A DNA stretch of 64,000 nt from Salvia splendens (taxonomy: Eukaryota > Streptophyta > Magnoliopsida > Lamiales > Lamiaceae). Made by a program: the position numbers and the translations under genes. The stretch lies in the NCBI RefSeq assembly GCF_004379255.2, contig NC_056049.1, forward strand, positions 10,462,063-10,526,062, written 5' to 3'. The notes under the pieces were generated by a model. That model was not told the origin of the DNA and did no database searches. It was given only the letters and a program-made list of their open reading frames with translations. This document shows, piece by piece, positions 1 through 64,000 of the stretch (position 1 is the stretch's first letter; every line of letters begins with the position of its first letter).

Positions 1-141
1 CACTGCTTTTTAATGGTCTAAGAAGACTAAAAGAAGTGAGATACCTGATAAGAAAATATCAGTGAGCATTGGTTAATTTTCCACTACTTGATTCTTTTTT
101 ACTTGTTTTGTTCATTACGTGAATGAATATTCATTAAATAG
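1..141. other. Intergenic AT-rich DNA
   Basis: No gene, RNA or recognisable element is seen here. The stretch is AT-rich and ends at the left border of a MITE. Confidence 0.6.
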
Positions 142-232
142 TACTCCATCTGTCCGCGAAATTTGTCCACATTTGACTTGACACGGGTTTTAAGAAATTG
201 TTTGACTTTGTGAAGAAAAGTGAGTGAAATAG

Positions 233-578
233 TGATACGATCCTATATCATAGGATATTCCAATTATTTAGTTTCCTATTTATTCACCATATCTTTCTCA
301 TTTATATTTAGATATTTGTTTCTTATTCAATAAGTTAGGGTAGTAGTATTCTAGTATTATAAATAGGAGAGATTATATCATTGTATCAATCAATCAATCA
401 ATGAAATATTTTCCCTAAACCTAGCTTGAGCAACAAGCGTAATTTTAGTTCTCTCTTTGCTGTCATCGGAACACGTCCGTGAAATAGCAAATCGTGACCT
501 TTCCTTCGAGCATGGTTCGATCACCTTATCACTCTGAGAAGTTAGTTAATTGCCTCGTTACGGAGAACGTCCGTAACA
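233..578 (+). repeat. 5' LTR of the non-autonomous element
   Basis: This 346-bp repeat begins TGATACGATCC and ends CGTAACA. It holds a TATA-like block (TATAAATAGG, about 358-367) and a CAAT-rich run (AATCAATCAATC) just downstream, which fit a promoter and transcript start. It pairs with 2245-2613, with a few substitutions and a different number of CAAT repeats. Confidence 0.85.
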
Positions 579-1038
579 ACTGGTGCTTTCATCCTGTGAA
601 AATCCTCCGTCTTCGTCATCCATATTCCCAAAATACATCACCAATATCAAAAATAAAAAAATTCAGTCACAGCACCTGCCTGATCACCTCCCACTGTCGA
701 GCTTCACCGCCGCCGTTCAACGTCATCGTGTTACGCAACTACACCGAAGTGGGGCGTTATGAACAACTATTCGATCATTTGGATGCCGTTATCTCCAGGT
801 TGGAAACATGTTGTGACCAAATCGAAGGGCGTAGGACAAACTTGGTTGCGTCTAAAGCAACGTATGCGTACAACAGGCGTGCTACAGTTCCCGCAGAGAG
901 ATTCGCACTAGTCCGCTGCCGGATCTACCGCCTTAGCCGGCTCAAGACCTGCCGTACTATTCGCTGCCTCCCTGGGACCCTCCGGGCCATCTGCAACAGT
1001 TCGGTCGGGCCGCATATGAGCCGCTACCTGCTCGTCGG

Positions 1039-2214
1039 ATGTCGCACCACCCTGGTCGCCGAAATCCAATGAGATTTCCCCCCTATGAACAGCCGGAACC
1101 CTGCCGACGACAACACAACACATGTGCGTCCAATCAGCCTACATGCCGGAAGACACAGGGACAACGCACTTTCCGTGGGTACTCGGCATATGAACAACCC
1201 CTGCCTAGTTGCTGGGATCCGCCGAGAAGGTGGCAGCCGCAGCGGGAATCAGCCACACCCTATGGGGCGCCGACTTACGGACCACCTACCTGTTGGGACT
1301 ATCGCGTGCAACAAGGATGCCAAGCATATGATCAACAACACCCCACATCAGGTCCATTGGAATTGAATGATCCGATTTCTGATTTTGCAACTATCGGTGA
1401 CGGAGGGGGTGATTCCATATTTTATCGTGATGATTATTGGGACTCTGATGAATATGAAGTTAAAAAGCGACCTTGTCATTATAGGAGACATAGTAATGAG
1501 CGAGATGAGAAGTTGTTCGATCTTAATGGGTTATCGAGGCAACAAGATGGTGACTTTGCTCTTGAACATAAGAGAACAAAGTTGCTTGCTTTCAACCTAA
1601 AGAACAGAGAATAAGAGATCAACAAAAAAAATTTGGGGCTGCTCGAGAAAGAGGAAAAGGATGAACCTCACTGATCTAGTTTAGAGGCGAAAGAAACTGA
1701 TTCCAGTGTGTTGACTGCAGGCAAAAGAGAGAGCGTGGAGATTCAGAGCCTTGTTGATGAGCACAAGGTTGGGTTTGTTATAAAACAACAGGACAATCAA
1801 GTAGAAACGGAAGAGAAGCGAATGTTGTTTGAGGATGAGCTTCCATTAAAAACGGAAGAATTGGTTACGAAAGGAGGGGCTCACACGAGTTTGCAAGCAC
1901 TTGCTTGTGTCTGTGTGGATGTGAATGTCAGTGATATTATAAGCATGAATCCTCGATTACCATCGCTCGACGCCGATGCAAGGTTGATTCCTCCGCTCAA
2001 TGACACGCCATGTTTGAGCATTCTGAGAGGCATGAACAAGCTTTTCGTTTTGGCATGGAATTTTGCCAACAAAATTGGGTCTCCTTTGTTTATTTTTTAC
2101 AAAGGTGATAAAGGGACACATTCAGCTGTTCGATACATGTTTGATCAAGGAAGAGACGCCTTGCTAAAGCTTTTGCTTTCAACTCTCATCAATGGTTCGT
2201 GGTTCGCACCTTGA
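1039..2214 (+). pseudogene. Degenerate Gag-like reading frame
   Basis: One frame runs here, broken by TAA at 1612-1614 and TGA at 1672-1674. The first part is rich in Pro, Tyr, Arg and Trp, with repeated blocks such as YEQP and WDPPRR. The second part (about 1708-2214) is more ordinary in composition. No zinc knuckle, protease DTG or polymerase motif is visible. A different frame upstream (about 745-930) reads as a short coiled-coil-like stretch and could be a shifted N-terminus. Its place between primer site and polypurine tract suggests a structural (Gag) protein or a chimeric non-autonomous frame. I do not recognise the product. Confidence 0.45.
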
Positions 2215-2244
2215 GGACAAGGTGAATTTTAACCGTGGGGGAGT

Positions 2245-2613
2245 TGATACGATCCTATATCATAGGATATTCCAATTATTTAGTTTCCTATTTATTCACC
2301 ATATCTTTCCCATTTATATTTAGATATGTGTTTCTTATTCAATAAGTTAGGGTAGTAGTATTCTAGTATTATAAATAGGAGAGATTATATCATTGTATCA
2401 ATCAATCAATCAATCAATGAATCAATTAATGAAATATTTTACCTAAACCTAGCTTGAGCAACAAGCGTAATTTTAGTTCTCTCTTTGCTGTCATCAGAAC
2501 ACGTCTGTGAAACAACAAATCGTGACCTTTCCTTTGAGCTCGTCGAAGGTTCGATCACCTTATCACTCCGAGAAGTTAGTTAACTGGCCTCGTTACGGAG
2601 AGCGTCTGTAACA
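2245..2613 (+). repeat. 3' LTR of the non-autonomous element
   Basis: This is the direct copy of 233-578, starting TGATACG and ending GTAACA. It is 369 bp, slightly longer than the 5' copy because of extra CAAT units. Its last bases ACA are also the start of the ACAAA target site used by copia A. Confidence 0.85.
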
Positions 2614-2615
2614 AA

Positions 2616-3706
2616 TGTAGAAATCATGGTATTTTGACCAAATAATAAATATGACGAGACATTTAATTTTGTGAAATTAAATGACATAGCGTCGATCTAC
2701 ATTTTACGTAGATAAATGTAGTATATTAACTTTCTCAAATCCGATTTCCGGTGAGTGAGAAATAGTGGATTAAAGTCGGGCATAATTAGCTTTTATTAAA
2801 GCTTGGAGTTGGAGCTTAGGGAATAATTAACTAGTGTTAATTATCCCACATTGGAGGATTAACACATCTTTTAATGTGTATAAATTAAGTGACTTTATGT
2901 TACTTAATAATTATAGTGGACCAAGATGGGTGAAAGAGCCCACACGCGCGCACACGCGCGCCGCAGCCGCCGCCCGCCCGCCCGAGCCCGTGCCCGCACT
3001 CGCGGTCGCGGGCCGCGGGCCTCGGGCCCGGGCCCGATCCCGATCCCGATCTCGATCTCGATCTTAGACTTGGATCTTGGCAATTGGTGTTTGGGTGGTC
3101 TTTGGGCTTGGGGCTTGGCCCAAACTATTCTTTTTGGACCACCGCCGAGTCAGCAATCCAAGTGGCTTGACACATCGTAAAGCGAGGCACAGTCACGGCT
3201 GCCACGTGAGAAATCCACACGCTCCACACACGGGTGGCACACTCCAGCGACACGCCTGTAACCGACGTCGGTTACGAATTTGCCATGATGAGCCTTCAAT
3301 GGCTGGTTGACCCTGCATGGTGGCTTGGCCTATAAATAGGCTAGCCATACCACTGCATTAGGACACACATACAAGCATTCTGCATCATAAGCTCTCTCCC
3401 TCTCTCTGCATTGTTTTCTGTCGAAGCTCTGCCCTCTCCTCCATCCCGTTCGCCGGAGCTCTACTGATTGCGGTGCTGCATCAATAGAGACGTAGCCGTT
3501 TTACCTTTGGGGACGACACGCCAAACCGAAGAGCACTACCGGGGCGTATCTCGTCTTGCGGGAAGAGGCCTCCTCGACTCGGCTAATCATACTGGTTTAG
3601 TAGTTTCGATTCTACGTTGTAATTTTTAAGTTCAGTTCCTCCTTTTCTTTTCTTTTGGGTTGTATTACGCCCGGTTCTGTTATCTCTTGTAATCCAGAAA
3701 CCAACA
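2616..3706 (+). repeat. 5' LTR of copia A
   Basis: It starts TGTAGAAATCATGG and ends CCAACA. Inside is a GC-rich stretch (about 2938-3062) that includes a CCGATC/TCGATC microsatellite. A TATA box lies at 3331-3338, followed by the probable transcribed leader. The segment TATCTCGTCTTGCG (3547-3560) is the exact reverse complement of the sequence next to the LTR end (3709-3722). Confidence 0.9.
3331..3338 (+). promoter_or_regulatory. TATA box in the copia A 5' LTR
   Basis: TATAAATA lies in the near-palindrome GGCCTATAAATAGGCTAG. The same arrangement recurs at 9487 in the 3' LTR and, inverted, at 29471-29480 (copia C) and about 24063-24073 and 28523-28533 (copia B). Transcription would start some 30 bp downstream. 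Confidence 0.7.
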
Positions 3707-3722
3707 ATCGCAAGACGAGATA
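3707..3722 (+). promoter_or_regulatory. Atypical primer-binding region of copia A
   Basis: The bases after the 5' LTR are AT and then CGCAAGACGAGATA. This is not the usual plant copia primer site (TGGTATCAGAGC, for initiator tRNA-Met). It is a perfect 14-bp reverse complement of LTR positions 3547-3560. The equivalent sites of copia B (28127-28139) and copia C (29097-29110) behave in the same way. Self-priming is inferred; the complementarity is read directly. Confidence 0.6.
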
Positions 3723-3795
3723 ACTTGCCTTTGAAGGGATTTGGACCTTTTAAACTGAACTTAATTATTTCGAAACTTAAACACCTTTGCTGGAG

Positions 3796-4476
3796 ATGTC
3801 GACGGAATCTAACACCACTGCTGCCGCCACCACCGCCGCCATTCCTTCCACCATGGCGACCACTGGACCGGTCAACACGTCGTCGATTCCAACGATGATG
3901 CCCACTCCCGGGCGCTATCCCTCTTCATCAACAACCCCTTGGGAGTTCGTTAACCCCCTTGGGCTCACTGGTGGATCCACCTCGAGTGGATCGGTTGGTT
4001 CCACTTTTAGTGGTTCCTTCGGATCCTTTAATGGATCGAGTGTTGGGGCCTTCGGGCCTCACACGAATGCTGGGGCCTTCGGGTCTCATGCGAGTGCTAG
4101 TCCCTTCGGGGATAGCACGTTCATGGCGGGCTCTATGCCTAACATGAATGGTGGGGGCCCTATGCCCAACCATGTTGTTGGCTCCTTCGGGGGCAACGGA
4201 ATTGGTTCCTTCCAAGGACCAACTGCGGCACCTTTGGCACCAAGAATGATGCCACCGGCCGAGAAACCACCCAAGTTTGGAGGATCAGACTTCAAGAGGT
4301 GGTATCAAAAGATGTTGTTCTACTTGACAACATTGGGCGTCGCCAACTTCCTCACAGAGAACGAGCCGCCCGCGCCAAGCGACCAAGAGACTAGGCTCGA
4401 AGTCATGGCGGACTATGAAGCTTGGAGAAAAGGGGATTATCTATGTAAAATTTTTTATTTTAAGTGCATTAGATGA
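3796..4476 (+). pseudogene. gag: Gag N-terminal part (copia A)
   Basis: The start is the ATG at 3796 (MSTESNTT). The first 140 residues are low-complexity: Thr/Ala-rich, then Gly/Ser/Phe repeats of the GSFGS and GAFGP kind. Around residue 150 it enters the retrotransposon capsid-like region (KFGGSDFKRWYQKML). The frame is lost near 4447-4456 at an A/T run. Compared with the matching part of copia C this copy has one extra base there, after which Gag continues in the next frame. Gag would form the virus-like particle in the cytoplasm. Confidence 0.85.
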
Positions 4477-6763
4477 TAGCCTCTACAATGTATACTCCAA
4501 TGTAAACACATCTAAACAAATGTGGGAAAGCCTAGAAAAGAAGTATATCATAGATAATGCTGCAGGCACCGAGAACGTCATAGTAGCCAAATTCAATGAC
4601 TACAAAATGGTCGATTCTCGTCCTATTATGGAGCAAGTCCAAGAGCTCCAAATGATCATCCACTCCTTAGTGGCTGAAGGGATGACCTTGCCCGATAAGT
4701 TCCTAAGGTGCACGATCATTGACAAGCTCCCTCCAAGTTGGAAGGACTTCAAGAGTTATCTCAAGCACAAGCGAAAGCAGATGACCCTTGAAGACTTGAT
4801 CGTGAAGTTGCGCATTGAGGCCGACGTGCGCAAAAGTGATCAAAAGCCTAAGGGCTTCACCCCAAATGAAGCCAAAGCCAACCTGTTGGAGCGGGGCGGT
4901 CCCTCCAACAAACGCCCTCGCCCAAACCGTCCAAACGACAAAGGGAAGGGAAAGCAGCCTTCAAAGAAGTTTGAAGGCGACTGCTACAAGTGTGGCAAAC
5001 CAGGCCACTTTGCTAAAGACTGCCGCAGCAAGAAGAAGAAGCCGGCAGCCCACGTCGTTGAGAAGGAGTTCAAAGACTGGGATGAGAACGACCTCATTGC
5101 AGTGGTCACTGAAGAGGTTAACCTTGTTGATAACAAGGGAGGCTGGTACATCGACACCGGCGCTACTGCTCATGTTTTCTCCGACAGGAGCAAGTTTGCC
5201 TCCTACACGGCTGTTGAAGGAAGGAAAATCAACATGGGGAATCAAGCATCGTCTGAAATCCTCGGCGTTGGCAACGTGATTCTCATGATGACGTCTGGCG
5301 TCACAATCACTTTGAAGGATGTGCTGCATGTCCCGGACATCCGCAAGAACCTAGTGTCAGGATCAATACTAGTTAATAAGGGGTTTAAACTTGTATTTGA
5401 GTCTGATAGGTTTGTCTTGTATAAGTTTGGAAAATCCCTCGAAAAAGGTTATGTAACCGATGAGCTTTTCAAGCTTAGTGTAGCAACTCGCAGTGTTGCA
5501 AAGCCATTGGCTAATAATAATAAAGCATCTACTTCCTCTTATTTGACCGAGTCTTCAAATTTGTGGCATTGTAGATTGAGACATGTAAATTCAAAAGCCA
5601 TTAAAAGATTAGTAAATTTAGATTTACTAAAGGCTAATGAATTAGATATCCAAGATAAATGTGAAATTTGTCTTGAAGCAAAAATGACTAAGTTGTCGTT
5701 TCACTCGGTTGAACGAAGCACAAAATCCCTTGAATTAATTCACACGGACGTATGTGATTTAAAGATGGTGCAAACTAGATGTGGTAAAAAGTACTTTATC
5801 ACTTTCATAGATGATTGCACAAGATATTGCTACATTTATCTTTTAAGAAGTAAAGATGAAGCAATAGAGGCGTTCAAAAATTATAAGAACGAAGTTGAGA
5901 ATCAACTTGGTTGTAAAATCAAAATGATTCGAAGCGATAGAGGAGGAGAATATGTAGCCCCGTTTGAGGAGTTATGCAACGCAAGTGGTATAATTCATCA
6001 AACAACTGTTCCATATTCACCACAATCTAATGGTGTTGCAGAACGCAAAAATCGAACTCTAAAAGAGATGATGAATGCACTACTTCTAACTTTAGGATTA
6101 CCACATAACATGTGGGGGGAAGCTGTCTTGACAGCCAACTATATCCTGAATAAGATCCCTCTCAAAGGAAAAGATGTCACTCCTTATGAGTTGTGGAAGG
6201 GAAGGAAGCCATCCTACAAATACCTCAAAGTGTGGGGGTGTTTGGCAAAGGTGATGGTTCCTCCGCCCAAAGAAGTTACGATCGGACCTAAGACGGTTGA
6301 TTGCATCTTCATTGGATATGCACTTAACAGTAGTGCATATCGATTTGTTGTTCACAAGTCTGAAATATCGACTATCACAGTAGGAACAACAATTGAGTCG
6401 AGGAATGCTGTATTTCTCGAAAATACATTTCCTTGCAAAGACAAGGAAAAGGTCTCAACCAATTCTGAGACAAGAATTGAAGAAGCCACTAGTTCTAAAC
6501 CAGTGGAAGAAGAAGCCACTAGTTCTAAATCAGCAGATGCGGAACCTGAATCGCGCAAGCGTGCAAGGCCCGATCCAAAAGTTACAGTACTAAGACGTGG
6601 TAATAGAGTCAGAACACCAAAAACTTTTGGTCCTGACTACATTGCTTTCATGTTGGATGAAGAACCAACATCGATAAAAGTAGCCTTTGCTGGCCCAGAC
6701 GGGCTGCTTTGGAGAGAAGCTGTTCAAAGCGAAATTGATTCAATTTTGCTAAACCACACTTGA
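4415..6763 (+). pseudogene. pol: Gag C-terminus, protease and integrase (copia A)
   Basis: This is one open frame. It holds the rest of the capsid region, then a CCHC zinc knuckle, CYKCGKPGHFAKDC (4982-5023), in a basic context. Next is the aspartic protease with its DTG (5153-5161), then the integrase: an HHCC zinc domain (LWHCRLRHVN ... CEICLEAK) and the catalytic D, D and E in [14 protein letters not shown] and AERKNRTL. The GKRP-like C-terminal tail follows. The frame ends at TGA 6761-6763, where the related copia B has a Trp codon, so this is a nonsense mutation inside the polyprotein. The protease processes Gag-Pol and the integrase inserts the cDNA. Confidence 0.9.
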
Positions 6764-6985
6764 GTGTTGGTAGATCTACCTGAAGGTGCGAAACCTCTAG
6801 GTTGCAAATGGGTACTTAAAAGGAAATTTAAGGCCGATGGAACAGTGGATAAGTATAAAGCCCGATTAGTAGTAAAGGGTTTTAAACAAAAGGAAGGACA
6901 TGACTTCTTCGATACCTATTCACCTGTAACAAGGATTTACATCTATCCGAGTGCTTCTCGCTATTGCTGCATTGCACAATCTTGA
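6764..6985 (+). pseudogene. pol: Reverse transcriptase N-terminal part (copia A)
   Basis: This continues the same frame after the stop and starts with the conserved [17 protein letters not shown] block. It ends shortly after SPVTR, where bases differ from copia B near 6935-6945 and the frame changes. Alone it has no catalytic residues. Confidence 0.85.
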
Positions 6986-7850
6986 GATTCATCAAACGGA
7001 TGTAAAGACCGTGTTTCTAAATGGTGAACTAGAAGATGAAATCTATATGGAACAACCCGAATGGATTGTAGTACCTGGACAAGAGAAAAAGGTATGCAAG
7101 CTAGTAAAATCTCTATATGGATTGAAACAAGCGCCATTGCAGTGGCACTTGAAGTTTGATAATGTGATGTTATCAAATGGGTTTAAAATCAACGAGTGCG
7201 ACAAATGTGTCTACATCAAGAGCACTAATAACGGTCATGTTATAGTGTGTCTCTACGTTGATGATATGTTAATCTTGGGTAGCAACACTCAAGTAATTAA
7301 CGATACAAAGGCCATGTTAAAGAGAAACTTTGACATGAAAGACATGGGTCTAGCCGATGTAATTCTTGGAATGAAGATTCTAAGAACGAATGATGGAATC
7401 ATCTTAACACAATCACATTATGTTGAGAAGATATTGAATAAATTCAAAGCCTATGATGGCGCGCCGGTTAAGACTCCAATTGAACTCGACGTTCACTTGA
7501 GCAAAAATAAAGGCGAGCCCGTTGCACAAGAAGAGTATGCACGGGTCATCGAGTGCATTATGTACTTGACTAATTGCACTCGACCTGACATTGCTTGTGC
7601 CGTGAACAAGTTAAGTCGTTACACGAGCAATCCAAGCACAGAGCATTGGAGAGCTCTTGTGATGGTTTTGAGATATTTAAAACACACTCAAAATCTTGGG
7701 CTACACTTCTCGAGATACCCCCGATACTTGAAGGGTACTGTGATGCCAATTGGATATCCGATAATAGAGACTCACTTTCAACAAGTGGATATGTCTTTAC
7801 TATTGGGGGTGGTGCTGTATCGTGGAAATCCACAAAACAGACATGTATAG
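6951..7850 (+). pseudogene. pol: Reverse transcriptase core (copia A)
   Basis: The first catalytic Asp lies in QTDVKTVFLNG ([10 protein letters not shown] in related elements). SLYGLKQAP follows, then the active-site YVDD at 7254-7265. After the RT the connection domain runs to SRYPRY, where a frameshift near 7725-7735 moves the reading to another frame; the last 40 or so residues here are out-of-frame noise. RT copies the element RNA into cDNA in the particle. Confidence 0.9.
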
Positions 7851-8203
7851 CCCGATCAACAATGGAATCGGAGTTCATTGCCTTGGATAAGGCTGGTGAG
7901 GAAGCCGAGTGGCTTAAGAACTTCCTTGAAGACATTCCATGTTGGTCTAAGCCAGTGCCACCAGTGCTGATCCACTGCGATAGCCAAGCGGCTATTGGAA
8001 GGGCAAACAATGGTTTCTATAACGGTAAGTCTCGACATATACGTCGACGACATAACACCGTGAGACATTTGATCACAACTGGCGTGATTACAATTGACTA
8101 TGTGAAGTCAATAGATAATCTAGCGGATCCGCTAACCAAAGGGTTAAACCGTGATCAAATGAATAAGTTGCTAGAGGGAATGGGTTTGAAATCCACAAAC
8201 TAA
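7595..8203 (+). pseudogene. pol: RNase H domain (copia A)
   Basis: The real coding part begins near 7730 with [10 protein letters not shown]. The catalytic acidic residues are in YCDANW (Asp), TMESEF (Glu) and [10 protein letters not shown] (Asp). It ends with the typical copia tail [20 protein letters not shown] and a TAA at 8201-8203. RNase H removes the RNA strand during reverse transcription. Confidence 0.9.
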
Positions 8204-8766
8204 AGAATTATCATAGCGGTAACCCAACCATGATGACTGGAGATCCCAAGAACTTGGTTCAAAGGGACAACTAAGCTATAAGAGTTTATGAGAAACACTC
8301 AACTATATCTATTCCCTAGAGAGCATTAGAGTGTTGGAGAACTTGCCTAGTGGTAAAGGCCAAGTCTATGACTTCTAATGGTTCTTAAGAATCTCAAAGA
8401 GATGGAGTTCTCAAAGAGACCAAGTATGGCAAGGTACTTGACTAAGAATCACCTATGTAAGTGTGAAAGTGTGGTCGCTTCATAAAACACACTTATGAAT
8501 CCAAAGTGGTGTCCAAGATCGCAATGGACACAAAATGTGAGAACCGATGAGGTTGAGGTGTTTAAGCGTTAACACCATTGTCTCGGTGCACGCCGTGGGA
8601 GATTAGTTCAAAGCATCGCGCTACTAAGCCGCCTGTGTATCCGATGGTGTCGACTATGGAGGGTTCAAAGTCAACAACTACCTATCCTTATGCTTATATA
8701 CCTCTCGAGGGTTGAGCTTGTGTCTGCATGCATATGCATTCGGCTATTTCCACTCATGTGGAGGAT
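8204..8766 (+). other. Conserved 3' untranslated region and polypurine tract (copia A)
   Basis: This is noncoding DNA between pol and the 3' LTR. It resembles the matching part of copia B (24185-24766, inverted), for example the GGTAACCCAACCATG block near 8220, so it has been kept for longer than chance would allow. A short polypurine tract, TGTGGAGGAT (about 8757-8766), abuts the LTR and would prime plus-strand synthesis. Confidence 0.65.
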
Positions 8767-9863
8767 TGTAGAAATCATGGTATTAAATATGCCCGGTCAA
8801 TGGATTTTGACCAAATAATAAATGTGACGAGACATTTAATTTTGTGAAATTAAATGACATAGCGTCGATCTACATTTTACGTAGATAAATGTAGTATATT
8901 CACTTTCTCAAATCCGATTTCCGGTGAGTGAGAAATAGTGGATTAAAGTCGGGCATAATTAGCTTTTATTAAAGCTTGGAGTTGGAGCTTAGGGAATAAT
9001 TAACTAGTGTTAATTATCCCACATTGGAGGATTAACACATCTTTTAATGTGTATAAATTAAGTGACTTTATGTTACTTAATAATTATAGTGGACCAAGAT
9101 GGGTGAAAGAGCCCACACGCGCGCACACGCGCGCGCCGCCGCCGCCGCCCGCCCGCCCGAGCCCGAGCCCGTGCTCGCGCTCGCGGGCCTCGGGCCTGGG
9201 CCCGATCCCGATCTCGATCTTGGACTTGGATCTTGGCAATTGGTCTTTGGGTGGTCTTTGGGCTTGGGGCTTGGCCTAAACTATTCTTTTTGGACCACCG
9301 CCGAGTCAGCAATCCAAGTGGCTTGATACGTCGTCAAGCGAGGCACAGTCACGGCTGCCACGTGAGAAATCCACACGCTCCACACACGGGTGGCACACTC
9401 CAGCCACACGCCTGTAACCGACGTCGGTTACGAATTTGCCATGATGAGCCTTCAATGGCTGGTTGACCCTGCATGGTGGCTTGGCCTATAAATAGGCTAG
9501 CCATACCACTGCATTAGGACACACATACAAGCATTCTGCATCATAAGCTCTCTCCCTCTCTCTGCATTGTTTTCTGTCGAAGCTCTGCCCTCTCCTCCAT
9601 CCCGTTCGCCGGAGCTCTACTGATTGCGGTGCTGCATCAATAGAGACGTAGCCGTTTTACCTTTGGGGACGACACGCCAAACCGAAGAGCACTACCGGGG
9701 CGTATCTCGTCTTGCGGGAAGAGGCCTCCTCGACTCGGCTAATCATACTGGTTTAGTAGTTTCGATTCTACGTTGTAATTTTTAAGTTCAGTTCCTCCTT
9801 TTTCCTTTCTTTTGGGTTGTATTACGCCCGGTTCTGTTATCTCTTGTAATCCAGAAACCAACA
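8767..9863 (+). repeat. 3' LTR of copia A
   Basis: This is the direct copy of 2616-3706, starting TGTAGAAATCATGG and ending CCAACA. It has the TATA box at 9487 and the TATCTCGTCTTGCG segment at 9703-9716. It differs from the 5' LTR in the GC-rich microsatellite and by about 20 extra bases near its start. Confidence 0.9.
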
Positions 9864-10049
9864 ACAAATAGTTAGTGGAATGTATGTTCCATATTTATAT
9901 ATTAGTTCTATAATAGAATTTGAGTGTAATGAGTTAGTGAAGAACTATTTACCAAAAATGGAAAAAAGCAAAGTGAACAACATTTTGCGGAAGAATCGAA
10001 ATAGAAAAAGTGGACAACATTTCATGGACGGAGAGAGTACTTCATTGTC

Positions 10050-11226
10050 CTATGATCCTCTATTAGAATCCTTTTTTCTGCGATAGCAAAGCTTTTATAC
10101 TTGCAGGTTCAATTTCATATGATGCTTTGAATATAGTAATAAACATTTGTACATGAAACAAATTGTAAGTTAATTTTGATTTTATTCTAAAAACTTATGT
10201 CAGTCGTACACGTTCCTCCAAGTTGTAACTGAAGAAACATAACATATTAACTAGTAAAAGGGAAGAACAACAATGAGGGCTCAAAGCTTACATATTAAAC
10301 ATTTGTGATTCTATATTCAGATCTATGTTTCATCAAACATTCAAAAATATTTTTTTACGAAAACATGTCAAAGTTTTACAAATTAACTTTTTGAACTGAA
10401 GTCCATTTATAGTCTTAAGCATATGATCATTTTCTAATTTTGGTCACTAACATTAACTTTGATATCTTTTGAATCTTAAACTTTGCAATTTGGTCCAATT
10501 TTTTGGCCGAAGAGTAACATATGCATTAAAAAGGAATGGTCAAGTATTGATTAATGCACTGATTGGGTCAGAAATGGTTTGACTGTCTATTTTTAACACT
10601 TTTGTGCAAAAAATAGATTAAATTGCAAAGTTTGTAAGTTAATGTTCTAAACAAAAATGGTAAAATAATGGACTATAGTAAACTTTTTTACTGCCTTTTA
10701 AATTTATTACTATGTATCTTGCTCTGATTCCATTGAGATGTTCATTGTTCTTCATGTTATTTAACTTTGCTGCTTTAACTATTTAATTGCACGAACAATA
10801 ATATATCTAGAAAGGACAAATCTTGAATTTGACTTGGCACGAGAAATGCCCAAACTTCAGTAATAAAGAGAACCCAGTTTGCAATTTTTGCATACCAATT
10901 GAACAATTTATAAACAACTGTAGTTTTCAATTTTGAAAAACCAATTGCACAATTAATAAACAAAACTTAATCTCGAATTTTACATTGCATCAATATACCA
11001 AATCAAGTTTATTACAAGACGTTGGATTGGTGTTGCTTCGGACATGCAAATTCACATCAAATGGACCCAACCAACATTTTGCCGACAAATCTAATCCACA
11101 GCCACTATTATTTACTGTACACAATTAAGGATGATAAAATAAAATAGTATAGTTTTAACTTCAAACTAAAATATTTGAAGTCAAAACTTACTCTCGCACT
11201 ATATAATACACCGAGTCACTTTAATA
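10050..11226. other. Intergenic, no gene seen
   Basis: AT-rich DNA without a convincing coding frame, splice pattern or repeat end on either strand. The few open frames here are short and of low-complexity composition. Confidence 0.5.
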
Positions 11227-11474
11227 CTCAATCAGTCCAAAAAAATTAGAGCAATTAGTGAATGACATGAGTTTTAATGTAGAACTGGTAAAATAAGAGA
11301 GAAGGGAAAAAAGTAAGAGAGAATGAGAAAAAGTAAGAGACAAATAGTGTTAGTGGAATGTGAGGTTATTAATTCTAATGGTATAAGTGGTAAATAAAAT
11401 GATGTGTAGGGTTATTATTTTGTTCAAAACTTTCCATAAATGAATGCCCTCTATTTTTTGTGGACTGATAAATT
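11227..11474. mobile_element. Probable Stowaway-like MITE
   Basis: The left end, CTCAATCAGTCCAAAAAAAT, and the inverted right end, ATTTTTTGTGGACTGATA, are imperfect inverted repeats of the Stowaway kind, with TA near both ends. The middle holds AGTAAGAGAGAA blocks common in these short noncoding elements. The ends are degenerate, so the borders are approximate. Confidence 0.5.
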
Positions 11475-12517
11475 AATACACGTAGTCACTTTACTATAAA
11501 TTATTTGGAGTACTATATATTTTGGTAGTTATAAAATTCGAACTTTTAAATATTACGAGAACTAAAAAAAGTTAAACTCTTCAGTTATATATTTATGAAA
11601 AATTATCTGTATACTGGACAAATGTAATTCTTAGATTTTAATAGTATAGTGAATATAATGATTTTATATTGTTATCATGATATCTCAGTATCATCTACCT
11701 AATGTTATACCTGGTCTTGGTTCATGTGTGAATTATATTTTCATTGAGAATTAATGCAAGAATATTGCAGTGAAATAAAGTGTTGGCAAGTAAAAATAAT
11801 CAACATCTTATACCAGTTTAAAGAGAACACTGTAATTTTAATTCAAATCAGATTTATGTATTATGGAGAACTCTAATTTCAATTCCAATCAGATTTAAGT
11901 TGTAAAAGTATAAACTCCTATTATGGTATCAAAGTGAGACGTATACTATAGATAAAAACTTTAATCGACCATACAATATTATAGGTAGACCAAAACACAA
12001 AAAGACTGAACCAATAGCATATTTGAGCTGAAATTGATAAAATGTCGATTAGCCCAATAATATAGTATATCTAGTCTTCAATTCTGACCAGTTCAATGGA
12101 GGGTTGAGTCCAATCTGTTCAGAAAAAATCCACCTACAAGGTTCTTGAAAGATTTAAGAGAGACAACAATACACTATGTTGTTTTAATTTGATCTAGTTC
12201 AATAGATGGTTGGTAGATATAATATGTTGCTTCAATTTGAGCTAGTTCAATAGAGGGTTTATAAAACTGAATGGAAAAAAAATGTCTACTCCTCCAAAAT
12301 TCACCTCAAAAAATTTCATATACCCATCCACTAGTAATAAAATTTGATTTATTGCCCTTATGAGATTCAAATCTCCATTAGATTCAAATTTTAGTGATAC
12401 ATCATACATTCACTACAAATTTTACAATTGAATGGCTGAAAATAATTTTATTTCCTCAGAAATAATTTCCATTTGAATCATTATGCATAGATATGTGTGA
12501 GTTGTCATTATTCATCT
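11475..12517. other. Intergenic, no gene seen
   Basis: No supported gene. A short motif close to AGTTCAATRGAKGGTT occurs three times between 12090 and 12260, a small dispersed or decayed tandem repeat of unknown origin. Confidence 0.45.
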
Positions 12518-12526
12518 TTCTAAAAA

Positions 12527-13186
12527 GAGTGAACTATAAAAATGGTTTTTGAACTATGAATTTATCTAGTCAATAGTCCCTTGACTTTAAGAATATCTAC
12601 AGTAGTCTCAGAACTAAGGGTTTATTTCAAAATCAGTCCTCTTGACATTTTTTCACCCGAAAATGCCCTTTTGGGCTACTGGGCAATTTCGCCTTTTCAC
12701 TTTTTAAACTTTTTTAATATGACATTATTTCAAAATTATCTTCTTCTTCCCTTTGTCATCCTTCATTTTATTTCATTCTTTAATATCAGATTTAAATTAA
12801 ATTTAAAATTTAGATTTTGAAATATCAATAAATTAATTTATTTAAAATTATTAATTTATATATTTTATTATGAAAGAGTTTTCTGTGCGCTAGGTGTATA
12901 GTTTTATTTATATATATAGCTGTGAGTCGAGAAAGAGAATACAAAATGAAACAAAATGAAGGATGACAAAGGGAAGAAGAAGATAATTTTGAAATAATAT
13001 CAGATTAAAAAAGTTAAAAAAGTAAAAAGGCAAAATTGCCCAGCAACCCAAAAGGGCATCTTTGGGTGAAAATGCCAAAAGGACTGATTTTGAAATAAAC
13101 CCTTAGTTCTACTGTTAATATTTTTAAAATCCAAAGACTATTGGCGAGATAAACCACAATTCAGGAACCATTTTTGTAGTTCACTC
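12527..13186. mobile_element. Foldback MULE-like element with 9-bp duplication
   Basis: The element has very long terminal inverted repeats (about 250 bp each, starting GAGTGAACT) around a short AT-rich centre, so nearly all of it can fold back. Flanks are TTCTAAAAA (12518-12526) and TTCTGAAAA (13187-13195), which agree at 8 of 9 positions. A 9-bp duplication is typical of Mutator-like elements. There is no coding capacity. Confidence 0.65.
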
Positions 13187-13209
13187 TTCTGAAAAAAAGA
13201 TGATGGTAT

Positions 13210-13390
13210 TATTTACTACTTCTTCCGTCCCTAAAAAGTATGAACTAATCATGATATTATTTACTACTTCCTCTGTCCCTAAAAAGTAGTATGAACTATT
13301 TCCTTTTTAGTTCGTCCTTGAAAATTATGAGCATTCTAATTTTGGAAACTCTTTGTTATCTCTAATGAAATATGACTCATTCTCCACTAT
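13210..13390. mobile_element. Broken Stowaway-like MITE fragments
   Basis: Two copies of an end close to ACTTCYTCYGTCCCTAAAAAGTA (13214 and 13261) are followed by the usual inner part of such MITEs. The opposite end is missing because gypsy LTR sequence begins abruptly near 13391. Confidence 0.5.
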
Positions 13391-15707
13391 CAATAGTGAA
13401 CTCGAGTTTTTACATTTAGAAAAGAAATATCATCGAGTATCACAAAAACAGTTTCATAGACTGACCAGTCAAAACAATCTCCCCACTTTATCATCAATCA
13501 AACAATCACATCCTCTTATCATAGTGCGACGAAAGTGTGGCCACACTATTCGCCCACGAGACCGGCCGACTAGCAAGGACGGCTCCCGATCCCACCAGTG
13601 TACACAGCCTGATAAAGTTTGCGGCCCTACTCAGACCCGAATTTGTTTAACACAGCCCTATAGCCTAACGGAGCAAGCTCAAACGAACTAGGCAACAATC
13701 TCAACATCAAAACAATCATGGCATGACAAAACACTTTAAACCACCCTTATAACACCGTATCATACTTTTGAAAGTGTAGAAGAGTATAGTAAAAGAAAGC
13801 CCACCTCGCTTGCTTATACACACAATTCACAACTTTAATGCGACCCTTGATCTTGGTACCCACGTACGCACAACAACCCTTGTCAACACCATAACACAAT
13901 CAATCTTTCCATCAATACATTCATCATGCATGTCCTATCGTTCCTTTCATCGTTTTTCTTATATTGCTCATCCCAAACGTTCACCAACATAAACGAAACG
14001 AACACTCTAGCATACAACAACGTGCAACATATAGCCACATCATAGGATACGTTCCTTATTCACACATGTATCATGTAATTCACTCAAAACTTATCAATAA
14101 AGCTTATTTCAACAAAACCAGAATCTGGCAGAATAAAGCTTATCAATAAAGCTTATTTCAACACAGAAGACATCTAAAACTTCATCCAGTTAAACATTCA
14201 CGTCAAAATAAGATCGTTTGATCGGTAAAAAAACTCGTCGGAACCTACTGTCCGAACATAACAGTTTTCATGTTCAACATTCACAAACCCTAGTTCGTCT
14301 ATCATACATTCACACATACATATTCATGCTTCAAACACATATTCATGCTTCAAAAATGAGATTACCACCATGCTTTCCTAATCACACATAACATTCACCA
14401 ATGATTCATTCACACACTCACACACCCACGTACATACACGCACACACACAAACATTCTTGCATACCCATCCTTCCCAACCAATTAAATTCTTAGATTTAC
14501 GATTCTTCATTCACTATATGCATGAGGGGTTTAAAATCATGGATTCAATGATAAGAAGGGGAAAAGTGGATCAAAAATTATACCTTTCTCTTGAAAACAA
14601 TCGGTAGAAAAGACAATTGGTGCGAACGGATCTTGAGTTTCCAACTCCAAATCGAAGCAACAATGAAGGATTGATTTGGAGCACTTGGGAGAGAGAGGAG
14701 AGGGAAAAAATGTGTGGGAGGAGAGGGAGGAAAAGAGGCGTGTATTATGAAGATTAGGGTTAGGGCTTTTTTTTATACTCAAGGATTAATTCCACACTTA
14801 AATAAATAATTAAATTGTGGGAGAATAATATAGAGGTCAATGAATAAATCCCACAATTTTAGCAAAAATAGGCGTGTATTGATGGGGGGATTTTCGAAAA
14901 TTATGCCCTTTAATTGTCTTAGATATTGATTTGGTATTTACTTGGAGAGAAAGATACTCACAAAATAGGTAAAAAGATATTGAGTATCCTATAAATAAGG
15001 TAACAAAATAATTCAAGCATCTCCAAGTGGGGAAATAAAAAGGGGCGTGCATAATGGGAGAAATCAAGGAAAAATACTTAAATCCTCAAATCAAATAGGA
15101 ATAGGATTTAAATTTAGTAATTTCTTGTAGGAAAAGACTCCCACAAAATAGGTAACAAATAAAATAATCACACAAGTAATTGAACGGCATATGGGCGGAA
15201 ATTATGAGGTTTTAAGGAAGGAAGGAGTCAAATCCTAATTGAAATAGGATATGGAGAGATTCAATTAGATTTTGGATTCAAGGAAGGAAATAAATAACGT
15301 ACCAATTAAATCTATAAAATAATTCATTCTCCTAATTAATAGAAGATTTCGAAAATGCCACGAAGTGGGCAAGGGGTCAAAATTTTATGTAGAATAACAT
15401 GGGGATAAGTTGGTGTGGATTTAATTTGAATAAATATCCCAAAACAATTAGTTAAATCCAAGAAAGAAAATATTGTTTCCAATGGATAGGAGGGCAGAAA
15501 AATCCAATAAAATGGCCAGGAATATATGCATGATCCCATTTAATTTAATTCACGCATTGGAAACATATCATATTATTCCACATAACTCTCAACATTTAGT
15601 TTCACGTCGTTAACTCAAACCCATAGAAAATCAAATTCCGTAAAGGAAATTTCCATTCAACATCCACATTAATAGAAACAAAAGTCGAAAAAGTTCGGGG
15701 TGCTACA
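13391..15707 (-). repeat. 3' LTR of the gypsy element (truncated)
   Basis: It is homologous to 17871-20415. It lacks about 440 bp of the outer end and about 250 bp that match 18620-18870. On the minus strand it starts TGTAGCACCCC at 15707. A GA-rich transcribed leader and an AGCCCTAACCCTAATC block lie near 14640-14770. Confidence 0.85.
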
Positions 15708-15799
15708 TCCTTCCCCTTTTAACAGAAATTTCATCCCGAAATTTGGTCGTCTCACAAAAACAAATCGGGGTACTTCTCTTTTATCTTATCTTCTAACTC

Positions 15800-16102
15800 C
15801 TACGTGGCTTCCTCGGGACCCTGGTGTTCCCACAACACTTTCACGGATGCTATTGACTTGTTTCGTAACTCTTGCACCTTTCGATCTAGGATTGCTTCGG
15901 GCCTCTCCTCGTAGCTCATGTCAGGGGTCAGGACCACTTCTTCTTGATGAATCACATGCTTGGGATCAAACACGTACTTGCGCAACTGCGACACATGGAG
16001 CACGTTGTGCACATTCCCAACACTAGGAGGTAACGCTAGACGATACGCTACAGGACCTACTTCATCATCGATCTCGTACGGTTCTACAAAACGTGGTTTC
16101 AA
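15800..16102 (-). pseudogene. pol: Integrase C-terminal / chromodomain-like tail (gypsy)
   Basis: KPRFVEPYEI, GPVAYRLALP and VLHVSQLRKY are the classic end of a gypsy integrase, followed by a tail (ILDRKVQELRNKS, VKVLWEHQG) that resembles the chromodomain-like end of Tekay elements. It stops at TAG where related elements usually have Trp-Glu, so this is probably a nonsense mutation. A frameshift near 16115 separates it from the preceding part. Confidence 0.8.
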
Positions 16103-16110
16103 TTTGCCCT

Positions 16111-16545
16111 TTACTCCAACCTTACAACTCCTCTCGTCGGGGATACTTTTAAGAAGACTTTGTCACCAACATCGAATTTGATCTCCGTTCGGCGCACGTC
16201 AGCATACGACTTCTGCCTATCTTGAGCTTCTTTGATCTTTGCACGGATTTGATCTACAATTTCAGTCATCTCCTTGATAGCGTCGGGTCCTAACATCCTT
16301 CTTTTCACCAACCTCATCGTTCCATCCTTCTTCTTCACGAATAAAACAGGCGCTCCCCACGGTGACACACTAGGTCGAATGAAGCCTAAATCTAGTAGTT
16401 CTTGCAACTGAGTCTTCAAATCCGCCAACTCCTTAGGGGCCATTTGATATGGTGCTTTCGATACTGTCACAGATCCAGGTTCCAAGTCGATGGTAAACTC
16501 CACTTGCCTGTCAGGCGGCGGTCCAGGCAAAGTTTCAGGGAACAC
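16111..16545 (-). pseudogene. pol: RT N-terminus fused to integrase C-terminal region by deletion
   Basis: The first 77 or so residues are the gypsy RT entry block ([35 protein letters not shown]). The reading then passes directly into integrase C-terminal sequence ([29 protein letters not shown]). Everything in between, including the YVDD active site, RNase H and the integrase core, is missing, and the junction near 16308 is in frame. The product would have no polymerase activity. Confidence 0.85.
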
Positions 16546-16557
16546 GTCGGGAAAGTC

Positions 16558-17025
16558 TCATACTACGGCCACGTCTTCCACCTTCAAGTCCTTCTTCTCC
16601 TCTCCATTCAAGTACACAAGATACGCCGGACGCCCTTTTCTGATCATCGTGGTTGCTTGCAAAGCGGAGATTATGGAGGTTCGTCGGTTCATGGAGATTC
16701 CATACAAGATAGTCGGCTCTTTGCCAGGGGCTCGAAAGGAAATTTGTCTCTCCTTGCAGTGGATCGTCGCGTGGTTCTCGGCAAGCCAATCCCTTCCCAA
16801 AATTATGTCGACGTTCTCCAAAGGCATGACGTGTAAAAGACGAGCTACTACTCCTAACTCTCCTAAAACAAACTCTACGTTCGGGCAAGTTTGCACAATA
16901 ACAATTAGACCTCCTATTGGTGATGACACCCTCAGACCCAAATCAAGTTTAGCAGTATAGAGTTCTAAGGCATTCACACATGACATCGAAATAAAAGAGT
17001 GCGAAGCACCCGTATCAAACAACAC
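16558..17025 (-). pseudogene. pol: Gypsy aspartic protease domain
   Basis: LFDTGASHSFIS carries the DTG active site; ILGRDWL is the conserved late-domain motif. The frame ends at a TGA (16555-16557) just before DFPDVFPE, the usual link to RT, and continues in the same frame beyond it. This looks like a single nonsense change, possibly CGA to TGA. Confidence 0.85.
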
Positions 17026-17420
17026 GATAATGGGTAGTTGTTGGTGGTCCTAAAGTTCGTCACGTATCACCAAGTTTAATATTATCTTAAGGCTTCCTAT
17101 GTTCACATGCCCACGTCATAGTACTTTCGCACATAACACACATTTATGACATCACACAATTCATGCTCACGTTCCAACATAATCATACCGTGACATTATC
17201 ATATTCACACATAACTTCCATACGCATAAATACTCTTGCAAATACATTATACCATCCCATCAACGATTTTCATATTCTTTCAACCATTTAAAACATACCT
17301 CAATTTTCTTTTGGTTGAGCGTGATGCCTCGGATGTTGAGCCTTCGTGACACTTTTAGTCTAGGGGTACAAATCTAGACTTAAGCTGAAAGAAGACTCTC
17401 GGACCAGAGCGAAAGAACAA

Positions 17421-17433
17421 AGCTCTGATACCA
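17421..17433 (-). promoter_or_regulatory. Primer-binding site for tRNA-iMet (gypsy)
   Basis: On the minus strand this reads TGGTATCAGAGCT, three bases from the LTR end. It is the standard plant initiator tRNA-Met site and contrasts with the three copia elements in this window. Confidence 0.85.
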
Positions 17434-17436
17434 CTC

Positions 17437-20415
17437 TGTCACGCCCGCCCTCACTAAGGATAGTAAAGACGGGAAAATCGTGACTATGGGAAAAACAATA
17501 AAGGTCGACGTTTATTATGAAACTTCAAATTAATTTCCAAAAGAAATATTTTGGTCTATCGAATAGTTAAACAACGAATTAATGTCTCAAGGTAAATAAT
17601 GTCATAACATAATGTGGGGAAAAACGAAAGACTTTTAGAAGGAAAGCAATTTCAACAAGGCAGCGGAAATCAAGTATCTAGAGAGAGTCATAGGATGACG
17701 CCCATGTATGAAGACACGACGCATCCGGGAAATCTAAAGGCTCGACTCAACATCCGCCGCAACATCCCGCTCAACCTGCACATAGGGAAAACCCGTGCAG
17801 GGCTGAGTACTTGATATACTCAGTGGGCACACGCCAAAATAGTTGATAAAAGTTATGTCACTCATACCATAGTGAACTCGAGTTTTAACATTTAGAAAAG
17901 AAATATCATCAAGTATCACAAAAACAATTTCATAGGCTGGCCAGTCAAAACAATCTCCCCAGTTTCTCATCAATCAAACAATCACATCCTCTTACCATAG
18001 TGCGACGAAAGTGTGGCCACACTATTCGCCCACGAGACAGGCCGACTAGCAAGGACGACTCCCGATCCCACCAGTGTACACAGCCTGATAGGGTTTGCGG
18101 CCCTACTCAGACCCGAATTCGTTTAACACAACCTTATAGCCTAACGGAGCAAGCTCAAACGAACTAGGCATCAGACAACAATCTCAACATCAAAACAATC
18201 ATGACATGACATAACACTTTAAACCACCCTTATAACACTGTATCATACTTTTGAAAGCGTAAAAGAGTTTAGTAAAAGAAAGCCCACCTCGCTTGCTTAT
18301 ACACACAATTCACAACTTTAATGCGACCCTTGCTCTTGGTACCCACGTACGCACAACAACCCTTGTCAACACCATAACACAATCAGTCTTTCCATCAATA
18401 CATTCATCATGCATGCCCTATCGTTCCTTTCATCGTTTTTCTCATATTGTCTATCCTTACACGACGGGATTCACCAACATAAACGAAACGAACACTCTAG
18501 CATACAACAAAATGCAACACATAGCCACATCATAAGATACGTTCCTTATTCACACATGTATCATTTAATTCACTCAAAACTTATCAACAAAGCTTATTTC
18601 AACAAAACCAGAATCTGGCAGAGTCGTTTTTTAAAAATCATTAAAATTTCGTCTGATATCATATGAAGCTAAAATTTGGTCACCACTCAATAGACACATC
18701 AAGGTTCATCCAGTAAAAATTTCACACCAAAATCATATCTTTTGATCAGTCAAAACAAAAACGAAACTCAGTGGTCGGAACACAATTTCTGGCAGGAGTG
18801 CGCAGTTCAATTGAAAAATTCACTATAAATTCATCCGTCATCAAAAGAAGCTGAAATTTTGACACAACACAGAAGACATCTAAAACTTCATCCAGTTAAA
18901 CATTCACGTCAAAATAAGATCGTTTGTTCAGTCAAAAACTTGTCGGAACCTACTGTCCGAACACAACATTTTCCTGTTCAACATTCACAAACCCTAGTTC
19001 GTCTATCATACATTCACACAAACATATTCACGCTTCAAACACATATTCATGCTTCAAAAACGAGATTACCACCATGCTTTCCTAATCACACATAACATTC
19101 ACCAATGATTCATTCACACACTCACACACCCACGCACATACACGCACACACACAAACATTCTTGCACAACCATCCTTCCCAACCAATTAAATTCTTAGAT
19201 TTACGATTCTTCACTCACTATATGCATAAGAGGTTTAAAATCATGGATTCAATGATAAGAAGGGGAAAGGTGGATAAAAAATTATACCTTTCTCTTGAAA
19301 ACAATCGGTAGAAAAGACAATTGGTGCGAACGGATCTCGATATTCCAACTCCAAATCGAAGTAATAATGAAGGATTGATTTGGAGCACTTGGGAGAGAGG
19401 GGAGAGGGAAAAATACGTGTGGGAGGAGAGGGAGGAAAAGAGGCGTGTATTATGAAGATTAGGGTTAGGGCTTTTTTTTATACTCAAGGATTAATTCCAC
19501 ACTTAAATAAAATAATTAAATTGTGGGAGAATAATATAGAGGTCATGAATAAATCCCACAATTTTAGCAAAAATAGGCGTGTATTGATGGGGGGGATTTT
19601 CGAAAATTATGCCCTTTAATTGTCGTAGATATTGATTTGGTATTTACTTGGAGAGAAAGATACTCACAAAATAGGTAAAAAGATATTGAGTATCCTATAA
19701 ATAAGGTAACAAAATAATTCAAGCATCTCCAAGTGGGGAAATAAAAAGGGGCGCGTATAATGGGAGAAATCAAGGAAAAATACTTAAATCCCCAAATCAA
19801 ATAGGAATAGGATTTAAATTTGGTAATTTCTTGTAGGAAAAGGTTCCCACAAAATAGGTAACAAATAAATTAATCACACAGGTAATTGAAAGGCATATTG
19901 GCGAAAATTATGAGGTTTTAAGGAAGGAAGGAGTCAAATCCTAATTGAAATAGGATATGGAGAATATTCAATTGGATTTTGGATTCAAGGAAGAAAATAA
20001 ATAAAGTACCAATTAAATCTACAAAATAATTCATTCTCCTAATTAATAGAAGATTTCGAAAATGCCAAGAAGTGGGCAAGGGGTCGAAATTTTATGTAGA
20101 ATAACATGGGGATAAGTTGGTGTGGATTTAATTTGGACAAATATCCCAAAACAATTAGTTAAATCCAAGAAAGAAAATATTGTTTCCAATGGATAGGACT
20201 GCCGAAAATTTCAAATAAAATGGCCAGGAATATATGCATGATCCCATTTAATTTAATTCATACATTGGAAACATATCATATTATTCCACATAACTCTCAA
20301 CAATTATTTTCACATCGTTAACTCAAACCCATAGAAAATCAAATTCCGTAAAGGAAATTTCCATTCAACATCCACGTTAATAGAAACAAAAGTCGAAAAA
20401 TTTTGGGGTGCTATA
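17437..20415 (-). repeat. 5' LTR of the gypsy element
   Basis: On the plus strand it runs from TGTCACGCCC to GGGGTGCTATA; the expected terminal ACA has become ATA. It contains the block GCAGGGCTGAGTACTTGATA followed by CTCAGTGGGC (about 17798-17827), which recurs in the LTR at 32620. It includes the segment missing from the partner LTR. Confidence 0.85.
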
Positions 20416-20815
20416 GTGGGAGGATAAAATTTACTTATAAACAAAGTCAAATGAATCTAATGAATACCCAAAAACCCTTATGATGTCCAATCTTGATATT
20501 AGCGAGTGATATCCAGCTCAATGGATTTTTGTAAATATGGAAAATTTGTAGTAATTGATTAAATTTGTCGCCCCAATGCCAATACTCGTGCAACCGTGCA
20601 CTCGCCCCAATGATTAAATTTGTAATGCTTTCTATAATACACAATACAAAAGTTTTTCTGCACCTTTTCTTCTTTTGCTTTCTTGCCTCTCTTCTTGTCT
20701 AAATTCAACATTACAACTGTGTGTGTATTTATTTTTTAATAAAATTTGAATTAGAAAGTAAAATAGATCAATATTTGCATATTTAGAGGAGAAGAAGTTG
20801 ATTGATACCAAGATA
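20416..20815. other. Intergenic, no gene seen
   Basis: No supported coding frame or repeat end on either strand. Confidence 0.45.
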
Positions 20816-20819
20816 TTTC

Positions 20820-21030
20820 CCCCTCCCTGAAAATTTATCACATTTCATTTTCTGCACTCGTTTTGAAAAATAATAATAAATAATTACATTGGAAAGGAAA
20901 GAGAGTAAAGTAAAAGAGAGCATAGAGAAGACTTTTATATACATTATTCTTTTTCTTATTTTACTCTCTCTACACTTTAACTATTTATTATTATTTTTTC
21001 AAAATGAGTGCAGAAAATGAAAAGAAGTAC
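20820..21030. mobile_element. Decayed palindromic MITE
   Basis: CATTTTCTGCACTCGTTTTG and its inverted partner, CAAAATGAGTGCAGAAAATG, face each other across an AT-rich centre with mirrored AATAATAATAAATAATTA runs. The left outer end, CCCCCTCCCTGAAAATT, hints at a Stowaway origin. The exact ends are decayed. Confidence 0.55.
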
Positions 21031-21034
21031 TATA

Positions 21035-21878
21035 TATTTGGTCTTTAAGTACTATTATTATTTTATTCTTGCATAATCAATGTATAAAAGAGTTTAATAT
21101 GAAACCCATCTCACACAAAATATACTCGGGAATCCAACAAGAAAACTATATAATGAAATAAAGTTTGATTATTCATAAGGAACATACATAGTCACATGTT
21201 AAGCATCCAAATCATATATAGATCACATGAAACTTGTTTGCTCGATAATTTTCTTTCCATTACTTCCATTTTAATTCAATTTATATTTAATCAATCATTA
21301 ACAGTTTATTAATGATGATCAATTTCACCATGATGAAAGGGACTCGAGTAGTTCATGTACACACACCATTATTTTGGTGGTGAAAAGCCAAAATAGTTGC
21401 AAATTAAGGATTGAAACTAACCATGGCGGTCGGTTTTTCACTAAAAACATCAACATCATCCATAAAAGCATAGAAAAACTTTCAAACTTTTGCATGATCT
21501 TATGTTTTAAAAAGTTGTGGATTTTAGACTCAAATTTCTCCATATTGGCTACCCTTTAGGGGACTTGGTGTTCTTATTTATTAACGCACCTTAATTATTT
21601 AATAGAAGTAATATATATAGGAATATGATTAATTGCTAAGTTTCTTAAATTATTAACTCTACTAACTTGTCGACCATACATATTAATGTCAACACAAAGA
21701 TATAAGTATGTCAACTATTTTGTTTACATAGTTGATAAGTTAGCAAAATTAGCCATTTAAGATAGTTAGCAAAAGATCTTATATTTAATCTTATATTTAA
21801 ATAGCAATATTGTTAATTAATTATGTCCAGATACATAAGACAAAGCCAACAAAATTATAAATATGTTACTAGTGGGCA
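21035..21878. other. Intergenic, no gene seen
   Basis: AT-rich DNA with no convincing gene. It ends where copia C gag sequence begins abruptly, so the 3' part of copia C has been deleted. Confidence 0.45.
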
Positions 21879-22781
21879 GCCGGACGGCACCATGACCACA
21901 ACAAACAAGGTCACTTTCATCCCAGTCCTTGAACTCTCTTTCAACAACATGGGCAGCCGGCTTCTTCTTCGGCTTGCGGCAGTCCTTGGAAAAGTGGCCA
22001 GGTTTGCCACAGTTGTAGCAGTTGTGTTCAACCTTCCTCGCAGGCTGCTTCTTCTTGCCCTTGTCCTTTGCAATTGGACGAGAGCGTTTGTTGGAGGGAC
22101 CGCCCCGCTCCAACTGATTGGCCTTTGCAACATTTGGGCCATGGTCCTTAGCCAATTCATCGCGTTTGCGCACGTCTGACTCGATGCGCAGCTTCACGAT
22201 CAAGTCTTCAAGATTCATCTCCTTTCGCTTGTGCTTAAGGTAGCTCTTGAAGTCCTTCCAGCCGGGTGGAAGTTTTTCAATGACCGTGCCCGCTGTGAAA
22301 GCTTCAGGCAGGGCCATTCCCTCGGCGGCGAGGTCGTGAATGATGAGCTGGAACTCTTGCACTTGGTCCATGATTGGTCGGGAGTCAACCATTTTGTAGT
22401 CCAAGTACTTGGCTATTACAAATTTCTTAGTACCCGCTTCATCACTACGGTACTTCTTATCTGGCATTTCCCACACTTGTTTTGATGCGGGAATAAAGCA
22501 CTTAAAATAAAGTTTTTACAAAGATAGTCTCCTTTGCGCCAAGCGTCATACTCGACGTACATCTCGACACGTGCATCGTCCTCTCTTGGCGGGGATGGCT
22601 CGTTCTCCTTGAGGAAGTTCACGACGCCCAACGCTGTTAGGTAGAACAACATTTTCTGTTGCCATCTCTTGAAATCCGTTCCCGTTAACTTTGATGGCTT
22701 CTCGGCGGGTGGCATCATCCTTGGTGCCATTGGTGCCGAGTTTGTCTCATGAAAGGGACCAAGTCCGTTGCCCCCGTAGGA
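21879..22781 (-). pseudogene. gag: Gag C-terminal part (copia C)
   Basis: It contains APRMMPPAEKP, the capsid region (DFKRWQQKMLFYLTALG), PGWKDFKSYLKHKRKEM, and a CCHC zinc knuckle, CYNCGKPGHFSKDC, at 21979-22020. A deletion with frameshift near 22480 removed the segment after FILSAL that copia A still has. It ends with FKDWDESDLV; the protease that should follow is missing. Its upstream half lies at 28652-29088. Confidence 0.85.
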
Positions 22782-22786
22782 GCTAA

Positions 22787-23678
22787 GAGCATCTCCAATG
22801 GCGGACGTCCGGTCGGACATCCGTTCGGACATCGCGACGGGCGACCGGGACGTCTGCCATTGTGGCGTTTAGGTCGGATACGGACGTCCCGTGAGGAAGT
22901 CGGGTGTCCTCGGACGTCCCGGCGACGGGCGGGCGGACGTCCGCCACTGTGGCAAGGGTCGGACGTCCGGAATTTTTTTTTTTTTTTTAAAAAACTCTAT
23001 ATATACGGCTCTTTGAACTTCATTTCAACGCGGAGTGAGCCGGGGATGTTGGATTATGTAGAGGTTTAGGATGAAACGTTGCATCCCTTCATTTCACAAC
23101 CGAAAATAACTGATTGTTGGCGGGTTATAAAATTTCAATTTGGTCCTTCAATTATCGAAAATTTCATTTCCGGATGAAGATTTCTGCACAGTTCGACCCC
23201 AGCCAGGGGCTGCCGCCCCTTGGACCCCGCTCTCGGGGGCGCTGCCCCCGAACCCCCGTCTAATCATAACGAATTCAAATAAGTGTGCACTCCGCACTTC
23301 CAACTTATTTGATGTCTCGTTATAATTATATTGATCAATCAAGTTAATCCAATTACACTAAAATATCCAACAAATTATGTATTTTTCTTTTTTCGAATGA
23401 CTATGTATTTTGCTTTTTTCTAACTATGTTTTTTTTATGTTTTATGAATATGTATTTTTGCCCGTATTTTGCTTTCCCGTATTCCGTGTCAAAATTATAT
23501 TTCCGTTTTTACGTAATTAAATTATTGTGATTTTTTTTATTGCGGGATGTCCTAGTGGGAAGGGCGGACATAGGAGGGGATGTCCTAGTGACGTGGCAGT
23601 GGGATGGGAAGTCCTAGTGACGTGGCAGGAGGTATTTTTGGGATGTCCTAGTGGGATGTCCGTCCACTGGAGATGCTC
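22787..23678. mobile_element. PIF/Harbinger-like non-autonomous element
   Basis: The ends GAGCATCTCCAATGG (22787) and CCACTGGAGATGCTC (to 23678) form a terminal inverted repeat. The flanks are TAA (22784-22786) and TAA (23679-23681), the 3-bp duplication typical of PIF/Harbinger. The 892-bp body has no transposase frame. Its left third is GC-rich with many GGACGTCC palindromes, and a segment near 23205-23258 is a strong GC hairpin. It landed in the left target duplication of copia B. Confidence 0.8.
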
Positions 23679-23681
23679 TAA

Positions 23682-24184
23682 TGTTGGAAATATTGCAGCT
23701 TTTACACGGGCCCCCCTTGCTATTACAAAAGAACACAAAACTGGAAGGTAAATAAAACAAAGTAAATACAATAAAAGGAACAAGATGCAAACTATATTCT
23801 TCTTCAAGTCGAGTCGAGGTGACCCTCTCTCCGCAAGACGAAATACGCCCCGGCTAGTGCTCACGGATTTGCGTAATGTCCCCAAAGATGAAACGACTTT
23901 CCTCCTATCGAGTTGAAGCACCTCAAACTCGTAGGCTCCGGTGAACTTGAATTGGAGGCGAGAACCGAGCAATGCGATGCTCCTAAGATGCGAACTAGAA
24001 TGCTTGAGCTAGAGAGAGGAGAAAGTGTATGTTGTGGTGTGTCTTCCATCTCTCAAAACAAGCCTATTTATAGGCTAGAAAAAACAAGTGAAAGGTCTTG
24101 CAATTAGGGCACCTCATAAACATTTGGAGGTTACACCATATGAAAGGCCTAGCCTTTTGACATTTTCACACGTGTTTTCCTACA
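23682..24184 (-). repeat. 3' LTR of copia B
   Basis: On the plus strand it runs TGTTGGAAATATTGC to GTTTTCCTACA. It contains an inverted TATA block (about 24063-24073) and CGCAAGACGAAATA (23832-23845), which is complementary to the primer region of this element. Confidence 0.9.
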
Positions 24185-24766
24185 ATCCCCCACATTGGTT
24201 AGAGTGCTGCAAGCTCAAACCAACACCAGACACAAATGCATGTATGCAGACTATTTTGCTCAGTTCTCAAGAAACGATACTGTATTTGGAGAGGTAACTT
24301 GTGGTTTTGAACCTTCCATAGTCAACACTATCGGACATACCGGTGGACTAGTGGACGCGATGCCTTGAACTATTCCTCCTTGGTGTATGCCTAGTCAATA
24401 GTATCAACACAATATTATCTCAACTCCATCAGTTCTCACGTTTGTGTCCGTTTCGGCCGTGGAACACCTCTTTGGAATTCATAAGTGACTCACACACACG
24501 AAGCGGCCCCACTTCTCACTTACATAGGTGATTCTTTCATGAGTATCATGCCATACTGCATCTCCTTGAGATTTCAAGAATCATTAAAAGTCAAAAGACT
24601 TAACCTCTTACCACGTGCAGGTTACAACACTCAATGCTTTCTAAAGAATGGGCGAAGATTAAAATCTTCTGAGTGTTACAGCTAGATTTGTATAGCTTCG
24701 TTTTCCCATTGAACCAATCCCATGGGATCTCCAATCGCATGGTTGGGTTACCACTATACTCATCTT
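24185..24766 (-). other. Conserved 3' untranslated region (copia B)
   Basis: This noncoding stretch between pol and the 3' LTR starts, on the minus strand, after the RNase H stop and ends in a polypurine tract (GTGGGGGAT) at 24185-24194. It keeps recognisable similarity to 8204-8766 of copia A. Confidence 0.6.
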
Positions 24767-26257
24767 TTAAGATGTGGTTTTCAGTCTCATTCCTTTTAGC
24801 AATTTATGCATTTGATCACGGTTTAAACCTTTTGTTAACGGATCCGCTAAGTTATCCACTGACTTTACATAGTCAACTGATATAATGCCACTTGTGATCA
24901 AATGCCTTAAGGTATTATGGCGCCGACGAATATGTCGAGACTTACCATTATAAAAGCCACTTTGTGCTCTACCTATAGCTGCTTTGCTATCACAGTGTAT
25001 CAATACTGCTGGTACTGGCTTCTTCCAACATGGAATACATTCTAGGAAATTTCTGAGCCACTCGGCTTCTTCCCCTGCTTTATCCAAAGCGATAAACTCA
25101 GATTCCATGGTGGAACGAGCAATACACGTCTGTTTCGTTGATTTCCACGAGACAACACCACCCCCCACAGTGAACACATACCCACTTGTCGAAAATGAGT
25201 CTTTTGAATCAGAGATCCAATTTGCATCACAGTACCCTTCAAGTACTTGGGGATATCTTGTGTAATGCAACCCAAAGTTAAGAGTATACTTCAAGTATCT
25301 CAAAACTCTACACAGAGCTTTCCAATGTTCCTTACTTGGGTTGCTCGTAAATCGGCTCAACTTGTTTACAGGACAAGCAAGATCAGGTTGAGTACAGTTT
25401 GTGATAAACATCAAACTTCCTATGACCTTTTCATACTCTTCTTGAGCAACAGAATCACCCATATTCTTGCTCGAATGGACATTGAGCTCCAAAGGAGTCT
25501 TTGTTGGCTTACAATCAAACGAGTTGAATTTCTTAAGCATTTTCGTAACATAATGAGATTGCGTTAAGGCAATTCCCTCATTAGTCCTCAATATTTTGAT
25601 TTTGAGAATCACATCAGCTAGACCCATATCTTTCATATCGAAATTTCTTTTCAACATGTTTTTTGTCTCGTTAATAATGGCACTATCGCTGCCCATTATC
25701 AACATATCATCAACATACAGACACACAATAACAAACCCGTTATCTGTGTTCTTAATGTAAACACACTTATCACACTCATTGATAGTGAATCCATTTGCCA
25801 ACATCACGTTGTCAAATTTCAAATGCCATTGTAATGGTGCTTGCTTCAACCCATATAATGACTTTACCAGTTTGCATACTTTACGCTCTTGCCCAGGCAC
25901 AACAAACCCTTCGGGTTGTTCCATATATATTTCTTCTTCCAGATCACCATTCAGAAACGCAGTTTTCACATCCATTTTATGAATCTCAAGATTGTGCAAA
26001 GCAGCAATCACTAGAAGCACCCGAATGGAAGTGATTCTCGTAACAGGTGAATAGGTATCAAAAAAGTCATACCCTTCTTTCTGCTTAAAGCCTTGGACAA
26101 CTAGGCGAGCTTTGTACTTATCTATAGTACCATCGGGCTTATATTTCCTTTTCAAAATCCACTTGCACCCTAAAGGCTTACAGCCTTCAGGCAAGTCTAC
26201 TAACACCCAAGTGTTATTTCTCATGATGGATTCAATTTCACGGTTGATAGCTTCTTG
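24767..26257 (-). pseudogene. pol: Reverse transcriptase and RNase H (copia B)
   Basis: The frame is intact from 26224 down to 24767. It holds the conserved entry [10 protein letters not shown], the first catalytic Asp in [20 protein letters not shown], the YVDD active site (25706-25717 on the plus strand), then RNase H with YCDANW, TMESEF and [10 protein letters not shown], ending [11 protein letters not shown]. Upstream it is cut from integrase by TAG at 26255-26257. It is the best preserved RT in the window and served as reference for the breaks in copia A. Confidence 0.92.
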
Positions 26258-26683
26258 CTACCACGCCGCGTCTGGGCCAGACAGAGCTTCCGCCAATGAC
26301 TTTGGTTTGTCATCCAACATAAAAGTTATGAAGTCAGGACCAAATGTTTTAGCAACTTTAACTCTTTTACCACGTCTTGGTTCAACATCCTCAGGACTTG
26401 ACCTCGTCCTTTTTGGAGGATTAAAACTAGTGGATTCATCCATCATTCTTTCACTAGAACGATCCTCTTGCCTCTTGCAAGGGTATACAATCTCAAAAAA
26501 TATAGCATTCCTTGACTCAATCGTTGTTCCTTCAGCCACGCCAGGCACAGCTGACCTATGGACTAGGAAACGATAGGCACTAATATTAAGTGCATGGCCA
26601 ATAAAGATGCAATCGACTGGTTTAGGGCCTATTGCAACTTGTTTCGGAGGTGGCACTTCTACCTTCGCTAAACACCCCCACAC
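26258..26683 (-). pseudogene. pol: Integrase C-terminal region (copia B)
   Basis: It begins VWGCLAKVEVPPPKQ and includes DCIFIGHALNISAYRFLVH, the copia integrase C-terminal core, then a variable acidic/basic linker up to the RT. It is in the same frame as the RT but ends at the TAG at 26255. The upstream frame was lost in a T-run near 26707-26714. Confidence 0.85.
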
Positions 26684-26955
26684 TTTGAGGTATGAATATG
26701 AAGGTTTTTTTCATTTCCACAACTCAAAAGGAGTCACATCCCTATTTTTTAGTGGAATTTTATTCAGGATATGATTCGCTGTTAACACAGCCTCCCCCCA
26801 CATGTTCTGGGATAAACCAGAATTAATCAACTGAGCATTCATCATCTCTTTAAGTGTTCGATTTTTTCGTTCAGCAACTCCATTTGATTGGGGAGAATAT
26901 GGAGCCGTTGTTTGGTGAATTATACCACTTGCATGACATAATTCTGCAAACGAGG
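26684..26955 (-). pseudogene. pol: Integrase middle segment, out of frame (copia B)
   Basis: On the minus strand this encodes the second half of the integrase core, including SPQSNGVAERK and the third catalytic residue (Glu), then NMWGEAV. It is in a different frame from both neighbours because of shifts near 27000 and 26715. Confidence 0.75.
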
Positions 26956-28047
26956 CTACATACTCACCACCTCTATCACTTCGAACACACTTAATTCGAT
27001 AATTAGTTGATTTTCAGCTTCATTTTTGAAGTCTTTAAACGCTTCAATTGCCTCATCTTTACTTCTTAATAAGTAAAGGTAACAATACCTTGTGCAATCA
27101 TCTATAAATGTGATGAAGTACTTTTTACCACCTCTAGTTTGCACAAATTTTAAATCACATACGTCTGTATGGATTAACTCTAGAGGTTTTGTGCTCCGTT
27201 CTACCGAGCGAAACGGTAGCTTGGTCATTTTTGCTTCAACACAGACTTCACATTTTTTTTGTGAGTTAAACTTATCTACTTTTAGTAAATTAAGATTTAC
27301 TAATCTTTTTATAGCATTTAGATTTATATGTCCCAATCTTTTATGCCATAAATCAGAGCACTCAAGCAAATAAGAGGATGTGTCATATTCCTTATTGCTT
27401 AATCCTTTTCCACGGTGAATGACCGTAATATTCAGTTCAAAAAGCCCATTCACTAGGTGACCTTCACCTATGAACTTTCCATACTTGGTCAATATAACCT
27501 TGTCACACTCAAATTCTAGTGAAAATCCATGATTTACTAGAAGTGAGCCTGACACCAAATTATTTCGGATGTCTGGGACATGCAGCACATCCTTGAGGGT
27601 AAGAACCTTTCCAGATCCTAATTTTAGGAACACATTACCCACACCAACCACCTCGGAAGAGGCTTGGTTTCCCATACGTACTTTTCTACCTCCAACAGAT
27701 TTGTAAGTAGAAAAAACGCTTCTCTCGGAGCACGCATGACATGTGGCACCCGTATCAACAAACCGTTCATTTGGATTATTACCATGGTCCACGTCGGAGA
27801 CCACTGCGATCACCTCGTGATCTTTGTTGTTTATAACAACACGTTCAAATAATTTGTACAGTATTGTTTCCAACAATAAGTACACAATTATATTGAACCA
27901 AATGTGCATTGGTATATTCATCAACCCATGCATACCAATTACTACTACTAAATCTAAATTAGTCTTGCTTGTCAAATGACAAACGATAAACATCATTCTC
28001 AAGAGAATAGATCTCAAGGAATTAACCACTCCATAGCGCATCGACAT
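26956..28047 (-). pseudogene. pol: Protease and integrase N-terminal part (copia B)
   Basis: Protease is seen as [15 protein letters not shown] (active-site DTG). It is followed by the zinc domain [17 protein letters not shown] ... CEVCVEAK and the first catalytic Asp in HTDVCD. The first 80 residues are not clean Gag and look like remnants joined by deletion. The frame is lost just before the RSDRGGEY motif. Confidence 0.85.
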
Positions 28048-28141
28048 TGCGACCGTTGCTTTATTCCAGCTTTGAATTTCATGTTTCCTCCAGCATCGGT
28101 CGACATGATTTCAACAAGAGTACAAAATTTCGTCTTGCGAT
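28048..28141 (-). other. Gag stub and primer-binding region (copia B)
   Basis: On the minus strand the 5' LTR is followed by AT and CGCAAGACGAAAT (28127-28139 on the plus strand), a 13-bp reverse complement of the LTR segment at 23832-23844. After it an ATG opens a short gag-like start ([14 protein letters not shown]) that soon runs into deleted sequence. Confidence 0.65.
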
Positions 28142-28651
28142 TGTTGGAAATATTGCAGCCTTTACACGGGCAACCCTTGCTATTACAAAAGAACACAAAA
28201 CTGGAAGGTAAATAAAACAAAGTAAATACAATAAAAGGAACAAGATGCAAACTATATTCTTCTTCAAGTCGAGTCGAGGTGACCCACTCTCCGCAAGAAG
28301 AAATACGCCTCGGCTAGTGCTCACGGATTGGCGTAATGTCCCCAAAGATGAAACGACTTTCCTCCTATCGAGTTGAAGCACCTCAAACTCGTAGGCTCCG
28401 GCGAACTTGAATTGGAGGCGAGAACCGAGCAATGCGATGCTCCTAAGATGCGAACTAGAATGCTTGAGCTAGAGAGAAGAGAAAGTGTATGTTGTGGTGT
28501 GTCTTCCATATCTCAAAACAAGCCTATTTATAGGCTAGGAAAAACAAGTGAAAGGTCTTGCAATTAGGGCATTTCATAAACATTTGGAGGTTACATCATA
28601 TGAAAGGCCAAAGGCCTAGCCTTTTGACATTTTCACACGTGTTTTCCAACA
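28142..28651 (-). repeat. 5' LTR of copia B
   Basis: On the plus strand it runs TGTTGGAAATATTGC to GTTTTCCAACA. It is very similar to 23682-24184. In this copy the LTR segment complementary to the primer region has one change (CGCAAGAAGAAATA, 28291-28304). Confidence 0.9.
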
Positions 28652-29088
28652 GCTAACAATTGGGTGGGACACAGCATCCCCCATAGTTGCGTGGAGCATG
28701 GAGGCCCCTGCATTTGTGCCGACCCCGAAGGGTCCAGCACCCGTGCTCCCTCCGAAGGAGCTAGCACTCATGTTGACCCCGAAGGATCCAACACTCGTGC
28801 CGTGCCCGAAGACCCCGACACTCGACCCAATGAAGGATCCAATGGAACCACTGAAAGAGAAACCGATCGATCCACTCGAGGTGAATCCGGAAACCGTCCC
28901 AGAGAGGTTGTCAAACCCCCAAGGGGTTGTTGAGGAAGAAGTTGAGAAGCCAGAAGTCGGAATCATCGTTATGTCCGACGACGTGTTGACGGGTGCAACG
29001 GGGGACACAGTGGATGGAACGGTGGCAGCGGCGGTAGACGGGTCAGTCGAGTTTAGCAGCGGCGGTAGACGGGTCAGTCGAGTTTAGT
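28652..29088 (-). pseudogene. gag: Gag N-terminal part (copia C)
   Basis: This low-complexity Gag start resembles copia A: PVNTSS, SSSTTPWGFDN, then Ser/Gly/Phe repeats. The expected start codon is not clear because a unit of about 34 bp is duplicated near 29022-29089 and alters the 5' end. It is cut at 28652 by copia B. Confidence 0.8.
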
Positions 29089-29096
29089 GGCAAGCG

Positions 29097-29112
29097 TATC
29101 TTGTCTTGCGAT
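29097..29112 (-). promoter_or_regulatory. Atypical primer-binding region of copia C
   Basis: Plus-strand TATCTTGTCTTGCG (29097-29110), followed by AT and the LTR. It pairs with LTR segment CGCAAGACGAGATA (29250-29263) at 13 of 14 positions. It sits as in copia A and copia B, two bases from the LTR. Confidence 0.6.
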
Positions 29113-30242
29113 TGTTGAGGAAATGAGATACAAACTTGCCGGGCAAAAAATTACACGAAAATAAAGGAAAAATTACACAGAAAAATAACTGAACAAATTA
29201 CACGAAAAACTTGTGGAAAGTAGTAAGCCGAGTGGATGAGTCCTCTTTCCGCAAGACGAGATACGCCCCGGTAGTGCTCACGGTTTGGCGTGTCGTCCCC
29301 AAAGATAAAACGACTTCGTCTCTGAAGTAGCAGCACCGCTAGCAGCAGAGCTCCGGAAAACAGGAGTAAGGCAGGGACAAAGCTTCGACGAGGAAAATTA
29401 TGCAGAGAGGGAGATAGCATGAATGCAAGATGCTTGTGTATGTTCTGTGTAGAATGCAATGGATGCATGCCTATTTATAGGCCAAGTCCACCTGCAGGGC
29501 ATTGATGGAGTCAACAGCCATTATGTGTGTCATGTGGTTTGACTGTAACCGCCGGGGGTTATTGACCGGTGCACTAGCCAGTGGGAGCTGAAGAGACACA
29601 ACGCACCTGGACATGCTACACGACGGGATACACCATGGACCGTCGGGGGTCCATCGGGGACCTTTTGTCTCCCGTTATGCGTCGAGGTCCAGCGGGAACC
29701 TTTTGTCTCCTGTCATGCGTCGGGGTCCAGCGGGACCATGACGTGGATCAGGACCCGTCGGGGATAGCGTGGAGTTTGGGGTGGTCTAAAAAGAACAAGC
29801 AAGGCTCGAACCACGCTCAATTATCAGCTCCAAAAGACCACCCAAAGACCAGTTGCCAAGGCACGGGTCGCGGGCGGGCGGCAGCGGCGCGCGCGCGTGC
29901 GCGCGTGTGGGCTCTGTCACCCGTCTTATTGCACATTAATTATTACACATGATAATTCATCTGATTAAATACTTCATCAAAGAAGTTTATCATCCCCGGT
30001 GTGGTATAATTACTTAGTTAATTAATCCCTTAGTCTTTTTATATAGCTCATTTCTAGCTTTATTGTGACCAAATTTAATATATTATTTCTCACTCATCGG
30101 GAATCGGATTTGAGAAAATGAATATACTACGGTCATCTACTCGGAACGTAGATCGACGTTATTGCATTTAATTTCACAAAATTAAATGTCTTGTAACATT
30201 TATTATTAGTCAAAAATCATTTGACCAAGCACAATTCCAACA
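29113..30242 (-). repeat. 5' LTR of copia C
   Basis: On the plus strand it runs TGTTGAGGAAATG to TTCCAACA (1130 bp). The inverted TATA box is at 29471-29480. It shares the promoter-leader part and the AT-rich outer end with copia A, and the GC-rich microsatellite is reduced to GCGCGCGCGTGCGCGCG. A GGTCCAGCGGGA block is tandemly repeated at about 29640-29745. Confidence 0.85.
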
Positions 30243-32299
<2,057 letters not shown>

Positions 32300-33807
32300 T
32301 GTCACGACCCTACTCCCTGAATCGGAGAAAGTGTAGCTATATCGCGACTAAATCTTACTGATACTGTCTCAACTCATCATAAGATGCTTAAATCAAAGGA
32401 AACATTATCTGAAAGGGATAAAGATAACATTGTACTGAATCAGAGTGATTTCTGGGACATTGTCTTTACTAAACAAGTTTAAATTTGCGCAACGGAAGAG
32501 TACCAAGACAAATGTAATATGTATAAAGACATACTACATCAGTTATCTTCCTACTTATTTAATCTTCTGTCCCAACACCTCCTCGGCTTTAACAACGATC
32601 AACCTGCACATTAAGGAAAACAATATGCAGGGCTGAGTACTTGATGCACTCAGTGGGCTCATGCCGAAAACGTTTTCTCTTTTAGTTGTCAGCCAAACTG
32701 AGTGAACACGGGGTTTTTCTGAAAACAAGTCCCGGTCACTAAAAACTATTATTTCTTTATGATAATAGAATGTAGTCATTTAAACTTCTGATGATATACC
32801 ATATCGGATCTGTGTGATCCGGGATTGTGGCCACATTCCAACGGTCACTGGACTGGCCAACCTGGCGCTAGCTCACGGTCCCTGTGTGTACACTAGTCCG
32901 AGTAGGGTTTGCGGCCCTACTGGAACCCGAATTCGATTTAACTGGTTGGCACAACCAACAGATAGGCAATCATAAAACAAAGACTGGGCATGACAACTCA
33001 TTCAAATAATCATGTTTTCACATAAAACACGCTTTAAAAGAAAGAAGAGCCCACCTCGATTGCTTAAACTCTTGCAAACTGGTGCTTTCTTGTCCTGAGA
33101 TTACGCGTCGTGCGACGACGTTCCTTTACAAAATTAATATACTTAAATTAGGCTTTAAGTAATTATTCATCTTGCATGTATACATGCCTAAGCGTGTGCT
33201 CTTTATTTTATTTCCTTCTTTCTAAAATTTAGAGACCTTTGTTCTGTAATTAAATCGGCAATTTAATTTATTCAGAAACTGACCGAACTGTGCGGGTATA
33301 CTAAATTTCCCGAATTATCTTAAGTATTTTTAAAATACTTTGACTAATTAAAAGTCCGCTTTAATTATTTTTCGAATACTTTCTCACACGGATTAATATT
33401 TCTTTTCTCCCGTGGCTTAGGAAATTAATCCCACTATACCTTGGAACTTATAATAAAAGGCACTTCACTAAAAATATTAATCCAAGAAATAAATTCCTAG
33501 GCCCAAAATATTTATTCTTTAATTATTTCGGCCCAGGTTATTTTATTTCTTCTGACCCGATTACTTCATGGATTAACTTCTTTTATTTCCTTACATCCCT
33601 TGGCCCAGTTTTAAATTGAGAAGGCCAAATCTTGAAGGAAAATGGGAAAAGCCCAGATCTTGGAGGTATACTCCCCTCCATCAGCCGTTTCTCTCTCATT
33701 CCATCTTCCAAATTTTCTCTCCCAAATCAAAGATCGAAACCCTAGCCTCCTCTCGGTGACTCCCACCGCGGCTCGTCGCTCGCCGTCGTCCCAGCTCACT
33801 TTGGTTC
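32300..33807 (-). repeat. Gypsy LTR, partial, inserted in the P450 gene
   Basis: It begins TGTCACGACCC directly after P450 exon sequence, as the gypsy LTR at 17437 begins TGTCACGCCC. It shares the GCAGGGCTGAGTACTTGATG and CTCAGTGGG block (about 32620-32656). The five bases before it are AGTAC, but no matching copy was found on the right, where another LTR-like sequence starts at 33808. It may be a solo or truncated LTR. Confidence 0.6.
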
Positions 33808-35344
33808 TGTAACATCCCGAATTATAGGGCTCGATGAAAGGTTTGGATATGTGGTGAGGAATAGTAGTTAAGTTAAACCGTCAGGTATAAATTTGATACG
33901 AAATGCCGATTAGGTAATTTTCGGCAATTTCTTTTGTCCGTGTAAAATCTTAAATCGAAGCTAAGGGATAATAATTTTGTAAATTATAAATCATGGCCTA
34001 GAATAATTGTAAATAATGTGAGGAATTATTTTGGGCCATTTGAGGGTAATTGGAATTTTTATCGCTGATTATTTCGGTTTTTTACAAAATCGATCGTGGA
34101 AACATTTGAGGTTTCGGACGGGAGTAATTTTAGATTAAACTAGAATTAATGTGCTACCAGATGGTATATAGAATTCATAAATGTGGAATCATATGATATG
34201 GAAATAAATTAGCACAATAAATGAAATTAATTTAACTAATTAAATAACTAGAAATTAAAAGAAATTTCTAGAAAAGTTGTCACCTATTATTATCTATTAA
34301 GCTTGAATTCTTCTTTATTGGGGAAAGAGGATGAAAATCAGAAGCCATGGGAGAAGAGCGAACCGTGAGTTCTCATGGCGATTCTATGTTTTGATTTTTC
34401 GTCGAAATATCGATTCAATCGCGTAAACGTTATGAAATCAATATAAGGCATAGAAGCTTGTAACACGAGTCGTGCAAAAATGAATGGACCTAGAAGATAG
34501 CGAAGGGTCGAAAAGTGAAATAGGCTTATGTTCATAAGCCTGCGAGGTAGCGTATCCTCTCTATGATTTTCGATTCCTTTGGTTGAGATGATGTGTGCTA
34601 TAATGTGATTATTTGTGCGATGTTAATTAAATAATGTGCTTAAATATGCTAATAATTTAATATGTGGATTGTTATGATACTTATTAATTTTAATATGAAT
34701 GATCTGCAGAAATGATGGTACGAATATGAATAAAAGACAATGGATATGATATGCAATGAAATGTAATAAATTATGAAGATCTGAATAATGTGAAATATGC
34801 CTGAATATATTATGAAAAGATATCTGAATGTATATGAAAAAGATGTGATCTAAAGGGTAGAGCCTGAATAAAATGAACACAAGAGAATAATATGTAAAGA
34901 TTATAAAAGTATATACTAAAAGAAGGTCTGTGAATTCGATAAGAATGATTATCTGAAGTGATATTTGGAAATGGAATAAATGTGAAAAAGAGATTTGAAA
35001 GAAGAATATGAAATAAAACGTCCCGTTTGCTTGGTCATATGTGGTGGGTAAAATTGGCATGCCATAGGACAGCAGCGCTGCATTATCTGTGATCACTCGT
35101 CTTCTTGATAACCGAAGCGAGGATCGTCTGTTATCTGATGGGCCCCTATCTGATCTGTCTGATATGCATCCTCATGGGTAGTCTGATTATCTGATACGCA
35201 CCCTCATGGGTAGTCTGATCATCTGTCTGATATGCACCCTATGGGTGGTCTGTGCGGAGTCCTCTCGAGGACAAAATCCGCGTCTGCATCTGATTCTGTT
35301 TCTGATCTGGTCCGTGTACCCTGCCTGAAACCAAGCAGATATTG
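33808..35344 (+). repeat. Second gypsy-type LTR, partial
   Basis: It starts TGTAACATCCCGAATTA, a common start of plant gypsy LTRs. It contains repeated CATCCTCATGGGTAGTCTGA-like units near 35165-35260, which also occur in such LTRs. No partner LTR or coding part lies in the window, and the right end is unclear. Confidence 0.5.
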
Positions 35345-35800
35345 AGGCTATATGATAAGATGAGATAGAATAATATCTAATGACTTGTGAATAAAAGATC
35401 TGTAATCTGTGATCTGTGATATATGATAAGATGAGATAAAATAATATCTGATGACTTCTGAAAAAGAATCTGTAATCTGTGATCTAGGATACATGATAAG
35501 ATGAGATAAAATAATATCTAATGACTTTTGAATAAAAGATCTGTAATCTGTAATCTGTGCTATATGATAAAAATAAGATAAAATAATATCTGATGACTTG
35601 TGAATAATGATATGTGATCTGTGATATGTAAAATAATATATGATAACTTGGAAATAAGGATCTGTGATCTGTGATATATATAAAATAATATCTGATGACT
35701 TAGGAATAAGGATTTGTGATATGAGATATATAAAATAATATCTGACGAATTGTGAATAATGATCTACGATCCGTGATATGTGTTTTGTGAAAAATGATAT
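35345..35800. repeat. Tandem repeat with about 71-bp period
   Basis: Units starting ATGATAAGATGAGAT or a close variant recur at about 35352, 35423, 35493 and 35564, followed by shorter decayed copies. Each holds AATAATATCTGATGACTT and ATCTGTAATCTGTGATCTG. It is probably part of the preceding LTR. Confidence 0.65.
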
Positions 35801-35907
35801 ATGATGATATGCGAAATCTTGAGAAAACCAGAACTATAAGATACAATGAAAATGTTGTAGTGTAGGAAAAAATAAGTGAGTCTGTTATCAAGAGACCACA
35901 CATTTTC

Positions 35908-36042
35908 TAACCCTATAACCAAATCTGAACCACACATTTTCTAATCTTGTGGTTGAGATTCAAATTTAGATTTACTTCATAAAATAAAAGGCGTGGGGGG
36001 TAAATATGTCATTTTGCTCATTTAAATTTCTGAATTTCGCTT
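35908..36042 (+). repeat. Left terminal inverted repeat of the MULE
   Basis: It starts AACCCTATAACCAAATCTG, contains GGGGGGTAAATATGTCATTT, and ends ATTTCTGAATTTCGCTTC. The same sequence is inverted at 62145-62300 and direct at 62380-62516. The outermost bases differ from the other copies, so the true tip seems lost or rearranged. Confidence 0.65.
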
Positions 36043-36256
36043 CATTCTTTCTCTCTTTCTCAGTTCGATTCTTTTCTATTCTCCGCGATTTGGTTTCAGA
36101 TTTCCATAATCTCCAGATTTCCTTCCGATTATTTCCATAGAGATTTTCTTCCGATTATTTCAATAGACTCCAGATTTCCTTCCGATTTGGTTCATTATTC
36201 CATAATCTCTAGATTTTCATTGATTATATGTTCAATAGCTGTCAGAATTTGCTTCG

Positions 36257-36281
36257 ATGGAGAACGTAGCAAATAACGAAG
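36257..36281 (+). CDS. FAR1/MULE transposase, exon 1
   Basis: The ATG at 36257 opens MENVANNE with one extra base, then a donor GT at 36282. Joined to the acceptor at 47623 it stays in frame (glycine codon, then LYIPVCDDALKP). The leader before it is pyrimidine-rich, as in many plant 5' untranslated regions. The reason for choosing this start is the splice phase; transcript support would be needed. The intron it opens is 11,342 bp long. Confidence 0.55.
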
Positions 36282-36457
36282 GTAACAATCATTATCTATT
36301 ATTTAGCTTATTGATTGTGTTCATATTTTATTTTATTGATTGTTTTGATTCATGTATTGAATTTGATTTTTGATGAATATTAGTTGTCGATTGGTTTATG
36401 TTTCTGATGTACTGAAATTCTTATTTAATTAAATTATGTATTGCCGTTTTTGTGTTA

Positions 36458-38146
36458 AGATGATAGTTTTGGCTTATAAATTTTAGGTTTGCATCATAAA
36501 ATGATAGTTTTGCCGGATACAATGATATTCTGAGTTGATAGTTTTTGGTGTATAAAATGACATTTTTTTAATAAAATGATATTTTTACCTGATAAAATGA
36601 TAATCTAAGCGGATAAAATGACAGAAAGCTTATAAAAATGATAGTTTAGCTGGAGAAATTGCATATAAGCTAATAAAATGATACTTTAACGTGACAAAAT
36701 GACATAAAACTAATAAAATGATAGTTTTTGCCGGATAGAAAGATACTTTCAGCCGATAGAATGATAGTTTTGTCGGGTAGAATGATACTTTCAGCCGATA
36801 GAATGATAGGTATTTTTGGTGTATAAAATGACATTTTTGTTTAATAAAATGATACTTTTACCTGATAAAATGATAATCTAAGTGGTTAAAATGACAGTAA
36901 GCTTATAAAAATGATAGTTTAGTTAGGGAAATTGCATATAAGCTGATAAAATGATACTTTAACGTGACAAAATGACATAAAACTGATAAAATGATAGTTT
37001 TGCCGGATAGAATGATACTTTCAGCCGATAGAATGATAGTTTTGCTGGGTAGAATGATACTGTCAGCCGATAGAATGATAGGTATTTTTGGTGTATAAAA
37101 TGACATTTTTTTTTAATAAAATGATACTTTTACCTGATAAAATGATAATCTAAGTGGTTAATATGACAGTAAGCTTATAAAAATGATAGTTTAGCTGGAG
37201 AAATTGCATATAAGCTGATAAAATGATACTTTAACGTGACAAAATGACATAAAACTAATAAAATGATAGTTTTGCCGGATAGAATGATACTTTCAGCCGA
37301 TAGAATGATAGTTTTGCCGGGTAGAATGATACTTTCAGCCGATAGAATTATAAGTATTTTTATTGTATAAAATGACATTTTTGTTCAATAAAATGATACT
37401 TTTACCTGATAAAATGATAATCTAAGCGGATAAAATGACAGTAAGCTTATAAAAATGATAGTTTAGCTGGAGAAATTGCATATAAGCTGATAAAATGATA
37501 CTTTAACGTGACAAAATGACATAAAACTGATAGAATGATACTTTTGCCGGATAGAATGATACTTCCAGCCGATAGAATGATAGTTTTGTCGGGCAGAATG
37601 ATACTTTCAGCCGATAGAATGATAGGTATTTTTGGTGTATAAAATGACATTTTTGTTTAATAAAATGATACTTTTACCTGATAAAATGATAATCTAAGCG
37701 GATAAAATGACGGTAAGCTTATAAAAATGATAGTTTAGCTGGTGAAATTGCATATAAGCTGATAAAACGATACTTTAACGTGACAAAATGACATAAAACT
37801 GATAAAATGATAGTTTTGCCGGATAGAATGATACTTCCAGCCGATAGAATGATAGTTTTGCCGGGTAGAATGATACTTTCAGCCGATAGAATGATAGGTA
37901 TTTTTGGTGTATAAAATGACATTTTTTTAATAAAATGATACTTTTACCTGATAAAATGATAATCTAAGCGGATAAAATGACGATAAGCTTATAAAAATGA
38001 TAGTTTAGCTGGAGAAATTGCATATAAGCTGATAAAATGATACTTTAACGTGACAAAATGACATAAAACTGAAAAAATGATAGTTTTGCCGGATAGAATG
38101 ATACTTTCAGCCGATAGAATGATAGTTTTGCCGGGTAGAATGATAC
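36458..38146 (+). repeat. Intron 1 minisatellite, forward block
   Basis: Units of roughly 20-22 bp around ATAAAATGATA or ATAGAATGATA, with linkers such as GTTTTGCCGG, CTTTCAGCCG and CTTTAACGTGAC, form a higher-order repeat of 272 bp. Identical points recur at 36903, 37175, 37447 and 37719, exactly 272 apart. There is no coding role; minus-strand frames through it are an artefact of the repeat lacking stops. Confidence 0.9.
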
Positions 38147-38498
38147 AAAAATACCTATCATTCTATCGGCTGAAAGTATCATTCTACCCGGGATAACTAT
38201 CATTCTATCGGCTGAAAGTATCATTCTATCCGGAAAAACTATCATTTTATTAGTTTTATGTCATTTTGTCACGTTAAAGTATCATTTTATCAGCTTATAT
38301 GCAATTTCTCCAGCTAAACTATCATTTTTATAAGCTTACTGTCATTTTAACCGCATAGATTATCATTTTATCAGGTAAAAGTATCATTTTATTAAAAAAA
38401 ATATCATTTTATACACCAAAAATACCTATCATTCTATCGGCTGAAAGTATCATTCTACCCGGCAAAACTATCATTCTACCCGACAAAACTATCATTCC
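38147..38498 (-). repeat. Intron 1 minisatellite, inverted block
   Basis: The same units run in reverse from 38147 (AAAAATACCTATCATTCTAT) to the start of the virus copy. The switch point has almost no spacer, so it forms a long perfect-looking hairpin with the preceding block. Confidence 0.9.
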
Positions 38499-38542
38499 AA
38501 GTTTGATGATTCAAAGCTATCAAACGATAACCTGGTTGAAGA

Positions 38543-38556
38543 TGGTATCAGAGCCA
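38543..38556 (+). promoter_or_regulatory. tRNA-iMet primer-binding site, left copy
   Basis: TGGTATCAGAGCCA, the standard caulimovirid minus-strand primer site and the usual zero point of the circular map. The right copy is at 46348-46361. Confidence 0.9.
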
Positions 38557-38801
38557 TTTTAATGGCGGTAATGGATGTTATTAGACCTATAAATTCAACT
38601 GTCTTAATACTCGAGACTGAGATGATCAGATTATCCTTAGGAATAAACTTAGTCAAAGAAACGTTGGAATTCAGGTTTGGCAAGCTTGTAAGACGGTTGG
38701 TAAGCCTTAAGTTTAGGTGTTCCACGCATAGTGTTCCCCTGCGACCAGTTTCTTAGATCTAAACCAACTCCTAATCTTAATCTCTATCCCTCTTTTTGAG
38801 T

Positions 38802-40304
38802 ATGGCCAGTAAGTTTAGAAGTCTTTTAGGACCCAAAACCAAAAATAAAATGGATAAGAATATAGTTTTGAGTAATGAAACTTATGCTCCTATTAATTAT
38901 TCAAACCGGAGTATTCCTGAAGAAAAAGTAGAAAATTTCTATGACATAAGTCTGTTTGATTTCAGGATAGCTTTCTCCATTAGAACTCATGAAGAAACTA
39001 GGAGTATTTTGCAAAAATCTGAAAGTTTCCCTCTTCTCAAAGAAGAATCCATAAAAAGATATAGAGAACAAAAATATAGATTTGCCCATTTTGGGCTTGC
39101 TCAAGTTGCGGTTAAGCCTCTTGTTCATATAGGAGTTGATACCCCTATATATATTGTTCTTAGGGACAAAAGATTAAAAAATTACAAAACTTCTATACTA
39201 GCTATGGTTCAAACTAATATTTGTAATGACCCAATACACTTTAATTGCTCTCCAAATTTCTCTGTAGATCTGACAGATCCTATGATTCTTGAATCCCTTG
39301 TTCTTGATGTTCAAATACAGGGAGATGAGTTTCATCCCTGCAAAAATTTTGCTATCATGTTTAGAGTTTATCTTAGACTTATGTCGTCTAACTTAAATCC
39401 TAAATTTAGTAAAAATCCCTTTTCAAAAGGAGAAACTATCCTTTTACAAGTAGATGCTGAGCAACCCACAACTTATACCCCCAAACGTCTCAAATGGGAT
39501 GAAATGACCATTCCAAATCAATTTATCATAAAAGAACCTCAAGCCCCAAGGAATATTGAAAGAACAGAACCATCTCAAATAATTGAAGAACTAGATGGTA
39601 CTATAACTGTTAAATTTAATAGGACAAATTCTTTTTCAAATTTTAGAAATAATAGAAGTTTTAGTTATGAAAGTAGTAGAGCTTCCTGTTCTGATATGCC
39701 AAGCACGTCGGAAAGAAATTGGACTTTCAAAACTCCCATACCTCAACCAAATTTAACTGTCGAGGAAAATACAAGTGACCCTTACTCACCTACTAGAAGT
39801 ACTATGGTTATAACTTTTAATAAAGAATTCAAACCTGATATGGTTTATTTAAACAAAGAATTAAACAATCCTTGCTATAAAGAAAAAGAAAAATGGTTCA
39901 ATAAATTAAACATTAAAGTTAAAAATAAAATAAGAGATGAATGGATGAAAGAAATGATAAGAATTAAAACTAATTTCCTTTTCTATGATTTCATTGCTAT
40001 ATACCTATCTTCAGAAGGATGGCATGATTGTTTTAAAAAACCAACTATTGAAGTCGGCTCAAACCTTATGAGAAAATGGTGTTCCTTTGAAAATAATGAT
40101 ATTTTTACAGCGATTCATCCTCCTCTTCAATCCTTAAAAATACAAACTTCTAAAGGAGAAATTATTGCTGACCCTTTCAAACGAACTAAGGTAAATGACC
40201 CTGAAGAAAATAGAGAATTCCGAAAAATCATTCAACAAAATAATTATGCTAACCAGGCTCGTCATACTATTGCAAATCAATTAGATACTATTTTTTTCAA
40301 ATAA
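38802..40304 (+). pseudogene. Caulimovirid movement protein region
   Basis: About 500 codons from the ATG at 38802. The centre (residues about 40-230) has the pattern of the 30K movement protein superfamily, with alternating beta strands and LVLDVQIQGDEF containing the conserved Asp. Movement proteins modify plasmodesmata for cell-to-cell spread. The C-terminal third is Ser/Asn-rich. The frame stops at TAA 40302-40304 just after a run of seven T, and coding resumes in another frame, so the break is probably a one-base change in that run. Confidence 0.8.
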
Positions 40305-43300
40305 CCTCCCTGCTAGCAGACAAAGTATCCTTAATGATACTTCCAAACCTTTTTTCAAAAGTAATGAAATTCTAAAAAATAAGAATATTTCCTTTAATTC
40401 AAAAACTGAGAACATTCTTAAAAAACTCTCTGAAAACCTTGGCGAATCAAGTAAGCCAACTACAAATGTTATTCATGAAAGCCATGAGTCGAGTACTGAG
40501 CAATCAAGCTACTCTTCATCTGAAAAGGAAGATAATTTTGTTAAAAAATTAGAAGATGTTTTCAAAGAGTCTAATAACTCCCCTCTCAAAATAAATAAAA
40601 TCTTCAAAGGGAAAAAATTTAACAGCAGTAAACCTTATTATAATAGACCTTCGCCGGCAGACTTACTCTACGAAGAAAGAGGTCAATTTCATATATCCAG
40701 TTATGACGGAACTTCAATAACTGAATGGAATATTGATGGAAAACCTGAATATGAAATTCTCAATACCTTACAAGAAATGGGAATGGCAAAGATGGCGTAT
40801 AGATACGCAGGTATTTCTGAAAAAGAAGCTTGTGTCCTCCTTGTTAATGGCTTTACAGGTCAACTTAAAAATTGGTGGGATAACGCTTTAAGTTTGGAAA
40901 GCAAAGAAGAAATTCTTAATCATGTTGTTAATATTGAAGATCAAGATGGAGATATACAAGAAGCAAGCGATGCTTGTGACTTTCTTGTTGTCACCATTTC
41001 TATGTATTTCGTAGGAAATCCTAGGGAAGAGTATAATAGCTCTTCTATGGTTTTAAACAACCTTAGATGTCCTTCCTTATCTGATTACAGATGGTACAAA
41101 GATGTCTTTCTAACTCATGTCCTCAAAAGAAGTGATTGTAACCAAGCCTTCTGGAAAGAAAGATTCATAGCAGGATTACCTAAACTTTTTAGTGAAAGAA
41201 TAATATAAAAACTCAAAGATGATATTAAATCCGAAAACATCCCTTTCGAAAATATAACGTTTGGCCAATTATTTGCTTTTGTCAAAAAAGAAGGACTAGC
41301 CCTTTGTATGGAAATAAAAATACAGGACAAATATAGAAAAGACAAACAAAAGGAGAAAAATGAATTAGGATGTTTCTGTGAAATGTTCGGGATCGAAAAA
41401 ATTGAAGCTCCTTCTTCTAAGATCAAAAAGAAAACTCAAAAATTCAAAAAAGAATCACAAAGGCAAGATAATTATAAAACACCTCAAGGTAATTTTAGAA
41501 GAACAAAGCCTACAAGAAAATTTAAACCAGTTAATAATAAAGATAGAAATGAAATAAAATGTTGGTATTGCAAAAAATCGGGACACACTGAAGACCAGTG
41601 TTGGAAGAAAAAGAAGAAAAACATCAGGTTATTAAGTAAACAAATTAATAACATGTTAAGAGAAGAAAATAATTCCTCAAACTCTGGAAGTGAGTCAGAA
41701 ATTGAAGAAATTCAAAACATTTCTGAAAGTAGTAATTACCATAGTAGTGTTGAAAATGAAAAGGATATTTGCAAAATTTGCATCAATGCTATTTCTAAAG
41801 AAAATAAAGAGGCTATTCTTGATCCCGTCCACCAAATTCCTGACAATGAAACAAGGGATGAATATCTTAAGAAGTTAAAAGATTTAATTCTTGAGGAACC
41901 TTCTACTTCCAAAAAGATTAATATCAAGGAACAATTCAGTTTAAACAAACTATGGGATAAATATCCTTATCAAAGTATATCCAAACAAATAACGACAAAG
42001 GACCTCCAGAGCGAGATTAACAATCTTAAGAAACAAATTAATAAAGAATTTTATGAATTAAAAGAAAAGAATTTTGAGTTGGAAACAAGACTTTCGGTCA
42101 TTGAGAATAATGCAGAAGTAAATAATTGGGAAAATCAGGAACAAGATTCAGCAAATAACTCCTTAAAGGTCATCCAAGAGGTAATTTATCAAAAATGGCA
42201 TGTTAGCATAACTCTTGTTATAAATAATTTCAAAACTAATATTATGGCTTTGGTTGACTCAGGAGCTGATCATAACATAATCAGAGAAGGAATTGTTCCT
42301 ACTAAATATTGTGATAAAACCAAAGAAAAACTTTATACGGCCAATAATAACCCTTTAAGAATTAGATACAAACTCTCCAAAGCCCATATCTGTAATGAAG
42401 GATATTGTTTCAAAAATATTTTCACAATTGTTGAAGATATTACTTATAATATGATCCTAGAAACATCCTTCCTAACTCAAATCTATCCCTTCTATGTTGA
42501 TGATAATGACATCACTACCAATGTCCAAGGAAGAAAAATAAAATTTAAATTCATTTCTCCTATTCTAAAACAAGAAATCCTTAATCTTCAAAATAGCTCT
42601 ATTTTTAGACAAATCAATAACATAACCCAAAAACAAAAACAGATAAGCTATTTAAAAGAAGAAATTCCTTTCCAAAGGATTAAAGAGCAACTTGAAACTC
42701 TTAAAATTATTTCAAAAATTAAAGAAATAGAAGACAATTTTATCCAAAAGGTTTGTAATGAAGTGCCCAATGCTTTCTGGGAAAGAAAACATCATGTGAT
42801 TTATCTACCTTATGAAGAAGGTTTTCATGAAAGTACGATTCCTAGGAAATCAAGGCCCATTCAAATGAACCAAGAACTTCTTGAAGTTTGTAAGAAAGAA
42901 ATTAAAGACTTATTAGATAAAAAACTTATTAGGTCTTCAAATTCTCCATGGAGCTGTTCAGTTTTTTATGTTATGAAACAGGCAGAATTAGAAAGAGGAG
43001 CTCCCAGACTGGTTATTAATTACAAACCTCTCAATGCGGTATTACAATGGATTAGACATCCAATCCCGAATAAAAGAGACCTCATAAATAGACTTTATAG
43101 TTCCAAAATATTTTCCAAATTCGATCTTAAGTCAGGATTCTGGCAAATTCAAATTGCTGAGAAGGATAGATATAAGACAGCTTTCACAGTTCCCTTTGGA
43201 CATTATGAATGGAATGTAATGCCCTTTGGGTTAAAAAATGCCCCCTCTGAATTCCAAACGATCATGAATGACATTTTAAATCCATATAGTCAATTCTGCA

Positions 43301-43386
43301 TTGTCTACATTGATGATGTTCTCGTTTTTTCTCAAGATCTTGATCAGCACATAAGACATTTAGGAATTTTCCTAAAGACTATATAG
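40305..43386 (+). pseudogene. Caulimovirid coat protein, protease and RT region
   Basis: One frame with a stop at 41206-41208 in the coat region. The first 130 codons are Ser/Lys/Asn-rich, then a capsid-like helical part with WWDNAL. A CCHC zinc knuckle (CWYCKKSGHTEDQC) lies at 41560-41601. After a Lys/Glu-rich coiled stretch the aspartic protease has DSGADH (42256 onwards). The RT carries FDLKSGFWQI, PFGLKNAP and the active site YIDD at 43306-43317. It ends at TAG 43384-43386. These parts pack and copy the viral DNA. Confidence 0.88.
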
Positions 43387-44178
43387 AAAAATGGTTTAGT
43401 CCTCTCCACCCCAAAGATGAAACTCTTTCAAACCAATATTAGGTTCGTAGGTTACGAGATTGACAAAGGGACCTTTAGACCCATCAGCAGGTCTATTACC
43501 TTCACAGACAAATTTCCTGATGAAATTAAAGACAAAACCCAATTACAAAGGTTCTTAGGATGTTTGAACTACATCTCAGATTTCTTTCCCAACCTTAGAG
43601 AAACATGTAAACCTCTTTATCAAAGGCTTAAGAAAAACCCCTCAAATTGGACAGAAGAACATACTAATGTTGTCAAAACTATCAAACAACAAGTCAAGAC
43701 TCTTCCATGTCTTGGCATACCCAATCCAGAAGCCTTTATGATTATAGAAACAGACGCTTCAAACATTGGCTATGGAGGAATTTTAAAACAAAGATTAGGT
43801 TCAAAAGAAAATCTTGTCAGATACCATTCTGGTATCTGGAATAATGCACAAATAAATTATTCCGTTATTATGAAAGAAATCTTATCCATAGTTCTTTGCA
43901 TCCAAAAATTCCAAGATGACCTTTACAACAAAAAATTCTTAATAAGGATTGATTGCAAATCCGCAAAAGAAGTCCTTACCAAAGACGTCCAAAATATTGT
44001 TTCAAAACACATCTTTGCCAGATGGCAAGCCATTTTATCTGTATTTGATTTTGAAATTGAGTTTATTAGAGGAGAAAATAATTCTCTACCTGACTTTCTA
44101 ACTAGAGAATTTCTTCAAGGTCACAATGAAGAAATTCAAGAGCCTCTAGGACATCTAGGTCACAATGACAGACTCTAG
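43387..44178 (+). pseudogene. Caulimovirid RT thumb and RNase H region
   Basis: This continues the same frame after the TAG. It includes FVGYEIDKG and LQRFLGCLNYISDF, then RNase H with catalytic residues in IIETDAS (Asp), MKEILSI (Glu) and IRIDCKSAKEV (Asp). It ends at 44178, overlapping the next frame by 14 bp. Confidence 0.88.
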
Positions 44179-45334
44179 GACATCCAAGAGACAAAGTATC
44201 AAAGACTATGAAGTCTTCCCTTCAAAAGCCTTGGTCTCTTCCTCGACCCCAACAACTCCTCAAAAACCCAATCAAATTCTTTCTAACAGGTTTTCCCCTC
44301 TTCAAAACGCCCTCGAAATACCTTATAAAACCGCTCTTACCTCAAATATTCCGAAATCCACTAATATTCAAATACCAAACATGCCTGACCAGTTCAAATA
44401 CTTTCCTAAAGATTGGCGTGAAGATTGTGGGATGACTCCTTACTCTGAGTTTCCTGCCAAACCCTCTCAAATTGATTTCATAAGAAACCGGTTTCCAAAT
44501 ACTTCCCAATTCTGGGAATCGGATGATTGTTTAAAAGATCAGAAGTATTATGAGTTTATTTTAATTGACTCTGACTCAGTTGAAATAACTCATATTTACA
44601 ACAGATCCAAAGAAATTGAGTATTCCAAATGCATTATCAAAAGAGTCCTTACCACAACCACTTTTGGTGGCCTCAATGAGTTCAAAATTTTTAACCACCC
44701 AGCTCAAGGGTACAATTATATCGATTATAAGAATGCCTGGTTCAGAGCTTTCTTATTGAGATATTATAATCACTCTTGGTCCATAAGCTTTCATCATAAT
44801 TATGAAAAACAATTCCCTGTTTGGTTCCCCGATTGGTGGAGGAAAATGGAATCTTTAATCCAAATTCTCCCTTCTGATGTTCAACAATGGTTTCATACTT
44901 TTGCTGAATATTCTACTCTCAAAAATTTCCAGAAATTCATCATGTTCCATGCGGAATTCAAAGTCCCTTGGATCTTTTCCTGGGATTTCAATTTTGAAAA
45001 AATCTTTGCAGATCCTACTCCTTTCTCCTTGACAAGGGTCTATAAAGTTAAATGGTGGGCTAAGTTCCAAAATCATATTGGAGGTGAATCTGCTGTCAAA
45101 CAATTTTTTACCACTGGTGAAAAAGTGATTTTCGAAAAGGACAACAAAGAGAAAAGCAAGGCAGAAAGAACAAAGAAGGCCAGTACCTCGGAGCCAAATG
45201 ATTTTCTGAAAAACCTTCTAGAACATATCAAGAAAGACTGCTTTGAATTTATGGCCCAAAAGTCTGTCTCTTCAAAGTCTGAAGAATCGGTCTCTTCTGA
45301 TCCTATTGGGGGTCAAGACCCCTTTGATTTTTGA
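44165..45334 (+). CDS. Caulimovirid second large frame, function unknown
   Basis: An intact 389-codon frame from the ATG at 44165. The N-terminal 80 residues are Ser/Pro/Thr-rich. The centre is aromatic (DWREDCGM, YNYIDYKNAWFRAFLLRYY, WFPDWWRKME). The C-terminus is Lys/Glu- then Ser-rich. I see no zinc finger or catalytic motif. By position it could correspond to the transactivator/viroplasmin frame of other caulimovirids or to the unknown second frame of florendoviruses; neither is shown by sequence. It overlaps its neighbours at both ends. Confidence 0.75.
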   Translation: MTDSRTSKRQSIKDYEVFPSKALVSSSTPTTPQKPNQILSNRFSPLQNALEIPYKTALTSNIPKSTNIQIPNMPDQFKYFPKDWREDCGMTPYSEFPAKPSQIDFIRNRFPNTSQFWESDDCLKDQKYYEFILIDSDSVEITHIYNRSKEIEYSKCIIKRVLTTTTFGGLNEFKIFNHPAQGYNYIDYKNAWFRAFLLRYYNHSWSISFHHNYEKQFPVWFPDWWRKMESLIQILPSDVQQWFHTFAEYSTLKNFQKFIMFHAEFKVPWIFSWDFNFEKIFADPTPFSLTRVYKVKWWAKFQNHIGGESAVKQFFTTGEKVIFEKDNKEKSKAERTKKASTSEPNDFLKNLLEHIKKDCFEFMAQKSVSSKSEESVSSDPIGGQDPFDF

Positions 45335-45579
45335 TGACAGGTTTCTTTAAAAAGAAGAATACTGAAGCCTATTCTAGGTTTCTCATTGATAATATCAAGA
45401 TTGATACCGAAATGATTATCTCCCTTTCAGAGATTGCAAAGATTGTTCTTGAAGTACCTTCGGAAGAAGTGGATTTTCCATTTCTTAGAGAAACCATTGA
45501 TGACATTTTTCATAGAGTCAATAGAATCAAAAGAATGAAAAGAACTCTCAAAATTATCTCCATTATTACTGCAGCCTGA
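45331..45579 (+). CDS. Small caulimovirid frame A
   Basis: Eighty-two codons. The start overlaps the stop of the preceding frame in ATGA (45331-45334). The product is Lys/Ile/Glu-rich and probably mostly helical (DDIFHRVNRIKRMKRTLK). The tight overlap suggests coupled translation. No family is recognised. Confidence 0.55.
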   Translation: MMTGFFKKKNTEAYSRFLIDNIKIDTEMIISLSEIAKIVLEVPSEEVDFPFLRETIDDIFHRVNRIKRMKRTLKIISIITAA

Positions 45580-45582
45580 CCA

Positions 45583-45801
45583 ATGCATCCTTTTCAAATA
45601 TTCGATTTTAGATCAGAACTCAGATGGCTCCAGGCAGCAATTCTTAATGAAGAAAGATGTTTGGAAGAAATGTACAAATACCGAATGAGAAGAAGTCATC
45701 ATATGGATTTCTACCATAATAATGAAGAATGGAGACGTTGTCAATACATCAAGTATTGTAAAAACAAGATTCGGCGAATTAACATCATATTGGCTGCATG
45801 A
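45583..45801 (+). CDS. Small caulimovirid frame B
   Basis: Seventy-two codons, starting three bases after the preceding stop. The protein is basic and rich in Arg, Tyr and Trp (EMYKYRMRRSHH, KYCKNKIRRIN). Short basic last frames occur in several caulimovirids, but I do not recognise a family. It could be spurious, though the spacing argues for a real gene. Confidence 0.5.
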   Translation: MHPFQIFDFRSELRWLQAAILNEERCLEEMYKYRMRRSHHMDFYHNNEEWRRCQYIKYCKNKIRRINIILAA

Positions 45802-45899
45802 TTGCTTCATGAGCCACCTTCTTCAAAAGCTCTCTCCTCAAAAGTCAAGAATGACGGATACTCCAGAAGAAATCACCACGTAGCCACTCTTTTGTAAAT

Positions 45900-46130
45900 A
45901 ACTGTTTGTAATAGTTGTTCCACTATGTAAATTATTGTGTTTTACGTCACTGCTTACGTTTCTGTAAGATACTGTACTCCTATGTAGCCAGGGTTGTTGG
46001 CTATAAATAAGAGGTTTTCTAGGAAGAAAAGTACACCGGTTACTGATCTCAGAACCATTGCTCTTCTCCCTCCTTCCCTCTACTACCTCGAAGTTTTAAT
46101 CCAAAGTTAGTTTTCAAAATCTCTTTACTT
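45900..46130 (+). promoter_or_regulatory. Caulimovirid promoter and leader
   Basis: The TATA box is CTATAAATAA (46001-46010). Upstream, TTTTACGTCACTGCTTACG (about 45939-45957) resembles the paired ACGTCA sites (as-1 type) of pararetrovirus promoters. Pyrimidine-rich leader sequence follows, then the right primer site. In a circular genome this drives the genome-length RNA. Confidence 0.7.
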
Positions 46131-46303
46131 TCATTATGTTTTCTTTCATTATGCAAAATATTTTCAATATGTCTTTCATACTGTTTAATAACGGAATAAT
46201 TTATCATAACATTTTAATCACAAACCATACGGTTCTGACCAATACGTTATTACACAACAAGGCTTCTGCCAATACGTGTTCTAACAACAAGGTTTTAACC
46301 AAC

Positions 46304-46438
46304 AAGTTTGATGATTCAAAGCTATCAAAAGATAACCTAGTTGAAGATGGTATCAGAGCCATTTTAAGGGCGGTAATGGATGTTATTAGACCTATAAATT
46401 CAACTGTCTTAATACTCGAGACTGAGATGATCAGATTA
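46304..46438 (+). repeat. Terminal redundancy of the caulimovirid copy
   Basis: This is the direct repeat of 38499-38633 with a few differences (for example AAGG versus AATGG after the primer site). It includes the second primer site, TGGTATCAGAGCCA at 46348-46361. It shows that the integrated molecule was circularly permuted or concatemeric and not a truncated linear piece. Confidence 0.88.
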
Positions 46439-47620
46439 AGCTGATAAAATGATACTTTAACGTGACAAAATGACATAAAACTGACAAAATGATAGTTTTG
46501 CCAGATAGAATGATACTTTCAGCCGATAGAATGATAGTTTTGCCGGGTAGAATGATACTTTCAGCCGATAGAATGATAAGTATTTTTGGTGTATAAAATG
46601 GCATTTTTGTTTAATAAAATGATACTTTTACCTGATAAAATGATAATCTAAGCGGATAAAATGACAGTAAGCTTATAAAAATGATAGTTTAGCTGGAGAA
46701 ATTGCATATAAGCTGATAAAATGATACTTTAACGTGACAAAATGACATAAAAATGACAAAATGATAGTTTTGCCGGGTAGAATGATACTTTCAGCCGAGA
46801 GAATGATAGGTATTTTTGATGTATAAAATGACATTTTTGTTTAATAAAATGATACTTTTACCTGATAAAATGATAATCTAAGTGGATAAAATGACGGTAA
46901 GCTTATAAAAATGATGGTTTAGCTGAAGAAATTGCATATAAGCTGATAAAATGATACTTTAACGTGACAAAATGACATAAAACTAATAAAATGATAGTTT
47001 TGCCGGATAGAATTATACTTTCAGCCGATAGAATGATAGTTTTGCCGGGTAGAATGATACTTTCAGCCGATAGAATGATAGGTAGTTTTGGTGTATAAAA
47101 TGACATTTTTGTTTAATAAAATGATACTTTTACCCGATAAAATGATAATCTAAGCGGATAAAATGACAGTAAGCTTATAAAAATGATAGTTTAGCTGGAG
47201 AAATTGCATATAAGCTGATAAAATGATACTTTAACGTGACAAAATGACATAAAACTGATAAAATGATAGTTTTGACGGATAGAATGATACTTTCAGCCGA
47301 TAGAATGATAGTTTTGCCGGGTAGAATGATACTTTCAGCCGATAGAATGATAGGTATTTTTGGTGTATAAAATGACATTTTTGTTTAATAAAATGATACT
47401 TTTACCTGATAAAATGATAATCTAAGCGGATAAAATGACGGTAAGCTTATAAAAATGATAGTTTAGCTGAAGAAATTGCATATAAGCTGATAAAATGATA
47501 CTTTAACGTGACAAAATGACATAAAACTGACAAAATGACATAAAAATGATAGTTTCTGATGATAGATTTTCCTGATAAAATAATACTCTGAGTTGATAAA
47601 ATGATACTTTTACTGATTTG
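46439..47620 (+). repeat. Intron 1 minisatellite, right block
   Basis: The same 272-bp higher-order repeat as 36458-38146 (matching points at 46903, 47175 and 47447). It ends with a shorter variant and then the splice acceptor ACTGATTTGTAG (47612-47623). Confidence 0.9.
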
Positions 47621-47623
47621 TAG

Positions 47624-48386
47624 GTTTGTACATTCCTGTTTGTGATGATGCTTTGAAGCCAATGATTGGTATGAAATTCAATACATTAGTAGAAGCATCC
47701 GGTTTCTATGAACACTATGCCCGTTCAGTTGGTTTTGGCATTCGTAAACTGGGCAACCAATCAGTTCATGGTATTATTAAGTGGCAGTATTTGGCTTGCA
47801 GCAGACAAGGCTCTAAGAGTTTTATACCTGGTCATGCATCCAAATCAACTGAAGTGTCTGTTAAGAGGCGTAGGTGTCGGTCGTTTAGGTGTGAATGTCT
47901 TGCTAAGCTCAACTTGAGATATTTTTCAGATGGTATTAGCAGCGGGTATGAGGTTTATCAGTTTGTTGAGTATCATAATCACTTAATGGTTGCGGATGAG
48001 CATAGGCATTTTATGACGGCCAATCGCAGTCTGGATCCTATCCATCGAAGTTTTATGGAGGATAGTGGCAGGTGTAATATTGGTCCCACTCAAACATTCA
48101 AACTTTTGAAGGAGATAATGGGTGGACCTGAAAATGTTGGATGTGATATTATTGATATTAGAAATGGTTATCGTGATATTATGTCCAATATTGATGGTTC
48201 AGATGCTCAAATGATTTTTGATTATATGCGTTCTCAAAATGAATTATCTAATGCCTTCTATTATGAAATTGAGGTAGGATCTCATGGAAAGTTAACTAAA
48301 CTCTTCTGGGCTGATGCTATTTCAAGACGAAATTATCATATGTTTGGAGATGTAATTTCATTTGATTCAACATACAACACTAACAG
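47624..48386 (+). CDS. FAR1/MULE transposase, exon 2 (FAR1 DNA-binding domain)
   Basis: The FAR1 zinc-binding domain spans about residues 10-110 of this exon: GFYEHYARSVGFGIRK, the Cys pair in RSFRCECLAKL and His in EYHNHLMVADEHRHF. The exon continues through the MULE N-terminal region to VISFDSTYNTN, with the first catalytic Asp. The donor GT is at 48387. The FAR1 domain would bind the element ends. The frame is undamaged here. A domesticated FAR1-related host gene is an alternative, but the inverted ends and linked Ulp1 genes favour a transposon. Confidence 0.88.
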
Positions 48387-48577
48387 GTATATTACTTTTG
48401 TTGCTAAAAGACCTAAAATGATACTTTTTGCTGATACAATGATACTTTTTGCTAATACAATTATATTTCAGTGGATACAATGATACGTTTTGCTGATAAA
48501 ATGATAGTCATAGCTGATAAACTGATACTTTTCTGTATGCATGAAAATATAACTCTGTTTTATGTTATGTTTTGAAG
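48387..48577 (+). other. Transposase intron 2 with repeat units
   Basis: A short intron with donor GTATAT and acceptor TTTTGAAG. It carries about six copies of AATGATACTTTTTGCTGATA-like units, the same family as the intron 1 minisatellite. The join keeps the frame (Thr-Asn-Arg-Tyr). Confidence 0.75.
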
Positions 48578-49589
48578 GTATTGTATGATTTTTGCTCCAT
48601 TCACTGGAAAAGATAACCATTCCAGAGCAGTTACATTTGGAACTGGATTGTTATCAAGTGAAGGCAGAGACTCATATTCTTGGTTGTTTGGCTGTTTTGT
48701 TCGATGTATGGGGGTTGCACCCAAAATGATTATCACTGATCAAGATTGGGGGATGAAACTTGATGTTCAACAAGTACTTTTACAAACAAGGCACAGATGG
48801 TGCATGTGGCATATTATGGTTAAGGTGTCAGATAAGTTGCCCAAATCCTTGCTTGGTAATGAAGATTTCAAAAAAGAGTTTAATGCATGTGTTTGGTCTG
48901 ATTTGTTAGAACCTGATGAGTTTGATATAATATGGAATTATATTATGGAACGGTATGGATTAGAAGACGTCCACTGGTTTGGATCGATGTTTGAAGATAG
49001 AGAATTCTGGGTTCCTGCTCATTTTCGAGATTTTCCCATGGGGTCGCTTCTTAGGACTACATCGATGTCTGAATCAGAGAATAGCTTTTTTAAAAACTAC
49101 ACAAAGCCTCGTGCAAATCTTGTACAGTTCATGAATTTCTTTAACTGTGCTGTTGGAGATCAAAGGAATGCCAATTCACGATTGAACTACTTGGATTACT
49201 CAACTATTCCTGATTTGTCAACCCAATTGCCTATTGAGAAGTATGCATCTACAATCTACACTGATAATATTTTCAAACATGTACAACAGGAAATAAGTAT
49301 GGTATGTGAGATTGTTTGGATAACTGTTGAGGATAACATCAAGATGCATAAGGTCAAGGACCAATATGGTAGAACATGGGATGTTAAGTATGATTGTAAG
49401 CAAGACACATTCGAGTGTAGTTGTAAGAAGTTTTCTAGAATTGGTTTGTTATGCTGTCATATATTTTATTTGTTAAAGAATAAGTCTGCTAATCTCATTC
49501 CTGAGAAATATTTGGTCGAAGGTGGTTGAAGAGCTCTTTACTAAAGGCAGCACATGGTCTACCATCTGAGGAGATACAACCATTTGAAC
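48578..49589 (+). pseudogene. FAR1/MULE transposase, exon 3 (catalytic and SWIM domains)
   Basis: It continues the MULE DDE core: IITDQDWGM (second Asp), WCMWHIM, and a probable catalytic Glu in SMSESENSFFK. A SWIM zinc finger, CSCKKFSRIGLLCCH, follows near 49420-49455. The frame reaches a TGA at 49525-49527, but homologous coding (WLKSSLLKAAHG) continues in another frame to about 49589, so one small shift near 49515-49525 disrupts this copy. The transposase cuts at the element ends and joins them to new DNA in the nucleus. Confidence 0.88.
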
Positions 49590-49684
49590 GTGTGCTCCAT
49601 TTTTAACCTTATTGTAAAAACTCTATTTTTTCAGTCAGAGAAATGATAGTATTTATTGTAATAATGTTATCTTTTACCTTGCAG

Positions 49685-50073
49685 ATTTGGATGAAAAGCA
49701 GGAAGTTAAGAAAAAGTTGTTCTCCAACTTTTATCGATTAGTCCAAAAGTATGAGGGAAGTATGGATCATCTGTCTTTGTTATGTGCTGGTCTTGATGAT
49801 TTGGAAGAGCATATATTTGGAAATTGTGCAATACCTTCAGTCATTGAAAATAAAAAGATGGTTGAGGAATTTTATGGAATGGCAGTACCTAATGTAATTG
49901 ATGTACATCCTCCAGATGTTGTTAGAACCAAAGGATCAGCAAGTGACAAAGTATCAAAGAGGGAGAGTGCAATAAGGAAAGCAAATAAGCCTCTACGACG
50001 GTGTGGTAAATGTCATGAGATGGGTCGTCATGATTCAAGAAATTGTGGTAGAGTCAATGAGAAGACATATTGA
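49685..50073 (+). CDS. FAR1/MULE transposase, exon 4 (C-terminal zinc knuckle)
   Basis: The acceptor is CTTGCAG (to 49684). The exon encodes a helical stretch (DEKQEVKKKLFSNFYRLVQKYEG) and ends with a zinc knuckle-like CGKCHEMGRHDSRNC, the usual tail of FAR1/MULE proteins. The stop is TGA at 50071-50073. The minisatellite begins about 15 bp later. Confidence 0.8.
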
Positions 50074-50085
50074 AGCCATTTGATA

Positions 50086-50945
50086 TAAAATGATACTTTC
50101 AGCCGATAAAATGATACTTTCAGCCAATAAAATGATAGATATTTTTGGTGTATAAATGATAGGTTTACTGTATAAAATGATAGTTTTGCCGGATAGAATG
50201 ATACTCTGAGTTGATAAAATGATAAATGTTACGCGCAGCAGATAAAATGATATTTCAAACCTATAAAATGACAAAATTATACTTGCAGCCGATAAAAAGA
50301 TAATTCTGACTGATAGAATGATACTTTGAGTTGATAAAATGATACTTTTGTTTATAAAATGATATATTGGTCATAAAATGACACTTTAACCTGATAAAAT
50401 GATAATATAAGCTGATAAAATGACAACAACCTTATAAAAAGATATATAAGCTGAAGAAATGCCATATAAGCTGATAAAATGACATAAAAATGATAGTTTT
50501 GCCGGATAGAATGATACTTTAAGTTGATAAAATGATACTTTTGGCTTATAAATGTTAGGTTTACAACATAAAATGATAGTTTTGACGGATAGAATGATAC
50601 TCTAAGTTGATAAAATGATACTTTTACTGATAGTTATGTACATTCCTGTTAGTAATGATGCTTTGAAGCCAATGATTGGTAGTTAAGATGATACTTTTGG
50701 CTTATAAATGTTAGGTTTACTATATAAAATTATAGTTTTGCCAGATAGAATGATACTCTGATTTGATAAAATGATAAATGTTACTCGCAGTAGATAAAAT
50801 CATATTTCTAACCTATAAAATGACAAAATGATACTTGCAGCCGATAAAATGATATTTCTGATTGATAGAATAATACTTTGAGTTGATAAAATGATACTTT
50901 TTGTTTATAAATGTTAGATTTACTGCATAAAATGATAGTTTTGTA
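50086..50945 (+). repeat. Minisatellite block downstream of the transposase gene
   Basis: Variants of the ATAAAATGATA units, less regular than in intron 1. At 50636-50686 a copy of the start of transposase exon 2 (GTACATTCCTGTTAGTAATG) is embedded, so at least part of this block derives from the end of intron 1. Confidence 0.85.
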
Positions 50946-51118
50946 AGGGCAAAATTTTCATTTCGTTTTCAAATTGGCGTGTCGATAGAAAACGTGAACT
51001 AGACGCTAAATTTAATTTCTCTGACACTCAAACCCTCCAATTCACTTCCAAACTCTCCGATCGCCTTCAAACCATAGTTTCTTCAGTTTCGAAGGTAAAT
51101 CCATCCAAATTCTGTAAT

Positions 51119-53666
51119 ATGACGTCGGAAAACCGTCAAGCATCATCGAAGAAAGGTTGGATGAAGTTTTTTACGTATTTTACTTTTGTTTTTGCTCGAT
51201 TTTATCATTTTGCCTGCGATTCTCCTTTTTTTATATTCTATAGTTTTTTAGTGTAGATTTAGAGTTACATATGACAGCATGATGAATTTACTTCGAATTT
51301 ACTTCATACTTGGTTTTGTATCATCAATACATACCTTGTTCCATATCCTAACTCAATGGTTTTTAGATTCTAAATCAGCGGTTTATTCGAAGAAGTTTAT
51401 CATTATTTAGTATCCCAGTGAATAATTTTGAGCTATATTAAGTGTGTATTCATGAATTTAACCACTTTTTTTGTATGTCTTCCAGCCTCAAAGCGTGGGA
51501 GCTCACAAACCAACGATGAAGAAGAAATGCTTTCCAGAAATAAACAGAATAAAGGAAAGAGTGTTATGGAAGTACCTTCGTCTGATGAAATTAAAAGTTC
51601 AATTTGGGAGGCTACAGATGCTATTAGTAAATTAATGAGGTATATAAAGGATGCTCCAGGAAATACCAATGACACCAATTGCTTCAAAGTTGCAGCTATA
51701 AATGCACTAAAGATGGTTGGTGTTGAGGTTGATCAAGGGGAGCAAGCTGTGTCTAAGACAATTGAAAACATGACACATCAATTTTGCCTGATATTAACTT
51801 GATGAAAAATGCAAATTAGTGAATGAAGGCACATCAATTTTGCCTGATATTAACTTGGGAAAGAAACCAGTAAGTTGAAGATTTGGAAACAATTTATTTA
51901 CTTTTTTGAGTTTTTATTCTTATGTTATATCACATTTCACTATTTGCAGGAGACAAATGATTATAATCCTTCAACCGAAATAGTAGTTTACAATCCAGAA
52001 AAGAAGTGTTAAGCAATGATATATCTCATCCATTCACCAACACTTTTAACAAACATGAAGTGAACTATATGTCTTATATAGTGAAGTTTTCATATCATTC
52101 TTGCCCTGACAGGCAATTGCTAGGATTGAACAATTGGAGAAGATGGTCCAGGCCAAAACAAAGTTTACCTTGAAGGAGTCACAAATCTTTTTGTGGATTA
52201 TGACAACATATGAATCAAATGAGTAAGATTTATATTATAGTTGTGATTTAGAAGAAAAATATACAAAAGATGTGCTAACACACACACATATTTGAACAGG
52301 GACGCCACAGTGTATGATGATAATGTCATAACGGTAACAAAAAGAGAATTATGTTCACTATTGCCACGTACTCTAATAGAAGTGGGTGTGATCAATGCAT
52401 GGGCTTCTTATTTGAATAATATAGAAGGATACAGGGCTCTATCTTCATCAAGACGCCTCTTTTTCACAACATACCCATCCGTAAGAATAATATAAATTTT
52501 GAAAAATAAATTGCATGGTATATGTTCATTATAAAGCATGACTATATATATGCTTGTCTATCATCTTCATCAGCAGCAGCATCAGGAAGTTTCTCTCCTA
52601 ATACACAAAAGATTTCAGTGTGTTAAACGATTTATGTCATTATATAAAGTCAAAGTATCATTTTATCCACTGAAACTATCATTTTATCCCTTGAAACCAT
52701 CATTTTATCAAGTGCAACTATAATTATATCAAGTGCAACTAGTAAGTTTATCATTTTACCCACTGAAACTATCATTTTATTCCTAGAACCAATCATTTTC
52801 AATTATTTCCATCCAGATTTGACTTGTCTCATCTTTCAGCTGTATACAATTGTTGACCGGCCTTATGGGGTCGACCTCATGACTCTGATTGATAGATTCT
52901 GTGACAATGTACAAACTGAGGTTGAACAAATTATGTATTTCAAATGGGACGATGTAGATTTGGTAAATACTGAACACAATTGATTCTTTGTTATATTACT
53001 AATTGTTTTTGTTCTAAAATTATTATTATTATTATTATCTATGTAGGCGTTCTTTCCAATATGTGCTGCAGAACATTACTATACCATATGCTTCAGATTT
53101 AGTACTAAAAGTATAGTAGTGATTGACAATTCGAAGAATGCTGACGATGAGGACGTATTAATCAAATATGGTGGCATACCTGAAAATGTGGTAAGTATAC
53201 ATGATATATAGTGAAGTATTTTTGTGATTACAGTGAAGTATAGCACTCTTTATAGTGAACTACATTTGATATTCATAATGATATATTGCATATATTGTTT
53301 TTTTGCCATTTTTTGACAAAAATGGGGTATCACAACCAAAGCAAATCAATAAAGGATGCGAGCATAGTAAGGCTCAAAATTCCTTGGAGAACAACATCAA
53401 ATGTAGAAGATTGTGGAGTTTTTTTTATGCGACATTTGGAATGTTATTATGGTGAGCGTGAACAAGATTGGAATTGTGGATTAACTGCAAGAAGCAAGGG
53501 TATACTCCAAAGACTAAGAGCAAAGTATTGCAGCGCATTATTATTGTCGGAAAAAAACCATGAGTCATTGAATAACTTGTCACTAGCATCAAAGCATTAT
53601 GAAGAATATGGGAAAACAAATAATACAGATGTGGAAAAAATGATTGTAAACTTCAAGCGTTCATGA
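51119..53666 (+). pseudogene. Ulp1-like cysteine protease gene, copy 1
   Basis: Exons with good borders: 51119-51155, 51486 to about 51795, 52113-52222, 52300-52480, 52840-52962, 53047-53190 and about 53325-53666. The last three carry the C48/Ulp1 fold, with catalytic His in AAEHYYTICF, Asp in VVIDNS and Cys in EDCGVFFMRH, so the triad is kept. Ulp1 proteases remove SUMO; in transposons the substrate is unknown. Damage: a stop at 51800-51802 with a local duplication of about 50 bp, and no clear acceptor for the last exon. It lacks the N-terminal domain of copy 2 at 57.1 kb. The 5' untranslated region (from 50945) matches copy 2. Confidence 0.75.
52565..52800 (-). repeat. Inverted repeat module within a Ulp1 copy 1 intron
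   Basis: This is the reverse complement of the module seen three times at 55.98-56.97 kb: exon-like GATGCTGCTGCTGATGAA, splice acceptor, TGAAATCTTTTGTGTATTAG, then ATAAAATGATA units. It lies between the exon ending at 52480 and the one starting at 52840. Confidence 0.75.
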
Positions 53667-53835
53667 ACTATTGTAGAAAACTTCATTTAAATTCAGTAGC
53701 AAGTACTTATTGTACATTAATATCTTGTTTACTATTTAATTCACTGTTGTGTTGTATCTATTTACTTCACTGAATAAGGAACTAGTGTTTTGTGAACAAG
53801 AGTGAAGTAAAATACGAATAAGAGTGATGTGTTTT

Positions 53836-55126
53836 GCTTGATAAAATGATACTTTTACTGATTTGTAGGTATGTATAAAAGCGCGGGGGTAAATATGTAA
53901 TTTCCCTCATTTAATTTCTGAATTTCGCCAAACATCACTTAAAATGATAAAATGATATATGTTAGGTTTGTTGCATAGAATGATAGTTTTGCCGGATAGA
54001 ATGATACTCTGAGTTGATAAAATGATACTTTTGACTGACTGATAAAATGATAGGTTTATTGCATAGAATGATACTCTGAGTTGATAAAATGATACTTTTG
54101 ACTGACTGATAAAATGATAGGTTTATTGCATAGAATGATAGTTTTGCCGGATAGAATGATACTCTGAGTTGATAAAATGATACTTTTGACTGACTGATAA
54201 AATGATATATGTTAGGTTTATTGCATAGAATGATAGTTTTGCCGGATAGAATGATACTCTGAGTTGATAAAATGATACTTTTGATTGACTGATAAAATGA
54301 TATATGTTAGGTTAATTGCATAGAATGATAGTTTTTCCGGATAGAATGATACTCTGAGTTGATAAAATGATACTTTTAGCTTATAAATGTTAGGTTTACT
54401 GCATAAAGTGATAGTTTTGCTGGATAGAATGATACTTTCAGCCGATAGAATGATAGTTTTGCCGGGTGGAATGATACTTTCAGCCGATAGAATGATAGAT
54501 ATTTTTGTTGTATAAAATGACATTTTTGTTTAATAAAATGATACGTTTACCTGATAAAATGATAATCTAAGCGGATAAAATGACAGTAACCTTATAAAAA
54601 TGATACTCTGAGTTGATAAAATGATACGTTTACTGCTTTGTAGGTTTGTATATTATGTATTGTGCCGATTATATTAGGTTTATTGCATAGAATGATAGTT
54701 TTGCCCGATAGAATGATACTCTGAGTTGATAAAATGATACTTTTGCCGATAGAATGATACTCTGAGTTGACAAAATGATAGTTTTGCCGGATAGAATGAT
54801 ACTCTGAGTTTATAAAATGATAAATGTTACTCGCAGTAGATAAAATGATATTTCTATCCTATAAAATGACAAAATGATACTTACAGGCGATAAAATGATA
54901 CTTTAACCTGATAAAATGATAATATAAGCGGATAAAATGACAGCAATCTTATAAAATGATATAAGCTGAAGAAATGGTATTTTAGGTTTACTGTATAAAA
55001 TGATAGTTTTGACGGATAGAATGACACTCTGAGTTTATAAAATGATAAATGCTACTTGCAGAAGATAAAATCATATTTCTAACCTACAAAATGATAAAAT
55101 GATACTTGCAGCCGATAGAAATATAT
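53836..55126 (+). repeat. Minisatellite block between the Ulp1 genes
   Basis: ATAAAATGATA and ATAGAATGATA units, with a larger unit (ATACTCTGAGTTGATAAAATG ... TTTATTGCATAGAATG) repeated at about 60-110 bp. A decayed copy of the transposase intron 1/exon 2 junction (CTTTGTAGGTTTGTATATT) is at 54638-54657. The MULE end sequence is at 53877. Confidence 0.85.
53877..53937 (+). repeat. Internal copy of the MULE end sequence
   Basis: AAAAGCGCGGGGGTAAATAT followed by TTTCCCTCATTTAATTTCTG and AATTTCGCC match the inner part of the terminal repeats at 35908 and 62333, in the left-end orientation. It directly follows a splice-acceptor-like TGATTTGTAG. It is probably the left edge of a second, related MULE that starts here. 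Confidence 0.6.
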
Positions 55127-55322
55127 GAGGGCAAAATTGTCATTTCGTTTTCGAATTGGCGCGTCGATAGAAAACTGAACTAGACGCTAAATTTGATTTC
55201 TCTGACACTCAAACCCTTTGAATCGCTTCCAAACCCTCCGAATCGCTTCCAAACTCTCCGATCGCATTCAAACCGTAGTTTCTTCTGTTTCGAAGGTAAA
55301 TCCATCCAAATTCAGTAATATG

Positions 55323-57128
55323 ATGTCGAAAAACGCTCAAGCATCAACGAAGAAAGGTTGGATGAAGTTTTTTGCTTATTTTACTTTTGTTTTTGCTCGA
55401 TTTTATTATTTTGCCTGCGATTCTTCTTTTTTTTAGATTCAATAGTTTTTTAGTGTAGATTTAGAGTTACATATGACAGCATGATGAAATTACTTCGAAT
55501 TTACTTCATACCTTGTTCTATATCCTAACTCAGCGGTTTTTACATTCTAAATCAGTGGTTTATTCGAAGAAGTTTATCAGTGTCTATAGCAAATGTGTGA
55601 CTATAGCGGCAAAACTCATATTGATAAAGCAAATAGTTGAGATCCTTTAGTTTATCAGTATCTGCAGCCATATCCTAACCTCATGACCTTATTAAAATGC
55701 TTTGGTTTAAAAAAATGTATGCAGCAGTAATGCAGATTCGAAGAAGTTTATATGAGTACTGATTTTGTGAGTAGTGTTTTGTTCTAACCTCCTGACCTTA
55801 AGTGACAAGTTTTGCTCTCTCTCTTGTTTTGAAGTCATTGAAATTTAGGTGATAAAATGATAGTTTCAGAAGATAAAATTATATTTTCATAAAATGATAT
55901 TTTCAGGTGATAAAATGATAGTTTAATGTGATAAAATCATAGTTTCAGGTGCTAAAATGATACTTTGACTTTATATAATGACATAAATCGTTTAACACGC
56001 TGAAATCTTTTGTGTATTAGGAAACAACATTCCTGATGCTGTTGCTAATGATGATGTTACACTCTTAATGATGATTTCAGAAGGTAAAATGATAAATCTT
56101 TTGTGTATTAATGATAAATCTCTAAATTGAAAATGATAGTTTCAGGGGATAAAATTATAGTTGCACTTGATAAAATGATGGTTTCAGAGGATAAAATGAT
56201 GGTTTCAGGTGATAAAATGATAGTTCAGGGGATAAAATGATGGTTTCAGGTGATAAAATGATAGTTCAGGGGATAAAATGATAGGTTCAGTGATAAAATG
56301 ATACTTTTCAAATGATAAAATGATAGTTTCTGGGAATAAAATGATAGTTTCAGTTGGTAAAATAATAAACTTACTAGTTGCACTTGATAAAATTATAGTT
56401 GCACTTCATAAAATGATGGTTTCAGGGGATAAAATGATAGTTTCAGTGGATAAAATGATACTTTTACTTTATATAATGACATAAATCGTTTAACACACTG
56501 AAATCTTTTGTGTATTAGGAACAAACATTCCTGATGCTGGTGCTGATCATGATGATAGACAAGTAGTGATGGTTTCAGAAGGTAAAATGATAAATCTTTT
56601 GTTTATTAATGATAAATCTCTACATTGAAAATGATAGTTTCAGAAGGTAAAATGATAGTTGCACTTGATAAAATGATAGTTTCAGGGGATAAAATTATTG
56701 TTTCAGAGGATAAAATGACAGTTTCAGTGTGTAAAATGATAGGTTCAGTGATAAAATGATACTTTTGCATAAAATGATAGTTTCTTGGAATAAAATGATA
56801 GTTTCAGTAGGTAAAATGATAAACTTACTAGTTGCACTGGATAAAATGATAGTTTCCGGAGATAAAATAATAGTTTCTGGGGATAAAATGATACTTTGAC
56901 TTAATATAATGACATAAACCGTTTAACACACTGAAATCTTTTGTGTATTAGGTGATGCTGCTGCTGCTGATGATAGAATATTGGCTGATGAAATAGAAAG
57001 TATAAAAAATAACAAGAAAAGAAAGAATGATGATGCAAGTAAGAAGAAGGCAGCTGCAAAGAAGGGGAAGAAAATAGTTCTTCAAGATGATGCAGCCATT
57101 GACTCACCGACCTTGGCAGGAAGGAAGA
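55323..57128 (+). pseudogene. Ulp1-like gene copy 2, 5' exons
   Basis: The leader (55127-55320) and first exon (ATG near 55320-55323, then AQASTKK) match copy 1. After an intron full of minisatellite, an Asp/Lys-rich exon (about 56952-57120) encodes ADEIESIKNNKKRKN and KKKAAAKKGKK, a likely nuclear-localisation-type basic region. Its frame runs into a stop near 57140 while the next domain is in another frame, so there is a shift near 57125. Confidence 0.6.
55850..56930 (+). repeat. Minisatellite block with triplicated splice module, copy 2 intron
   Basis: Units here are mostly GATAAAATGATAGTTTCAGGG. Three copies of a module with TTTAACACRCTGAAATCTTT and TGTGTATTAG plus a GATGCTG-rich exon start lie at 55981, 56480 and 56911. 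The last one leads into the exon that is probably used. Confidence 0.85.
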
Positions 57129-57728
57129 AGGAATACTGACTTCTTCGTTAACATGCTCGATTCTCTAAACAAGAATCAAAGAAGAGCTGTTAGAGAGATT
57201 GGGTTTGGCGCACTCCTACACTTCAAAATAAGAAGTTTCCCTAGATCATTGGCTTATTATCTGATTTACAACTTTAACCATAATAGTTGTTCAATTAAAT
57301 TGAACAGCGGGGAATCACTATTTTTAGATGATGAAGATGTTCATATTACTCTTGGGTTCCCTATTGGACCTTCACTTATGAGTAGGAACAAATTTCAGAA
57401 AAATATCAACATTAAAAGTGAAATTGCTAGATTCTGTAAAGGTGGAGAAAAAAATATGGTTCCAGATTATGTTGTAGGACAGATGATGAAAGACGAAGAA
57501 GGTGGTGACTGGTTCAAATTGAATTTTATGATTCTGGTTGAGTATGCCTTGATCAACACCCCTGCTGATGGAAATTTGAGCCCACAAGTTTTTGATTACA
57601 TAGCTGATGTGAAGAAGATCAAAGAATACAATTGGTGTGGCTATGTCATATCCAAATTGCTTGAAACACAAAAGCGATGGAAAAATAACACAAGAAAGAT
57701 ATTTACCGGACCAGTCATCTTTGTAGTG
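57087..57728 (+). pseudogene. N-terminal domain exon of Ulp1-like copy 2
   Basis: It encodes FFVNMLDSLNKNQRRAV, GFGALLHFKIRSFPRSLAYY and LDDEDVHITLGFPIGP. This is the kind of N-terminal domain that precedes Ulp1 regions in plant transposon proteins (in the spirit of DUF1985 and plant mobile-domain proteins); I do not claim a specific family. It ends at donor GTAAGA (57729). It is absent from copy 1. Confidence 0.65.
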
Positions 57729-57802
57729 GTAAGAATATATTTTTTTTCCATTGTCTACGAATCTATTTACAGAAAAACTAATATTTAGTTTTAGTTAATG
57801 TA

Positions 57803-58612
57803 GGCCAGTTACGTCGACAGAATTGTGTTTCAAAAAAGAAATGGTGCCAAGATGCTATCCAACAGTTAAGGGTTGGACTGCCGAACTGCTGAAAGAAAGG
57901 CAAAGAGCAGAAATGAGTGCTTCAGAGTTTGGTCTCGGTCATAAGTATGACCGATATAAAAAGCAACAACATGAAGAGAACGATGAAGATGATGAATCTG
58001 AATCTGAAGATGATGTACCTGAAGATGTACAATCATTGGAGATGAAAGATCAGGACAAAGAGGGGACAACCAGTGGAAGTCAACAAAAGACTTTCATAGA
58101 TCAATGGAAGGAGGCTGCCAGTGAGTGTAAAGCCTCAATGTCGAAAATTCTTGATGTCCTTGAAGCAGCACCAAGTGAAATCAGGAATTTTAATAGCTTT
58201 AAGATTATCTGTGACACAACAAGAAATGCAATGGGAATCAGAGAGGAAGGTATGCAGAGTGTCACAGAAAGTCAGAAATCAATGTCAAATGCTATGAGCA
58301 ATGATGATATATTGATGATCCTGAATTTATCGATATCATGATTGAACTTACTAAAGTTGATGAGAGGACTTATATACTGAAAAATAGGGATGAGTTCTCT
58401 ACATTCACTCTGATACCCGAATATGAGCAGACTCCTGATGAGAATCCAAATTTTAATCGGGAAAAGGATATAGAGAAGGAAAAACTTCCAGAGAAGGAAA
58501 TGGTTAATAAAGCAGCTCAAGAAGAGAAGGAAAAAGTTCTAGAGAAAGAAGTTGAATTGTCTCTCAATGATGAATTTGAGGTCACTTTTAAAAATGATAG
58601 TTTAAGTACATA
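57803..58612 (+). pseudogene. Linker exons of Ulp1-like copy 2
   Basis: This starts after acceptor ATGTAG (57802) with ASYVDRIVFQKRN. A shift near 57845 moves to the frame with TVKGWTAELLKERQRAEM. An acidic stretch (EENDEDDESESEDD) and a helical part (ASMSKILDVLEAAPSEIRNF) follow; the latter corresponds loosely to the 51.5-kb exon of copy 1. A second shift near 58310 leads to a Lys/Glu-rich tail (EKEKLPEKEM) that runs into the minisatellite at 58590. Confidence 0.55.
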
Positions 58613-59060
58613 AAATGATTGTTTATATGGTTAAGATGATATAGGTTTGATGATGTTTTTTGGTTGCTCTGTTTTATTTGAAAAATAATACTTTTGCCTC
58701 ATAAAATGATAGTGTAAGGGGATAAAATGATAGTTTCAAATGATAAAATGATACTTTTGCATAAAATGATAGTTTCAGTGGGTAAAATGATAGGGTTCAT
58801 TGATAAAATGATAATTTTGCATCATAAAATGATAGTTTCAAATGATAAAATGATATTTTTGCATGAAATGATAAAATGATAGTTTCTTTGGAATAAAATG
58901 ATAGTTTCTGTGGGTAAAATGATAGGTTCAGTGATAAAATGAAATTTTTGTTTCATAATGATAGCTTTAGATTTTTGGCTGATAAAATGATAATATGAGT
59001 TCCATTGGGTAAAATAATATCCCTTATGTCAATAACAATTTATATTTTTGATTGAAAGGA
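58590..59060 (+). repeat. Minisatellite block, copy 2 intron
   Basis: About 15 units of the AAAATGATAGTTTCA type between coding blocks of the second Ulp1-like gene. The last 60 bp before 59060 are non-repetitive. Confidence 0.8.
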
Positions 59061-59352
59061 CGAAAGAGCATGTGCCATATTATCCACTGTCATGGAGGAT
59101 ATACATGGTGAAACCGGAGATGATGAAGGTTTAAAAGACAGAGAAGATGTTTTGAAAAAGGCCAAAGGGAAGAAGAAGGTTTCCCAAGAACCTGCAGTTG
59201 AAAAGGAGAAAGTGCCCAGAACAACAAAGAAAATTGTTGAAGCAATGTGCTCTCCCTACAATGTCAGGGCAGTAAATATAAAAGGAAAACTGAATAAAGA
59301 AGAGAAAAAATTATGTACTGGTTGATGACACATGAAGAAAACGAACTGTAAG
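59060..59352 (+). pseudogene. Basic linker exon of Ulp1-like copy 2
   Basis: It encodes MEDIHGETGDDEG, a Lys-rich stretch (KKAKGKKKVSQ) and CSPYNVRAVNIKGKL. One frame ends at TGA 59323-59325, but YWLMTHEENEL continues in another frame to the donor at about 59350, matching FLWIMTTYESNE of copy 1 before the protease. So one small shift near 59310 is present. Confidence 0.6.
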
Positions 59353-59415
59353 TTTTGAATTACATAATTATATTCTTATTAAATTCTTTTACCTAACATT
59401 AAATATGATTTTTAG

Positions 59416-60504
59416 ATCAGTTATGAGATGGTTTATGAGAACGACATGATCAGCATGTTCAAGATTGATTTCCACACCCTTGCTCCACGTACGTACGTCA
59501 GTATCAACATCATAGATGCATGGGCTGTGTACCTCAACTACAATGAAAAATTCAAATCAAATGCATCTCCGAGTCGTCTTTTCATCAACACCACACCTAC
59601 AGTACAGTAAACGGGTAAATAAGTAATAGCGTTACATTAAAAGTTAAATTTATTTACAAAAATGTAAACATGACAGGTATACAATATTGTTGCGAGGAAA
59701 CCTGATTGGACTCAAGCCGAGGCTCAGGAAAAATTATGCACAGCGTTAAATGAATTTGTTTCAAAGATTGAAGATTTCAAATGGGAAAATTATGACATGG
59801 TAAGTCATAATGAGATATACATTACAGAACAACGTACCTATATTTTTGAAAATGACATTTGTATATAATGTTTTGAAAATTAGATATTCTTTCCGATATG
59901 GGCGCACGATCATTTTTATATCATGTGCTTCAATCTCAAAATTCAAATGCTGGATGTGATTGACAATGCTCTGGTTACTGAAGAGGTGATAAAGCAGAAA
60001 TATGGAGGTGCACCAACTATTCTGTTATGTTTAGTTAAATGCATTCAATATCATTTAGTACCAAAACATAATATCATTTTTAATCAACCTCATGTATGTT
60101 TTGTGTTATTTGAATAGAAAAATTTCTTCCGAATTTATCTTGGAAATGGTGTTAATCCAACAATGGAGAGTATTGTCAAAACGTCAAAAATCAGACACAT
60201 GACTCTACCATGGCAGAACGATACAAATAAAGTTGGCTGTGGAGTTTATGTGATGCGCCACATGGAGACTTACATGGGTGGTCCAGTTCGTAACTGGAAT
60301 TCAGGTTTAGCGAAGAACGGGACAAAGGCTTTCATAAAACTTCGTGCCAAATATACTGAAACATTGCTTGTTGGAGAAACTAACAAGAAGGCTTTTGAGA
60401 CATTTTCAATGATACAGCAGAAGTTTCAGAATGATAGGAAAAAAGGGGAAATCAATGTTGAAAAGATGATTAGAGAATTTGAACCCCGTAAAGAGAGGTT
60501 GTAG
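59416..60504 (+). pseudogene. Ulp1 protease domain, copy 2
   Basis: Exons about 59416-59606, 59677-59799, 59884 to about 60032 and 60118-60504. The catalytic triad is kept: His in AHDHFYIMCF, Asp in LDVIDNA, Cys in VGCGVYVMRH. Both copies share INxIDAW/INAWASYLN and the C-terminal RAKY...LL pattern. The donor after the third exon (expected GT near 60033) reads TT, so splicing may fail. The domain is read directly; SUMO protease activity is inferred from the C48 family. Confidence 0.75.
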
Positions 60505-60532
60505 TTGTAATAGTAACTTGTAAGACATTTTG

Positions 60533-62150
60533 TCACGTTAAAGTATCATTTTATCAGCTTATATGGCATTTCTTCAGCTTATACATCATTTTATAAGGTT
60601 ACTGTCATTTTATCCGCTTAGAATATCATTTTATCAGGTTAAAGGGTCAGCTTATATAGTTTCAGGGGCTAAAATAATAGTTGCACTTGATAAAATATCA
60701 CTTTCATAAAATAAAATGATAGTTTCAGGGTATAAAATGATAGTTTGATGGGATAAAATGATAGTTTCACAAGGTAAAATGATAGTTAGATTTGATAAAA
60801 TTATAGTTGCACTTGATAAAATGATAATTTTAGCTTATACATTTTAGGTTTACTGCTTAAAATGATAGTTTTGCTTCATAGAATGATATTCAGAGTTGAT
60901 AAAATGATAATTTTGCAGATAGAATGATACTCTAAGTAGATAAAATGATACTTTTGGCTTATAAATGTTAGGTATAATGCATAAAATGATAGTTTTGCCG
61001 CATATAATGATACTCTGAGTTGATAAAATGATACTTTTGCCGATAAAATGATAGTCTGAGTTGATAAAATGATAGTTTTGCTTGATAGAATGATACTCTG
61101 AGTAGATAAAATGATACTTTTGGCGATAAAATGATAGTTTTGTCGGATAGAATTATACTTTCAGCCGATAGAATGATAGGTATTTTTGGTGTATAAAATA
61201 ACATTTTTATTTAATAAAATGATACTTTTACCTGATAAAATGACAGTAACCTTATAAAAATTATACTCTAAGTTGATAAAATGATACGTTTACTGCTTTG
61301 TAGGTTTGTATATTATGTATTGTGCCGATTATATTACGTTTATTGCATAGAATGATAGTTTTGCCGACAGAATGATACTCTAAGTAGATAAAATGATACT
61401 TTTGGCTTATAAATGTTAGGTTTAATGCATAAAATGATAGTTTTGCCCCATAGAATGATACTCTGAGTTGATAAAATGATACTTTTGCCGATAAAATGAT
61501 AGTCTGAGTTGATAAAATGATAGTTTTGCTTGATAGAATGATACTCTGAGTAGATAAAATGATACTTTTGGCGATAAAATGATAGTTTTTCCGGATAGAA
61601 TGATACTTTCAGCCGATAGAATGATAGTTTTGCCGGGTAGAATGATACTTTCAGCCGATAGAATGATAGGTATTTTTGGTGTATAAAATGACATTTTTGT
61701 TTAATAAAATGATACTTTTACCTGATAAAATGATAATCTAAGCGGATAAAATGACAGTAACCTTATAAAAATGATAGTTTAGCTGAAGAAATTGCATATA
61801 AGCTGATAAAATGATACTTTAACGTGACAAAATGACATAAAACTAATAAAATGATAGTTTTGCCGGGTAGAATGATACTTTTAGCCGATAGAATGATAGG
61901 TATTTTTTGTGTATAAAATGACATATTTGTTTAATAAAATGATACTTTACCTGATAAAATGATAATCTAAGCGGATAAAATGACACTAAATGATACTCTG
62001 AGTTGATAAAATGATACGTTTACTACTTTGTGATAAAATGATAGGTTTATTTCCTAGAATGATAGTTTTGCCGGATAGAATGATACTCTGAGTTGATAAA
62101 ATGATACTTTTGACTGACTGATAAAATGATAAAATGAGCGAAATTCAGAA
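60533..62150. repeat. Right sub-terminal minisatellite block
   Basis: The first 120 bp are inverted relative to the rest, then come forward units, including at least one stretch close to the 272-bp higher-order repeat (61560-61860). A decayed intron 1/exon 2 junction (TTTGTAGGTTTGTATATTAT) is at about 61299-61318. The block runs up to the right terminal repeat. Confidence 0.85.
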
Positions 62151-62333
62151 ATTAAATGAGCGAAATTTGGATACGTAAATTTTATCATAGCAAAATGACA
62201 TATTTACCCCCGCGCTTTTTTTTATGAAGTAAATCTAAGTTTGAATCTAGACCACGTGATTTTAAAAATGTGTGGTCCAGATTTAGTTATAGGGTTATTA
62301 CGAAAATTGGGGTTATCATTATAATGCACCCCC
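62145..62333 (-). repeat. Right terminal inverted repeat of the MULE
   Basis: Read on the minus strand from 62333 it starts GGGGGTGCATTATAATGATA, then AACCCTATAACTAAATCTGG, and includes CGCGGGGGTAAATATGTCAT. It is the inverted partner of 35908-36042. A TA tract follows directly, so any duplication is unreadable. Confidence 0.7.
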
Positions 62334-62346
62334 ATATATATATATA

Positions 62347-63175
62347 TAGGAAGATGATCATATGATAACCCCTAATTTGTGTGATAACCCTATAACCAAA
62401 TCTGGACCACACATATTTTCTAATCATGTGGTTCAAATTCAAACTTAGCTTTCCTTCATAAAAAAGGCGCAGAGGGTAAATATGTCATTTCCCTCATTTA
62501 ATTTCTGAATTTCGCTCGTGATAAAATGATAAAATGATACTCACAGGAGATAAAATGATACTTCTGACCTATAAAATGATACTCGCAGCAGATAAAATGA
62601 TGAAATGATAAAATGATACTCACAGCAGATATAATGATACTCTTGACCTATAAAATGATAAAATGATACTCGCAGCAGATAAAATGATACTTCAGACCTA
62701 TAAAATGACAAAATTATACTTGCAACAGATAAAATGTTACTTCTGACTGATAAAATGATAATCTTAGGTGATTATCATCCGATGGTGGTGTAAGTCAATT
62801 AAATTGAAAAGTCAATTTTGTAAGTCAAGCGTCGGAGACGTGTATTCATCCGAAATTACCAACTAATAGGAGAAAGTAGAAGTAGTTCATAAAGCAAAAA
62901 GCTAAGAGAGACCAGAAATCAACCTTGCTTCTAAAATCAACAGAAAGTGTATGAGCAACACCCAATGGTCTAAACAGTGGATTCCTAGTAATCCAAGATG
63001 AGGAATCTGTTGTTTCGGGCTGTGCAAAAATCGCAGCCTCAACCAGCTGCCTTTCTCTCAAGACAAGGAGCTCATAGTTTTGTTAGATTAAATCTAGACC
63101 ACATATTTTAAAAATGTGTGGTGGAGATTCAGTTATAGGGTTATCACATAAATATGGGTTATCATTATAACGCAC

Positions 63176-63178
<3 letters not shown>
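62347..63178. mobile_element. Small MULE-like element, possible Pack-MULE
   Basis: The left part (62350-62516) repeats the large MULE's end sequence in direct orientation, and the right end (63080-63178) is inverted, ending GCACCC. Inside are minisatellite units (62518-62770) and then 300 bp of non-repetitive DNA with an exon-like stretch. Both ends abut TA tracts, consistent with a duplication of TA-rich target sequence. Confidence 0.6.
62846..63073 (-). pseudogene. Possible captured exon inside the small MULE
   Basis: On the minus strand this reads LRERQLVEAAIFAQPE then TTDSSSWITRNPLFRPLG and VAHTLSV, of ordinary protein-like composition and unlike transposon proteins. A donor-like GTTGATTTT follows the VAHTLS block. 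I do not recognise the gene. The later residues of the open frame are hydrophobic and probably intron. Confidence 0.35.

Positions 63179-63222
<44 letters not shown>
63179..63222. repeat. (TA)n microsatellite
   Basis: About 21 TA units between two TIR elements. Similar shorter tracts lie at 62334-62348 and 63509-63540, each at an element end. Confidence 0.9.
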
Positions 63223-63226
<4 letters not shown>

Positions 63227-63505
63227 TTTGATCCATGCAAAACCATTCTTAATACAAAAATGCAGAACCAAGCATACAAAAGTCATTTTTAGGTCATTGT
63301 AAGCTTATTTTTACGTCATTATAGTAAGGATGACATGAAATGATCTTAACATGACCTCAAACCCAAAGTTTATAATATGACCTAAAACTGCTTTACAATG
63401 ACCCTCCGTGTTTTTGTTTAATTATTGACCATTGGATCGTCAAATCTCATGGTCAGGATTTGGTCTGGATTTTGTATTGAGATCAAGTTTTGTATTGATC
63501 ATTTT

Positions 63506-63507
<2 letters not shown>
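63223..63507. mobile_element. Short TIR element between TA tracts
   Basis: The left end (TAGGGTTTTGATCCATGC) and the inverted right end (TAGGAAAATGATCAATAC) form an imperfect terminal repeat of about 25 bp. The 285-bp body is noncoding. Both sides are TA repeats, so the duplication cannot be sized. It is possibly a MULE-type MITE. Confidence 0.55.
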
Positions 63508-63540
<33 letters not shown>

Positions 63541-63543
<3 letters not shown>

Positions 63544-63738
63544 AATAATAAATCAAGATGATAAGGAAATGATATTAAGAATGAAATATCTGAAGAGACA
63601 TAAGTAAGAAATATGGAAAAGTTGTATGACGAAAGTACAGATAAGTTTGATATAATGAGATTGTACGAAATTTTGGAAATCTGTGAAATTGAAATAAAAA
63701 CAAGCAAAAGATTAAAAATGAAATAATATAGTTATTAT
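63541..63738. other. Intergenic, no gene seen
   Basis: AT-rich DNA after the last TA tract. No supported feature. Confidence 0.45.
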
Positions 63739-64000
63739 AGTTACTATTGTCTTAGCTGAGAGGGTTGGATTCTGTAGTTTGGATATTGCTACTGGGCTTT
63801 CGAGCTCACTCCCCCTCCTTTCCCCCCTGCAGGTTAGAGTTGATATTATGTCAGTGGTGTTGAGCAGCTTTGCACATATTTGACGGGTCACTGGTGGTCA
63901 ACTTGGTTTAGTAGTCGTGGCATGTTGTGTAATAGTTAAATCTTTAATCTTCCGCTGGGTAAATATTAAGTTTTTTTAAATGTAATAGATTTTAATTGTT
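63739..64000 (+). repeat. Possible gypsy LTR fragment
   Basis: GGGCTTTCGAGCTCACTCCC, a C-rich run and CCTGCAGGTTAGAG resemble the conserved transcribed part of plant gypsy LTRs. It is cut by the end of the window, so no ends are visible. Confidence 0.4.

What the first reader, a model, noticed from the sequence alone, without database searches (positions are those of the whole stretch)
36458..62770. One iteron-like repeat family colonises every noncoding part of the MULE
Units around ATAAAATGATA/ATAGAATGATA occur in intron 1, intron 2 (48412-48535), the spacers at 50.1 and 53.8 kb, introns of both Ulp1-like genes (52.6, 55.9 and 58.6 kb), the right sub-terminal zone (60.5-62.1 kb) and the small MULE (62.5-62.8 kb). 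They are missing from the conserved exons. The spacing of about 20-22 bp equals two helical turns, so proteins could bind on one face. Possibilities are a binding array for the FAR1-domain transposase, a promoter of recombination and spread, or a passive satellite. This looks like a system in which a transposon carries and scatters its own satellite.
Basis: partly seen in the sequence, partly recalled or inferred. Interest (0 to 1): 0.85.

Follow-up and report, generated by a model that had tools for sequence, protein, structure and literature searches.

The report
Transposon studded with protein-docking-like repeats
A sage-like plant's jumping gene carries hundreds of copies of a short DNA word in its non-coding parts, a pattern that resembles a known trick by which some plant transposons let their own protein dock on them and undo silencing, here in a differently built transposon.

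Summary
The repeats are real. ATARAATGATA occurs 202 times on + and 14 on -, all inside the reported interval; simulated sequence gives about 0.15. Commonest spacing is 21 bp. Units fill introns, spacers and the right end of a Salvia-like MULE and a small neighbour, hardly ever exons; but 12 of 22 non-coding stretches, mostly short, hold none. The 11-bp core varies less than the linker in 8 of 9 regions (reverse-anchored control), fitting a bound site better than a passive satellite. Beside its FAR1/MULE transposase the element has a gene whose best Pfam match is DUF1985 (sub-threshold), with a weak C48/Ulp1 match at its end. That is the layout of the VANDAL/VANC anti-silencing system and its Ulp1-bearing (KIU) form, whose encoded protein binds motif arrays in its own transposon's non-coding DNA (PMC5735166, PMC13317346). 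Best reading: docking arrays of a VANC/KIU-like protein in a TIR-bearing, FAR1-type MULE. Binding and demethylation are untested, this copy looks broken, and genome-wide enrichment could not be tested because the genome search did not complete.

The parts
35895..36046 (+). left terminal inverted repeat; the outermost roughly 20 bp of the right TIR have no counterpart in the alignment
   Evidence: alignment to 62155-62313: 133 matches, 12 mismatches, 21 gap columns; score 155 against a maximum of 41 in 200 random pairs
36276..38511 (+). transposase intron 1, left part: motif array, 56 cores on + and 12 on - (inverted piece 38150-38511), 272-bp higher-order unit
   Evidence: the exon 1/intron boundary is my model
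38512..46440 (+). caulimovirid-like insertion inside the array (boundaries approximate); not part of the motif system
   Evidence: RVT_1 and viral MP Pfam matches on two separate short pieces; one 1-mismatch core
46441..47616 (+). transposase intron 1, right part: 38 cores, 272-bp higher-order unit
47617..48386 (+). transposase exon 2 with FAR1 DNA-binding domain; no units
   Evidence: PF03101 E 4e-12 on 47617-48411; ten named Salvia homologues, 46-93% identical; boundary checked (one base shorter than used)
48387..48577 (+). transposase intron 2, 5 cores
48578..49531 (+). transposase exon 3, MULE domain; frame ends early compared with P0021
   Evidence: PF10551 E 3.5e-17 on 48576-49529; P0021
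50073..51118 (+). spacer array, 32 cores
51119..53666 (+). gene 1, C48/Ulp1-like, with stops in the predicted second exon; an intron array on - (5 cores, 52.5-52.8 kb) adjoins an inverted copy of a gene-2 intron/exon block
   Evidence: PF02902 E 0.0022, below gathering, on a joined translation with an assumed last join; inverted copy 93.75% over 96 columns
53667..55319 (+). spacer array, 50 cores, with an internal TIR-like piece at 53875-53928
55320..60504 (+). gene 2 (predicted): DUF1985-like exon 56952-57728, C48-like end 60118-60504; its non-coding stretches hold arrays (6, 15, 12 and 14-15 cores); frame-broken in this copy
   Evidence: PF09331 best match, E 0.12 for 57090-57728 and 0.0039-0.07 for four relatives; PF02902 E 0.053; models; counts
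60505..62136 (+). right subterminal array, 57 cores on + and 4 on - (inverted copy of an intron-1-type segment)
62155..62313 (-). right terminal inverted repeat, aligned part; TA run at 62335-62348 outside it
62362..63165 (+). small neighbouring element with TIRs like those of the big one (62362-62445 / 63085-63165; 68 matches, 13 mismatches) and a 14-core array at 62517-62761

Best explanation
The arrays are docking sites for an anti-silencing protein encoded by the transposon itself, as in the VANDAL/VANC system. The likely binder is the DUF1985-like protein of gene 2, with a C48/Ulp1-like end; relatives without this break exist, the window's copy is broken. It would recognise the 11-bp core ATARAATGATA, gain affinity and element specificity from many cores about 21 bp apart, and remove silencing marks from the non-coding DNA so that transposase and gene 2 are expressed. 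Arrays grow by tandem duplication and are copied between introns, spacers and ends as larger blocks. The small neighbour shares TIR and array, as a target in trans would. Shown here: array, core-linker contrast, gene content at the stated strength, TIRs, block copying. Inferred: binding, demethylation, trans action.
For: Non-coding arrays, 288 + against 21 - hits, in introns, spacers and the right end, as described for VANC21 targets (PMC5735166). Core constraint: in middle units not required to match, 8 of 9 regions show lower pairwise difference in core than in linker; pooled column test p 9e-4 on 46 distinct units; with exact flanking cores, mean information 1.59 bits per core column against 0.93 per linker column in 33 units outside the higher-order arrays. 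Anchored on 13 linkers instead (105 places), cores mismatch at 4.7% of positions; linkers after 202 exact cores mismatch the nearest of those 13 at 17.6%. 40% of linker differences are transitions, so deamination alone is a poor account. DUF1985 (PF09331), a domain shown for VANC, is the best Pfam match in 5 of 5 sequences and 2 of 4. Gene 2 has a weak C48 match at its end, compare Ulp1-carrying VANC genes (KIU; PMC13317346). An S. splendens gene model, P0021, joins a transposase end to the start of the DUF1985-like gene, three small-exon variants included, so the association is not private to this window. Block copying.
Against: All DUF1985 matches are below Pfam's gathering score (12.2-17.6 against 35.1 bits); a first scan of the longer piece 57078-57788 listed none at E 0.1; P0021 gave no DUF1985 match and P0022 matched PMD. 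C48 matches are below threshold too. In gene-2 intron 2 the core varies more than the linker (0.318 against 0.220, 5 distinct units), and in intron 3 the difference is small (0.152 against 0.233, 3 units). In one search linkers outside the 13 listed types count as mismatches, which widens the contrast. Units share ancestry, so p is not a strict probability. VANDALs have degenerate TIRs, this element clear ones. The unit is no more like the VANC21 or VANC6 motifs than shuffles are (7 of 9 and 6 of 8; 836 and 882 of 2000 shuffles reach it). No binding or methylation data; structure models unusable (mean pLDDT 52.4 and 42.6).
Confidence: 0.58

Rival explanations
1. Passive satellite: a 21-bp unit arose by slippage in an intron and spread through the element's tolerant non-coding DNA by unequal exchange and block duplication, with no binder.
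For: Tandem and higher-order structure; block and inverted copying with flanking non-array DNA; 15 of 82 distinct linkers occur in more than one region, the six commonest among them (the two sides of the viral insert count as two regions there); near absence from coding models. Gene-2 intron 2 shows no core constraint.
Against: Core less variable than linker in 8 of 9 regions and in the reverse-anchored control.
Confidence: 0.24
2. Binding array for the FAR1-domain MULE transposase, an extended version of the subterminal tandem repeats of other MULEs.
For: The transposase has a FAR1 domain; 10 of 12 long-TIR MULE families of Aedes have 9-15 bp subterminal tandem repeats (PMC5225508); one array here is subterminal on the right.
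Against: Most arrays are internal or intronic and the left subterminal 353 bp have none. The host FAR1/FHY3 site CACGCGC has no exact copy in the element; of six 6-of-7 matches two lie in TIR sequence (62209, 53881), one in an array (50230) and three elsewhere, so the TIR is at least as likely a FAR1 site.
Confidence: 0.11
3. The repeats act in RNA: splicing or polyadenylation signals, or a source of small RNAs.
For: Many arrays are in predicted introns and two predicted gene-2 introns begin with GTAAAATGATA, a core variant; the inverted piece at 38.15 kb could form hairpins with its neighbours.
Against: Arrays also fill the spacers between genes and the small neighbour, and the gene-1 intron array has the opposite orientation. 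No Rfam match in the window at gathering level. No RNA data were available.
Confidence: 0.07

Closest known systems
VANDAL21/VANC21 and VANDAL6/VANC6 anti-silencing systems, Arabidopsis (PMC5735166; part 1 of the text, sections 8 and 10, and passages seen)
   Same: MULE; short-motif tandem arrays, mainly one orientation, in introns, intergenic and terminal non-coding DNA; element-encoded DUF1985-type gene; tandem changes of exon/intron structure in that gene
   Different: motif unrelated; clear TIRs here; FAR1-domain transposase here; DUF1985 match only sub-threshold; binding and demethylation not shown here
Ulp1-carrying VANC genes (KIU) / Kaonashi MULEs (passages of review PMC13317346; Hoen 2006 and Sasaki 2022 known only through it)
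   Same: DUF1985-like and Ulp1/C48-like parts in one MULE gene (both weak matches here); motifs in the element's own non-coding DNA; said to be conserved in eudicots
   Different: described as non-TIR MULEs; this one has TIRs and a second C48-like gene
Aedes Muta1-type MULEs with subterminal tandem repeats (PMC5225508, passages)
   Same: long TIRs and short tandem repeats; non-autonomous relatives share the ends
   Different: their repeats are described as subterminal; here mainly internal and intronic
MuTAnT / AutoMuTAnT, Medicago (PMC4486113, passages)
   Same: MULE with a Jittery-like transposase and ends in TA microsatellites
   Different: no internal motif arrays in the passages seen; different TIR

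Membership tests
VANDAL/VANC (incl. Ulp1-carrying KIU) anti-silencing MULE | encodes a MULE transposase | tested here: met
   PF03101 and PF10551 above cut-off
VANDAL/VANC (incl. Ulp1-carrying KIU) anti-silencing MULE | encodes a DUF1985 protein | tested here: inconclusive
   best Pfam match in 7 of 9 sequences scanned, all below gathering score; P0020 not scanned
VANDAL/VANC (incl. Ulp1-carrying KIU) anti-silencing MULE | Ulp1/C48 domain in that gene (KIU form) | tested here: inconclusive
   PF02902 E 0.0022 (gene 1) and 0.053 (gene 2), both below gathering
VANDAL/VANC (incl. Ulp1-carrying KIU) anti-silencing MULE | dense, mainly same-orientation short-motif arrays in non-coding parts, rare in exons | tested here: met
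VANDAL/VANC (incl. Ulp1-carrying KIU) anti-silencing MULE | degenerate or absent TIRs (commonly seen in VANDALs, PMC10398659) | tested here: not met
   133 of 145 aligned positions identical between the ends, 21 gap columns
VANDAL/VANC (incl. Ulp1-carrying KIU) anti-silencing MULE | encoded protein binds the motif and removes DNA methylation | not testable with these tools
   needs protein, EMSA/ChIP and bisulfite data
VANDAL/VANC (incl. Ulp1-carrying KIU) anti-silencing MULE | motif enriched in this TE family and rare elsewhere in the genome | not tested
   The genome search 'own' did not answer; within the window no exact copy lies outside 36458-62770
TIR-type Mutator-like element | long TIRs flanked by a short target-site duplication (length recalled as about 8-11 bp) | tested here: inconclusive
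   TIRs found; the left outer end was not found and the other ends lie at TA runs, so no duplication could be read
MULE with subterminal repeats bound by transposase | repeats confined to subterminal zones | tested here: not met
   most units internal; none in the left subterminal 353 bp

The most novel reading that the evidence does not exclude
A VANC-like, self-encoded anti-silencing system operates in a TIR-bearing, FAR1-type MULE lineage of Salvia, with a new target word (ATARAATGATA) displayed in hundreds of copies, and small TIR relatives carry the same word so as to be unsilenced in trans. This would separate VANC-type anti-silencing from TIR loss and from the VANDAL element lineage.
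Probability: 0.4. Interest if true: 0.68.

Novelty: new variant of a known kind. Interest (0 to 1): 0.55.

Why it matters
Degenerate TIRs and VANC-related genes are noted as commonly occurring together in VANDALs, and TIR loss is discussed as escape from RdDM, with the causal link untested (PMC10398659, passage). A VANC/KIU-like gene with self-carried motif arrays in a MULE with good TIRs would loosen that link and offer another target word for testing how such a protein recognises its array. The core-linker contrast predicts the binding site from sequence alone.

Tried and rejected
Structure of the DUF1985-like domain: two models with mean pLDDT 52.4 and 42.6; no fold search made. PDB by sequence: P0016 none up to E 10; the joined gene-1 translation only a designed repeat protein (7obi_A, E 0.002, no single stretch better than 3.5), dismissed. 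Resemblance to the VANC21 and VANC6 motifs: no better than shuffles. Rfam at gathering level: none. Control scans for two cores 21 bp apart: 2 stretches in viral contigs and 6 in genome contigs; three of the eight were read: L002 and L005 look like unrelated local tandem repeats, L001 shows two cores; five were not read.

Papers seen: PMC5735166 (part 1 of 6 of the text, sections 8 and 10, passages); passages only of PMC10398659, PMC13317346, PMC12859917, PMC6446971, PMC2528002, PMC12312487, PMC4486113, PMC5225508 and PMC13306707. PMC3773815 (Fu 2013) and 10.15252/embj.2021110070 (Sasaki 2022) are not held. No paper on such a system in Salvia or Lamiaceae stood among the rows shown in the paper searches that could have met one (15 of 37; 10 of 331; 10 of 156; 8 of 5535). 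The lists were cut and the eudicot paper could not be read, so this is no claim that none is in print.

Mended on checking: the regions with core below linker are 8 of 9, and the empty non-coding stretches 12 of 22.
Full report
What is there. Of 15 protein matches to transposase exon 2, ten are named Salvia proteins (46-93% identical), two Ipomoea, and three bear no organism, the best match (P0001, 91%) among them; so the window probably comes from Salvia or near kin (inference). A MULE spans about 35.9-62.33 kb: its inverted ends at 35895-36046 and 62155-62313 align with 133 matches, 12 mismatches and 21 gap columns. It encodes a FAR1/MULE-domain transposase (47617-48386 and 48578-49531) and two further genes on the same strand. 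A small element with similar TIRs follows at 62362-63165, next to a TA run. A TIR-like piece inside at 53875-53928 suggests that the big element is composite.

The repeats. ATARAATGATA occurs exactly 202 times on + and 14 on -, all between 36.46 and 62.77 kb; 20 Markov simulations gave at most 1 on +. With one mismatch allowed the big element holds 288 + and 21 - hits: 286 and 21 are non-coding under my gene models, one + hit is in a coding model and one in the viral insert. Of 301 successive spacings 175 are exactly 21 bp. Density is about 26-37 per kb in nine of the listed arrays, and lower in gene-2 intron 1 (9.0), the gene-1 intron (13.9) and the small element (16.6). Of 22 non-coding stretches between coding models, 12 (1776 bp in all) have no unit, so 'every noncoding part' overstates it. 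Transposase intron 1 has a 272-bp higher-order unit and is interrupted by a caulimovirid-like insert with reverse transcriptase and movement protein domains.

How the arrays spread. The commonest linkers recur in intron 1, the spacers and the right end (15 of 82 distinct linkers in more than one region, the six commonest among them). Blocks carry their neighbours along: a 91-bp stretch at 54600-54690 is 96.7% identical to 61260-61350; the start of transposase exon 2, with the array before it, recurs at 50574-50681. A gene-2 intron/exon block is present inverted in a gene-1 intron, 93.75% identical, adjoining the - strand units there; the other two - strand clusters, at 38.15-38.51 and 60.52-60.66 kb, are inverted copies of intron-1-type segments. 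The 5' parts of genes 1 and 2 are 88% identical over 376 columns, yet intron 1 of gene 1 has no units and that of gene 2 has six, so arrays come or go within a gene pair.

Is the core constrained? I took the unit between two cores 42 bp apart, which was not itself required to match. In 8 of 9 regions distinct units differ less in the core than in the linker (for example 0.110 against 0.446 in the right zone). Gene-2 intron 2 goes the other way (0.318 against 0.220, five units), and intron 3 is weak (0.152 against 0.233, three units). Pooled over 46 distinct units outside transposase intron 1 the column test gives p 9e-4; with exact flanking cores the mean information is 1.59 bits per core column against 0.93 per linker column in 33 units outside the higher-order arrays. 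Anchored the other way, on 13 exact linkers (105 places), cores mismatch at 4.7% of positions, while linkers after 202 exact cores mismatch the nearest of those 13 at 17.6%; linkers outside the 13 types widen that gap. 40% of linker differences are transitions, so deamination of linker cytosines alone is a poor account. Units share ancestry, so the p value is not a strict probability.

The candidate binder. The piece 57090-57728 of gene 2 has DUF1985 as its only Pfam match up to E 10 (E 0.12); in four relatives it is the best match (E 0.0039-0.07) and so in two Saponaria proteins (E 0.19 and 0.0049); P0021 had no DUF1985 match and P0022 matched the plant mobile domain. A scan of the longer piece at E 0.1 had listed nothing. 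All are below the gathering score. Gene 2 ends in a C48-like stretch (E 0.053), and gene 1 has one at E 0.0022 on a joined translation; histidine, aspartate and cysteine of the C48 triad seem to be present (motif recalled; read by eye). An S. splendens model, P0021, fuses a transposase C-terminus with the gene-2 start, including three successive variants of the small exon also predicted in the window; that the two lie side by side there is inferred from this gene model. P0002 and P0019 list the same S. divinorum contig length, consistent with linkage, not proof. In this window gene 2 is frame-broken relative to P0016 and P0021, gene 1 has stops in its predicted second exon, and the transposase frame ends early relative to P0021, so this copy is probably not autonomous.

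Comparison with what is known. In Arabidopsis VANC21 binds YAGTATTAY, arrayed at high density in one orientation in introns, intergenic and terminal non-coding regions of VANDAL21, and causes loss of methylation; VANC6 acts through other motifs; [quoted passage not shown] A 2026 review states that some VANC genes carry Ulp1 (KIU), recognise motifs in their own kind, and that the Ulp1 part is strongly conserved in eudicots (PMC13317346, citing Sasaki 2022, which I could not read). The Salvia-like element has this layout. It differs in clear TIRs (VANDAL TIRs are degenerate), in a FAR1-domain transposase, and in an unrelated motif. In anatomy it works like a VANC system; membership is not established, because the DUF1985 and C48 matches are sub-threshold, one common VANDAL feature is not met, and binding is untested.

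Against the transposase rival: host FAR1/FHY3 proteins recognise CACGCGC, which has no exact copy in the element. Of six 6-of-7 matches two lie in TIR sequence (62209, 53881), one in an array (50230) and three elsewhere (53454, 55159, 62514). The left subterminal 353 bp contain no units. What this transposase binds is not known.

What could not be done.

Noticed in passing
c. 38512-46440: Caulimovirid-like integrated sequence (movement protein and reverse transcriptase domains) inside the transposase intron-1 array, with a similar stretch of about 130 bp near both ends and interrupted frames (read by eye); described only.
   Followed up: partly
38150-38511: Inverted copy of the 272-bp array unit directly beside the viral insert, 93-95% identical to upright copies; may mark a rearrangement at integration.
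   Followed up: partly
56021-56952: A small gene-2 exon appears in three successive variants separated by array-bearing introns; S. splendens P0021 encodes three such variants too.
   Followed up: partly
56084 and 56582: Two predicted gene-2 introns begin with GTAAAATGATA, a variant of the repeat core, so the array unit may supply a 5' splice site.
   Followed up: no
35345-35779: Another tandem repeat (periods of about 50, 71, 102 and 141 bp) just left of the MULE, apparently unrelated to the core.
   Followed up: no
62335-62348 and 63179-63222: TA runs stand next to both ends of the small element, as for TA-microsatellite-targeting MULEs such as MuTAnT.
   Followed up: partly
L002 5881-6123: An IMG/VR contig stretch with a 21-bp AT-rich tandem repeat that contains the core, apparently by convergence.
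   Followed up: no
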